In this document: positions 1 through 64,000 of the stretch, piece by piece | Position numbering within the stretch: position 1 is the first letter of the stretch | How the letters are laid out: each line of letters starts with the position of its first letter | From: Phylloscopus collybita | Lineage: Eukaryota > Chordata > Aves > Passeriformes > Phylloscopidae | NCBI GenBank assembly: GCA_027886175.1 | Contig: JAJNNQ010000008.1 | Location: 7,195,001-7,259,000 of the forward strand | Direction: 5' to 3' | Length of the DNA: 64,000 bases | Notes under the pieces: model-generated | The model's database searches: none | Told to the model about the DNA's origin: nothing | The model's input: the letters and a program-made list of their open reading frames with translations, nothing else | Position numbers and translations under genes: made by a program

Positions 1-818
1 ACCTTTCTACTACCCACATAAGAGTGTCCATTAGGGCCTGTGTTTCCCTTTCATTCTTTTTTTAAATCAACTCTAATAAAATATGGATTTCTTTCAAATC
101 CTGCATGAAGCAAAGGCCTAGTGCTCTGAAATGCTTAATAAACAATTTTATAAAGGAGGAAGATTAAACATATAGCAGAAATTTTGTGACACAATACTAA
201 GACCCCATCAAGAAAAAAGCCACCATTTTACAGGAACTTCCAAAACTTTACCTCCTAACAGCCTTTCACATGTTAGGGTTTTTTATAAAAAATAAAATTG
301 GGATAGTTTCTTATGGAAGGAATGTGATTTTGAAGTTGACATTTGTTTAAACTACAAGGTTTTCCAAGTGTTAGCTATTAAAACTTCACAGCTACCAAGA
401 TCATTCAAGTGGTTCACTAAAACAAGTTATGTCAGAAATGAACGTAGAGTAATAAAAAATCCACCCATGTATTGTACCATTACAGCTTTTATTTCTCCAT
501 TATCACATATATTAGATTTCAGATTTTTTTTTTCCTTCAAATTCTTTCTGTAAACTCTACTCATCAAAAGATCTTAAGGGACTGGCCAATTTTACAGCAC
601 CATTTACTGACATGAAAATGTTATATTGCCAGTCTACTCTTCATTGCACTCAAGACTTACCAAAAACCTTGTCTGTGCCACATTCTACAATACAGCCTCC
701 CAAAAATACTGGTAGTCATAGGACCATTCTGTACCACACTTTGCATACTACAAGCTTGTAGAGGCCCTCCTTGCCCCCTAATATAAGTCAAGAACACTTT
801 TATATTAAGGAAAAATGC

Positions 819-856
819 ATTATTATTATTATTGTTATTATTATTATTATTATTAT
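819..856. repeat. (ATT)n microsatellite
   Basis: About twelve ATT units with one ATTGTT interruption. Confidence 0.95.
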
Positions 857-3329
857 ATGTAAACTCATTAAAATACCTACAATAGTGTAGCAATATTTCC
901 TGCCTCATATATCCACTTGATAATTATACTCCAATAAATTATACTTGTTATTTAATATGACTACAGTGAATCCTGTTCTTCCACTGAACAAATGGGTCCA
1001 GCTACAGAAGTAACAAAATGCAGTTCAAGTGACCTGGGCATGAAAAAAATTACGTAATGAACAACCCACTGCCATGCAAAGACCTCAGGTCTTACATCAG
1101 CATCTGTGAGTAGCTGTCTCAAAGACTGTTTGATATTCTCTGCTGCAAAGGTACTGTTTGGCTTTGCTTACTAATTTCAACCTCTCTTACCCTTTCTCAT
1201 AAATCAACAGGCCCAGGTTTTGGTTCACACACACACAGACCAGTCATGCATATGCACAACACATTCAACTGATGTAACTGAACTAAGAGTTAATTTATGC
1301 ATTGAAGCAGCTTAGCAATGTGTGAAAAATGTCTGCTGCCAGTATCCCCTCTTTCCCCACCTTGAAGTGTTAAGGGCCACTAAATTGTTGTTTTAACCTA
1401 GAGGAACATTGTTCCTTTGGCCAGTGGCTGTTAATGGAACAGAACTGGCAATTTCCTTACCTAGCTGAGTGTGGATTTGTCACACACGGATTAGCACTAT
1501 AAGGAATCATAATAAAAATATGGAGTAATAAACAGTTCAAACACAGACACTTTGGGCTGAAAAAATGTTCCTAAGGTCTCTCTGTATAATTTTGAATAAA
1601 CTTCTTCTTCTTCTACCATCACTGCAAGCATCTTGATAACATCATCCACATCTTGTTCCCTCCTAGCATTTGTGCATCCTCTTGCAGCAGGTAGTAGTTA
1701 GTAAATGGCTCAGGTCTATGCATTAGCTGAGAAGAAAGAACACTCAGACTTTGAAATTATCGAATTTTAATCCGATCTCCAGTTCTTAGTTTCTTCTTAT
1801 ACATATGGACACAAGCTCACACGTACCTAAGAGAATGCTTCCGACAGTGTTTCGTTCAACATGGCTGTGAATCCTTACGGACACTGAGGCATGTCTCCAT
1901 GTCATCTTTGCATAATTTCTAAAAGCTGGCCAACAGATTCTGAGATCAGATTTCTTAATCTAGCAATTCTTAACCAGCTCACCTCCAAATAATCAGCAGA
2001 CAGAAACCTTAGTGACTGTTACCAGTAACTGATTCTGCATGATTTAGCAAAAACACCTCTACACACCCAGTCCCATGAAACTGAGGGGATGTGACCAGTT
2101 GTGAAATACTAAGCAACAGTATTTGACAGACAAAAGATTCAATAAAGATTAAGGACAGATAAAATAAAAACTGTAACAAATTTAATGTTTAAACAATGAT
2201 ACATTTGGTGTTGCTGTTCATCTCATGTTCTAATGACATGAAGATATTGATGACTCCTAACTTCCACGGAAATCTATTACCAGGACACAGGGCACTAGAT
2301 GTCTGTAGTCTTAGAAGCTGCATATTATGCTCAAGAATAGAAAATAATGCTGACATGGTGCTATTTCTCCCTGAAGGCCTCAAGGAAACAGAAACACTAA
2401 GAATATCTACATTATTTTGCAAAATATTGCATATTTGCAATGTAGAATTGTACAAACCTCACTGGGTTTCAATACCTAATTAACGTAGCAAAGTAAGAGC
2501 AAACACACTGTCCAACAACCATGGAACAGACCAAGGACCTCCAGAGAGAAACCCAAGGGCTGACAGCTTGAAAGGCAGATTCAGAACCTTTGCAACAAGC
2601 TCATAACTTCTGTAGATACAAAGAACTTTCCAACATAAGCACTGGCAGGTCACACTAATACAGTTTTACAGAACTACCAGCAAAATCAAAATTAAAAAAA
2701 GCTTTCTTGCAGTTTTCCATCATTTCCAGAAACTAACAAGCCTGGTAGGACCGCTGGTCTCTATATATGTTGATAAGTAATGGTAGAAGCAACCAATGTC
2801 TAATAGGAACACTTTAAAAAGGAGGAAAAAACTCCCAGTGTTAAAATATCACACAGAAGATAAAGCAGTCAAAAGTGAAGTAAAAAGAATATGAAAAAAT
2901 ACAGGTATTTCCTTAAATACTTCAGTTTAGCATCAAATGCAGCTTCTAACCTGCCCTTGGTGACACTGCAGAAGATAGTGTTAATGTAGAAAGAGCAGGT
3001 GTTAAGTGCAAATGCATGTGCCATGCAATCGGCTACAAGGGAGATCAATAAGGAGCTAGAGCATTAAATTTCACATACTGTAACTGTCAAGCCCATTATA
3101 CAGTATTTGAACATCTTCACAGGCCATTGCAAAATTGTTAATTCTTGTATTTTATACAGAACCAAATTATTTTCCAGAGATTTTATTAGCACAATAAGCA
3201 CTATGAAAGTCTAAAAGCACTCAGAAACTTGGTGAAATCTGAAGACCTTTACAGCCTTCCAAGACATCATATGCACATATTTGCAGAATGCATAACTGTA
3301 TTCTTCACTGCAGAATGAAAAGATAGGAA

Positions 3330-3407
3330 GATGTTTAAAGTGATTAACTGGACCAGGCAATCCTTGAGGTCCCCTTACAACCTGGTATTTTATGATTCTA
3401 TGATTTA
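3330..3407 (+). mobile_element. CR1 LINE 3' end
   Basis: The string GAGGTCCCCTTACAACCTGG followed by TATTTTATGATTCTATGATT is the typical end of an avian CR1, including the ATTCTATG octamer repeat. It is short, as expected for a heavily 5'-truncated copy; the left edge is approximate. Confidence 0.8.
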
Positions 3408-3684
3408 TAAGAGTGACCTGTGTAATAAATGCATTTAAAATAAATAATACATAATACATAAATAAATGTAAAAACAGACACTGGTTTGTATTTCTTACAT
3501 ACTAATTTCCTAACTTCGCATGCACTACACCATCAGTAAAATGATGGAAACACTCACTTAGAAAACCTATATACTACAGTTGTTGACTCAACTTTATAAT
3601 ACGACAACTCAATGAAATACTGTTGGATTGAATTTTGGCATATAAATTAAAGGAAAATATTGCTATATGGTTTGCTGATAGAAG

Positions 3685-3734
3685 GTTTTTTGTTGTTGTT
3701 GTTTCTGTTTGGGTTTGTTTTTTGTTTTTTTTTT
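3685..3734. repeat. T/GTT-rich tract
   Basis: TTG repeats passing into a poly-T run. Confidence 0.85.
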
Positions 3735-6700
3735 CAACAGAAGTCATTTAAAGAAGCACTTCATAGTGAACAATTCAGACTTGATTAATTTTGAAGCTTG
3801 AAGACTTTGTTTTGTTCACAATCTCCAAAATAACCCACACAGGGAACAGAAAGCTAACATCTGAATATTAAGTTGGCAGGCAACAAGTAGCAAAATTCAG
3901 GGTCTGAAATGCTGGACATGTTCAGACCAGAAACAGGGAGCACAAAGAAAGGATAATTAGGCATTGGAGGAGACACCTCTGAGAAACCTGAAGTCTCTCT
4001 CGTGGGAATTTTTTCTTGTATCAAGTTTGGACGTTTTTCTAAATGAGTAGTTCCCAAACTGTTTAGACCATCAGATTTCAAAGAACCATGCATATTTCTT
4101 TCAGAAGCCTAACCAAATAAACTGGAGGCAGCAGAGCCACACTGACTGAAAGTTTGACGCATCTCATTCCTCAGTTTGGTTTTGATTAATCTTTGCCAGT
4201 CACCAGTGGTCAGGGAGCCAGGAGATCTTGGTGTTAGAAATTCTCTTCTGCCTCACTAGCCAAAACACCAGGAGTTTAGGATCTGTACCTCACAGTACGG
4301 AGAACATTTACAGTACCAGCATAAGGTTAAAGAATCACAGCTAGAAGAAAGGCTACTCACATTTTATTCTTAAGCCATCTTTGCACAACATAAATAATGT
4401 CAGGGTATACTAAGAGGTAAAATACAAGAGAACACTGATGTGCTGTGAAAGAAGTAAATCTCTGTTAAGCCTTTTTCTTTGTGCCAAATCCAGGCGAATT
4501 TCATAATGCAAATCAACATTTTGCTTAAGAATACATTTGTTGAGCAAACTTAAGAACTCCCACATTTTCAAATAATGCTGTTTTAATAAAGCTATTCTGA
4601 CTTATGAAAAGGCTAATACTTAATTTCCAGGTTTCATTTCTATTATTTGCATATACAGACCTTACTTCTCATTAACTTTTCCCCTCACTTGCAATGTTCA
4701 GATATAATTTTGCAGAGCAGCAATACTCAACTGAAATGGAAATGCACGAAAAATATTTCTTAAATCTTCCTTGAACATTTGTTCAGGGAAAACTCTTGCC
4801 TGTCCTTTCTTCCCATACACTTACATTCCTAACTGGCCTAAGATTCTAAATAGTCCTGCTGCTACCTCTGCCTGTATTTTGAGAATGTGACGTGGTGGAG
4901 TAATAACAAATCTTTTCAAAATCATCTCTCCCCTTCTCCATGCTGTTCTCAAATACAGGCTGGATTTCTGAAGGTGAAAATGAGAGCCTAGCACTCAGAG
5001 GACCATTTCAGATTTCAACCATTTCAACTCTCCTTTGCCCTACTTGCTCCCTTCTGCTGACAAAATATCCTAGACTTACACTACTGCATCTTTCTTCTGC
5101 CAAATTTAATAAATAAACAATTCCTACCAAGAGTACTAACTCACTCTAGAATGGCTTGGATTGGTTGTCTAAACAAAGGAAGAAGAGGGGCAGCCATACC
5201 CATCCAAAACATAGTAAAGCTGTAGCAGGCTGATTGGAAAATGAAGACATGTTTAATGAACCGTGGGGTGAAAATCAAAATTGAATCCATGAAATGACCC
5301 AAGAAAAAGCACCAAATAACTTCAGATTGTATTTTTAAGTAAACATCTGTATATGATATATAAGAACATTATCAAAAAAGCCTACAGTAAGTTAGTACAA
5401 GTGAAGGAACAGTGAGAAAACATAAAACCCCTTTATATAAAGAGATTTAAGCACACAAAAAATGATCCTAACATGGAAGTACAACTTAACAAAGAGAAGG
5501 ATTGTTCTGAACTATCATAAAATTAAAGGCACACAGCAAAGTCTCCATCCAACTGAAAACACTGCAGACACCTTAAAATCTAAACTCTCTTGCTTCCTTA
5601 GAGGATATGTCCAAGGCAAGATAAATAAATTTCATTTCCTTCAGAATGTTTACAAGGACTGGAGTCAACCACTTTATAATTTGATACAGTGGCTCTGTAT
5701 GTTGGGGTACTCTCAACCTGAAATTCAGAAATCTAGGCCACCCTTTCTGACACGTAGCCTGCATGTCTGTGTAAAACCATCTGAGTGACAGCAGTTCAGT
5801 TGCATTAATAAGGGAGGCTGAGGGCAACCAGTTGACATTAAGAGAAAGCTGCCAGACCCACCTTTGTTCTTATTTGCTGGCTTAACATGCTGTATTACTT
5901 CCCCTTCTACAATGGAATTGCTTCAGCAGTAACTAGAATTGAAGAAGGGCTGAATGAAAAAAAAAAGTGAACAATGTAGGATTTTAAAAATATATATTCA
6001 AAGGGAGGAATTTAAAATTAAATAACAGACAACTGCAAGAGCTTATGACCCACATTTGGCACTACATATGCTGCAGTTCCCAACTAAACTAGTGATAAAG
6101 GCTTAGTCTCCACGCAGAGCTGAACTTCCACATGAAATATGCCTCAAACCACTGTTAGCTGAGCTAATTCATTATATTAGAATTCCATTAAATTTTTACT
6201 TAGGCGTTTAACTGAAAAAATACTAGTTACTTAATAATTTTGGGAACCCTTATCAGCCCCTGCATTTGGAAAGAACCATGATGAGGATCCCTACCCACAG
6301 CATTTATTCAGGAATCTTTCCCTTCCGTTTCCATCACAAGAATTTTAAGCAAAATCATTTTCAGCTAGGAAAGTGCAAAAAACCCCAAGTACTGTTTAAC
6401 TCAGAATTCCTGCTTTTATTTTCATATCAAGCAGACTAAAACTCTGAACATCAGGACAGCAAAGAGATCACCTTTAACATGAGAATTGTTCCTCTAGAAC
6501 AAAGTACAGTGATCTGCACCAAATCTCATGAAGAACTAGAACAGGTTCCTAAAGCCTGCCATTGGTAAAAGATACTGTACTCGAATTTCTGTAGTTCCTC
6601 ATTCCATTTCTCTTGTTTTGTTCCTTAAGTTGACAAGTTAAGTGTTCTGTGCCTACAAGCTTTCAATAGCCTATTACAAAAAGACTCGAAGTTGTTTGCA

Positions 6701-7043
6701 TTGCACACCAAGGGGATTAAAAAGGAGTTAATATATATCTATTCAGAACTATTGTGCAGAAAACAGCTGTGTTGTACAGGGCTTAGGCTGTGACCCGCTT
6801 AACTTTATTCATAGAATGCACAATCCATCACGTACGAAAACACAGAGGAAAATGTGAGGTGTTGGTAAGTACCGCTGTTAGCGAGAAATTCTGCTAATTA
6901 TTACACCAAATAAGCATAGCCAACAGGCCGGAGCTGTGAGAGGGCATGTTTCGGGGCATTAAATGGCTGCCTGGGATGGAGATGAATATATTACCCCGTG
7001 CCCTTTACCGATAAAGCCATTTCCCCGGCAGCGGGCGGTGCGG

Positions 7044-7063
7044 CGGTGCCACCTAGTGACCGA
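7044..7063 (-). promoter_or_regulatory. CTCF-like binding motif
   Basis: The minus strand reads GGTCACTAGGTGGCACC, which fits the CTCF core CCACYAGRKGGCRS at every position except the first C. It lies in a small CpG-rich patch (7,020-7,110) directly beside the minisatellite. Binding is inferred from the motif only. Confidence 0.55.
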
Positions 7064-7108
7064 CAGCAGCGCTGGGGACAGCGGCTCTGCGGGACAGCGG
7101 GCAAAGAG

Positions 7109-7483
7109 GGGCCAGGGGACACACACACCCCTCCTGCTTTACCCCTAGGGGCCGTGGGGACACACACACCCCTCCTGCTTTACCCCTAGGGGCCGTGGGG
7201 ACACACACACCCCTCCTGCTTTATTACCCTTAGGGGCCAGGGGACACACACACCCCTCCTGCTTTACCCCTAGGGGCCGTGGGGACACACACACCCCTCC
7301 TGCTTTACCCCTAGGGGCCGTGGGGACACACACACCCCTCCTGCTTTACCCCTAGGGGCCGTGGGGACACACACACCCTTCCTGCTTTACACCTACGGGC
7401 CGTGGGGACACACACACCCCTCCTGCTTTACCCCTAGGGGCCAGGGGACACACACACCCCTCCTGCTTTACCCCTAGGGGCCC
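7109..7483. repeat. 41-bp minisatellite, about 9 copies
   Basis: Nine near-identical units of 39-41 bases run head to tail. Each contains GGGGACACACACACCCC, then TCCTGCTTTA, then the palindrome CCCCTAGGGG. Variants include one unit with an extra TTA, one with ACACCTACGGGCC, and units reading GCCAGGGGAC instead of GCCGTGGGGAC. The array is GC-rich and ends in unique sequence on both sides. The minus strand carries frequent GGGG runs. Copies are so similar that the array is likely length-polymorphic. Confidence 0.95.
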
Positions 7484-7540
7484 TTAAATAGCTGCGAACG
7501 CGTCACACAGTTTGGCTACAGCCTGTACATACTGACCGTA

Positions 7541-7590
7541 TATTTACAGCCTTACAACCTGGATATTTACAACCTGGATATTTAAAGCCT
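7541..7590. repeat. Short tandem duplication
   Basis: ACAACCTGGATATTT is repeated with a 17-base period just after the minisatellite. Confidence 0.75.
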
Positions 7591-7654
7591 ATACTATGCA
7601 CTGGGAGATTTGGACAGTTTTTGTCATTGATGTTAGAAAAATATTTCATCTAAC

Positions 7655-7702
7655 TTTTTTTTTTTTCTTTTTTTTTCTTTTTTTTTTTTTTTTTCTTTTT
7701 TT
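7655..7702. repeat. Poly-T rich tract
   Basis: Nearly 50 bases of T with three single C interruptions, then TTAATCCCCCCC. Confidence 0.9.
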
Positions 7703-9115
7703 AATCCCCCCCCTCTGCTTTGAACCGTCTCTTTTCACTACTATTTTTATCTGGAGTGCTTTCACAGCTTAATAAAGTGTTCTAGAGCCTGCAAACTTGC
7801 ACATTCTTCCTTTCCTAGCTTGCATGCCGACACTCTGAATACTCCTGCCATCGTATTTACTACAATGGAGTTGTAAATACAACAAGTTGTAAATACTGCC
7901 ACTACAATGGAGTTACAGCCATCCCCCATCTCTGGTACCCTGGTTCTGTTCTGCTCAGTGTTGAAGTTTATGCAAACAAACTAAACTCTGCAGCACAACC
8001 TCGCTCATGAAAAGCCATGAAGAGGTTAAAATACATTTCATGATGAATATAAATTAATGCGTGAATATCAGTACAATTTTCTACCGAGTAAAAAGATTCA
8101 CTTACATGCTTAGATCAAGTTAAAAGCATAGAATGCAAAAAAAGATGCTATAGTACAATCCCTGCCATCAGCCTCTACATTTCTATTCCACAATATTTTT
8201 ACAGGAAAAGACAAGACAAAGTCTATGTTCTCTAGGCATTTAGCACATGGACAGCATTTATTTATGGACACTCTATAGATATTGATGAATAAATTAAAAA
8301 TGCTGCATCTGAACCCCACATCTGTCATTATGAAATGAGTAGCAATATATGAATACTTTATAGTACTAATTTCAGGAGAAAATCACCCTCAACCAAGCTG
8401 CTTCCTATTGCTGGCATTAAATTGCCATGACTCAAATCTCATGACTCCCAATTTCATGTGCTTCATTAAACTAAGCAAAAAATATTGTACCTCAGCATAC
8501 GTAGAACTGTATACTACAGAAGGAGAAACAAAAAAATCAAAAATCACAACAGGCAGACTAAGTGCTACAGGAGGACACCAAATGTCTGTTCTAATTGAAA
8601 TATAACTTGTATCACAGGTGCTTAGAGGTTGCTTTAAAAGTAATTTCTCCAAATTCTGAAGCCACAAGAAGAAGTGTGAGGGGCAAGAATAAAGAGGAGG
8701 AATAACAAGTTCTCAAACACTGCTCCTGAAAACATTATTCAGGCTGCAACAGACTGGCAGTTGCAGAGTTTGTCTAATTTAATTTTCCCACCACAAACTC
8801 AGTGAAATGGAAATATCAAAGTTCAGCAAAGTTTTGTATGTTCTCAGGTCCTGATCATTATACATCATAATATATATATATTATTCATACATACAAAGTC
8901 TAGACCTTGAGGGTTCTATGATGAACACAGAATCTCATTCAGTTATGTATCTACATCAGGAAACCCTGAAATTATGTGTGATGAAGGAAGATTCTGAAGC
9001 TAGAATTCTCATTTTGATGGTTAGATTAGGACAATATGACTGCATGGACTAAACCTTCCATCGTATTAGGCAAACAGTTATGATGTGAAGTGCATAAATA
9101 CTGCTAAAAAGCCCT

Positions 9116-9165
9116 TAGAAATCCAAATTTAATACTAAAATTCCTTAGAAATCCAAATGGGAGAA
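9116..9165. repeat. Short direct duplication
   Basis: CTTAGAAATCCAAAT occurs twice about 32 bases apart. Confidence 0.7.
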
Positions 9166-11376
9166 ACTTCACTCAGTGAGTGGTCAGCACACTGTAAGTT
9201 TGGAAACCTTTACTATAAATACACTTTTGAATCTATAACCTACTTTAGGACCTAAACTGCTGTCACAGGAATCGACATTATCCCTACTTTAAATATGAAG
9301 TTAAAAAAGGAAGATAAACTTGTTCCTTATTTGTCATATAGAATTCTACTCATGGCTTCTCAAATTGCTCTTCTAGTTTCAAAGAAAGTACTTGTACTTT
9401 CTGGAGCATTTTCACTGATCCGACACCTTGGAAAGCTCAAATGAGCAGAGGGAGGGAAGATGTGCTGATACAAAGCAATGGAAATGGTGAGGAAGTGTAG
9501 AGACCACAACACAAAGGTGGCAGCATTAACAGCAAAAATTAGGTGACAGCAATGAACAAAAAAAGTCGTAAGGCCGATGGTCACTGAAGTATTATATTGT
9601 TCAAGCTTTTAAGAACCTGTTTATGTTTTTACAAGAATACTTCCTTATTTCTAACACAGAGGCTTTCTCACAGGTGAGAAAGAAAATGGATTTTAAACTA
9701 GAGTAACTCCTGATCAGCATGTTAGAAGTTTTAATCCAGAAAGATCCCAAACTAGTATTTGCCTTGAAAAACACACGTACATCATCTGCTCCAAAACAGG
9801 TGGTGTTAAGGATCCTGAGATGTGCTGCCCTCTGAAAGCCAGGGGCATGCTCCTGTACTAGATCCCAGATTCAATCTGAAATTTAAATCCTGCCTAATTT
9901 CCAATTCTAGATATTCAGGAAAAAGAAACAAGGAATATGTTTCAAGTTTTAGACAGTGAAATGAGCCCACTTGGGTTTATCATCAGTGCAGTCCCCTCGC
10001 AAAACATCTCAGCTCACATCCACTGGCATCAAGTTATCAACATTCTAGCTCTGCAGCCCACATCAATTCTACAGCCACAGAGGAATGCTCCTCAGAACAG
10101 CTATCACCTGCAAAAGTTTTTCCCTCAAAGAAAAACTCCTCCAAGAAGAGAACATATCACATTAAATTTCTGTCACATCCCTTTTGGTATCATTCACGTA
10201 TTTTCAGGAATATAACATTTTTTCCCTCTTGCATTATACCAGCTCTTTCCTCCACAGGATTAAGATTCTCTCCTGAAAAGCTGTAAAAATGTATTTGCCT
10301 TTATAGCTCACGAAATGCTTGACTGACCAAAGCTCAACTAGTCATATGCCTTGGATATTGCAGATATTCATAGTTATTCATATTCTCAAATGGTGCACAT
10401 TACTCATGGACGTTGATTGGATACCCACTGCTAAGAAAGGAATTGCCAAGCATCTTTACAAGTTTCCCTTATCTTCCAAAGAATTATCTTTGCTGTAAAA
10501 TATTGACACAAAACAAAAAACCAACCTTACTGATGATTTAAAGCAACAAATTCTAGAATTGTGGACTATGTTTTCTTTTGCTGTGACAAGAAAATAAATA
10601 TATGAAAAAGTGGCTTGATAGCATTCAATTTTAGTTCATTTTCAATATTAATTTGTTTTAATTACATAACAGATCATTAAATGCAAGCAGGCTCATCATA
10701 GTAATATAAGCTTCATACAGTATTTAAAAAAAATCAATTTACTGTCACCATTGTTTTATTTCTTTCCTATAAGTGCAAGGTTTTTGAAATGCATTTAGAA
10801 GGATAAAAACCTCTAACAAAATTCATATGTTCCTCAGTATAAAACCATATCCTATGGTTCTGATAAAGTAATTTCCCTTTAAAATTATGTGTGAATCAAG
10901 CATCACATATTTTAACAAGTCTAGTGCAAGGAATACCAACTGTTCTATAATCATAACTTGCAGGTTCCCTCAAAAAACAAAACAAGGGCAACAAAAACAA
11001 ATATGCTGCACTTCAAGAACTTCAGAATCAATAAAATGGATTTATTCCTATGAAACTGCTCAGCAGTGGAGAGGGCAGGAGGACTCCTTGCTTTGATCAA
11101 CTGTTTCAGGCACAGCCACAGTACTTTAGGACACAGTTCTTCAGACAGCTCTTATGTTGGAAAATTCAATGTAAAACTGCAATAAGGCAAAGCAGAGTGA
11201 ATCTGGGCTTTTGGTAACAGGTTTAAAGCTATTTTGGTTAATATTAAGCATTTAGTTATTATCCAATTATCAGTTCTTATTTCTGAACTCAGTAATTGTT
11301 TTTGCATTATGGTAGGTATGGCATGATGTTGGCATCTGGAGATTGCACCAATAAAGTCTTGAAAATTGTCTTGTAT

Positions 11377-11435
11377 GACAGTAGATCATAATCTACTGTC
11401 TCAGAGATCATAGTTTCTCTGTCTTGCAGAGAAAC
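11377..11435. repeat. Two adjacent small hairpins
   Basis: GACAGTAGAT / ATCTACTGTC with loop CATA (11,377-11,400) is followed 12 bases later by GTTTCTCTG / CAGAGAAAC with loop TCTTG (11,413-11,435). Both stems are perfect. They could be coincidence or remnants of one folded element. Confidence 0.75.
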
Positions 11436-12260
11436 ACTGCTAGTTATTAATAAGAAGTTGTCCTATAGAAAGGTGTACTATATCACACTGGGATTTACCT
11501 ACCTTACTGCAGAGACAGTCTCTTTTCTGCTGTCAAAATGCTTTTGCTATATGTAAATATTTAATGTTATTACCATCATTCACTCAGTGCTCATATTGTC
11601 TGTTCAAGCATCTATTACTGTCTGCTAGATACACTCGAGGATAACACTTATTCATGTCTGCTGCTCAGTCACATGCAGGCCCCACTTCTCAAAGATTCTT
11701 CAAAGTTCCATAATTTATTAAACATGGCACAAAGGCCTGTATCGTTTGCAGGATTTTGCTTGTGCAAGTGTAAGCACTGAATGCATCCAAAAGGCTACAG
11801 CAGTTTATACTACACCAAGACTGAACTTTTATCCGGGGCTCTGTAAGCAATTTAAACCACAGAAATAAATTCTACATTTCCTGAACTCTCAGGTGAGAAA
11901 TATAGATGTTAACAAAAGGATAGAGAGTGCATTTTAGTTAATTTAATTCTCTGAAAGGATATAAACATCAGTGGTCAGTTTCACACCTAGTTGTTACAAG
12001 TTGCATGCAGCATAACTTTTTTGTATTTACCTAAATTCATAGCCCTGCATGTAACATATATATCACATATGTAATACAAAATTTTATCACCAATATTACC
12101 CCTTGATACACGTTCCAGTAAAATATTACAGAAATCAGCTTTTTTAAGTCACAGAAGGCCTGTTAAGACAGACAAGAATCACTAGAGTCCTCAAGCAGGA
12201 CAGTCTCACTGGCAGTTTGAAAAAAGGTTTTGTTTCAAATCTCAGTTTTAGTTGAGACAA

Positions 12261-12316
12261 TTTTTTGTTGTTGTTGATTTTTTGTTTTGATTTTTGTTTG
12301 TTTGTTTTATTTTCTT
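12261..12316. repeat. T/GTT-rich tract
   Basis: Runs of TTTTTG and TTG repeats, low complexity. Confidence 0.85.
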
Positions 12317-13915
12317 AGGAAACAGTAAGCATCACAAACAGACCATGCTAAAAAGTACAAGACTGCACAATTATTCCTTCTATCCCAGTGGACCCTGACA
12401 CTTCAGATGACAAGATCTAACTGTTCATCAATGAGGCTAAAAGGAAATGAAAATGTTGAATTCAAAAGATCTGCCTTTCAGTTAACATCCTTAATGTAAA
12501 TTAGGGTTAAATGTGAATAAAATTAATATTTAATCACTTCAAAAACTTCTATTCCTTTCTTCTCTTTAAACACTAAAACTTAATTATAAAATAATGTAAA
12601 ACAAGTGTAAATTTAAAAGAATCATTTTGAAGGTTTGCATTAATAGTTCAAGACCTAGTGACACGGATGAAAAGAAGGGGAATCCCAACATTATGTTGCT
12701 TTAAAGCACAGTGTGATTCTATTCCTTGCCAAGAGACAGCAGGAGCCCAGGCACAGGGGAGTGCTGTGGTAGGGAAGAAGGGAGAGAGTGGGATGGAGAG
12801 GCATTGCAGGAGCAGCACAGCAAGGCTGGCCCCTGCTAAAAAGTCAAGTGCAGCTACAGGAGCTGCAGGGGAGTAGGAAAGGAAACCCAGTGTTCAAACT
12901 GCTTACAGCAGGGCCTCAATAGATTGCTTCAAATATCAGCATGGAAAATAAAAATGTTCCTATCATATAGGGGCACAATCCAATATTTAGTTATGATGCA
13001 GCATGATACACAGAAAACAATCCATAATTGGAGAAAAAGGCTTCTGACATCAGCACAATATTTCTTCAGAGTATTGCAGCTTTTATGCAATCTAACCTGC
13101 AGCCTTTTTAAACTTTTATTCACAAAGTGAATCCTACAGGCCTTTTGGTTTTCACAGTGGTTACTGTCACGCAGTCTATATATACAGTTAAAAAAAAAAA
13201 GATATAAAAGCTCAGGCTTTGATAATCTGTGTCTCCATGAAAGGTAATTTGGCTGTGAAGAACCAAAGAGGCTCACTCCACCAATTCTCTATGCTAACTT
13301 TGAACTAAGCTCAGGTTAGAAGTTGTTTCCACAAAAAGTAATGAAATTCAAAATCCCTGATGTGTTTCCCATTCCTTTCTTGAACATAACTGAAGCACTT
13401 TGTCACTTGCAAACAACACACATAAATGAGAGAGGAGAGTGAGATTCATGGCAAGCACCAGTCACACAGAGTAAGTATTTGAATGTTGGTAAAACTCAAA
13501 TCCAAGAACTTCTTTCAAATCAGCTTTTGACTACTCTGAGTAGACAACTTTACCTTTGTTGCTTAGACCCTAAAACTTCCCCAGGTACCTGCTAAACTTC
13601 TTTTGACTAGAATTCTGTTAAAGTTTTAATCTATCTCAAAAAAAATTTGGCTTCCATAAGAAAGTGCAGGTTTCATAAAATTGGTTATGTCTCACATAGT
13701 GAATTTTAATATTAACACCATTCAACAAAAATCCTGCAGGATCATTTTTAAAGCATGGACACCACTGCTCAATCTCATCAACATAAGGCAACTTTGCCTT
13801 CTAAAGGGAAAATTCAAACCCAGTTGGGTATTATGGTTAACTGTTCCAAATACAGACAAGTTCTCTCTGGAACAGGTGATCATTTAATTTCTGTCCCACT
13901 CAAGTCAAAGATATC

Positions 13916-13934
13916 AGAGAGAGAGAGAGAGAGA
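13916..13934. repeat. (GA)n microsatellite
   Basis: About nine GA units. Confidence 0.9.
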
Positions 13935-16900
13935 TGTTTCTAGCAAACAGCATCAAAGTAAGAGGACAGTGATTATCTGCAAAGTATGTTTCTCAGTACA
14001 AACAACCCACCACCCTGCCAAAATTATAAAGGCTTATTAAACTTGAGCATCCCATTGATGGTACTTTTTTAAATCCCTTTTCCTAGCTATTTAACATCTG
14101 CTAGTTGAACTTTAAATAAAATAAATGGTCTTATTTCCCCCTCAAATAATGTTTTCTCACCCCTTTCTGCGTTTTCTTTACATGGACTCTGTTGACTGTA
14201 CTCTACCACACAACATTTTAAAACCTGAATCCCAATCAGGGCTACCCTCATTAAAAATGTGACCTTTCACCTTCAGTGAAGCACTGCTAACATAAATTAC
14301 ATTTTGTTGTAGCCCAAAGGTGATAGAGATGAGAGCAGGATAAACAAGGTATAATACAAAAGCCAGTTGGGTCAGCCTTTCATTACAGCCCTTCCAAAAA
14401 CTATTAATCTCTTTTGTAGTCAGTAGGCTGAAAATAACTACTTCTAACCTACACTGTACTCAAAAGTAGCCATTACTTCAAATCTCACTGATCAGAGGAA
14501 ATTCAACAATATCAATCTGGCCAAAATATACCACAAAAACCAGATATGAATTAATCACGTTAAATTCAAAGTAGCTATAAAATAGTTCATTAGATTTTAA
14601 AATGTGAATTTTTAAATGTGAAAATGCTATTCATGAAGTTCAGCTTAATTTGTCTTTCAAGTCAGGGTCCACATTAAAAATAAGAGAAAAAAAGAAAAGT
14701 AGGCATTACTATATTTCAAAGAACATGGCACAAGCCAAGTACAAGCCAGTCCTTAAGAAATACCATGACAGATTTTAGTAGTAGGCAACAATGATTTTGT
14801 CTACCTGGATCCTTCTTTTGGTACTTCATGGCCAATTACAGTAAAAGTTGCTCAACAGGATACACACATAAGAAAATTCCTGTCACAGAGCAGATGCAAA
14901 TTTAATTACTTTAAGTTAAACCTTCCATCTTGTCTAGAGGTCCTTCAAAAATGCAACTGTAAACAAGCACTACATTGCAATCAGGTGTCAAGGGCTTATT
15001 TGATCTCTTACAAAATATGTCACAAATCACTGGCAGAAAGTGGGTCGAGAGGGAGAACAAAGGAAGAAACTGTCAATGGACTAGGTAGCTCATGTGAGCG
15101 TGCCTATTAGTGCACTGGATCTTTCTGCTCCTGTCTAATGCTGTCCATATAAAACCTTCTTAGTTTGACAGTGTTCTGTTATCCTCCATTTGATGTAATT
15201 TTTCTGTAGTAAGCAAAAAAGAAAAAAAAAAAATCTGTGAAAAGAACTGATAGAGTAACCAGAGAAAACATTGAAGATACCAAAATTATTTATTCTGCTA
15301 AAATATCAATTTTGTGCTGTTCTTCATGTGTGATATGTTACAGAACATCTAGAAAGCTCTGCATTTTTTGAGAAAATAATCACATAAAAGCTGGAAGTAA
15401 ATTACTTTACATTGCAATAGAATTATAGATGGCCCAAGTAAGTAACACATAACACATTCTTTTAAGGAAGAAAATCACAGCATTGCACAACTGGCCAGAA
15501 GAAAAGCATGTGCATGCGATGCACACATTTTACCTTCTCTGAAACACCAAGTATTTTTGGAGAACTAGAGTTAAAATACCAGACAGATCTCTGCAGTCCA
15601 CTGGCAGTCCTGAAATGCTGGCAGGTCACTGCTCGTGAATCCCTGCACTACAACATAGCTCAGAACGGAGTATTGGTAACTTTAAGGAATTTTTGGACAC
15701 ACAGCTTTGAGAACGTAAGTCTTACGGTAGGAAGACATGGTGGGTATTTTCTTTAGTAGAAGAACCCCTCAGATGCACATAAATGCAAAGACTGTTTTCT
15801 GTACACAGTTTAAACCATTTACAACAGAGTTAAAACTGCAATTAAAGAATTGATTAAAATTCACAATATCTCTCAGATTTCCTCTGATATCTGTGGAGTT
15901 AAACAGCAGGTGACCTGTGTAACTTCAGCAGCAGGGACTCACTGGTCTGCACAGCACAGCTTCTCTGCTATAAAGAACATTTGGGGGGTGTGGGGGCAAC
16001 TAACCCAAAATACATTGGGCTACAAGAGCCATGGACCACCCAGAGCCTCTAGGAAAGGTCAGTCTAGCCTTAGGACACATAAGCCTTGTCTAACTTTTAT
16101 ACTTTTACATCTTGGTCTAATACATTACTACCGTTACCTATCAAATTTGTCTCAATACAGCAAGAAATTTAAACTGCTGTCAGAAACTCAAAATTCATAT
16201 TCCCTGATTCAAACAGCATAACTTCTACTTAACATTTACTGGAGGTTTTGCTTAAGTGCCTATTTATTCAGAAAAAAAAATATGGAGAAACCCCTTAATT
16301 ATGGTTCCATTTTACAGTGCTTTTTCATGAAACCAAAGTAAATCCTTATTACCTGTAATACAACAACTTTTTCAAGAATATTATCTTGGAGAGTCAGTTT
16401 AGAGAAGCCCTACTAAGTCTGACAAATCAGGCCAAGGAGTTCCTCTTTCATACAATCAAAATTACTCAAAATAGAGGCGGGGGGAATATTTTCCTGTTAG
16501 GCTTACAAAATCAAACCTTTCTATATTGATCTAAGCCGAAAAAGCAGATAAAGAACAAGAGTAGCTAGGAAGCTGCCTGCATTGGACAAGGCCTGACTTT
16601 GCTTACTATACAGGCTGCTATTTTTGCTATTTAACCAGAGCTGCATGCCATATTTATCAAATTGATAAATTTAGTTAATTCTGTTTAATATATGTGTCAT
16701 GTAGACGTCCTTGCTGTTGAGCAAAGAAACCAAATTGTTAGTTTTCCAACACAGTTCTCCTTATTAGCAGAATATCCCCCATCAAGAATGAACTTGAACA
16801 GCTGACTCTCTCACTTATTTTAAAAAGAAAAATTTCCTCTTGGTTCAAATCCCATCCCCCCAAAAAAGAACTTTACGTCTAAACTATTTTATTTATATAT

Positions 16901-18034
16901 TAGGCAACAGACTAGTTGCAATCACTTTGCTTAGAATTGACTTTTTTTTAAATCCCCCAGATGACTCTCCCATCGCATTTACGAACAAAAATGCACTAGA
17001 TCTATTTATCTCATTCCAATAAAATTTAAATAGTGCAACACATTATTCATCTATCCATATTATAAACTGTTGTGTACATTAAGTGGATAATATTATTAAC
17101 AGTAATGTTTCTGTAGGCTATTCATTAAATAAATGGTAGACACAGTAATTCCATCTATTACACACGGAGCTCAATAACAGCTGTAAATGAGAAAACTGCT
17201 ATAGACATACTGAGTAATAATCAGAACTAAAACGACAACTGTAACAATATATCCATTGTGTAAATGTTCTGATTATAGAAACACAGACTAATCTGTAATT
17301 TTTCATCACTGATAAACATTGGTAACCAGCCAGAATTTAAATTATATTTTATCCAGTTACTAAAACACAGCTACAAAATCTACTTGATTTATTAATTTAA
17401 TGAGATACAAGTATTTTGTTTACTATGATACAGAAATATGTGCAGCATGACATCAAATCACCATACCTGCCTAAAAACTACAGCTAGCAAAATGCACTGT
17501 ACCTTTCCACATATGTAGATACAAACATGACATACAGAGTTTTGCCAGCATAATGTCATAAAGCTATACTGGCTTGTCAGTAGAAGTTCTCTAAGGCTTC
17601 TTGTTAACATTTACAGGCACCACGTAATCCCAGTTCAGAGCCTGCACGAGCAACTGCTCATGTCAGAAAAGAGATTGAGGTAACTTTCTAGTTTGAGAGC
17701 TTTGGTGATCCTAGTTAAAAATCTTAACATTTTTACTACTGTGCATGGAATAATGCCTAGAAATTATCTGTAGAAGCACAAAACAAAATCATATGGCACG
17801 CTACAAACACAATTAACTAACGCTGTAGAGGTTACCCAAGAAAACTCTGGATCATTCCTAAGAAAAAAATGCAATCAAAGGCCTAATATTTGGGATATGA
17901 GGTACTACATCACCTGATGCAAAATTGCTTCAGTCAAACACCCAGAACTATTTTCTGCAAACAGTGCAATTTATTTTTATTTACTAATTTATTTAACAGG
18001 AAAAGACTCAATGTGGCAAACACCAGGGTTTTAT

Positions 18035-18061
18035 GGGAGCCTTTATCAGATAAAGGCTCCC
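18035..18061. repeat. 27-bp palindrome
   Basis: GGGAGCCTTTATC and GATAAAGGCTCCC flank a single central A. The arms are perfect and end abruptly. Function unknown. Confidence 0.9.
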
Positions 18062-21000
18062 TAGGAAAATGCCAGCTTTCTTCTATTTTCTGCCTCAGTA
18101 CCAAGAGTCACACAAACTTGCCAGCACGTGAGGGAAGAGGTTGAGGTGTGGTCCACCTTCCTGATCCTGACCAGATGGGGAAGATGCTGCGATTGGCATA
18201 AAGCCCAAGGAGAAAGAAATCTGTGGGGACATGAGGAGAGACAAACGTATTTGACAAGAGCAAGACAAGAGCTCTCCCCCAGACCTCATCCATAGGGATC
18301 TTTCAGTCCCCTTTGCTTATATTGTCACTGCATATGCATAGGATGACTGAATATATTATGCACGGGAATTAATGACACCACTGGCACTGTCAAGTCACTG
18401 AGCTTTTATTATGCATGCAAAGTTCTGCCATTTTGCACACACAGATGAAATTGGGAATTCCCAAGGAATTTCAAAACTAAATTAGAAAGGAGAGAAGATC
18501 AGGCCCAGGGCCACAATAGTAGAGAAGATTCCACGTGCAAAGGAGATTTTCTAGGAATAATAAATCCATTCCAAGCAGTTCAGACTGTTTCAGCCAGGTA
18601 CCTCTCTAAAAGGACTCAATGGCCAAGGCCCAGCAGGTACTTACACATGAGCAGGTCACGTGTTCTTCACAACTATTTTCTTTGGATTTTTCTTTATTTT
18701 TATTAATTGTAGCTATGCTAACATTCCATGCTTTAAAAAAAAATCTCCCATTTTTTCCCTCAGTATCAATTAATTACTCTCCCTCACTACTCCTCACAAA
18801 ACAAGAATTAGCAATGCCCAAGTGAAAAATAACTTGGCTTTAAAAAAATTTGATGTACTTACATTTAACAGCCTCTCTTAAACAGCAAACCACACATGTA
18901 AATTTACTTATATATACAGTACACAACAGTCACTCATTACATTTCAGCCAAATAAAATGCTAGAATATTATACTAAATGTCTGGCTTTGTAATTCACTTT
19001 TTATTGATTCTCTATCATTCAGTTCCGTATCACTTTTCTCCTTATCTTCCTCCCAAAATATCACATTGCCTTAGTATTTTATAATCTTTCAGCACATCTC
19101 TCTTTCTTGAGTTTTTCTGCTCCTTCATTGCCCACTTTCACTACTGACTTCATTCTCTAATTTTTCTGTAAGAACTGGATTATATCCTGCTCTTTACCTA
19201 AACTCCTAGGAATAAAAATATTTACAAGAAAACAGCAACAAATCCCCCACTAATTATGGGGGGATTTTGAAACAAACAAAAAAGATGATAAATAAATGGG
19301 CTTGTTAATGCAAATTTCTAAACACTCTTTAATTGCACATGCAGGTAAAATCACGGGCAGTTAAGTATAAGCCAATGTAATATTGAATTCTGGAAACACT
19401 TAAAAATTGAAAGAGGAAAGTTCTATAAAGCAATAAGCTTTTACTTTATAACTAGCTACTAGCCTTATAAAAAAATTTCTAAACAATTAGGAAAGATGAA
19501 GTTAATTATTTACGCTTCAGAAGAATACAATGTCAGAATTTTCAGGATCTAATAAGACACACTTCACTGACCTAATTTAAATAAGTTACATTGATTTTTC
19601 AAAATTTCGTCTTCTATTGACATTAAACCCAATATCAACAGATTTCTACCTTCTTCATGAATACTTAGAGCTTTAGGCCAAAAATATCTTAATGAGCTTG
19701 ACTTGCAAACAGCCAAAATTAGACCAAAATTATGGGGTTTACACTTTTCTAAATAGGCTCCCATACCTTTTAAAAAAAGTTTTTCAGTTTCTCTCATGAA
19801 TGTTCACTTATGATTTCACTCATTTTGGGCACATTTTTGGCACAGATTTCAGTTTTTAAACAATGTAAAAAAACAGTGTCTGTTTGGCAACAGGAAATCA
19901 CTTTCCCATCCCTTGGAGTCTCATATCTCTAACAACAAAACTTTTAAAATTTATTTATGCAAACAAGAGACAAGATTATTATGCAAGGAACTCACACAAG
20001 AGACATATAAATTTCATTGTCATTGTGCAAAACATGAAGAAATGCTGAAACCCATTCTCCTCAGATATTGATAAAGAGTGCAACAGAAATCTTTCCTTTG
20101 TCCTTAAGTCCAGTTTCTGACTAGCAGGAAGCACACCTGCCTTTACAGAATTGCAAAGAAGTATTAATTAAAGCTTAAAGTACATTTAACAGTTTGTTCC
20201 AGCTCTACAATTTAAATCAACTCTCTATATATACTTCATCACACATAGCAATAGGCAATGACTAACAACGACTTCTAAATTAATTATTACAAATTATAAA
20301 TGCTCTGGAATGCTACTGAGAAAAGGTCTTGAATGTGACACCAATTATTTCTAGAATACAAGAAATATTGTCACTTGTATCAACTAAGTCCATGATTAAA
20401 CTCTCTAAGTCGCACTCTCCAGTGGTACGGCGGAATTTCAAGGCATGACCCAAGACATGTCAGCCTCTTGTGTACCAAAAGGCCCTGGACAAGTGGAGAG
20501 CAGGGTTAAACGCAGAACTTGAACTGTGAGTGTCTGAAGTGGTCAGAAGAAATCTCCTGATATGAATCAAACGTCTTGCAATACCAAGGGCTCACACAAT
20601 AAACAATCTCTGCCTTTCTTCGTAACCTTGGTTAATACTGTAAACCAGTTTTTTCTTTCTACCCCTGAGTATATTTTATCAGTAGCTGGAAATGTCAAAT
20701 ATTTCTGTGGTAAACAGAACTATCCTGGCCTTTTTTATTTTCCTACACACCAATACTAAAGAAGGTGACAATGTAATCTGCCCCAGGCAACTCTATCACC
20801 ATCCACAGTAGACAGGTCATTTTCCTTTTTATCAAAGAGGACAGTAGGTCATCACATTTTAGTACATGTTGACACCCCTGCTAGTAAAAAGAGATAAGAA
20901 TTCAGTGCCCTTAAGGTGCCTTAACCTCTATTTTACCTAATACAGATATTTCACAGCTCTTACATTAAAGCCAGAAGACAGATCTGTTCCCTGAAAGAAT

Positions 21001-21646
21001 GCACCACAAAGGTCTCAACCTTTGTGACAAGCTGGTATTTGTATTGCAGAGGGTATAGGTGACAACAAAGCACTTCCCTTAAGGTATCTATCTACCTCTC
21101 TTTTATTTTGGGCAATAGAATTTATTTTGTTCCTATAACACCACAGAGCACCATGGATGTCTAACCTCTCAAATACACTTATGCAGCTTTTGAGCACTTT
21201 TGGAAGTTGAAATAAAAAGCACAGGGACACCTCCTGCCATCCTGGGAACCACTTCAGAAGTGTCTTTGTTTAATTAAAACATTTTGCTTTCAGCCGGGAT
21301 ATTCTTAATTCAGAACACAAACAAAACAACGACACTTAAATGCTGTAATCTTTATTCACTGTGCTTTTACTTTCAAACACTAATGTTTAAAGAAAGTTAG
21401 AAAACACTTTTACAGTCCTGCTTTTACCTTTTAAGGCAATGGGGAAAGGCATCAGCTCCTAATAGTTAATGAGAACTTACTTTTTATTGCATTTTATGTT
21501 ACTAAACTGGTTTCTCCATATCCTTGTTAAAATAGTGATAAGATAAAAAGATCTGCATGACAAGAGTAAAAACATTGCAAACTCTTAGTGAAGACACAGA
21601 CTGTACAGAATTCATGAAGTACTTCCATTTGTAAAAAGATATGAGC

Positions 21647-21690
21647 ACACTTGAAATAAACTGCATAATGATGCAGTTTATTTCAAGTGT
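21647..21690. repeat. Perfect 20-bp hairpin, 4-base loop
   Basis: ACACTTGAAATAAACTGCAT is followed by AATG and then its exact reverse complement. Such a long perfect stem with a tiny loop is far beyond chance in 64 kb. The stem is too short for a typical microRNA precursor; a template-switch origin is plausible. Confidence 0.95.
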
Positions 21691-23739
21691 TTCTTCTGCA
21701 CATGAGTGTAAAATGTTACTTCTAAATAGGAAAAAAGCAACCTCTGCTTAAAGGAGGAACAGGTATTTCATACTTCAAGTGAAAAAATGAATTTGTGCTT
21801 TAAGATTTTAAACTTTTCTCCCTCAGTAACATAACTACAAAGAGTATTATTAACTCCCAGCAGAAACTAAACCTTCATTTGTACAGTGAAAGAAAGAGTA
21901 ACATTTTTCTAAAATGAAAAATAACACTCCTTTAGTTTGAAAATAGCTGAGTCAGTTTTTTTGTTAATTTTGGTAGCATTTTTTTTAAACTATGGAAGCT
22001 GGAAAGGAGTTCTGAATTCAGAAACTCTATCAACCAAGACAATGGCTCATTATTTAAATGCTCATTATTTATTTGTCTACATAAATGCACCTAATGATTG
22101 CGTGTTTGTATATTTGCACACTTTGAAAATTCAGGCCTTCTTCACAAAAGCATATTTCATATATACGTTATATATAAATTACTCAAGAAAGAGGAAACAT
22201 GAACCAAAACTTTCTAACAGTAACTTCATGGGCAGGATAAAGAATTTAGAAGATAATAGTTTCTATATCTAATAACAAACCACTTCATTTGCCAAAGAAT
22301 TTTGCACATTTATGGCACAGATGCGTACACAAACACCTGAATGCATGCGTTTTATACTCTATCTCAGAGTAGCCAGATGTCAACACACTGGCAAAAACTA
22401 AAAGATTTGGGCTACTAAATAGCAACAGCGTTTATCATTAAGAGTAAGAAGACTGAAAAGATCTCCATGACACAATCTAGTATTTTAGATCCTTGCCTCT
22501 GAACTGAAGTCTCTTGCAAATTATACTGTGAGCAAAAAACAAAAACAAAATCTAGTTCAGAAAATACACTGAGGGCAAAACTATTATGAAAATAATACTT
22601 TTTTTGTTTCTTGGCAATCTAACCAATAACCATGGGTCTACTATGAGTCTACTTTTTTACTTAATTAGCATGAAGATGTTTTAAAACTTAAAGGGAAAAA
22701 AAGTAATTTTTTAGCCAGTTTGCAAGATAATGCTATTTTTTGGTTTGGAAAGAAGTCATTATGAACAAGCTCTAGTGAATCTATGGTTTTCTTAAGATAA
22801 TATTTTGTGATGTCATTTTAATATACCATTTCAATTACAAAGGAACTGATACATTTTGAGGGAAAACAGACAAGTTTCATATCCAATAAAATAAACTTCA
22901 GTTACACATCACTGTTGCCCAAGTGAATAACAAATACTCCACTAAAGTAGGATATGATGCTTCCAAGAGGAAGCAATTCAAAATATTTGTTAATATATGA
23001 CAGATTGCATAAGTGATTTACCTAAACACCAGGTTTATAGTCACAATTCCTATCCGTTAAATTAAGTACGAGGTTCATCCCAATTCTCTTTGGGATCCAT
23101 TATCAGAAAACACACAGATATCTGCCTCTTAAATATTTTCAATGTCAAGCATTTATTACTTAGTGAATTTCAGCCTGGCTCCTCATATTGGATTCTGATG
23201 CTCTTTTATGTGCTGTATTCTGTACTCAAGAGAAAAATGACCATTTTATATTGCCTTTGGTTTTTTTTATGATAAATTCTATTTTCTCGTCAACTCTTTT
23301 AGATGGGAAAAAAAGTACCTGAAATAAACATTTCAGTCATTTTAAGTTTGCACAACTGCTTTACAAATCACACAGCCTGACCTCTTCCTATGCTATTACA
23401 TTACAGCAAGATCCAAAATAACATTCCAGTTTGACAGCTAACCTCAGGCACCACTGGTCTGGTATCTCGCTGCTTATACTGCTGGCTGAAAAGCTGATAG
23501 GATACGCAAGACAAGCTGAGAGTTTAACTGGCAGAGCTGTTCAAATCTAAATTGTGCTATTTGAAACTTAGACCACAGGAGACAACAGTTCACTTTTTTT
23601 ACCATGGCAGCAGAATCAACCTCTTGGCCTTGGGAAGCTCATATGAATACATTTAGCGCACACAAAAAATATCTCCCTATATTATGATCAAAGACATATT
23701 CAACACACATTTTTTATGCACATTCGATCGTCCTGTTGA

Positions 23740-24130
23740 CAGTCTTGGAAGTTAAGTAATATGGACTGCTGCACATAGGTTTCAAACCTTGATGGAGCCC
23801 AATGGCAGGCTACTTTTGACAGTCAAATAATGACAAGCACGTTGCAGGCCAATGCCCGTCATTCACCAACATCTTGGCCTGCTCCAACCGTTGCGCGGCA
23901 ACAAAGTGGGCGGTCAAAGGTTAAGTTCGAAGAAGACAGCGATGAAGGGCAACTGTCATGCACCACTGAGTACTGTGAGGCAGCAAGGAGTGGTTGTCTT
24001 CTCAAGAACATGCAAAATGTTCTCATTCTGTCCAGGCAGACACGTATTTGAAGGTCCTAAATGAGACCACTGCCAATTCACGGAGAGCCAAACTGACAAC
24101 ATGCCATTCAAACTGTCTCTCTCAAATTTG
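23740..24130. promoter_or_regulatory. Candidate conserved regulatory element in FTO intron 1
   Basis: About 400 bases differ from the surroundings: several CpGs in a CpG-poor region, a near-palindromic X-box-like site GTTGCGCGGCAAC at 23,890-23,902, a DR1-like nuclear receptor site CGGTCAAAGGTTA at 23,911-23,923, and TTGACAGTC (a TGACAG MEIS/PBX-type core) twice in about 85 bases. Short open frames across it, including KFEEDSDEGQL, are unrecognised. The combination suggests an enhancer, but conservation was not tested. Confidence 0.4.
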
Positions 24131-24133
24131 GCT

Positions 24134-24151
24134 CTTTTTTTTTTTTTTTTA
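24134..24151. repeat. Poly-T run
   Basis: Pure T run at the right edge of the candidate regulatory element. Confidence 0.9.
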
Positions 24152-25394
24152 TTTCAAATCACAAATGCATGCAAAGTATAACATTAAACAGAACTCCCAG
24201 CCACATTTGGCAGGGTAGGAAGAGTGAGGGGAAACTTCTCCCCTTTCTAGTTTTTTAAATATTTAGAAGTTCAATTATTTAACAAGAAATTCTTCCATTT
24301 TCCTGTATGCCAGCATTTATTTCCAAAATTATGTCCGTTGTAACCCTTGTTCTAAATACTGGTGTTTCTTCCAGCATTAAAAACCAGAGTCTAACACCTT
24401 ACAATTAGGTCTAACACCTGGAATTTCAATTCTGCATTTGTATATTAATATCACAAAAGAATCATACATTAAAGCATGCAAAATAAATACTTTGCATCAG
24501 TCTCTAAATATTCTAAGCATTTCTATTATAAATGGCCCAATAACAGTATATTCTATTTATTTTAAAGTGCTGTTTTGTGTGGAGTTATGGCTCAAACAGC
24601 ATGATTAACAATGAAATTGCATTATTTTGCATAAAACATATACATCTTACTTTTAAACCATTGCCAGTAAAGATGTATATTTTTTACTTACACATTTAAA
24701 TTATGTGATCATGGTCATGTTTGCCTCTATTAACATATAAAAGACTTCAGGAAAAATAGAAGTACTTTTTTCTATTAGATAAACAGTGATGTGTCTCATC
24801 TTTCATATGAATGAACACTTGACACTAAATTTAATCAGGCTGACAAAGGATCATTTGGGTTAGTTCTCTGTGCCCTTTTCCTGAACAGTCCATCTCTCCT
24901 GCACTTACATGGCCAAACACTGCCCTCTCACAAAACAGATCAACATGCAAAGTGCTTGTTTCTTTCACTGGGTCACTGGCATCCTCCTGCCTGTGACATT
25001 ACTGCTTTGACCACTTTCTGTCATGACATCAAGCCTTTAAAGACCCTAATCACAAACCGTGCTTTGCAAACTGAAGAGAAAACGAATTTTCATTATTTAT
25101 GAGGAATATGTTTGGATCATAAAGCATAAACTCATGTGTCTGTCACATATACAGACACACAGAGCACAAACTCTTTAGCCCTTACATTCTTATGTTCTAT
25201 TGCACAAGTCATAATATCAACATTTATCAAATCACAGAAATCACAGATAATGACCAATCTACTGTCGTGATCACACTGAATTACTTTCAGGTAGCCAGAA
25301 CCATAAAATTATAATTCAACTTTTTTGGACTGACTAACACATTTCAAAGCTTTTCTACATAGGCAAGATAGTACTACCTAAAGCAGAAATTGTA

Positions 25395-25560
25395 AATTTT
25401 GGGAAAGATCATCAGTGTGACAACACCACCTTGTCAACTAGACCACGGCAATAAGTGCCAAAGGCAGCCTTTTCTTAAACACCTCCAGGGGTGGTGACTC
25501 CACCACCTCCAATGCCCAATCACTCTTTCTGTAAAGAAGTGCTTCAGTAACATAAGGCAT
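25395..25560 (-). mobile_element. CR1 LINE fragment
   Basis: The plus strand contains AACACCTCCAGGGGTGGTGA followed by CTCCACCACCTCC and, further on, CTTTCTGTAAAGAAGTGCTTC. These correspond to the commonly seen reverse complement of CR1 internal 3' sequence. It is degraded and its edges are approximate. Confidence 0.75.
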
Positions 25561-28231
25561 TTTAAAAACAGTCCAGGGAAGGCTGACCAATATCTATAGT
25601 TTATTATAAAAGTTCAAGCTATAACACCACTAAGAACTTTGCTATACATTCTCATCAAGCACAACCTGCTACAGTCAAGTGATAATGACAAGTTTTCTGA
25701 AGTACCAGTTCCTGTGGTCAGAAAATTTCCTACAAGTTTCAACTCTTATTTACAATAATACTGGAGAAAAGCTTATGGAATCTAACTAGAAAATATGAAT
25801 ATCAAGAATGCAAAGAAACTCAGAAGAAGAAACCCTTTTTAAAAAAATTCCCCCCTATTTGCCTATTCAAGCAAAATAGGCACCCAGGAATACGAGTTTC
25901 ACTAATGCAAGTAAAAGATTTTTTAAGTTTTTTAAAATGGAATACAAGACTGTGAAATAAAAGCATTGGCTGTACTCTTCGTCTGTTTTTATTTCATTTA
26001 TGGCTGTTTATAAATGCTTTCCATAAACACTTCCTATTGAACCAAGATTGATAGTGTTCATATGAATATCTCATGGACTATTTTCCTAGACAGCAGCAAC
26101 AGAGGCTCAAAGAAATGACAGCCAGCCCATACCAGATGCCTCCCAATGCAGAAGCTTAATGGCTTCTGGTTTAAAGAATGGGAGAAGTCTACACAAACCA
26201 ACAGTTGTTCCTGTACTTTTCCTCAACTACCACCTTCTGCATGAAGCTTAAAAAGAAGCAAACCACCAGTATGGTACCCATTTTACATTTCATGTGCCAG
26301 AGATGAAAAAGCAGAGCACTGAATAACCATAAAAGATAACTGACTACTGAACTAACCATCACAGGAAAACATCCAAACCAAAACAGTTTCCCTTCCCCTT
26401 TACCACACATGCAAAGAACCACATAACTGATTCAACCCATCTTCCTCTAAATAACTGACATGGGAATGGAAAGTGGGGAATAGAATTGCTTTTTCATCTT
26501 ACCTCTTGTTAAGTTAGTTACATTATACTCAACAAATACAGTATCTGAAATAACAAATTTAGTAAAAAGTTACTTTTTGGCTCCTACATAGAAGACAGGA
26601 TTGGATTTTTTACAAGTTCATGATAGCTGTAGTACATTAAAAAATGTTCTACATTTTAGATAACATCCAGGCCTACAGAAACAGTTCCAAACTGATCAGA
26701 GTTTTGGCATAATTTCTGGTGGTTTTATATTATATACTAAAATATGGCACTTACATGGGCTCAGAATACACAATAAAATATTTTACTTGAAATTAATCTA
26801 ATTGGAACACCTCTCCACAATTTTTTTTTTTGCATAAATGTCTTGCAAAAGTGTAAAACAGTTTATTAAGAATTTCTGTTAAGACTCTTGCTCTAAATAA
26901 GCTTTCCAACTCAGGAAGATGGTCATTTTCCTGATGTTTACGTGTACTGTTTCCAATGAAGGCCTAAAAAATGTTCTCCTACCTAACATCATTAGACTAA
27001 ATAGTTTGTTCTGGTTTTATTCAGTGATACATACATATATACCCATCACAGCTCAGTTCAGTATTTTACTAACTGCAGTTGTTTGCCATCACATGGTTTA
27101 GGTATCAGACAATGAACTATTTCCTTTAAGCAGAAGAGCATCATTACCTGCTGCACTGCCATGATTTAAACTAGAAGTAAACACAGAATAGAATCTGAAG
27201 ATTTTTCTGGATCTTGAGTGCACATTCAAAATCAGTAGCACTGGGCTTCTAAAGACCTTTAACTGCTTGCAAAAATCCTACCTATTTCCATCAGAATAAT
27301 AAAAACAAACCAAACTATTAAATGTGCATTTTAACATGAATTTTACCAGATAAACTGTTAGAATTATATATAAGTGTATGGGTTTACAAGGCAGTAATAG
27401 CAATATTTTCCAATCCAAAAGTTGTTTAAACTTACTGCTTACTTTTTGGAGATGAAAACCTTTATTTGATCTTTATTTCTTTTTTTTTCCTCCCATAAGC
27501 ATATACAGGGTATGTACAATCATGATTTATCACTGGCAAGATCCAGTGCATGAAATTTTTGCACTCAGACGACAGAACATCCATAAGATGTAGGAGATTT
27601 TAAGTAAAATCTTCTGCCAGCGAAGAATGGAATCTCTTAATATTACAAAGTGTTCAACAGCATATTTTAATCAGGTACCTTTTCAAGTATTCACTTCATG
27701 AAGTACCAGTTGCCTGAGGGTTATGAAATAATACTAAAAACTTTATAATCATTCATTGATTTAGTTTTGAGCATAGTATATCATTTGAATCCAATGGGAA
27801 CATAAAGAGCTATTTGTGAGGTCAACCACAGTACAGACAGAGGCTGACATGATATCGATGGCAAGGTGGAAAGAAATTGCCAAATACAGCAGATCAATAC
27901 CTCGTTTCACTGTTACACCCTTCTGGAGACATAAAATATATATCTTTACAGCTACGAAAATAATAATAATGAAAGTGGGAGATAAATGCTTCCCTCAAGG
28001 TAAACTATTTGATTAGCTGAGGGCAAAGGTGACAAGAGCAGTTACACTAAAGTAACTTTACAGTCTTAAATAAAAATGGTGGGAAGAGCAGCAGATGAAA
28101 GGGCAAAATGAAGCTGAACAAGTTCTAGGAGATAAAGATGTAATTCTTTTTAAAATTGAGGCAGCATGTATACAAAGGCAAAAATCTGCTAAGCTACATA
28201 ACACAGAGCAGTTTCCTCCCATAGACTCCAC

Positions 28232-28277
28232 AATCACAAGTGTTTTGAAGTGAGTAAATAATCACAAGTGTTTTGAA
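28232..28277. repeat. Short direct duplication
   Basis: AATCACAAGTGTTTTGAA occurs at 28,232-28,249 and again at 28,260-28,277, a 28-base period. It looks like a small recent tandem duplication. Confidence 0.85.
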
Positions 28278-31200
28278 ATTACAGCACTATAATATTCTAT
28301 CCAGAAGGCTTCAACTATATGTTTAACCTGTGCCATACTTTAAAAGGCAATAAATGCACATAACCATGTTTTGCACTTCACTAGTGAACCTAACAGAATA
28401 CAGTAGAACACTACAGTGCTTTCCAACCTCAGCTGGAGGAAAGAGGAACATCTGATATTTTGGATGCTCTTGGTCATCACAGGTAATTAAATAATTTAAG
28501 AAATGGATGAATTATTAAAAGCACGACAGCCCAATCCTGCTTTGGCTGAAGGCTGCATAAGTTTGATCAACTACTGCAAGGGAATAGAAACAAGATTCAG
28601 GCAATCACTGTTTAACCTGTCTAGTTTTCACTAACCTGGGCCAGCTGAAACTGAATCTTCTCTGATGTAAAAGAAAAAAGTATAATAATTATTCATCAAA
28701 TGTTTTCAAAATCTAAAAATAAAATTGGAAGTTGGCCCTATGCTGCACCTCCAGTAGAGATGTTTCACTATGGCTTTATTTCAAAAATACTAATTTTCAT
28801 CTGAAACTTCTAAGATTATAAGCTCAGTTCAGAACCAGAAGACTAAGGGGTTTGGGTGACTGCCTAGCTTTCTGAAACTGAATAATCTGCTAACAAACTT
28901 CTCAAGATTTCTCTTGAGAGATATTACATCAAACCCCAAAATTCAATTCACATAAAGTTTTATTTTTCTACAGAAAACAGGAAGGATTTTCAGAACTTCC
29001 TTTCCCTCATTTCTGGGGGCAAATTTAATTTTCCTGAACGCTACAAGCTACAGAAATATTTAAAAAATAATGTAAAGAACTATCACTACCTTTTTAGAAA
29101 TTTGTGTCTAACACTGGATTTGTAAATGACTGTTTGTCTCAGTCTTGCTGAGTTTTTGAGAACAAACTCATGTTCAATAAGAAGTCTAGTAGCAATTTAC
29201 TAAGACAACAGGAAACTTTAAAGTTCATCTTACATTAGATAGCAGAGCTTTCAGCTGAATAAGTGAACTCCTCCAAACCATATTGTTACACAAGATGCTT
29301 TACTCTACACATTTCTAGTCTACAGCTTGAAAACTAAAGAGGCTTCTCACTGGGTAAAGTGGAATTTAGCAAGAATCATACGCTGTGTTCATATTCTTCC
29401 TTAGAACAGAGAGGAAAAATTAGTGTTCTGAGGCACACAAGGAATCAAAATCCCTCAAAAGTATTGATACTCCAATACCTTTTAAGAACTTGAAGTCTCT
29501 CCAAATGATACATAATTGAAGTATAATGAAAAAATAAAGCACAGGGGTAATTAGATAGATAAAAATACTGTTTTACCAGAGCAAAAATCTAATTAAAACA
29601 ACAACAAAATTCTTCTAAAATGCATGGCCTACTAAAGTCTTTAAAATAAAGAACCAGTGGGGCAGCCTGCCCCACTTCTAGGATGCTCCTTGCCCACCAT
29701 GAGCATGGCTATCACCTGGCAGGAGCCCAGAGCAGTGAGTCCAATGAAAGGTCAGGGTTCATGGAACCATCTCCCACACTCAGGTCCTACAGGGTATGGT
29801 GCACTGGGAACAGCCACTGCACTGAGACTATTCAAATCAGAGACATGAGCTTCCATTTTAAACATGCAAAACTATGAAAAAAATACACAAAACAGAGGGA
29901 AAATAAAAAAGAAAAATAAGCCTTCCCATATTCAGAACTGGGACATGGACAGCTCGCCATATGACTGTCTCATGTAGTGGAGCACCAGGACAGAAGGAAA
30001 CTGAAGACCTTTATATCCCTGGCATTGAACTTCCCCGACACTACACCCATCCAAGAGCCTCCCAGGCCACCATCCACAAACCCCAAATTTGTGTTTTGAG
30101 CAGCTGTTCTCCTCACATCCTTAGCTCCAAGATCTTCATAGATACCAGTATGTGAAGCATAGATTTGTCCTTATTTACAGCAAAAAACAAGTGACTGAAT
30201 GTAAAACAATATTTAATAAATCTGCAGAGCCTAAAGTACCAATATAATTCCAAGCAGAAAGACAGACCTGCACTTCTTAATTAAGTGGGTGATGTTCTGG
30301 TTAAAACAAAAAGACAACCCTGGGCCATAGCTAAGATTAAGCACATGCTCTTGCAAAGGAAGCTCTGACTATTATCGATGTAAAGGCTTTAAATCACAAA
30401 AAATAAACCATCTAGTAGTCTGTATTCAACAGTAAGTAGAAAGTCAGGACACAGACTGATTTGGATTAACACATTTTCAGTTATAACAAGTAATTTTACA
30501 GAGGATTAGTATCTTGATGGTCTGATCAATACTAGGCACTGCTGCTATTACAGATGAAGAGAAAATTACCCCTCCAGTAATAAAGTGTGTGTCTCGGTTC
30601 TCCTTCATTTGCCGAGTCCATTACTGTAATGGTTCCAGCATTAGCAGCTGAGGCAATTTAAACAGCAGGAATGTGATGAATTTAAAAGCAAGAAACATTT
30701 GCCACTCATTCTTTCTTGTATTTTATTCTGCATATGCAAGGCTTCTACCTGACCATTTCCAATATACAAACCATGTGTTATGTGACTATCAACACTATTT
30801 CTTAATTATTGTCTCATTAATAATGGGAAGGTCCAATAATGTGATTACCACAAAAATTGCTACCGGCATATTGGTTGCTGATTCTGCTAAAACTTGCACA
30901 CCATTTACCTAAGCAGAAATATGACATGACAAGAAGCTTATTTAACTGCATCTAAGCTGTTTCATTAATTTTCCTAAATACAACTTCTAAAAGAATCTGT
31001 CAATTAGAAAATTTTGTTTCGTTTGGGTCTTTTTAATAATGTTTTTTATCTTAAGAGGTAGAACAATAACTGGAAACAATAAATCATTGTAAAATTAGAA
31101 CAAACCATGGTAACAATATTAAAGTTTTTAAACTTCATTGTATGGTACGGGCACCATCTTTCAGCATTAATACTAAAATCAAATCCTTAATCATGCTTTG

Positions 31201-32479
31201 AAGTGCTTTGAGAATACTTTCCTAATTTTCCTTAAGCATTAATATGTTGAAGTAATCTGTTTTACCTTGTAAAGATGGATTATTTTGCAGGAGCAAAAAT
31301 GAGGATGATGCAGGAAATAAGACCTTCAATGGTATCAGTAACACAGTATGTTCCCTTTTTCTCCTTGTAAATAAAATACATACAAAGCTTTGTGTTATTT
31401 AAAGCCTTATATTTCCTTGCCACTTTGTCCAACATATCTCACAAATGTGATACTGCATATGAATATCTTTGTAAAAGCCCTTGTGAATATTCAGATATGT
31501 GCACATTGATGCATTTATTCTTTGTAAAGCAATAACTTTATTGGATTGGGGTCCCAGCTGTGCTGGGAGCTGTACAAACATAACAGTTGTGTCTGTGGAA
31601 TACATTCTCTGCAGTCAGTATTCACAGTAATATGAATTAGCATAAACAGCTACATCAGGTAATTGTGAACTGGATTTAGTGGTCTGTTCCAAAGAGCCAT
31701 CACGGTAATACCTTTACTTTAAAAGAAAAATAATACTCCAGACTAGCTGAGTATCTTCTCTTTCACCTGGTAATGGCACAGGGTGTTAGCATGCAAAGAG
31801 TGGCAGAGGAAGCATATACAGGAAATAACTAGAACTTGGCCTCTGTCATACTGAAACTTACTTTAAAAAAAAATCCACTTTGAATAAGTCTTGAGAACGT
31901 TAAGCTTTACATTAAATATTAAATTTTTAAACTCATCAATCAAGATAATAAACATTCTAAAAGCAAAAAGCTTTTTTCCCCAGTCTAAAAGGAAGAAATG
32001 GCCTGCTTAGGTCACCAAATAGGCTTGTTTGATTTTACTATGCATGGTACATTTCTACATCCAGTGAAAAAGAAGTCACCAACAGTGTAAAGAAAAAAGA
32101 ATCAAAATAACTATAAACTGTATTAATTAAAATGGAATTCTAAGCTAAAACAAACAAGCATGAACAACCCCATAACAGACGGTTTTATAAAAACGCTTTT
32201 CCAGCTAATGAGCAACGTCTACTCTAACAACTCTGGTTTTATGCACAGCAGTAATATTTGCTATGGGGAAGACTGGAGCAGCTGATGGCTTGCAACAGCT
32301 CCAAAGGTCTCTTTAGAAACGTCAGAATTGTTGTGTTTTGCTGTCCACTCAAGACTCAGAGAAACATTCTACAGGACACTAGCATGCCCAATATGGTGTT
32401 TAGAACAGATGAGTAGTTAACTTCTAGCTATGGTTTCCCTACTTTTTTTTCAGACTCTCTTCCCAAGAATGAATTTGCA

Positions 32480-32499
32480 TCCTCCTCCTTGGAGGAGGA
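32480..32499. repeat. Small GC-rich hairpin
   Basis: TCCTCCTCC and GGAGGAGGA flank TT, a perfect 9-bp stem. Low-complexity arms make it less remarkable. Confidence 0.7.
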
Positions 32500-34944
32500 A
32501 CACCAAATACTAGCACAAACAATTTCATTTCTGCTACACATTTAATCCAAATGAGTGATCTGCAAAGTGGAAATTGCTATGTGACAGCACTGCACTCTAC
32601 ACAACTTCTACCACATGTACTTGGAACAGAAATGTTCTTCTATAATAGCATAAATCTAAACTTGCTATATACAAGAAAATTTGAGCCAGACAAAAGTTTA
32701 TCACATATAAGAAACATACTACATAATTACAAAGCAAAAGCCAATCAGTGGGATTCTGATAGACGGCATTTAACTGTACACAATTATAGCAAAACAAGAA
32801 CTTTTATTCAGGATTTAATTCTGGAAAACAAGAGATGTTGCCAGGAGACATATAATCCAAACCAGCTTCTCTACCCAACCACTTCCCTCTCAGTAGAAGG
32901 CCTCATAAATCTTACTCTCCAGAAGAGGTTGGGTTAACCTCACTAATATTTGGTTTGCTAAAAAAATATTTTAATCAGTACCTAAATGGAAGTCTTGGCA
33001 GAACTACTACAATAAAGACACTGTTCCTTTGTCTTCAGCATTTCTCAGGTGATCAACATAAACTAGGAATGGCCAAGCCCATGGACTGAAGGGTGACTTG
33101 GAACACTGCCAGGAGACCAGAGATTACATCTCCAACTAAATTGTAGAAAATAATCAGTATGAGGATGCTTCCATGGGGAAATAAAAGCATGTATGTTTCT
33201 TCCAGCATATCCCTCCCTTTTCCCATTGCTGCTTTCCCCTTTGGCAGCCTTTATTCTAAGACATTCTACAGGCTCATTTTGCTTCACTTTCAATATATGC
33301 AGCTTGTCTCAAGTAGTACCCAACTTACCACATCCCCCCCTAAGGCGTTCTGTAAGTACTGACACCTTTAAATTCTCTGTAAAAATCTTTTCTTTTTCAT
33401 CCTTCTCCATCCATGCACCCACAACATCAAGCTGTATCTACAGCAGTCCTCTTGCACTTTACCTCAAGTTTTTCTCATTCATTGTTCTTGACACCTCTTC
33501 ATGTGTCTTTCCTCCTACAGCCTTCACCAATGTAGTTCATGGCACCATCCTTTTACCCCTCACACATATCCCTGAGTGATTATCTTATCAAGGGCCATTA
33601 GTCTCCTAATGCAAATTATTCCCAAACACATTCAAGACCCGTTGAAAAGACAAAGGCCCTTGGATGGACAGCACAAATGTACAGGTAAAAAAAAAGTATG
33701 AGTTGAAGTTTTTTTCTGCAAGGTATTGGATGGGATATCTACATATGTTTTGACATTAATGGAAAGGGCAGAACACTAATGTAATACTAAATTGCTGTCC
33801 TTCAGCAACTTGGGATAGCAGAAAGACAAATTACAAAATGACCAGGTAGTCCTTAAGGAGTTGCTATGAAACTTACTAGGGCAAAGAGACTGTAAAGTTT
33901 TCTCGTAAAATACTTAGCAAGCTTACATCAGGCCTTTTCCCTGCCTCTGCAGGGAATAATTATTTAATACTGAATAGTAAATTAATACCAAACCCAGCAT
34001 GTTCCCTGTTCGGGTGTATGAGATTACCATTTTCAAAAGCATTTCCTAAATTTATAATGGAATTAACCTTCCTTTCATTAACACCTCTAGTATCAGCACT
34101 ATGCTTTCAAACAAGTCACTTACTGGTTCTCAGTACTCCTGTTTTGTAAACAAAATCAGTAGAAGTACAACAACCATAAAGAGCTGAAGTAAAATATTGT
34201 ACAATGTAGTAAAACAAGCCCTTCAAAGGCACCTGAAAGAGCAAATATTCAGCACTCCTGTTTGCTTCCACACGCAGTGAAATAACTTCTTCAATGTAAG
34301 CATGTAACAGCACTGCATCTAAACACGCGAACAAGAAAAGAAACATTGTAAAGCTCGGGCGGTATAAGAGACTCAAAAATATTTATTTAGGTCAGGCTTA
34401 GTGTAGAGTACTTTTAAATTTAAGAATTCGGCACAGTTACACAGTGCATCAGCTCACTGTGAATGTTTCGACAAAAACAAACGTACATTCCTTGAGTTAT
34501 TTTTTTCATCTGCCACAGGAGTCTCTTTTAAATTGAAATATCTTGCCCAGATGGCACACACCTTTACCACTAGCTCCCGTTACCGCTGTACGAGGTGTCC
34601 CTCATTCAGGGGCGGGGGGATCGGACATTTCCAGGTCACCAGAGGGCCCTGCCCGGGCAGCCCCGGCGGAGCCCCTGGGGGCGCGGGGCGGTGCTGGGCA
34701 CACGCGGCCGTGCCGAGCTCACCCCCGGCTCTGTGACCGCGGCGCCGAGCTCGGGGCCGGGGCTCCTTCCTTCTCACAATGAACTTCACGGCAGCCTCGG
34801 AGTCCCCTCGCTTGGGGCTCCAGCACTGGAGCTACCGGAGCCCCGGCGGTCTCTGCCCCGCACAGCCCAACGAGCGGCGGAGAGAGGGCTGGCCACGGGC
34901 ACACTCCTCGGGGCTGAGGGGAGCAGGAAGCAAACGGAAGGTAC

Positions 34945-34983
34945 CTTCAGTTCTTTCTCCCGCTCCCCTGCTCTCCTCTTCAT
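34945..34983 (-). CDS. FTO: FTO exon 1, coding part (13 codons)
   Basis: On the minus strand a well-placed ATG (context CGGCACC-ATG-A) opens the peptide MKRRAGEREKELK and runs straight into a donor, AAG|GTACCT. The human FTO first coding exon is of the same kind: MKR followed by a charged E/R/K stretch, about 15 codons, ending in phase 0 after a lysine codon. Length, phase, MKR start, charge pattern and the position inside a CpG island opposite RPGRIP1L all agree. FTO is a nuclear Fe(II)/2-oxoglutarate dioxygenase that removes N6-methyl groups from adenosine in RNA. The catalytic fold is encoded by later exons outside this window; this exon supplies only the basic N-terminal tail, which in the human protein carries the nuclear localisation signal. 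Nothing looks damaged. The 5' UTR continues to higher coordinates but its start cannot be fixed. Confidence 0.85.
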
Positions 34984-35099
34984 GGTGCCGCCTTAGCCGT
35001 GCGCCCGGAGCGGAGCAGCGCCCCAGGCACCGCGGGTACCCCGCGCAGCTCCCACCGGCAGCGGCCGGACCGCGGCTTCGCGGGCAGCGCGGCCCCACC

Positions 35100-35211
35100 C
35101 CGAACTCCAAGTCCCGGCAGGCCCAGGGCGGCCCGGAAGGGGAAGGGCCCGGCTGGCATCAGCGGCAGCTGCTAACGGAGCGCTGAGCGGAGCCCGGGGC
35201 TGGCGGGGACC
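35100..35211 (+). pseudogene. RPGRIP1L: RPGRIP1L 5' untranslated exon 1
   Basis: The CpG island contains a perfect-looking donor, GGGACC|GTGAGTAC, at 35,211/35,212 on the plus strand. The first RPGRIP1L coding exon downstream begins with an acceptor a few bases before its ATG, so an untranslated leader exon must exist upstream, as in mammals. This donor is the best candidate and sits on the correct side of the bidirectional promoter. The 5' end is not determined; the start given is only a guess. The donor is intact although the gene is dead, so transcripts may still start here. Confidence 0.5.
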
Positions 35212-38200
35212 GTGAGTACGGGGAGAGCTTCTCCTGCTCTGGACACGGCGCGGGAAGGACGGGGGCGCTGGAGCTGCCCGGGGCTGTGGCGCCGTGTCCT
35301 GGAGCGGGCGGTCCCCGGCCGGGGAGGTGAGGAGCGGGGCTGGCGGGTCCCGCGCTGCGGGCGGTGGTTCCAGCCCGAGAGGCTCCTCGCTGGGTGCCCG
35401 TGGGAAAGGGCTGGGAGCCTCAGCGTTTGGTTAACAGTAGGCCTGCAGGTGTTTTGTAGCTGGAAAGGCTGCTGGGCTGAAGCGGGAGCTGAGCTCCTGT
35501 GCCCGAGGGCGGGACAGCCCGGGCAGTGTAGGCGTTCCTTCTTGAGGCAAACGGGGCCTTCGCTGCGACCCTGCCCCTTCCAGCCCTGTCAGTCACCGCC
35601 TGAACTGGCGCGGCTGAATCAAATCTGGGAAGCTTGGTAAAATATGTTGAAGGCAAGACACGGTTGTTTCGATTTTTCTGTGTTGAAGTAGGACTTATAG
35701 GTCTGAGAGATGTTTCTTCCCTCAGGCAACAGCAGGATGTTATGATCCCCTTTCCTAATATCTTCCATATCCTCTATTTCTTTTTTTCTGTCCACCTCCC
35801 AAAACACACAGCACTGCTATACATGATATTTGAAAGACGATATATGTGTGTATTTCTATAATAAATAAATGTAATTTATTTATTATAATAAAGGTAATAA
35901 ATGAGATTATTTTAAGTTAGAAGACCAATAAAGTACAAACGTATATCTTTTAAGGACCCAATAGAGGGAGAATGTAGGCTGGAAATAGGTTGTGATAAGG
36001 TAAGATAGGTGGGTGGTCCCTCCCACCTCCTTTTTTAAGTTCCCTGTCCCAGGGAAGGAGAGTAGGATTTTGTAACAAAAGGATCATCTTGGCCATGACT
36101 CTCAAATTCAAAAGCCATGTTGAAACAATTAAGTTGTAATTTTTATGATTTTACTAGAAACCCCCTCACTGGAAGTCACTTCTAGCCCCATTGGCTGAGA
36201 ACTTCTAAAAAATTAAGTAATCCCCACTCACATTTGCTACCTTTGAATGATGTTGGTACAAGAGTACACTTCAGTGAGTTATATAAGAATCTGGACCTAA
36301 ATCATGAGCTTTGATAAGTATTAATTTTATTATTGTCAGCTTTGTCAGCTTTGAATAACAGTGAAAAGTCTTGTGCAGTTCTTTGTAGTAAATTTTCAGA
36401 TACAGGTCGTGATAGAATCACTTTTGTAAGTAGTGAACTGTATAGAGTTACAGTTCCTTTAACTTTAGTAGTTATTTCGAAACTTCTTGCTTATACATAA
36501 CTTGGAGTTCTTATTGGTTAATCCCAGAGATATGCGGAATATTCCTCTCTTTGTACAGTAAGTTCTTTTCTCTAGTTTCGAGGAACAATCTGTGCTGCAG
36601 TGATTGTAGGGTATCCTTTCTTGGAAATAAAGCCTGGTTTAAGTTTTTGAGGTGTAAGATGGCATGCGGATCTCCCCAGATGCAAATACAAATTTATGTG
36701 TCTCTCACTTTGTTATGCTTTATTTTAGGAAATGCTGCACTTTTAAGTCCCATAACTTTTGTAGCAGTATTGCTCTACAGTTTTGTCAGATGTAATCACT
36801 TTGGAAATGCTTTCAAAAGTAATACAGAATGCCGTGGAGAAATCTCATATGCTTTTAGAAATAACGCTGGAACTGGACTGCAAGGAAAAGTAATTTTGTT
36901 TAAGTGTTTGTGATTGACACTGAGATAATATTCAAAGAGGAGCTGTAACATATGTGACACATGCTTTGATGTTTGAATTGTCCTGTCTCAAAGCAGCAGC
37001 ATAACTGGTGGTTATTAGTGATTATTAAAGACATGGGTATGTTACTAATCAGGCAAATAAGTTGCCAAGCCAAATTCTAAATCTGTAATTATATTTGGAC
37101 TCCTTAAAACCAGGAGGCATGTTTGTACTATTTCTGTCTAAAACCGCTGTATCTGATAAAACCAATTAATATGGTTGGTTTTTTCATTTTCTTTTTCTGT
37201 GGCCAAGGAGGGAAAAGGTAGCTGGATGCTTACTTTCTGACACTTTGTAATGGAAATGAAACAATTCTTCCTCTTCCTTTTGAAAATTTCACCTTCTAAG
37301 TTTTCAGGACACTTTAGATTTGAAGTTGTTTTATTTTGTCACATCAAGTCATGTCATATTGCCAGTAAAAACTGGCTTTGTGTGCATCTCTGCCATGTTA
37401 TATTGCTTACAGCTTATTTCTGTGGTTTTACTGCAGCCAGTAATGGATTACTACTGACAAGAGTTGTTTGTTTGTTTATTTGAGTGATAATTTATTTGAG
37501 TGACAAGCATATGTCATTTTGTCTCTGTTTTTAAATAAGTAGATTTCTGTCATACTGAAGCTATAGGTAAGATATCCATAGTAAAGTTTTTTTAGCAAAT
37601 ACTGAAAACCAGTAATGTTTTTCTGTGCCTGTTACTGTTCTGGAGTTTTTGAAACCTGATTTTGAACATTGTGGAGTTGTGCTGATAAAGTACTTGTTTA
37701 ACTCTTGGTGTTCCTTGAAACTTGCCCAAAGAAAACCTCTGTCATTTTTGATTTGTGAAAGCAAGGACAACCACATTCAAAAAAGACATATAATGATAGC
37801 ATCCTCTCCTTGCTACCATCATGAACCAAATTTAGATGATCTTCTGGAGGTAAAATGTTTCAGTTTCCCTTTGATCTCAGTTGCTGTAGCCATACTGGTA
37901 CAGGGACATATAACAGTAACCACAATAATGAGCCTAGGCCTGAGTGAAGCCAGTGACTGCAGATAGAGCAGTTTAACAAATTACAAAAAAGTTTTGAGGA
38001 TTTTGTAAGAGCAATACAAAAAGAGGATGCTGAGGAGCTGGATTCCAGTGGATGTGTTTTTGTCATTGGTTGCCAGTTGTGCCATCGGCTGAGTGGTGTG
38101 GACATCAACATCACAGAGTAGTCTCTGTCACTGGCAACATTGAAACTGCAACTTGCATACTGCAAGTCTACAACTGTAGATCAGTTCACTTCAACAGTCA

Positions 38201-39447
38201 TGATAAGGAAACATTTGTTCCACATGGAAGAAAAATGTGTTCCTGTTTATTCATAAACAGTGAAGTCTGGAAATAATATTTTATCATAAATTTTAGTGAT
38301 GAAAAAAACGAAAGATTAAAAGCGAGACTGACTTGTTGGAAACTAAATTTCCATTAATCCGTTTTTTTTTCTTTAGAACAAAGCCATAAGGAGACTTATT
38401 TATGATGGAAGAAAGAGCTTAGGCAGCACTTTTGATTATGGTTGAATTAACAGATATTTCATGGGGTGTCTGTTGATTGTACCATGTCACTTCTGCCCTC
38501 TGATGCAAGTCTCTAGTAGCATCACTGTTAATTTCCCAATGCTTTCCTAGGTGGTGTTGGATTCACTAAGGATTTATGTCACCTGAAGAGTGTAACAATG
38601 GTTTTGGGGGTATGACTTGAAAAGACTTCATGTCTCTCCTTTTCCTGTTGTTTCAGCATTACTTGACTCTGTGACCAACGTGTAATTTTCTGCACCAGAA
38701 GACAAGAAAGAAGCAGCAGTTGTTAACAAGTATGTTCATATATTACACCAAAACAAATGCACTACTTTTTCACATTAATACTTTCCTAATCTCACTTTGT
38801 CAGGTAGCTAAGCTTTCTGTTGCTGCAAGATAGAATCATGTTCAGATTTATGAGAATCATTCATAGGACATTCTTTGTCTTAAAAAGTAATTTCTTATAT
38901 GACAATGATTGAAAGAAGACTAAGAGAATGCCAGGCAACACTAGAATGACTTTATAACCCCCAGCATCTGTTTCAAATGGTTCCATTCAATATGTGGAAG
39001 ATGGCATTACTCATCTACCAGTTGATGCCTTAAGCTTTTACCTCTCTTAAAATGAACAATTAAAAAAAAAAACCTAACAAATCAAAAAACCCGCAGATCC
39101 CCTTCCCACATCCACTTGGAAATACAGCCTTGGTCCAAAGATTCCTGAAAACAGCAGAACTAGAACTTCAGAAAGCTGATTGTACATATATTAAATAGAA
39201 TTGGAGTTATTGCTCAACAAAGGTGTATTTTGTGAATGGATTAAAACTGGCATAAAATTGAACTTGAGAACCTGAGACTTTAGATTGTCCTCTGAGGAAT
39301 CTAGTTGAGATAGGAGCATTCAGAAGTCTGTCATTTCAGTAAATCTGCTATAACTTTTGCCTTCATTTCATATGGTGTATTGTTCATTCTAGTCTCAGTT
39401 GAAATAACAGATGAAGAGGAATTTCATTTGAATTTTGTTATCCCTAG
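35212..39447 (+). other. RPGRIP1L intron 1
   Basis: This interval separates the leader exon from the first coding exon. It is CpG-island sequence for its first 400 bases and AT-rich afterwards. The only notable content is a coding-like segment at 37.6-38.26 kb, listed separately. A TAATAAATAAATG-rich patch lies near 35,860-35,905. Confidence 0.5.
37625..38256 (+). other. Unidentified coding-like segment
   Basis: Two adjoining open frames read like protein and meet with a one-base shift near 37,963. The first (37,625-37,966) has 113 codons. The second (37,963-38,256) has 97 codons with one TAG at 38,119 and includes FEDFVRAIQKEDAEELDSSG, a pattern of alternating hydrophobic and acidic residues unlike random AT-rich translation. 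No splice sites are convincing at the join. It could be a decayed retrocopy, a transposase remnant or chance. It does not resemble RPGRIP1L or FTO, and I do not recognise it. Confidence 0.25.
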
Positions 39448-39539
39448 ATAAGCCATGCCTGTTGCAGCTGATGTAACTGTGGGGGACCTGCCTGTGAGAC
39501 ATACAGGTCTAACTCCAGCTGGAATTGAAGGATTACAAG
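39448..39539 (+). pseudogene. RPGRIP1L: RPGRIP1L exon 2 (start codon exon)
   Basis: The acceptor TTGTTATCCCTAG precedes the exon; the ATG is at 39,455 and the donor is CAAG|GTTTGT. The reading begins MPVAADVTV and continues GDLPVRHTGLTPAGIEGLQ, ending in the first base of a glutamate codon. The human protein starts MSGPTDETA-GDLPV-K-DTGL and reaches GGLQE after the same 29 residues. This exon is open and shows no lesion, so the start of the ancestral gene is still readable. Confidence 0.85.
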
Positions 39540-40318
39540 GTTTGTACCAGCTGCTATTTATTACAGCTACAGACTTTGATCAGTGGCTTCTTTAGTTTCT
39601 TTCTAAAAATGTTTCTGATGTTGCCACTCACAAAATTAAGTTCAAATACCATTCAAAATCTGGGTTAAATTGTGAAAGACGCTGTGACCCATTCTATGTT
39701 CAAGTTACTTGTTATAAGAGGGGAGTTGCTGTGAGATGCTAAAAACTGGAAATGTCATTGAGCTGTAACATTCATCCTTCCAGAAGAAAAGAGGATTTTT
39801 TTGCTGAATTGAGGACAAGGCCAGATCCTTTTCACAAAATGGGAACCAAAAGTATTATGCAATTCTGCTGTGTTACTCAGCTGCTATTAGAATGGAACAA
39901 CTGGGCTTAGTCTTGTATCTGAGTAAATTTACAGAATTATGAGTTAATATTTTCAAGTTTCAAGATAATATGTTAACTTTGGAACACATTAGAAAGAATC
40001 CCTTTGGTAATGCTTATTTTTAGAAAGTATCTTTGGCAGAACCTGGTTACTTGGTAAACTGTTACTTTTGTGTTGTCTAGTATGTGGACAGGTTGCTGTA
40101 TAATTTTAATAGCTTTTTTTTTTTAATCTGTAAGAGGAAGGAAAAAGGAAGTGATTAAAATGACACTAAATCCAAAAAAATTAACAGACTCATGCAACTG
40201 TAAGATATAAAATTACTTGAAAAGTTGGGGGGGATTCAGTATTTCAAAATGAGTTTTGACTTGGATCTACATGTTGAATGTATTGAAGATAATTTAAAGT
40301 TGTCTTGGTTTTGGGTAG
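39540..40318 (+). other. RPGRIP1L intron 2
   Basis: AT-rich intron with T-runs near 40,115 and no recognisable element. Confidence 0.5.
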
Positions 40319-40462
40319 AATCATCAACTGCACAGAATATAAAAGTTCAACAAGCTGGGTAACAAATCAGTCAAGAAGAACTGAAGGACAGATTTCTTCA
40401 TGTACATGATGATCACATCTTACTCAAGCAGCATGCCAATGAGCAAGAGGAGAAACTGAAAG
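40319..40462 (+). pseudogene. RPGRIP1L: RPGRIP1L exon 3, in-frame stop
   Basis: The exon follows acceptor TTTTGGGTAG and ends at AAAG|GTATGG. It completes the glutamate split by the previous intron and reads ESSTAQNIKVQQAG, then TAA at 40,360-40,362, then ISQEELKDRFLHVHDDHI followed by LLKQHANEQEEKLK. The human counterpart has [33 protein letters not shown], so the family assignment is firm. The TAA stands where human has serine. The 3' end seems to have lost one A of an AAAAG run: the G|AA junction with the next exon gives an immediate TGA instead of the expected AG|A-ATG arginine-methionine. Confidence 0.9.
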
Positions 40463-42562
40463 GTATGGGGGTTAATACTTTTAATTTAGCTTACAGTAAT
40501 ATTTTTGCCCTTTAAAACATCAAAAAGTTAAAAATGCTGATTTCTCTCAGAGCACTTTTAAAGCAGTAGCAAAAATCACTCCTTGGAATTAATTTGTTTT
40601 AATTTCTGGTTCTGTCAGTGTTTGTATGTCTTTGTGGTGGGTTGTATTACATCTCCATGTACAGAGCTCCAAAGCACCGTCTGTGACTTTGGAGCTGGTG
40701 CCTTGAGTTCAGAGCTATGCTGTCAGAGTGTTCTGGGAACTGTAGAAGAGGCTGTAGAAGCCTAATGATTCATCAGGAATTTCATTCTAGAATCAAAATT
40801 GTCTATATAGTGAGATTCCACTCCTATTATTAACCTTAGTGCTGGGCTGGCAAACTGGTGTGGGCACAGCAGAACTGTTCGTAGTATTACTGCACTGCAG
40901 GAGGGCTAATTAATCCAAAAGCACTGTGACTCTGCTCACATTGTGCTGTACTTAATAAAGTCACACTGCATCCAAGCAAGGTGTGATCAGAAGCTAACAG
41001 ATTCATAAAAGGGCAGTTGAAAATATTGCTTCTGTAGATGGGACTATTTCATAATTTTTTTAAGTCCAAAGCATTATTTCCTTTTGACTCAGTATTCAGT
41101 GAGTCAGGAACAAATTGACCAGCATGACATAACTTCCATCTTTTCTGTCAGCTGATGTCAAATCCAAGATGGTGGAACAAGTGAATTGTTTGCTTTTTCC
41201 AGAGGGCATTTCCTGTATTTCTTTTAGATGCCTTAGCAAATGCACTCATCGTCCACTTAGGTAGCATTACACAGAATGTCCAAATTGGAATACCTAAGTT
41301 AATACTTTATGGCACAGAAAATAAAAAATACAGTGTTTGCCAGAGAAAAAACTTAAATTTCTTTTCCATCATTCCTTGCCAAAACCCTTTTATCTAGAAG
41401 TTTGGAATGAATTTGCAGTAGAAGAGCATTGAAAAAACACCACGTAAACAAAAAACCTGCTTACAGGCAAGTAACATTCTGTGACATCCTGAAGTTATTA
41501 GGGATTTTTTTTGTTTCACTTTTGTTCTTTTAAGTAGAAGCTTCTGTCCACAAGTATACAAAAAATAAAACAAGTCCCTTTAAACAAATGAAGTGTGTCC
41601 TTATTTTCAGTTTTCTTTCTGGGCCTTCAAAAATAGATTTCCTGTAAACTAGATACAGGTCTCGAAGATGTGCAACTGACCTTGTAAAGTCTTGAACTTG
41701 TCTCTCTCATCAAAGCCACCTTTTCTTTCTTAATATGCCAAGTTTTTTGCATTCACTTCTGGGTATGTTTTCTGTTCGTGCATGTTACGTCACCCCCGTG
41801 TGCCCTCTCTGCCTTTTGTTCTAGTTACCAATGTTTATCAGAACTAAGGGAAATCAAAGGTACAACACTTGAGATACCAAAAGCAAAATTTGTATCCTTC
41901 TAAAGACAGATGACAACCATACACTCTATATTTAATTATATTCTGCAGCTAACAGTTCCTTCTCCAAAGCACACTGGAAATATTTGTCAAGTGTAAAATT
42001 GAGTGTGATAATGAGAACTGTTAAGTCTCTTTTTCCAGAGTACCTTCTTAAATATCTCCACCTATATATTTTAGCCACTTTAGACATGAAATATATATTT
42101 AAATCCTCAAATACTAGAAATTGCATATAATTGGAATGTTGCATATTATTAGCATTCTTTCAATGGTTGAATGTTTCGTGGAATTGTAGCTTTTATAGTT
42201 TGCCCCACCACATCCCAAATCTGTAACTTTACTTAACAGCATGCAGAGGTTCCTATATAAGGTCATGCGTTAAAAATTACATTTAAGCACCATATGGAGT
42301 AAATATGTGTCCTCCCTTTACTAACCTTAAATGATAAGCCTTAGGAAACTGTTATTTGTCAGTGCTATAAAGCAGATTGCTGCACAGTGGTTTCAATTAT
42401 CTTCAAAGGGTTCTTCACAGGCAGTAATAGTTATATCAAAACCTGAAATTTATTATTCAGGTTCTATGCTGAAGTCTTCACAGTGATTATGTTCCTTTCA
42501 ACAGAATGCTTTTTATGCTGACTTTTCACATTCTTTTTCATCTTTTTTATTATTTTCCCCAG
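40463..42562 (+). other. RPGRIP1L intron 3
   Basis: About 2.1 kb of AT-rich intron. No repeat family or exon recognised. Confidence 0.5.
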
Positions 42563-42858
42563 AATGACCACCAAGTTAATACAGCTTGTTAATGATAAAA
42601 AAAGTCTGAACAGGTTGGTGGCGGCCCCAAGTGGTTGGGTCAGGCCTGGAGCTGGAAGGAAGGATTGAGCATTGAGGAGAAAAAGTCATGAGCTTGAGAA
42701 ACAAAATGAGAGCCTCCCCATCAAACTCCTGTCAGCTGAGCAGCAGCTCCAGATTCCAGGCCATAGACCTTGTCCGTACAGCTGTATTCAGTCTTTTATT
42801 AGCAGTGGTCTCAGTAAAGTCAGGGAGGCTACTGCTATGCCAGAAGACACAAGGAAAG
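42563..42858 (+). pseudogene. RPGRIP1L: RPGRIP1L exon 4, frameshifted
   Basis: Acceptor TATTTTCCCCAG, donor GAAAG|GTGTAA. The reading MTTKLIQLVNDKKSLN matches human MATKLIRLVNDKKRYE. Near 42,615 one G is missing, so the conserved VGGGPKWLGQ stretch is in the +1 frame. A second indel returns the original frame before [20 protein letters not shown] (human [20 protein letters not shown]). Read without correction, the exon hits TGA at 42,666. The last part, ending TRKG where human has PRKG, keeps the length of the human exon closely. This is the longest conserved exon and belongs to the N-terminal coiled-coil region. Confidence 0.9.
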
Positions 42859-44123
42859 GTGTAATTCACATTTATTAAAAACAATGGTATATATCAGTAT
42901 CCCTAATAATAACTTCACTGTATGGACTTTACTAAAAGTCCATACTCTTTTTTATTCATCAGTGGGCAATAATAGTACCTTTCTAGGTGGAAAGATTGTT
43001 CTTTCCCCTTGTTCTTGTATTTACTTATAGCTGTCCTGATAACTTTCTTGCCTTTGAAGTCCTTATTATGAGAATCCACAGTAGTTGGGGTTAAATAAAT
43101 GTACAGATTTGAGAAGACAGTAGCTATCAGGCAAGTTTTTTAATAGTTAGAATCATTGGACTTCCTTAGTGTAACTTCTCTACATATTAAAGGGTTATAA
43201 AAGTAGTATATGAAAAAGTTTAGTGTTTTCATGTTATAACAAAGCTTCACATCTGTAGTTTGTTTGCACATGTTTTTCCTTTTTTAATTTCAAGGTTTGT
43301 TCTAGTCTCTTATGCATGTGTGCACAGCACTGCAGACTTGAAAAATCTATCACACGTGTGGACTTTGAAAAGCAAATATTACAATGCAGCCATCTAGAGT
43401 GGTGCTTTTTACTGTCGAGACTTACTGCTTAAGGCAGTCTCCCTCTCAGTCCTTTACTTACTGTAGTTTCATTTGGAAATCACACTTTCAAACTTTCGTA
43501 TTTCCATAGGAACATTTGTAGAAGTAGTTGTACTCAGTTAACCTGTACACTGAACTGATAATGTATTTTATAAAACACCAACAGCTACAGCCCTGATTCA
43601 AACCTGAGTCACCTGAATTTTCTCCTTAACTTCCAGAAGCTATGTGTCAGGCTGGTGGCCAGTTACACCCTCACACCAGCCTTCATTTTAATTACATTGA
43701 TTCAGGTATATGAGAAGAGCAACAATTCTCATGTGTTTAGACAGATAGATAATGTCTTTGTTTCTACCAGCTTGCCTCTCTAATTTATATGTAGTGCAAG
43801 TTTCAACAATTTCCATATGCCTGTGTTTTTATACTTCATCTTGTTAATTGGGCAGTTTTAGTCCCAAAATCAATTTGTTTGGTTTTTATCTTAACAATGT
43901 AAAAATAGGGTGGAAATATAATAAATTTATTCAGGCCCAGTGCTACCAGATGGAAAAGGGCAGTTTGTTTCTGGGAATACACATCAAATGTTGATACGAC
44001 AGAGTGGGAGGACTTAATCTTGGTATAAAAACAGATCCAAATCTAAGATGTCCTGTGCAGAACTAGGATTGGGACCATATTGAGTAAGGCAGAGATTCTT
44101 AAACTGAAGCAAACATGAATAAT

Positions 44124-44190
44124 TAAAAAAAACCCTAAGAAATCCAAACAAAACCAAAAAACCAAAACAAACAAACAAACAAAACCAAAG
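44124..44190. repeat. A/AAAC-rich tract
   Basis: AAAC repeats in an A-rich stretch, including four consecutive AAAC-type units. Confidence 0.85.
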
Positions 44191-45008
44191 GGAAAGTTGT
44201 CCATAGAAGGTCCAGCTCAGATAACAATGTTCAGGAATTTTGCAGATGTTCTAGTGTGTCTGTCTGTTTTCTGAGGCCTTGTCCAAACCAGAGAGGATTC
44301 TGGTAATTGGAGTACTCTGAATATGCAATTTCTTGAACACATTTTCCTAAGGTGAAGACTTACTAGAAATCTAGTAACCAGTACTCAAAACTTGAACACA
44401 GTAGTATTGTCTTTGATAAGGTCAGAGAATACTTTCTATAATATTCATTAAGTATAGACTAGTTCATATTTTTGTCTTGTGTATGCCATTTTGATCAATG
44501 AGGATAAACCCAACAGACTGGTGTTGGGTTTGTGCCCTCTTTTTTTGAAGAACTGAACTCTTAGATTGCTCAGTCAAACCCTGAGTCTGAGTCTCAAATA
44601 ATTTTTACTGCAGATCAGAAAGCATGCAGGACACTTATCCAAAAATAGAATGCATGGAAAAATTCAGGAGAGCTTGGCTGTCTCTAAGGTATGAAAAGAC
44701 AAAAAAAAATCCAGAAAGAATATGTATACCTAACTGTACCTGCTTTGTGTTTGGTTGCTTTAAAAATACTATAGTCAATTGATCCAAAAGATCTTCAATA
44801 TAATTCTTGCAAAATTTTAGGTATAAGTTCATAGCAAGCAATTTAATGTTTATTTCTACCCATGAATAATTTGGAATCTAGAAATCGTAGAAAATTACTG
44901 GCCTTGTATAAAGGTGGAATAGCAAATTAGGTGTACCTGTGCAGGGCAGCCAAGTCAGGCACACATGCATGCAGAATGTGTTCATAAGAAAGCCTCTATT
45001 AGTTAAAT

Positions 45009-45056
45009 CTTTTTCCTTTCTTCCTTTCTCCCTTTCTTCCTTTCTTTCTTTTTCTT
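45009..45056. repeat. Pyrimidine (CTTT/CCTT) tract
   Basis: Forty-eight bases of C and T only, with CTTTCTTCCTTT repeats. Confidence 0.9.
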
Positions 45057-48000
45057 GCATTTGCAAAAAATTCTTTTGCAAAATTCTACAGCTTTGCATG
45101 TATCTTCCCCTTTTTGACTCTTTCAGCTTCAGACTGTAACCTTCAGTTGTATTAAGGATCTAGTATGGCGTGATCCTGCAGTCCTTACTCGTTTGATATC
45201 AGTGGAAGTTCTCCTTGGATGAGAAATATGTCATCAGTTCTTTAACTGCCTTTCAAGGGAGGGACCCCGTTATTATGTGTGAGCATTCTTTTGTGCATCA
45301 GTGGTGCTACATAAATAATACATCATAATGTTTGCTACTAAATTATTCACAGAGTCATAAGTCTCCCCTATTCAGAATTTCCTTTATATACTTCAAATAG
45401 GTTAAAGAAGTTGTTATCATAAATAATTTCTCAGTCTGTGCCTACAGTGAATTCAGAAAATATTTAAAATATTTTTTTCATTATTTGAAAGTAATCTGTT
45501 TTGAGGAACTTCTGTGCTTCATTTTTGTATAAACACACTTTTTCAAGTACAGTGGACAGAAACCAAAGATACCATCCAAATTCGACATCAACCACCACAT
45601 TTATGTGAAAACTTTTAAGGAGTTTGAAAGTAACGATGCGCTTCAAATTCAGCTAAAAAATCTTTAAATAAAGCCAGGCTCTGAAAAACAGTACAGATCC
45701 TTATTTATGTTTATCAAATTACTTGTATCCAAACCATGATACTTGACCTAAGTTACTATCTATGAATTAAGTTCTGAAAGTATTTCCTTTATTTCTAGTT
45801 TGAAACCTGATAGAAGATACATTAGTGTTTGGGAGTTGCTGTGTTTGACTGAAAAATACTAGGAAATAAAATGAAAAATGTTCACTAGTACATATGTAGA
45901 ATACTGTGTGTTCTATAATTTTGCCACCAGAATACTTTATGGAAGACTTAATCCTCCTATTTTCTGAGTCATGTATTTTTTATGGTGAATGAACAGAGCC
46001 AGAACTTAAAGAGATACATGAACTTTTTATTTAGGAGATTTTCATTAGTTTGCTTTCTTGGGAGTCTTGTAACTGCTATCTAGAACAGTCTGTGTGCATT
46101 GTTCTACTTTACAAATAATCTTATAGGTTCTGTGTAATGCTCATTTTTAATCTTTGTATCAGCAGAGAAGAAACTGTCAATACTGGAATAGTGGAGAAAA
46201 ACCAGGACATCATACCTGACTATGGTATTTTTAAAGCAATAAGGTCATCTTATTTCATCTTTGTAGCTTATGTCTTTGAATTTTGATATTATTAGCAGCT
46301 TTTTCTTGTGTTTTGCAAGAAAACATGTGGCTCTCATCCTGCTATATAGCCATGTAAAGACAGTGTTGAAATTCTTCAGGAACTGTGTGATGCCAAAAGT
46401 ACTGGGCTCCCACCAATTTATTTGGTGTAGCACCATTTGATGGCAGCCTGTTGCTAGATTACTGCCAACCTTTAGGAAAACATTCTTTATTTTGCTACAT
46501 GTTTAAGAAGTCCTTGTGATTGAAATAACTGTAGTTACCAAATACTGAAGCAGCCACAGTTAATCATTTGTCCATCATCAGTAAGGAAGGGAGGTACTGG
46601 TTGTCATGAGTCATATATACACAAAAAATCCAGTAATATTTTAAAGCTGACTTTGCAGCTTCACTGCAGTTTCTGTCTAATGCAGGAGCTGCATAACGGA
46701 GCTGACTTCACGTGCAGCGCTCCTTGAGATGATTATTGTAATGTGGCTGCAATCAGTTTTTCCGTATTTAATTGGAGTTTGTTTGGGGATTCTTTCAGGA
46801 ATGTATAAATCTGCCTTAAGGGACAAACTTGGCCTATGGATTATTCGACTAAACACATTCTAAATAAAAAATTTATCCACAATTAGCTTGACTGCTTGTA
46901 ATTAAAAGATGGCCAAAACCACAGCCTTGTGATTTGATATCTATGGTACACAGTGTGAAAGGTAAAACATTAATTCTAAATAAGATCATTTTGCAAGCAG
47001 GTATCTTCAAATTGCTTAATAACTCATAGTATTTTCCAAAAAATATCTTTAAAGCCATCCCAGACTGCCTTTGTGAAACAGGTATTTGGATGTTTGTGCT
47101 TTTTTTGTGTGTTTGGTTTAGTTGATGTTTTAATGAAAAAGCCTATTTACTTGTCAGTTTTTAATTCCTTTGGCATTTTTTGCTGCATTGTGACTCTAGA
47201 TTTAAATCTATTAGCTATGTTAACTCAATTAGATGTATGTAGATCTATCAGATAGTACTATGCATTCACGTTCTTTTCTTCTCTGCTTGGGACTCTGTGT
47301 CTTGGCCATTGGTGTATTTGTGTTTAAGAACAATTTGGTGAAAAGCCTTTGGCTTATTTTGCCAGACAGGGCAAGTGACCCTGAGAAGTTTGGTGGTGTT
47401 ATGTATTTTACTTGCTTAGTTTTCTAGTTTTGAATATGAGTGGGTAAAGTTTTTGAGCCACTAATCCAGTTAATAAAATACTCAGGACTCCTTAAGAGTG
47501 GTCTCAGTATTGTATCCGTGTCCTGCTCATATGGAAGCAAAGACAAGATGCAAGGGATGTGGTTTAATTAGACCTCAATTTTATTAGCTTAGCCATCTGG
47601 GATTTACTGGCATAAATTTGTACAGTGGAGGTCAAGATCCTTTCTTTAATCATTTCCTTCTGGTGTACGTTGCTATCAGTGCCCCATTCCCACACAGCTG
47701 GTCCCCAGCCTGTTACTGGTTCTCCACTCTGTATGCTTTTAATCCAAATGATAAGAGGTCTGGAAAAGAGATTGTCTCTTTGGTGTACTTCAGACATTAA
47801 CCCCAAAGATAATTCATAGTGTTTTTAAGAGTCACTTTCTCCTAACTTTGTTTTCCATTTCAGACTTTTAAAGCCAGCACAAAGATGAGGTTTAAAGGAA
47901 GGATGGAGTTCATGTTCCTTATTTCTGCAGTTGTGGTAGAAGGCATAGAGCAAGATCAGTTTGCCCATTAATTCATATTATTGCCTTGAAAGGGATATTA

Positions 48001-49726
48001 GTTCCTTTTCTTTTTCTGACTTCTGTTCTGTGGCAATTTTTAATTTATTTTTTTTACTTTTTGGGCACTAAAGAAAATATTACTAAATACTAGTTACTTT
48101 CTATTAAATCTGTATATAACCCCTATTTTTAAGTAATATCAGAATACCTGGGCAGATGCTCAGGGAACAGAATATACCTACCTGGGAGGAAGAAGCCTGT
48201 GTAGATCATAATTTTCTTTGTGACTTCATTTTTAGAAAAATGCTCCTTCCCAGAGTCTTCCTCAAATAACTGTGCCTTGCTCACAAAACCTGAAAAGATC
48301 TCATTGTGCAACAGCAAGCTCTTTTTCATATACCTGGATGCCATGGACATTTCTTAGGCATATTTTAATTAAATAAATAAATAATTTGTGATCAGTGTAA
48401 TGCAATAATGAGTAATTAATTGCACATGCTTTCTCTAGCTCTTACAATTGCAAGAATTGAAATCATCCAAATAAAAAGTAATTTTTTACTTCCGAATTTG
48501 AATAATTTGCTCCATAATATTAGTATCTAAAACCTGTTTAAATCAAATGCTGTTTCACTCACTGTTGAAAAAATAGTTAATGTTGACTGTCAGAAGCTAT
48601 GGAGTTTACATCTGTACATCATAAATTTCACTATCATCTGCTCCTTTTTCTACTTAAAAAGAAAAAAAGCCCCTGCTTAAAAAAGAAAGGAAAAGAAAGG
48701 GCCTTTGAAGGCATCAGACCCCTTTGTTTGATGTGTGGAACAAGATTAATAAAAACGTGCCACTACATTAGCTTTTAAATAGCTAGCATGAGACAGTGCT
48801 GCTGTCTATACTCACCACAACTTTAGTTTATGTAGATAACATGTTTTAGACATATGATAGTTTTAGCATTGAGTTAGGCCTGTTTCTTGGGGAAGATCTC
48901 AGATTTCTGACTGTGTTTATCTTTTGTGTAAGGACAATTAACTGGGCAATGCCAAAACACAATAGCATTTGATATTTTGAAGAATAAAAGGAAAATATTG
49001 CACGTATTCAGCTGGTTTACAGATGTGTAAACTTTCTAGTCCATTCTCTTGCTCCAGCATGGCATTGTGACAGTATATCCAATATGTGTAAAATGGATAA
49101 ATATTGGAAGAGAAAATACCTTTTCAAATGCTAAGGATTTATTTGGGTTTATAATAATTTATATTAGTACAAATTATCTTCAAATCTTGTATTTGTAATC
49201 TTAGAATTGTAAGAATATCTACATAAATACTAAATTATTTTCATGTAGTTAAAATACACCTGCAGCATGTTTGAGTACAGGCCTTCAGGTGTTTCAAGTT
49301 TCTAAAACCCTTTTATTAGCAGAATTTGATATGGTTAAACTATAAGAGGGAATTCCATAAAATGGTATTCTGCTGGCACCAAACACTTCAGATGGCGGAG
49401 AAGTGAATGGAGAACAAATAATCTCTTTAAGTATAGGATGGAGGCTTTTTTCTGTCATGTCCTGTTTTATACAATAATCAGAGATGTTGATGCATTGTTT
49501 AAAGCTGCTGTGTCATCATTCTTATTTACCTACATTCTGTAATGTGAATTATAGAAGAAGTCATTAATTTGGGTACTACATGCTAGATCTTCTCTTAAAT
49601 TTTTGGAATTAAAAAAGCTATTGTAGAAAGCTGATTTGCAAAAAGAGTTCAACTTTTCAAAAGAAAACTAATATGATAATTCAGTTTCTATTTTTAAGAT
49701 CATGATGTATATCTCTTTAAATTTGA

Positions 49727-49835
49727 AGACTAAACATTTGGGACAATGTGGAAATTATCAAGGTATGTAAAACAACTGGTTGAGAAAAGCAGCGCTCTTT
49801 CAGCAGTGCAAGGAAAATTTCTCCAGTTTCAAGAG
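49727..49835 (+). pseudogene. RPGRIP1L: RPGRIP1L coiled-coil exon, frameshifted
   Basis: The 5' part reads RLNIWDNVEIIK and the 3' part KQLVEKSSALSAVQGKF then LQFQE, matching human RSNIRDNVEMIK and [22 protein letters not shown]. Between them 7 bases (GTATGTA) stand where human has two codons, a one-base insertion that puts TGA in the first frame. The donor CAAGAG|GTACTT is present. The acceptor is poor, with no clear pyrimidine tract and only an AG near 49,727, so the left edge marks where similarity starts. Confidence 0.85.
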
Positions 49836-52504
49836 GTACTTGGAATTTGGTCAGTACATTGCTCTACTCATCACATAAGCCAGTGTAAAAGGAAAAAAAA
49901 AATACAGACAGTTCTTGATTTTGAGTCAATACTGAATACATGAAAATGAAACACATATTACACTTCTCTCAGGCTGCTCCAAATGGAAGAAGGATTTTTA
50001 GTCTTAAATTTTTGGGTTTTTTCAGAAGAGTCTAGGAGGCCTTACTGCTTTTATCTGGAAAGTCATCCCAGGCAGATTGTGAAGAATTAACTGAGTTGTC
50101 TGGCTAGTGAGAGAGATTCCTGATGATTTAAATATTGACTTAAATATACTGTTTTCCCTAGAAGGGGTACCAAACACCCTCACTTTATCAGTCTTTGATA
50201 AAGTTAGCAAGGTTTGTCTGGTTTTTTCTCAGATTTGGTTTTAACTCATATTCTTATGTTCATGGAAATTATTTTAGACAGCTACTGTCTAAAATTGTCT
50301 TTATAAAAGAACAATCTTATGAAAGTATCACCTGAACGTGTAATTGCATGGTAGATTCTCTGTAGGTTTTAGTTATACAGCTCTTGCCTGCTTCTTCCCA
50401 TATGTAATTGGAGAACTGCATGTGCATATGGAGGTTGTATGATTGGCAGCTTGGAAATGGGAGAGTTCCTGAAAGTAGAGGAATCCTAACTGCAGTAGAG
50501 CTCTGTAAAGTATCCCAGCCTTATGAGCTGGAAACACCAGCTATCCCTGTAAACTCTGCTGCTCTTACTCTTTAGCATTCTAAATTGCATTTGTGCTAGT
50601 AGATTTTTGTTCCATTCCGTTTTTTCCCTGGGTTGCTTCATTTCTACTTTTTGCTGTGCTTTGCCTTCTTCCCCTCTTTGGTGTAATACCTATATCCTGT
50701 CTGCCAAAGCAGCTCTTCTGTTAGCAGCTCAAATCTAGTTTTTCATAGGGTGAGTTATGTAAATTCCAGGGGAGACGAGTTTCAGGTGGCTTTTTGGATT
50801 CTTAAATAGAAAGTGATAAGTAAACCATTCCATTTTAAATCACATGCAACTTCCTGGTAATTTACAACAAACATTGAGTGCTTTTGCCTCTTTCTTGGCA
50901 GCAGCTGAATGGAAATACCTGTGAAGGACTCAAACTGGTATTTGAAGACATTGTTTCTAATATTCACAGTGACAAGTGCATTTCAGAGAAGGATGAGTGT
51001 TTTCTGTGGCTCTTTTTCGTTAAAACAGAATGGATCCAATGGTTTTCCCATTTCAAATAATTTGAATGTTTGAGATGTGTCTACTCAGTGTAAATGACTG
51101 TAAAATCCAAAATTTCTAGTTTAGATGGCACATAACACACTTACCAACACAGCATGTTCCAGTATTTCTTGGCTTTGCCTTGGCTTTGCCAAGGTGGCTA
51201 GTTTGTTTGTTTGTTTTTCTTCCTATATTGTGTGTTAAAATGGGAAAGAACTTCAGATAAAAAACAGAAGCCAAGAGATGGGAAACAAAACATGAGTCCA
51301 CTAGCGCAGTTGGAAGGGTTAGAGACTTCCAGGGTTGTGATTTTGATAAGAAAGAAAATAAAATATGGAGAGATATGAAGACTGTAAAAAATTATTTCTA
51401 AGGTGTAGTTCATTGAAACCGTTGCAATAGAGTTCACAGGTACAAGACAGAGCAAGAAGAGCACTGGAGAAAGATTGTTGATGAACAATACACTTTAATA
51501 ACTCTGTGAAATAAGACTAACCACTAATATTGTTTATTCTCAGTTATGTTTTCTGAGAAGTGAGAAATGAAAGGTTGAAGATCAAGTTGGTGATTGGTAT
51601 TCAATGAGGTTTTATTTGTTTCTTTTATATTCAGACACAAGTGAACCTAAGCAATTTGTGCAGGATTCAGATTCAGCCCGTCTATTCAACTACTTTGTAG
51701 GAAATAGTATATTGAAAAAGCTGAAGCTAACTTTATTCTGTCTGCAATTAAGCACTATCTATACACACATATGTATTTAGTATAAATTTTCATACACTCA
51801 TTTTATTAAACAGAAGATTGGCTCTGTGCTCTTGTTTAAAGTCATGCTTTGAATATGATTTACATTGAAATTCTTAATGAATGAAGCTTTATTAAAGCAT
51901 TTGTGGAATGTAGCCACAATAGTATTAACTAATATTCTGAAAATAGAGGTTCTATCTGCATTCTTCATTTAATATTAAAATTGGTTAAATGTGCTTTAAT
52001 GTCATCCATTGAAATAAATGAAAATGTAAAAGAAATCAGAAGTCCCTTTTTAAAGTACTACTAGTAGGAAAATAGAACTGAGTGTATAAGGATTATGAAA
52101 CAATTATGTATCTACAATTAAGGGTTAACAGAGCTGTGGCAGGCTCTGTGATTACCATAACTGTGGTCAACATTCATTCTTGCTTGCTGCTGCAGTGTTT
52201 TTTGGTCAGCATGTCTAACCACCATAACCACAGCAAAATCTTTTAATTGCTGAACAGATGTATTTCTTGGTTGTTTTCATTGTGACTGAACTGAGGGTTT
52301 AATGTTCATGGGAGCACCAAGAATGCCACCTTCCCCCAGCCATTCATTCAGTTACTTGGATCAAGAGTGTCTCCTGTTGATCACACTGGGAATATATGCA
52401 CTAAATACTGCCAGGGGAGACCACTGTTGGAATATGCTGTGTTGTAACATTCTACTAGGTGTGGTTTATTTTATTTTTTTATGGATATTCCTTCCTTTTC
52501 ATAG
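49836..52504 (+). other. RPGRIP1L intron
   Basis: About 2.7 kb of AT-rich intron. A short direct repeat TTGGCTTTGCC occurs twice at 51,167-51,190. Nothing else recognised. Confidence 0.45.
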
Positions 52505-52647
52505 AGTCTAAAGAACTTACGGACCAACCATGATGCATTTTTAGCAAAAGGTGATGAATTGAATGAACAACTTAAAGAGGGGCAGTTAAAATGGTTCCAT
52601 CTTCAAAACAAATCACAATCAGTAACTATTTCAGAAGGACAGAGGAG
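52505..52647 (+). pseudogene. RPGRIP1L: RPGRIP1L coiled-coil exon, open
   Basis: Acceptor CCTTTTCATAG, donor AGAGGAG|GTGAGG. The reading SLKNLRTN, HDAFLAKGDELNEQLKE, GQLKWFHL matches human [30 protein letters not shown]. The exon has no internal stop and joins in phase to the preceding exon, whose last codon GAG is the shared glutamate. It ends in phase 2, but the next exon only reads correctly in phase 0, so the join with it is broken. Confidence 0.88.
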
Positions 52648-53800
52648 GTGAGGTTGTGGGCAAGAGCTGGAATCTTTTACTTTAAGTAGTGCATACGGAT
52701 AAGGGGAAAAAAAATGTTGGGTTACATTTCAGTGGAGATGTGAATAGGCCTTTCAAACATACTTAGAAGACTGACCTGGTACTATATATTTTTCTATCCT
52801 ATTCAAAAGAAAAACTTCTGACCAAAATGCTGTTTATATTTCATAGAATTGTGAATCACACCTGATCTCTGTGCCACATTGTCCAAATACTGGTGTTTGG
52901 ACAATATTTGAAGTTAAAGCATAAGATATCATGTCAATTCTGATACTAAGCAAGTGGTTTATTAATAGAAAAAAAAATCATAATACTTGGTTTATTGATC
53001 ATGTATTAATAGTTTTCAGTATTCTTTGAACCTGATTTAATTATAGTGTTACATCTTGCTCAACAGTTCAAGTCAGTCACTTCTGTTTCTTTGCCTAGTG
53101 ACTCTGAAAGACTTCTGTCTTCACTAACAAGTTGTCTAGATACAGAGCTAAACATAATTTCTTCTCCATTTTCTTCAATGTATGAGGAATAAGAGCATGA
53201 AAACTTACTTGATTTTTCTTGCATTTTGTAGCAACTCATATTTACCACCTGCTTTAACTAATGTAAATGTATTTTACGTGAACCAAAAATACCTCATAGG
53301 TATTTTTGCCAAACCTTTAAAGTGTTGTAATGCATGGAGAGTAGATATTCTTGGTTTAAGTATCTCATGTCTTTAAACTATATCCTGCTAAAAAGTGAGT
53401 GTTTTGGAAGCAAGGGTGTGTTGTTTCTATCATGTCGATAATAATATTTCCTATACAAAAATCATGCCCTAGCTAATACTGATATTCACTTACTAAAAGG
53501 GAATTCAAAATGCTCCAGGTTTTTATATTGTTTTGCATAAGACAAAATGTGATTAGATACTGTTGATCAACAGCAACATGCTACTCTCAGCTTCATCTAA
53601 ACATCATGAAAAAGATTTTGGGCCTAATGTAAATCCATATGGATTTATCTTATGAAGCTTCTAAGACACAGTTTTATTAAAAGAACAAGTAATAGTCTGA
53701 CACTGCTTAAAAATTATTTGCTATTTCTGTTCACACATTCATTGTCATTTTCTTTTATGTTGTGCATTACTTGAAACTTCTCTCTTCATTTTAATTACAG
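52648..53800 (+). other. RPGRIP1L intron
   Basis: AT-rich intron without recognisable elements. Confidence 0.45.
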
Positions 53801-53865
53801 GAAAGAGTAAACAATCCAGAAAAGAAAATGAACTCTTGAAGAAAAATTATGATAAGCTGTGTAAG
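53801..53865 (+). pseudogene. RPGRIP1L: RPGRIP1L short coiled-coil exon, shortened and frameshifted
   Basis: Acceptor TTTTAATTACAG, donor GTAAG|GTAAGT. The first frame gives ERVNNPEK and the second ELLKKNYDKLCK, against human [22 protein letters not shown]. One base is missing in the A-rich GAAAAGAAAATG stretch between them. The exon also lacks the IEELQ-encoding 5' part seen in human. If spliced literally from the previous exon it would reach a TAA within four codons. Confidence 0.82.
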
Positions 53866-56800
53866 GTAAGTTAGGGCTTCTGGATACAGAAAAATGGATT
53901 CTGGTCCTTTTTTAGTAGATCTTAATATACTGTGTGCTGTGATGTGTATGTACACATTCGGTGCTTTTGCACATGTGTAACTATGTTTGTGCTGCTGTTC
54001 ATTGTGACTGTGTGTATGGAAACTGTCAGGTGCTCTGCTGTATTCCATCAGCTGTGTTGGAACAGATTAGCTTCCATATTTGTTCTCATGAAATAGTAGA
54101 TTACTTCTTAAAAATGTAATTAAAAGTAAGTAGGAATAACTTTATTTTGAGCATAAATTCAAAAAGCATGTCTCATTACTTGAGCATGTCTCAATGAACT
54201 TACATAAAGTCTGATATTTGACAGCTTCTCCAATGTTTATTTTTGAGGGTTGGTTTGGTTGTTTAATAGCTACCATTTCACTTCCCCTGTGATTCTGCTT
54301 GATTCTGCTTGCAGTTTTTGTTTAAGTTCACATGAGTTTTTACAAAGGTTCCTATACATAATAAGATGTATAAGTTTTATCAGCAGTGCTTAAAAAGAAA
54401 ATGAAAACACATTGTTAAGATATGATTCAGAAATTCTCTGTTATGGAAAAGAAGTAACAGAGACTAATTATATTCAGTTGCCACAATAATATTAAAGGAA
54501 AAAATTACCTTCCAATTAACTTTTCCTTTATTGTAAACCTTTATTGTCTTTTCCACTGAAGAAGGTTAGAAAATAAGACACATCCTACAGCTAATAATTG
54601 CAGGAAGTAGATCTTGGAGTCTTTTCTCGTATCCAGATTATTTCTTCTCTTAAAATTTGTTTGGCTTGTCAGTGTGATGTCTATCAAAAGAATACCACTG
54701 ACTGAGCATAATGTAAGTGATATCAAATTTTGTTCATATTATTCTTACAATATTTGGCATCCTTGTTATATGGTCTACGGTGAACTTAAAAAATTTAATA
54801 GTAAAAAACTGAGAACAAACAGCTTAAAACTAGGGGTTTTTTACTTAGGAGAGGCAGCAGTTGTATAATCATAATATTTAGAGTTTCGTATGGAGAAGTT
54901 GGTCGCTTGTCCTTGACTTAAGTTAATTGCTGGAGGATCCAAAATTTGATCATGTCGTAAATATTTCTGATGATGTTTTGTTTATTCTCTATCATTTATT
55001 CAGAGAAACAATTCTTACTAATAAATCAAATTAACAATCTTGACTTGAAATTTTCTGTTCTACTTAAAAACATAATGGAATGACTTAAAACTATATTTAA
55101 CAAGAGAAATTGAAAGTTATCTTCCATTATAGCACAGTAATCTATACTATGGTGTTTCTTTTACTAAAATGATCTCTTTTTTCATATAAAAAACATTGAT
55201 TCATCTCTCAGCATTCCCTGTTGCTGTATAGGTATCAATAAATTATAAAGAGAAGGGTTATATAACCACCATTTAATGGCCAGCTTTTTTTGGTTGCCTG
55301 TTTGACCAGTGCAACTTTCAGACCTTACCTGTGCCACCAGTAGATAGGCCAATGTCCACAGGTGCCACTTATTTCATAATATTTTTTTCATTTTTTTAGA
55401 TGGAGGCAAAGGTGCATAAACCCATTCCTTGCTAAAGTTGTTTTTGGGAAATTTATTTGATGTTGACGGGAATTTTGCCAAAGCCAAGACTGCAGAACTG
55501 GATTTGAAAAGTTTGCAAAGAACAAGTATGAATTTGTCAGTTGACTCTTATTATTTAGTCAGTATCCAAGAAAACAATTCATTTGTATAAAAGGTTTGGA
55601 GGAATTGTTTTCATATGACCTTGTAATGCAAATCTAGCAATGCTTGAACTCCCTCCAAAGGAAATAGTGCCAGATGTGGTTGACCGTTATAGTTACACAG
55701 ATGGTCCAACTCCAGTGAAATACAGTAAATATGAAAGAAATTCCACATGAATTCAAGTAAATGTAATCTTAAAATTCAAAAGAAGAAAGCAACACACGTG
55801 GGCTCAATTCAAACTGACATAAACATTAGCATTATATGCCTGTTCTAAACCTGTCTTCTAAAATGTTCTTCATTTAAGCATCTAAATTCTTAACAACCAT
55901 CATAATAATGCTTAATGATTTTTCTGCCAGCACAGCCTTCTAAAAATCTGAACTAGTACCTGGCTGTATCCTTACGTGAAATAATTGTACCTAAACACGT
56001 ATGACTGGGTGTTGTGGTCATTCACACTTGAAAACATTTTCAGAAGTGTGAAAACTGACAGTATTTCTTTTGTTTTGAAGAGAGTTATGCTTTCCTTATG
56101 GAAGCTGAAAAAACTCTAAGCAATTAGAGAACACACTGTCTCTTCTGTACCTTTGCAATACTGTGGAATGGTTATGGCTTCAGTGCATTATATTGCCTGC
56201 ATATTACCTTCAAAATTATAGGAGAGTGATGCATGTATTACTGCAGGACTTAGAAGCTTTGTTTAAGTTCATGTGTACTGTGAAAACAGTCACACTATAA
56301 AATGATCTATGCCTAGAGAACTGTGCATAGTTTAGATATAATATGAGAAAAAGACAAAATACAGGGATATACAACTTTTTAATGAAAAATACATATCAGG
56401 AATATGAACGCTATATACTTTAGGGTTTACAATTCATGCTATAATATTTATTTCTTTAATCTTAAAGTCATTCTTCAAATGTATAAGACATCAGTGCATT
56501 CACAGGTACTCAGAACTCTCAGTCAGCATGTAGAGTCTGTTAACCTCTGTGGGCTGTCCCTGCTGCAGCATTTCTTTCTCCTCTCATTTTGTGGTCAAGG
56601 CTTGTTACATAGATCTCTTGAAGAGATAGGTGGATAAATAAATAGATATCAGAAGATTTTTAATTCATAGATGTAGGTAAAATATAGTTTTTTAGCTGAT
56701 GAGCTTCACCAAAGAATTGAGGAACTGACTTTTTTTTTTTGACAAAACCGTACAATTACTGATTTTTCACAGAGTACAAAAGTGAATAAACTGCTTTGTG

Positions 56801-57673
56801 CTTGGTGAAGATCAACATTTTTCCAGTAAATAAGAATGTAAATATAGTAATATGAAGACTACACCGCTCAATGTCTAATTTACATGTAAACTCATTGCAG
56901 AGCTTTGTCTTTTTGCCTATTGAGAATTACACTGTAAATTACATAATGTACTTAATTTAGTTTTAATCTGAGTAACACTTTTTGTTGTGGTTTCAGCTGT
57001 TCTGGGTCTGTGTCCATGCAATCCTTATTGCACGTAGATTTGTAGTTTACAAGTAAATAATGTGTTACAGGCAAAAAAGTTATTCTAATTTCTTGGCCCA
57101 CCTCTGTTTTTTATTTCTTAAAGTAGGAGAAAGATTACTTTAAATGTGCTTCTTAATCAGTATCAGAATTGTTGTTTTACAGTATGAGAAAACTGTTGTC
57201 ACTTTGTGGTCAACATTTTCCTTTGAACAGGCAACTGACTTTATGCTCTGCATGTTTCACAGATTTAAAAGAAATCAGGTGGATGATCCCAGTTCTCCGC
57301 ATTAAGAGGTTTTGTATGCGGAAAGAATGGTTTTGTTAGTTGTCAGTTGCTGAGGTTTGGAGATGAGGATTACTCTGGGATATGCATCTGAATTCCTTTT
57401 CTAGTCCCACAAATGTTGCATGCTGCCAACTTTTTGACTTTGGAGCTCTAAATTAAGGCCAGTTCCTTTGCTCATCCCACAAACTCTTTCATGTTTTTTA
57501 ACCGCAGCCTGAGAAAGGCGCCTTGGTTTCAACAGCAGCAGACCAGCATGTGTTTACTTAATTCCTAAGACATGATGACAGTGGTCTCTGTGCCACTAAA
57601 AGCTTTTTTCTTTATTATTTTCTGTTCAAGCTGATTTCTGAAAGTTTTTCACATGCCATATGTTTTATTACAG
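53866..57673 (+). other. RPGRIP1L intron
   Basis: About 3.8 kb of AT-rich intron. A 10-bp tandem duplication (GATTCTGCTT) lies near 54,291. Short protein-like readings near 55,430-55,750 are interrupted and unrecognised; I do not call an exon there. Confidence 0.45.
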
Positions 57674-57813
57674 TGTCTTCTGTATGACCCATGAACAGCA
57701 ATGGAAATCAAAGGAACAGCAAATGAAACTGCAAATTGCTAAACTAGAGATGGCTATCAAATCTGATTTAGCAGACAAAAATGCAATCCTTGACAAGATC
57801 AAAGTAGAAAGAG
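57674..57813 (+). pseudogene. RPGRIP1L: RPGRIP1L coiled-coil exon, last before the internal deletion
   Basis: Acceptor TTTTATTACAG, donor AAAGAG|GTATTT. The conserved frame reads [47 protein letters not shown], against human [47 protein letters not shown]. The exon itself is open, but it begins with a single base completing a codon while the preceding exon does not end in phase 2. Literal splicing therefore produces TGA at 57,692. This is the last recognisable exon before about 600 residues of the ancestral protein disappear. Confidence 0.9.
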
Positions 57814-58960
57814 GTATTTTTCTGAAAAAATCTAATATTTTCTCAAGATGTAGGTCATACCTATGTTTAAGTTCAGGAATATTGCCCAGAAAAGTGTAGT
57901 TTCTATTGCTGGTGATTTCAAAGCTGCCTTTTAAGTGAACATTTGTACAATATGCTAAGGTTATGACTAGCTATTAAGTACAAAAATTGATCAAATACAG
58001 ATTATATGCTGAATGAGGCTCATATTTTTTCAGCTGCATTTTTTTTTCTTTGGTTGGATTAATACTTACTTTTTATTCAATGTTTCTTCTCTCCTCTACA
58101 CTGAAAGCTCTTATGGAAAAGAGGCTCATCTGACAGTCTCCCTCAAATTATAAGCCACTATTCTATTTACTGTACGAAGTTACATGAAACCTATACGGGC
58201 CCTTGGCCATGATTAATTGTCCTTCAACTTCATTAATGCAGAAAATTTGTATATTTTCAGTACACACCGATTTTTATTTACAGCTGTGTACATTTACATT
58301 AATACATTTTTCTTCTAATCTACTGAGGAGATTATTTCATATGTGTTTCTCCCATGCTGTAGAGCAACTTCTCAGTGAATATTTAAGACTTTGCAATCTC
58401 TTTTTGTATCTCAACGCCATGTTATGTAATGTGGCAATATAAAGTTTACAAAAGAAGAGCCCTGGCAAGAAGTAACCTAAATATTTTTAGACTTGATTCT
58501 TCAAATGTGTATTTTTTTTTCTTCAAAAGCGTATTTCTGTGAACAATCTAATGGAATGAAATGGACTAACTTGTTGGGAATAAGTCTTCTTATGGGTATG
58601 GCTTCAGTTCATCCTGTGCTTACCATTAAAGTTCTGAGTAGCTTTATTGGCATCTAATACTAAACTGAACATTTAAACATTTTCTTTGACTACAGCAAGT
58701 GTTTTCAAAATTGGCCTTAAGTGATACTAAAATAAATAAAGGTACCTTAAGCTACATTAATATGAAGTTACAACATATTGGCAGTTGTTACTGACGGCTC
58801 AATTATATAATGCTAAATTTAAAACTATATTCAGAGCATGAAAATGTCATAGGCTGTACTATTATTTGGTTAAGCTGAATGTAGAAAATTAGGCAATGCT
58901 TTCCATCTTCTGTCCTTCCTATAGGCATAATTAAGTGCCCAGATTGGCACTTCATAGCTT

Positions 58961-59351
58961 CTTGTATTCCTAACTGTATTGCCAGGGTACTACACTTTGA
59001 ATTGCTGTTAAGTTGCTGCAGCTTGCACAGATGTTCTAATACCCTTCAAGCCCTGTGTATCTAGGCTTTGATTACAGCTTGTTATCATTGCTACTGCAGA
59101 AGTAGTCACAGAGTGGTTCAGGTTGGAAGGGATCACAGGGGGATCATCTCACAGAATTGTAGAACATACTGAGATGGAAGGCACCCACAAGGATCATGAA
59201 ACTCCAGCTTCTGGCCCTGCACATGTTGCTCTTGTTTGGATTTAGTTTGTTTTGCCTTCGCTCTAAAAATTACCAATATATAGCAGTGGGAAATAATGAA
59301 TAAATGGAGTGACTTTGGCATATAGCTAAATAGGTATTGTGGACAAGTGGT
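58961..59351 (+). repeat. 391-bp inverted duplication, left arm
   Basis: The reverse complement of this segment equals 60,108-60,498 over 391 bases with 4 mismatches and no gaps (about 99%). The differing sites, as reverse-complemented left versus right, are GTCC/GTTC, GCG/GTG, ATTCT/ATTTT and AAAGCC/AAATCC. The arm includes CR1-derived sequence at 59,101-59,230 and unrelated unique-looking sequence on both sides of it, so the duplication is not simply two independent retroposon insertions. Confidence 0.95.
59101..59230 (-). mobile_element. CR1 LINE 3' fragments
   Basis: The plus strand shows GAGTGGTTCAGGTTGGAAGG followed by GATCATCT, then a second CR1-like unit with GAGATGGAAGGCACCCACAA, GGATCATGAAACTCCAGC and CTGGCCCTGCAC. 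These are hallmarks of the reverse complement of avian CR1 3' regions. It is duplicated within the inverted repeat. Confidence 0.7.
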
Positions 59352-60107
59352 TTGGCCACTTAATGAAACACTATCAAAGGTTGTGGCAAGAGCAGAGGTT
59401 AATATGAATTTGTGAAAACGTGACTTTACAGAGTTTGTTGGCAAGGCTCACTTACTACACAGATTAAGGCATACAAAGAAAGATCAAAGTAGAAGCAATT
59501 TGGAATTATTTATACTAAAAGTCAGGAATGCAAAGGGACATAAGTGTGCCAAGATACGGATGCAAAGATAAGGGTGCAAAAAGAGTTTAGCAGCACCAAA
59601 TCACTGAGTATTTTAACATTTACCAAGCAATTCCATAGGGTTAACTGCAGTTATAACAATGACTTGGCTGTGGATATGAAATAATAACATTCATACCATA
59701 ATCAATTCCCATACACAAGTGAAGTGATGTGTGCACCTATTTCTATGTGTGTACAGGTATCTATCAGCCTAAGAGGTACCTACCGTGGGTTCAGTGAATA
59801 AATCACATCAAATCCCTTTGTGTTTCCCAACAAGCCGCATTCAGACCTGGAAGATTCTGGAAATGTGTGGGTGGGGATCAGCCCAGGCCTCGCTGTCTGC
59901 AGTGGTCCTTTGAGTGTGGCAGCTGTGAGGGTGCGGGAGCCTTGGGCGTGCCCCGTGCACAGGAGGTGCTGGCAGGGCTGCTGCTGGCACCGCTGCTGTG
60001 GGGTTGAACAGGATTGACTTCACTGCACATAACTCTGCAATGTTGTATCCATTGAGGAGGTGTTACTGTATGGAATGGAACTCAAAGGGAATCTAGAGAG
60101 TAAGATT

Positions 60108-60498
60108 ACCACTTGTTCACAATACCTATTTAGCTATATGCCAAAGTCACTCCATTTATTCATTATTTCCCACTGCTATATATTGGTAATTTTTAGAGTG
60201 AAGGCAAAACAAACTAAATCCAAACAAGAGCAACATGTGCAGGGCCAGAAGCTGGAGTTTCATGATCCTTGTGGGTGCCTTCCATCTCAGTATGTTCTAC
60301 AATTTTGTGAGATGATCCCCCTGTGATCCCTTCCAACCTGAACCACTCTGTGACTACTTCTGCAGTAGCAATGATAACAAGCTGTAATCAAATCCTAGAT
60401 ACACAGGGCTTGAAGGGTATTAGAACATCTGTGCAAGCTGCAGCAACTTAACAGCAATTCAAAGTGTAGTACCCTGGCAATACAGTTAGGAATACAAG
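60108..60498 (-). repeat. 391-bp inverted duplication, right arm
   Basis: Mirror copy of 58,961-59,351 with a 756-bp spacer (59,352-60,107). Equal arm lengths, no gaps and very high identity indicate a young event or a foldback artefact. It ends next to AAGTAAGTAAGTAAG. The arms could form a long cruciform or a double-stranded RNA hairpin if transcribed. Confidence 0.95.
60228..60357 (+). mobile_element. CR1 LINE 3' fragments (mirror copy)
   Basis: Reverse-complement copy of the CR1-like block in the left arm, including GGATCCCTTCCAACCTGAAC-like sequence. It is present because of the inverted duplication, not as a separate insertion. Confidence 0.65.
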
Positions 60499-60654
60499 TA
60501 AGTAAGTAAGTTATGTACTAAAGATATTTTACCTTACAGAACGTTTGTACTGTGTGACAAGGCTGATTCCTTATGATAGTAGTTAGCTTTTGAAACAGAA
60601 AATATTGTATAATTTAGTTGTAAAATTACTAACTGAATAAGTAGTGGAGTAGGC

Positions 60655-60730
60655 TTTTTTGTTTGCTTGGTTTTGTTTTGTGTTTTCTTGGGGATTTTTT
60701 GGGGTTTTTTTGTTTTTGTTTTTTTTTTAA
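60655..60730. repeat. T/G-rich low-complexity tract
   Basis: T runs broken by G, GG and GGGG, ending in poly-T. It lies to the right of the inverted duplication. Confidence 0.85.
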
Positions 60731-61050
60731 CTGAGTCTTGTAGAACTGAAAGAGCTGAAAAATAAATGAATCTGGAAATCTAAGAGGCTGTATATATGTT
60801 GACAGGTACCAAATGATTATAATAGTTATGTTTTCACAAATATACATCGTTAGAGAATTTCTTTTTACTGAATCAATTATTTGTTACTGCAGTTGACAAG
60901 TTCTCATTGTTTCCTGTGCTGCATAAGCAATGCCATTGTTTAAAGGCTTTGAGTAATGAATTTGGGCCATAACTCTTCAAGTTTTGAACTTTAGTGAGTT
61001 TTACTATTCAAAGGGTATTATGAAGACTGTAAGTTTATCTTTTTCTGTAG

Positions 61051-61225
61051 CATATGGGACATGAGGTTAAACAAGAAAGGCTAGCAGATGATAAGGTGGA
61101 GATGGCTGAAGAAATTTAACAGGAGACAGAAAAGCTCTCACATCTGTCAGAGGAGCAGTTAGCTGACCAAACATCAATTACTTCTGGAAATGAGAGAGAA
61201 ATAACTGAAGAATTGGAACCAGAAG
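61051..61225 (+). pseudogene. RPGRIP1L: RPGRIP1L acidic linker exon, in-frame stop
   Basis: Acceptor TTTTTCTGTAG, donor CAGAAG|GTAGAA. The reading starts HMGHEVKQERLADDKVEMAEEI, split here only by the TAA at 61,117-61,119, then QETEKLSHLS, EEQLADQTSITSGNEREITE and ELEPE. Human has [20 protein letters not shown], then [29 protein letters not shown]. This region lies after the two C2 domains in the normal protein, so its survival downstream of the coiled-coil exons shows an internal loss rather than simple truncation. Confidence 0.85.
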
Positions 61226-62293
61226 GTAGAATTCATTTTTATGAATAAGTAACTGTATTTTGTTAATAAATCTGTGTCTCATTCCATTTTCATATGCATT
61301 TCTTACTAGCAGTGGGAGCTGCCTTGTTACAAGAAGCTCCATGACAGAAATTATATTCTGGTGTACTTTATAGCTGAAGCTGGGTAGTGGATATGGTGGT
61401 GTTATTTTCTTCCCAAATGGAAACTGTATCGTAATTGAATGCAAAAATCTGGTATCTGACCTAGATTCATAAAATATTAAAGGAAACCTGGCTTCTATTT
61501 TAAATGTCTTTATATTCTTCCTTAGAACTATGCTGTTCTAAAGACCATTTTAATGAATATGCTCCTTTTGTCTGCAGATAACAGCCAATGCTGCTATTGG
61601 AAATCCTTTCAGACATAAAGAGGGGTAGTATGTCTTATCATATTCGTGACTTAAAGTTGTCCGAGGCAGATTCATTTAAAGATTATAAAAGGCAGGTCAT
61701 CCTGTTCCACCTCTGAGCTTAAACTGTTTATCATTGAAATAAAACAAGTCCATGATACCAACTCTAATGTAAAAGCACAAACAGAATGCTGAAATTTCAT
61801 GTTCATTTGTTTGCAGCTTCTGCATAAGAATACATTAGAAAAACTGGAAAAGCTTCAGAGAAAAAAAACCAAAACAGAATGCTCTGAAATAATCCACCTG
61901 CATACAGAACGTTTTTTTTATTTTTAAAAAGGATACATTATTCTTTATGTGTGCATGGTGTTAAACATAGAGGAAATCCACAAATTCAGGCCATGTTTCT
62001 GTATAGAGCTAACCTCAGTTCATGACAAGACTTATATCATTCCAGTCTTCAACTTTCATCTGGGAAACACTAGTTTTTTGTGGTTTTTTTTTTTTTTTTA
62101 ACCAGAAAAAAAATACAGTTTAGATGACTCTAAAGGTCATTGATTTGCAGGGTTAATCTTCTGCAAGGAAGAGAAGATTTGCCTGGCAGTTACTTTTCAT
62201 TTGTTACTAAAGCACCTATCAGGTTCCTCAGCAAGACTCAGATGGACTATAGTAACAGGGTTTAACCACATTGATTCTTCTAATGTTTCTCAG
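61226..62293 (+). other. RPGRIP1L intron
   Basis: About 1.1 kb. Two exon-like stretches after CAG acceptors (about 61,579 and 61,818) were examined and do not match RPGRIP1L. A poly-T tract lies at 62,079-62,099. Confidence 0.45.
62079..62099. repeat. Poly-T run
   Basis: T run between two recognised RPGRIP1L remnants. Confidence 0.85.
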
Positions 62294-62393
62294 ATCAAAG
62301 TGATGATGCTCTTGAAGCAATAAAAACTGACAGCAATGACTGTATTATTCCAAGTCCATTATCCACGAATATTAAACAGCTGAGTCAGAATGT
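62294..62393 (+). pseudogene. RPGRIP1L: RPGRIP1L acidic linker exon 2, last remnant seen
   Basis: Acceptor AATGTTTCTCAG. The first two bases complete a GAT codon with the previous exon. The reading DQSDDALEAIKTD then SNDCIIPSPLSTNIKQ and LSQN matches human [25 protein letters not shown]. The exon is open as far as similarity goes. No clear donor was identified; similarity fades after LSQN and the frame meets TAA at about 62,431. The C-terminal RPGR-interacting domain that should follow was not found in the remaining 1.6 kb. Confidence 0.82.
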
Positions 62394-64000
62394 TTATGGC
62401 AATTATTTGGCCAGATTAAAAAAAATATTTTAAACCTAATGCCCTCTAAGAGTAGCTTTGGTGTATCTAACATCAGTTTTCAGTAAAGTTATATATATGC
62501 AGTATCAAATCACTTCAGTGTACTTCTTCTTCCATTATTATTTGTGGGCAAGTGCAGTAATCATGTTCTCTTGACTTATTATTGAAACCAGCAATTAATT
62601 ACCATGAAGACGTATATAAAAAATAAGACGACATTAATACAAATTTGGAAAATTTACTTTCTGTATTAGTATTGTATATAGTACTGAATAGTATTTCAGT
62701 AGGATAGTTCTGTAAAAAAAAAATCATACTTTTTGATATAAACGTGATTGAACACTGTTAAAAATATAAAACTAGTACTTAAAATTGATGCCAGTACTTC
62801 TAACAGTTAATACTTTTCTGATCTCTCTTAGCCTTCTTTTAAAGGACCAGGGATGTACTGGTAGATCCTATCAGACTTCATGGTTTTTAATGTTCTGCAA
62901 TGTGATATCCTAGAGGTAGCTTGATTGTTTTTAAAATGCTCTTTTCAAGGCTGTGAAACATCCTACAAGGCATCTAGAAACAATTCTTTGTATGAAAAAT
63001 ATAGCTGTTCTTTTTTTTAAGCTGTAGAAGAGGTTTAGAAATGCTATCACTCATATATTCTTCAGAAAGATGCAGAAGGTACTTTGGAAGATGGAATTGC
63101 ATTATTTCTATGTATAATGTTAAAAAATTTTCACCTATAATTTTGACAACTAAAATTACTACTACTCATCTCTTGTAAGTCAAAATATAATACATTTGTT
63201 CTGTAGTTTTCTAGTCATCATGTATTTTATTTTATCACAGTTATTTAAGAGCACTTCTGCAACAACTTTGTGTGTAGTTTCATTTCAGGTTCATCAATTT
63301 CTACCTTTCTCCATTGATCTGGTCCTATGGTAACAAAAATGCATGTTCATGAAAGGTAGATAAAACAATAAAACCTCTGAATTATTAAGACAACAGTATA
63401 TTTGATACAGATTGGATTTTAAAAATATGCATTGGTTGGTACAAATTATTGGGTTAATTATAGAATACAGCATGTCAAAATTGTTACTGAAGTTGTATTT
63501 TTTTAAGATTAAAAATCACTGCCTTTTATCTTTTGAGATAAATATCCTGCTGGTAATCAAACACTGTAAATAAAACTTGTGATTTTTAGAGATCGTTATG
63601 CTAATTATCCCCTAAATCTGAGTTGTATGTCAAACTGTTTAAGCCATTTAAGATCATACTGAGGTTTTTTTGCATGTTGCAAATTAGACAGTTCATGGTT
63701 ATTTCTTAGATATGTTGATCATAAAGGGTATCTAACAGATTTTCCAGTACTTAACTGTACCACTTGCTTCTTTCTCTTTTCTTCTTGTCTATGATGTATG
63801 ATTAATCATAGATTACTTCATTTTGTTTCATTTCATTTACAACATTTATGAGCTTCACTTTGTCGGTATGAAATGCTTGTCCCCTTCTTTCCTTTCCAAA
63901 GTGGCATAATTAGTGTTAGCATCTTTTTTAACAGGCTACATAAAGTTTAGTGGCTGGATTAAATCAAGTCATTAACATAATGTGCTATACAATTTGCCCC
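62394..64000 (+). other. Sequence 3' of last recognised RPGRIP1L remnant
   Basis: AT-rich sequence with no recognisable exon, repeat family or RNA gene. C-terminal RPGRIP1L exons may lie beyond the window or may be lost. Confidence 0.4.

Follow-up and report, generated by a model that had tools for sequence, protein, structure and literature searches.

The question raised by this locus is whether a passerine bird has lost RPGRIP1L, a core ciliary gene, or whether a dead copy at the ancestral site is paired with a living one elsewhere. In the window, i.e., the entire 64,000-nucleotide stretch of Phylloscopus collybita DNA analysed here, nine RPGRIP1L coding exons lie collinear on the forward strand between positions 39,455 and 62,409. 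The best tblastn matches to the human protein have E values of 3e-17 and 9e-14, and the resemblance is thus not due to chance. The exons are coding exons 2, 3, 4, 7, 8, 9, 10, 18 and 19, in a numbering of our own which presumes one non-coding exon upstream; exons 5, 6 and 11-17 were not found in the window copy. The original prediction had described a pseudogene of RPGRIP1L with introns, in which nine ordered exons carry stops, frameshifts and gaps, and the exon mapping and the lesions agree with it. The extent that it gave, 35,100-62,393, only approximates the end of exon 19, the final one that the window contains; the relic continues for about 20 kb beyond the window, where exons 20-23 (offsets 71255-84393 of the same contig, C8) are likewise damaged.

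Two of the exons in the window, namely exon 2 (39455-39539), which bears the start codon, and exon 10 (57674-57813), are lesion-free in comparison. Exon 3 (40319-40462) contains an in-frame TAA at 40360 and a 1-base deletion at 40453, and exon 4 (42563-42858) contains 1-base deletions at 42601, 42646 and 42687 as well as a TGA in the projected frame. Exon 7 (49729-49835) is shifted by a 1-base insertion at 49772 and exon 8 (52505-52647) by a 4-base deletion at 52632. Exon 9 (53795-53865) has an acceptor changed from AG to AA, together with deletions of one base at 53820 and two bases at 53864, and exon 18 (61051-61225) is interrupted by an in-frame TAA at 61117, but it still has 6 bases, coding for Glu-Arg, that are absent from the C36 copy described below. 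In exon 19 (62294-62409) the donor GT has become GC, and an AG is readable at the acceptor. These acceptor and donor changes in exons 9 and 19 are the only splice-site losses among those compared in the window, the other sites preserving their AG or GT; the mostly intact splice sites of the original prediction are thus borne out. An inverted repeat (58961-60498, with arms 58961-59351 and 60108-60498 of 391 nt that are 99% complementary) sits at the junction of the missing exons 11-17. Over the whole relic, 13 of 22 coding exons remain, with six stops in total and frameshifts in eight, and nine exons of the intact gene described below are missing. The introns rule out a processed pseudogene (retrocopy).

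The relic is flanked by FTO on the reverse strand and AKTIP on the forward strand, both of them ancestral neighbours, which supports the claim that this is the ancestral locus. The coding part of FTO exon 1 (34945-34983, reverse strand) reads MKRRAGEREKELK, followed by GT. The only matches to the FTO_NTD domain in the genome lie on C8, 8-23 kb to the left of the window and on the same reverse strand, and the head-to-head layout of FTO and RPGRIP1L is therefore real. The interval between the two genes holds a CpG-island promoter region (34500-35750, GC 0.55-0.77, CpG observed/expected 0.64-0.86). A TMEM181 Pfam match in an open reading frame at 15814-16221 was weak, under the curated cut-off, and was judged from its translation, by eye, to be due to chance. 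The CpG island at the 5' end of the relic, common to it and FTO, and the preservation of most splice sites would suit a relic that is still active, for instance as a non-coding RNA transcribed off the FTO promoter. However, nine exons are lost, from 36 to 62 kb no stop-to-stop frame is longer than 155 codons, and the island is accounted for by FTO, such that continued activity is very unlikely.

An intact, intron-bearing RPGRIP1L exists in the same genome on another contig (C36:7957271-7993777). It comprises 22 coding exons and 1063 codons (3192 nt), with a terminal stop as its sole stop codon, and all 21 introns are GT-AG at the chosen boundaries, the exon joins having been picked by motif in the analysis. 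Annotated passerine proteins have the same joins around the domain whose loss is discussed below. The product shares 92% identity with the "protein fantom" entries of other passerines, 75-83% with 12 non-passerine proteins (567 tree columns) and 64% with human RPGRIP1L over 776 aligned positions. It contains the C2-C2_1 domain (PF11618, 169.4 bits) and the RPGR-interacting C-terminal domain (PF18111), for which two exons score over the cut-off. Domains of these two types, typical of RPGRIP1 and RPGRIP1L, were found nowhere else in the assembly at E <= 0.001. Among six open reading frames in the C36 flanks, Pfam returned one over its cut-offs, the C-terminus of RPS4, along with one weak S4 match and four without a match. 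The gene is located near RPS4, probably on chromosome 4A. It is presumably expressed and presumably performs the ancestral job.

RPGRIP1L is therefore not lost in this species. The original prediction had called the relic a unitary pseudogene; on such a reading the lineage would be without RPGRIP1L and rescued by RPGRIP1 or by rewiring. The FTO-linked coding sequence is indeed disabled, as that reading expects, but an intact copy is present on C36, close relatives of its product are annotated in many passerines, and the domains of the proposed substitute RPGRIP1 were not found elsewhere in the assembly at the threshold given, leaving compensation by RPGRIP1 unsupported. Contamination of the assembly by C36 would rescue such a reading, yet this contig shares a segment with C8, and the protein it encodes has 92% identity to those of other oscines. 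A unitary pseudogene is thus extremely unlikely, and the fallback that had been offered beside it, an intact copy elsewhere, proved to be the correct branch.

The relationship between the two copies is revealed by the DNA around them. Collinear blastn blocks run from 32445 to the end of the window at 64000, on the forward strand, and the whole duplicated segment matches C8 offset 32445-88879 to C36 offset 52915-95040, with blocks longer than 600 nt being 69-86% identical. Around the inverted repeat the homology skips from C36 offset 71814 to 81770. Outside the segment, a comparison of 144 kb with 120 kb gave only two short repeat matches. The non-coding alignment covers 18,406 sites at a K2P distance of 0.232. 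The homology spans introns, part of FTO intron 1 and the promoter, whose CpG island has a counterpart on C36 (offset 54750-55250, GC 0.70-0.75, CpG observed/expected 0.93-0.94), and this extent indicates that a stretch of about 42-56 kb at the FTO locus was duplicated onto C36. The direction follows from FTO_NTD, which occurs on C8 alone, together with the presence of FTO intron 1 sequence on the C36 copy. Ka/Ks between the relic and the C36 copy is 0.49 over 567 codons, which fits one constrained lineage and one free to change.

The relic is accordingly best read, with a probability of roughly 93%, as a duplicated (non-processed) pseudogene that remained behind when the gene relocated and the C36 copy replaced the original. 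Before the split of oscines and suboscines, the 42-56 kb segment would have been copied from the FTO-AKTIP locus to C36, bringing RPGRIP1L along with its CpG-island promoter and a little of FTO intron 1. Since its own promoter and introns came along, the new copy could replace the original; it would then have been retained by selection, with the original RPGRIP1L decaying in place and the adjoining FTO and AKTIP persisting. The reverse history, in which RPGRIP1L was first located on C36 and a copy later landed beside FTO, would agree with the frequent fate of daughter copies, in that the pseudogene is the copy in the window. It is, however, extremely improbable as well, for promoter sequence and part of FTO intron 1 are present on C36 with no FTO_NTD match, and the FTO-RPGRIP1L-AKTIP order and orientation around the relic are those of human. 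The three genes are listed within one conserved cluster in PMC3436827.

A protein tree (567 columns, 22 sequences, nine of them passerine genes including that on C36) places the relic, on a long branch, as sister of all nine passerine genes, both oscine and suboscine. The support (aLRT/bootstrap) of the passerine clade is 96.4/99 without the relic and 100/100 with it. By this topology the relocation predates the oscine-suboscine split, its absolute date being a matter of inference; the New Zealand wren was not among the passerines listed. A gene prediction from an antbird, P0264, forms a group with the relic (support 89.6/97 on 159 columns); its exon 10 is followed by 16 other residues and then by exon 18. 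The two have 111 columns in common, over which P0264 agrees with the relic at 94, with the C36 product at 90 and with the loon protein at 92 of 110, so its place in the tree depends on few residues; it is a probable decayed antbird copy of the FTO-linked type. The relic as a query for annotated FTO-linked passerine copies gave 117 matches, the best of which were ordinary passerine genes. Over the same stretches, ten of the 265 proteins compared score higher with the relic than with the C36 copy, and P0264 alone was accepted as FTO-linked, on its residues and tree position. The other nine comprise five non-passerine proteins, the passerine P0233, P0246 and P0249, and one further protein; P0233 was rejected upon inspection of its sequence, which is that of an ordinary passerine gene, and the remaining eight from name and length only. 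Least credible of all is a neo-sex chromosome origin, with the two copies as gametologs and the window as the degenerate W copy: Sylvioidea, the likely clade of this bird, do carry neo-sex chromosomes derived from a portion of 4A, which the literature dates to a fusion about 24 Ma, but the relic branches outside the older oscine-suboscine split, homology is limited to one segment when 144 kb are set against 120 kb rather than extending along the chromosome, the flanks differ (FTO and AKTIP versus RPS4) and FTO_NTD is unmatched off C8.

The relocated gene is also shorter. The N-terminal coiled-coil region is kept, as are the first C2 and RPGR-interacting domains, but the exons that encode the second C2 domain (PF00168) are gone, the reading frame being preserved across the gap. 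This absence might be read as the first decay of the C36 copy, although many passerines have annotated proteins that equal it in length and domain content. The second C2 domain occurs in birds from ostrich to parrots (residues 785-893 in Haliaeetus P0110). Among the best 120 of 867 matches, PF00168 was found in 19 of 21 named non-passerine rows and in none of 97 passerine rows, isoforms included, a further two rows having no species name, and with the second C2 region as the query there were no passerines among the best 120 of 502 matches. When the parrot region was compared with the whole genome, the single match was to the retained tail exon on C36, at E = 0.23. In the loon, annotated isoform X1 includes the domain and X2 skips the same block. 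The C36 gene is called RPGRIP1L on its descent, as a domain-short form, and not on its domain make-up. The passerine transition zone may use RPGRIP1L permanently without the second C2 domain, with a partner contact that the domain makes in other vertebrates being altered or replaced, although this is tentative and rather doubtful: PMC5290278 assigns NPHP4 binding to the first-type C2 domain, one that passerines retain, and this lowers the odds of such a change. No report of the move or of the domain loss was found in the open-licence papers covered.

The present analysis removes a false alarm, in that an apparent loss of RPGRIP1L in this bird is replaced by a relocation that can be placed: this core gene of cilia took up a new position before the oscine-suboscine split, and its passerine form is one domain shorter. 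Passerines comprise more than half of bird species. They could serve as a natural test for dispensable domains of RPGRIP1L, mutations in which cause human ciliopathies according to PMC5955404; if a partner contact were indeed altered, nature would here have run a domain-deletion experiment on a core ciliary protein. The short passerine proteins in databases could pass for incomplete models, and the songbird FTO neighbourhood could be misread as a gene loss. Gene-loss calls from synteny require a whole-genome check.

Among known systems, the relic resembles duplicated (non-processed) pseudogenes in its introns, which are alignable with those of the paralog, in having an intact paralog elsewhere (on C36) and in homology that continues through non-coding flanks. 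After gene duplication the daughter copy is more often the one to die, whereas here the reverse happened, with the parental gene dying at its ancestral site and its daughter surviving. Relocation by DNA duplication followed by loss of the original likewise leaves ancestral neighbours around a dead original and new ones around the live gene, but in this case the moved RPGRIP1L is short of a whole domain in all passerine rows listed. The non-passerine protein fantom/RPGRIP1L (Haliaeetus P0110, Strigops P0172) has the C2-C2_1 and RPGR1_C domains and the N-terminal region in common with the passerine gene, yet it keeps the second C2 domain (PF00168) that the latter is without.

The window spans positions 7195001-7259000 of contig C8. 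The broken RPGRIP1L copy in it, termed here the relic, consists of exons in collinear order on the plus strand, to which the human RPGRIP1L protein can be matched. Projection on an intact copy found on another contig of the same genome (C36:7957271-7993777) places nine coding exons inside the window (exons 2, 3, 4, 7, 8, 9, 10, 18 and 19) and four further exons (20-23) beyond it, 13 in all, with the 3' end at about C8 offset 84393, approximately 20 kb past the window end; exons 5, 6 and 11-17 were looked for by this projection and were not found. The relic carries six stops over its 13 exons, of which exon 20 has two and exons 3, 4, 18 and 21 have a single one each. Frame-changing indels occur in exons 3, 4, 7, 8, 9, 20, 22 and 23, and splice sites are lost on the acceptor side of exons 9 and 22 and on the donor side of exon 19. 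The original prediction of nine RPGRIP1L coding exons in order, with stops and frameshifts, was borne out, their number included. An inverted repeat of 391 nt (arms at 58961-59351 and 60108-60498, 99% complementary, with 756 nt between them) is located at the exon 11-17 deletion; its arms look younger than the deletion and may reflect a recent event, gene conversion or an assembly artefact.

The relic lies where RPGRIP1L was ancestrally placed, next to FTO, as had been claimed. FTO exon 1 is readable on the minus strand at 34945-34983; further FTO exons, left of the window, can be aligned to human FTO, with FTO_NTD matches on the minus strand at C8:7171693-7186531 and nowhere else in the genome. 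AKTIP exons follow on the plus strand to the right of the window (C8 offset 132964-141354). In human, too, the genes are arranged as FTO(-), RPGRIP1L(+), AKTIP(+). One study lists AKTIP, FTO and RPGRIP1L as members of a single ultraconserved-element cluster (PMC3436827).

The 120 kb of C36 that were read contain exons in order across nearly the whole RPGRIP1L gene. With exon boundaries of our own choice, picked by motif, the copy splices into 3192 nt (22 coding exons, 21/21 GT-AG introns, 1063 codons and a single terminal stop), and its product is 92% identical to the "protein fantom" of Chamaea, Zosterops and Hirundo, which places the bird among the oscines, probably in Sylvioidea. From the open frame, these similar annotated passerine proteins and a Ka/Ks of 0.49 between the two copies, we infer that the C36 copy is expressed and functional. 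In a profile search of the whole genome (E ≤ 0.001), PF18111 (RPGR1_C) and PF11618 (C2-C2_1) matched on C36 only and nowhere outside its RPGRIP1L. This assembly may therefore lack the paralog RPGRIP1, or the gene may be located in unassembled GC-rich sequence. Contig C36 measures 10.96 Mb and carries RPS4, a neighbour of the RPGRIP1L copy; size and RPS4 fit chromosome 4A, the name we infer for it. Among the matches listed (best 120 of 867), those from Chamaea, Hirundo, Prinia and Sylvia have a longest stated contig of 9.0-10.1 Mb. For many other passerines the figure is about 20 Mb, apart from cases such as Cinclus (118 Mb). In Sylvioidea, part of chromosome 4A is reported to have fused with the sex chromosomes.

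A blastn comparison of 144 kb of C8 with 120 kb of C36 gave 47 matches, all but two within C8 offset 32445-88879 and C36 offset 52915-95040, the two outside being short repeats. The matches are mostly collinear and on one strand, excepting the inverted repeat and short pieces, and the homology extends through introns and the CpG island and takes in a part of FTO intron 1. The CpG island persists on C36, and the FTO start codon is absent there in the alignment made. Part of FTO intron 1 and the CpG island are thus present on C36, where RPS4 is a neighbour; the FTO locus was therefore the donor and C36 the recipient. Non-coding divergence (K2P 0.232 over 18406 aligned sites), at an assumed rate of 2-3e-9 substitutions per site per year, would date the copies to about 39-58 million years, an estimate which is low because alignable sequence alone counts. 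The block most alike among the long ones surrounds exon 10 (57196-57846, 86% over 661 nt), where a 17-residue stretch of the Lanius ludovicianus protein P0233 is close to that of the relic; both are possibly traces of gene conversion between the copies.

In a maximum-likelihood protein tree (567 columns, 22 sequences), all nine passerine genes, from oscines and suboscines alike, group together with the relic as their sister (support 96.4/99), and relic and passerines in turn form a clade (100/100) outside which fall parrots, falcons and the other sampled birds. A 350-residue "hypothetical protein" of the antbird Willisornis vidua, P0264, groups with the relic (89.6/97) and appears to be a gene model derived from the dead FTO-linked copy; over the 111 columns common to it and the relic, it agrees with the relic at 94 positions, with C36 at 90 and with Calonectris at 91, so that its grouping rests on few residues. 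If the placement is right, the FTO-linked copy would have been separate before the oscine-suboscine split. In P0264, exon 10 is followed by 16 other residues and then by exon 18, so that exons 11-17 had perhaps also been lost by then under this placement; an artefact of gene prediction or a second deletion could also explain the gap. A Glu-Arg pair in exon 18 (window 61074) occurs in the relic and the antbird fragment and is absent from C36 and the aligned passerine genes, making this indel a possible diagnostic for the two copies.

The C36 product shows one large difference from human, the in-frame absence of approximately residues 777-959, which contain the second C2 domain; no remnant was seen in the 1.74 kb between the flanking C36 exons. 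In the eagle (Haliaeetus) protein this domain, PF00168, occupies residues 785-893. Among the best 120 of 867 matches, it appears in none of 97 passerine rows (assigned by genus name, many being isoforms), in 19 of 21 named non-passerine rows and in one of two rows whose species is not given. The two named exceptions are loon (Gavia stellata) isoforms X2 and X3 (P0087, P0096). Loon X1 has the domain, and in X2 the two exons on either side are spliced together just as in the passerine genes; the block can thus be skipped in frame, which suggests that it was already skippable before passerines lost it. Eagle residues 775-1000 matched ostrich, kiwi, tinamous, fowl, parrots, falcons, woodpeckers and others, and no passerine, among the best 120 of 502 matches; the parrot version, searched against the whole genome, matched at a single place, the tail exon that C36 has retained (E = 0.23). 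The relic has a deletion in this region, and the loss of the domain may have preceded or followed the duplication.

The best account is that RPGRIP1L was copied with its promoter from the FTO locus to C36, that the new copy would have taken over, and that the original died in place beside FTO; at the level of sequence this chain is shown. The open-licence PMC text retrieved on RPGRIP1L or "protein fantom" in birds contains no report of such a move or domain loss. A paper on owls mentions RPGRIP1L a single time, as a gene under positive selection in that group (PMC7566403). RPGRIP1 and RPGRIP1L are reported to anchor NPHP4 via C2-C2 contacts, with the NPHP4 contact tied to the C2 domain of the first type, RPGRIP1N (PMC5290278). 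Passerines may have an altered NPHP4 interface, but they have kept this first-type domain, which tells against it.
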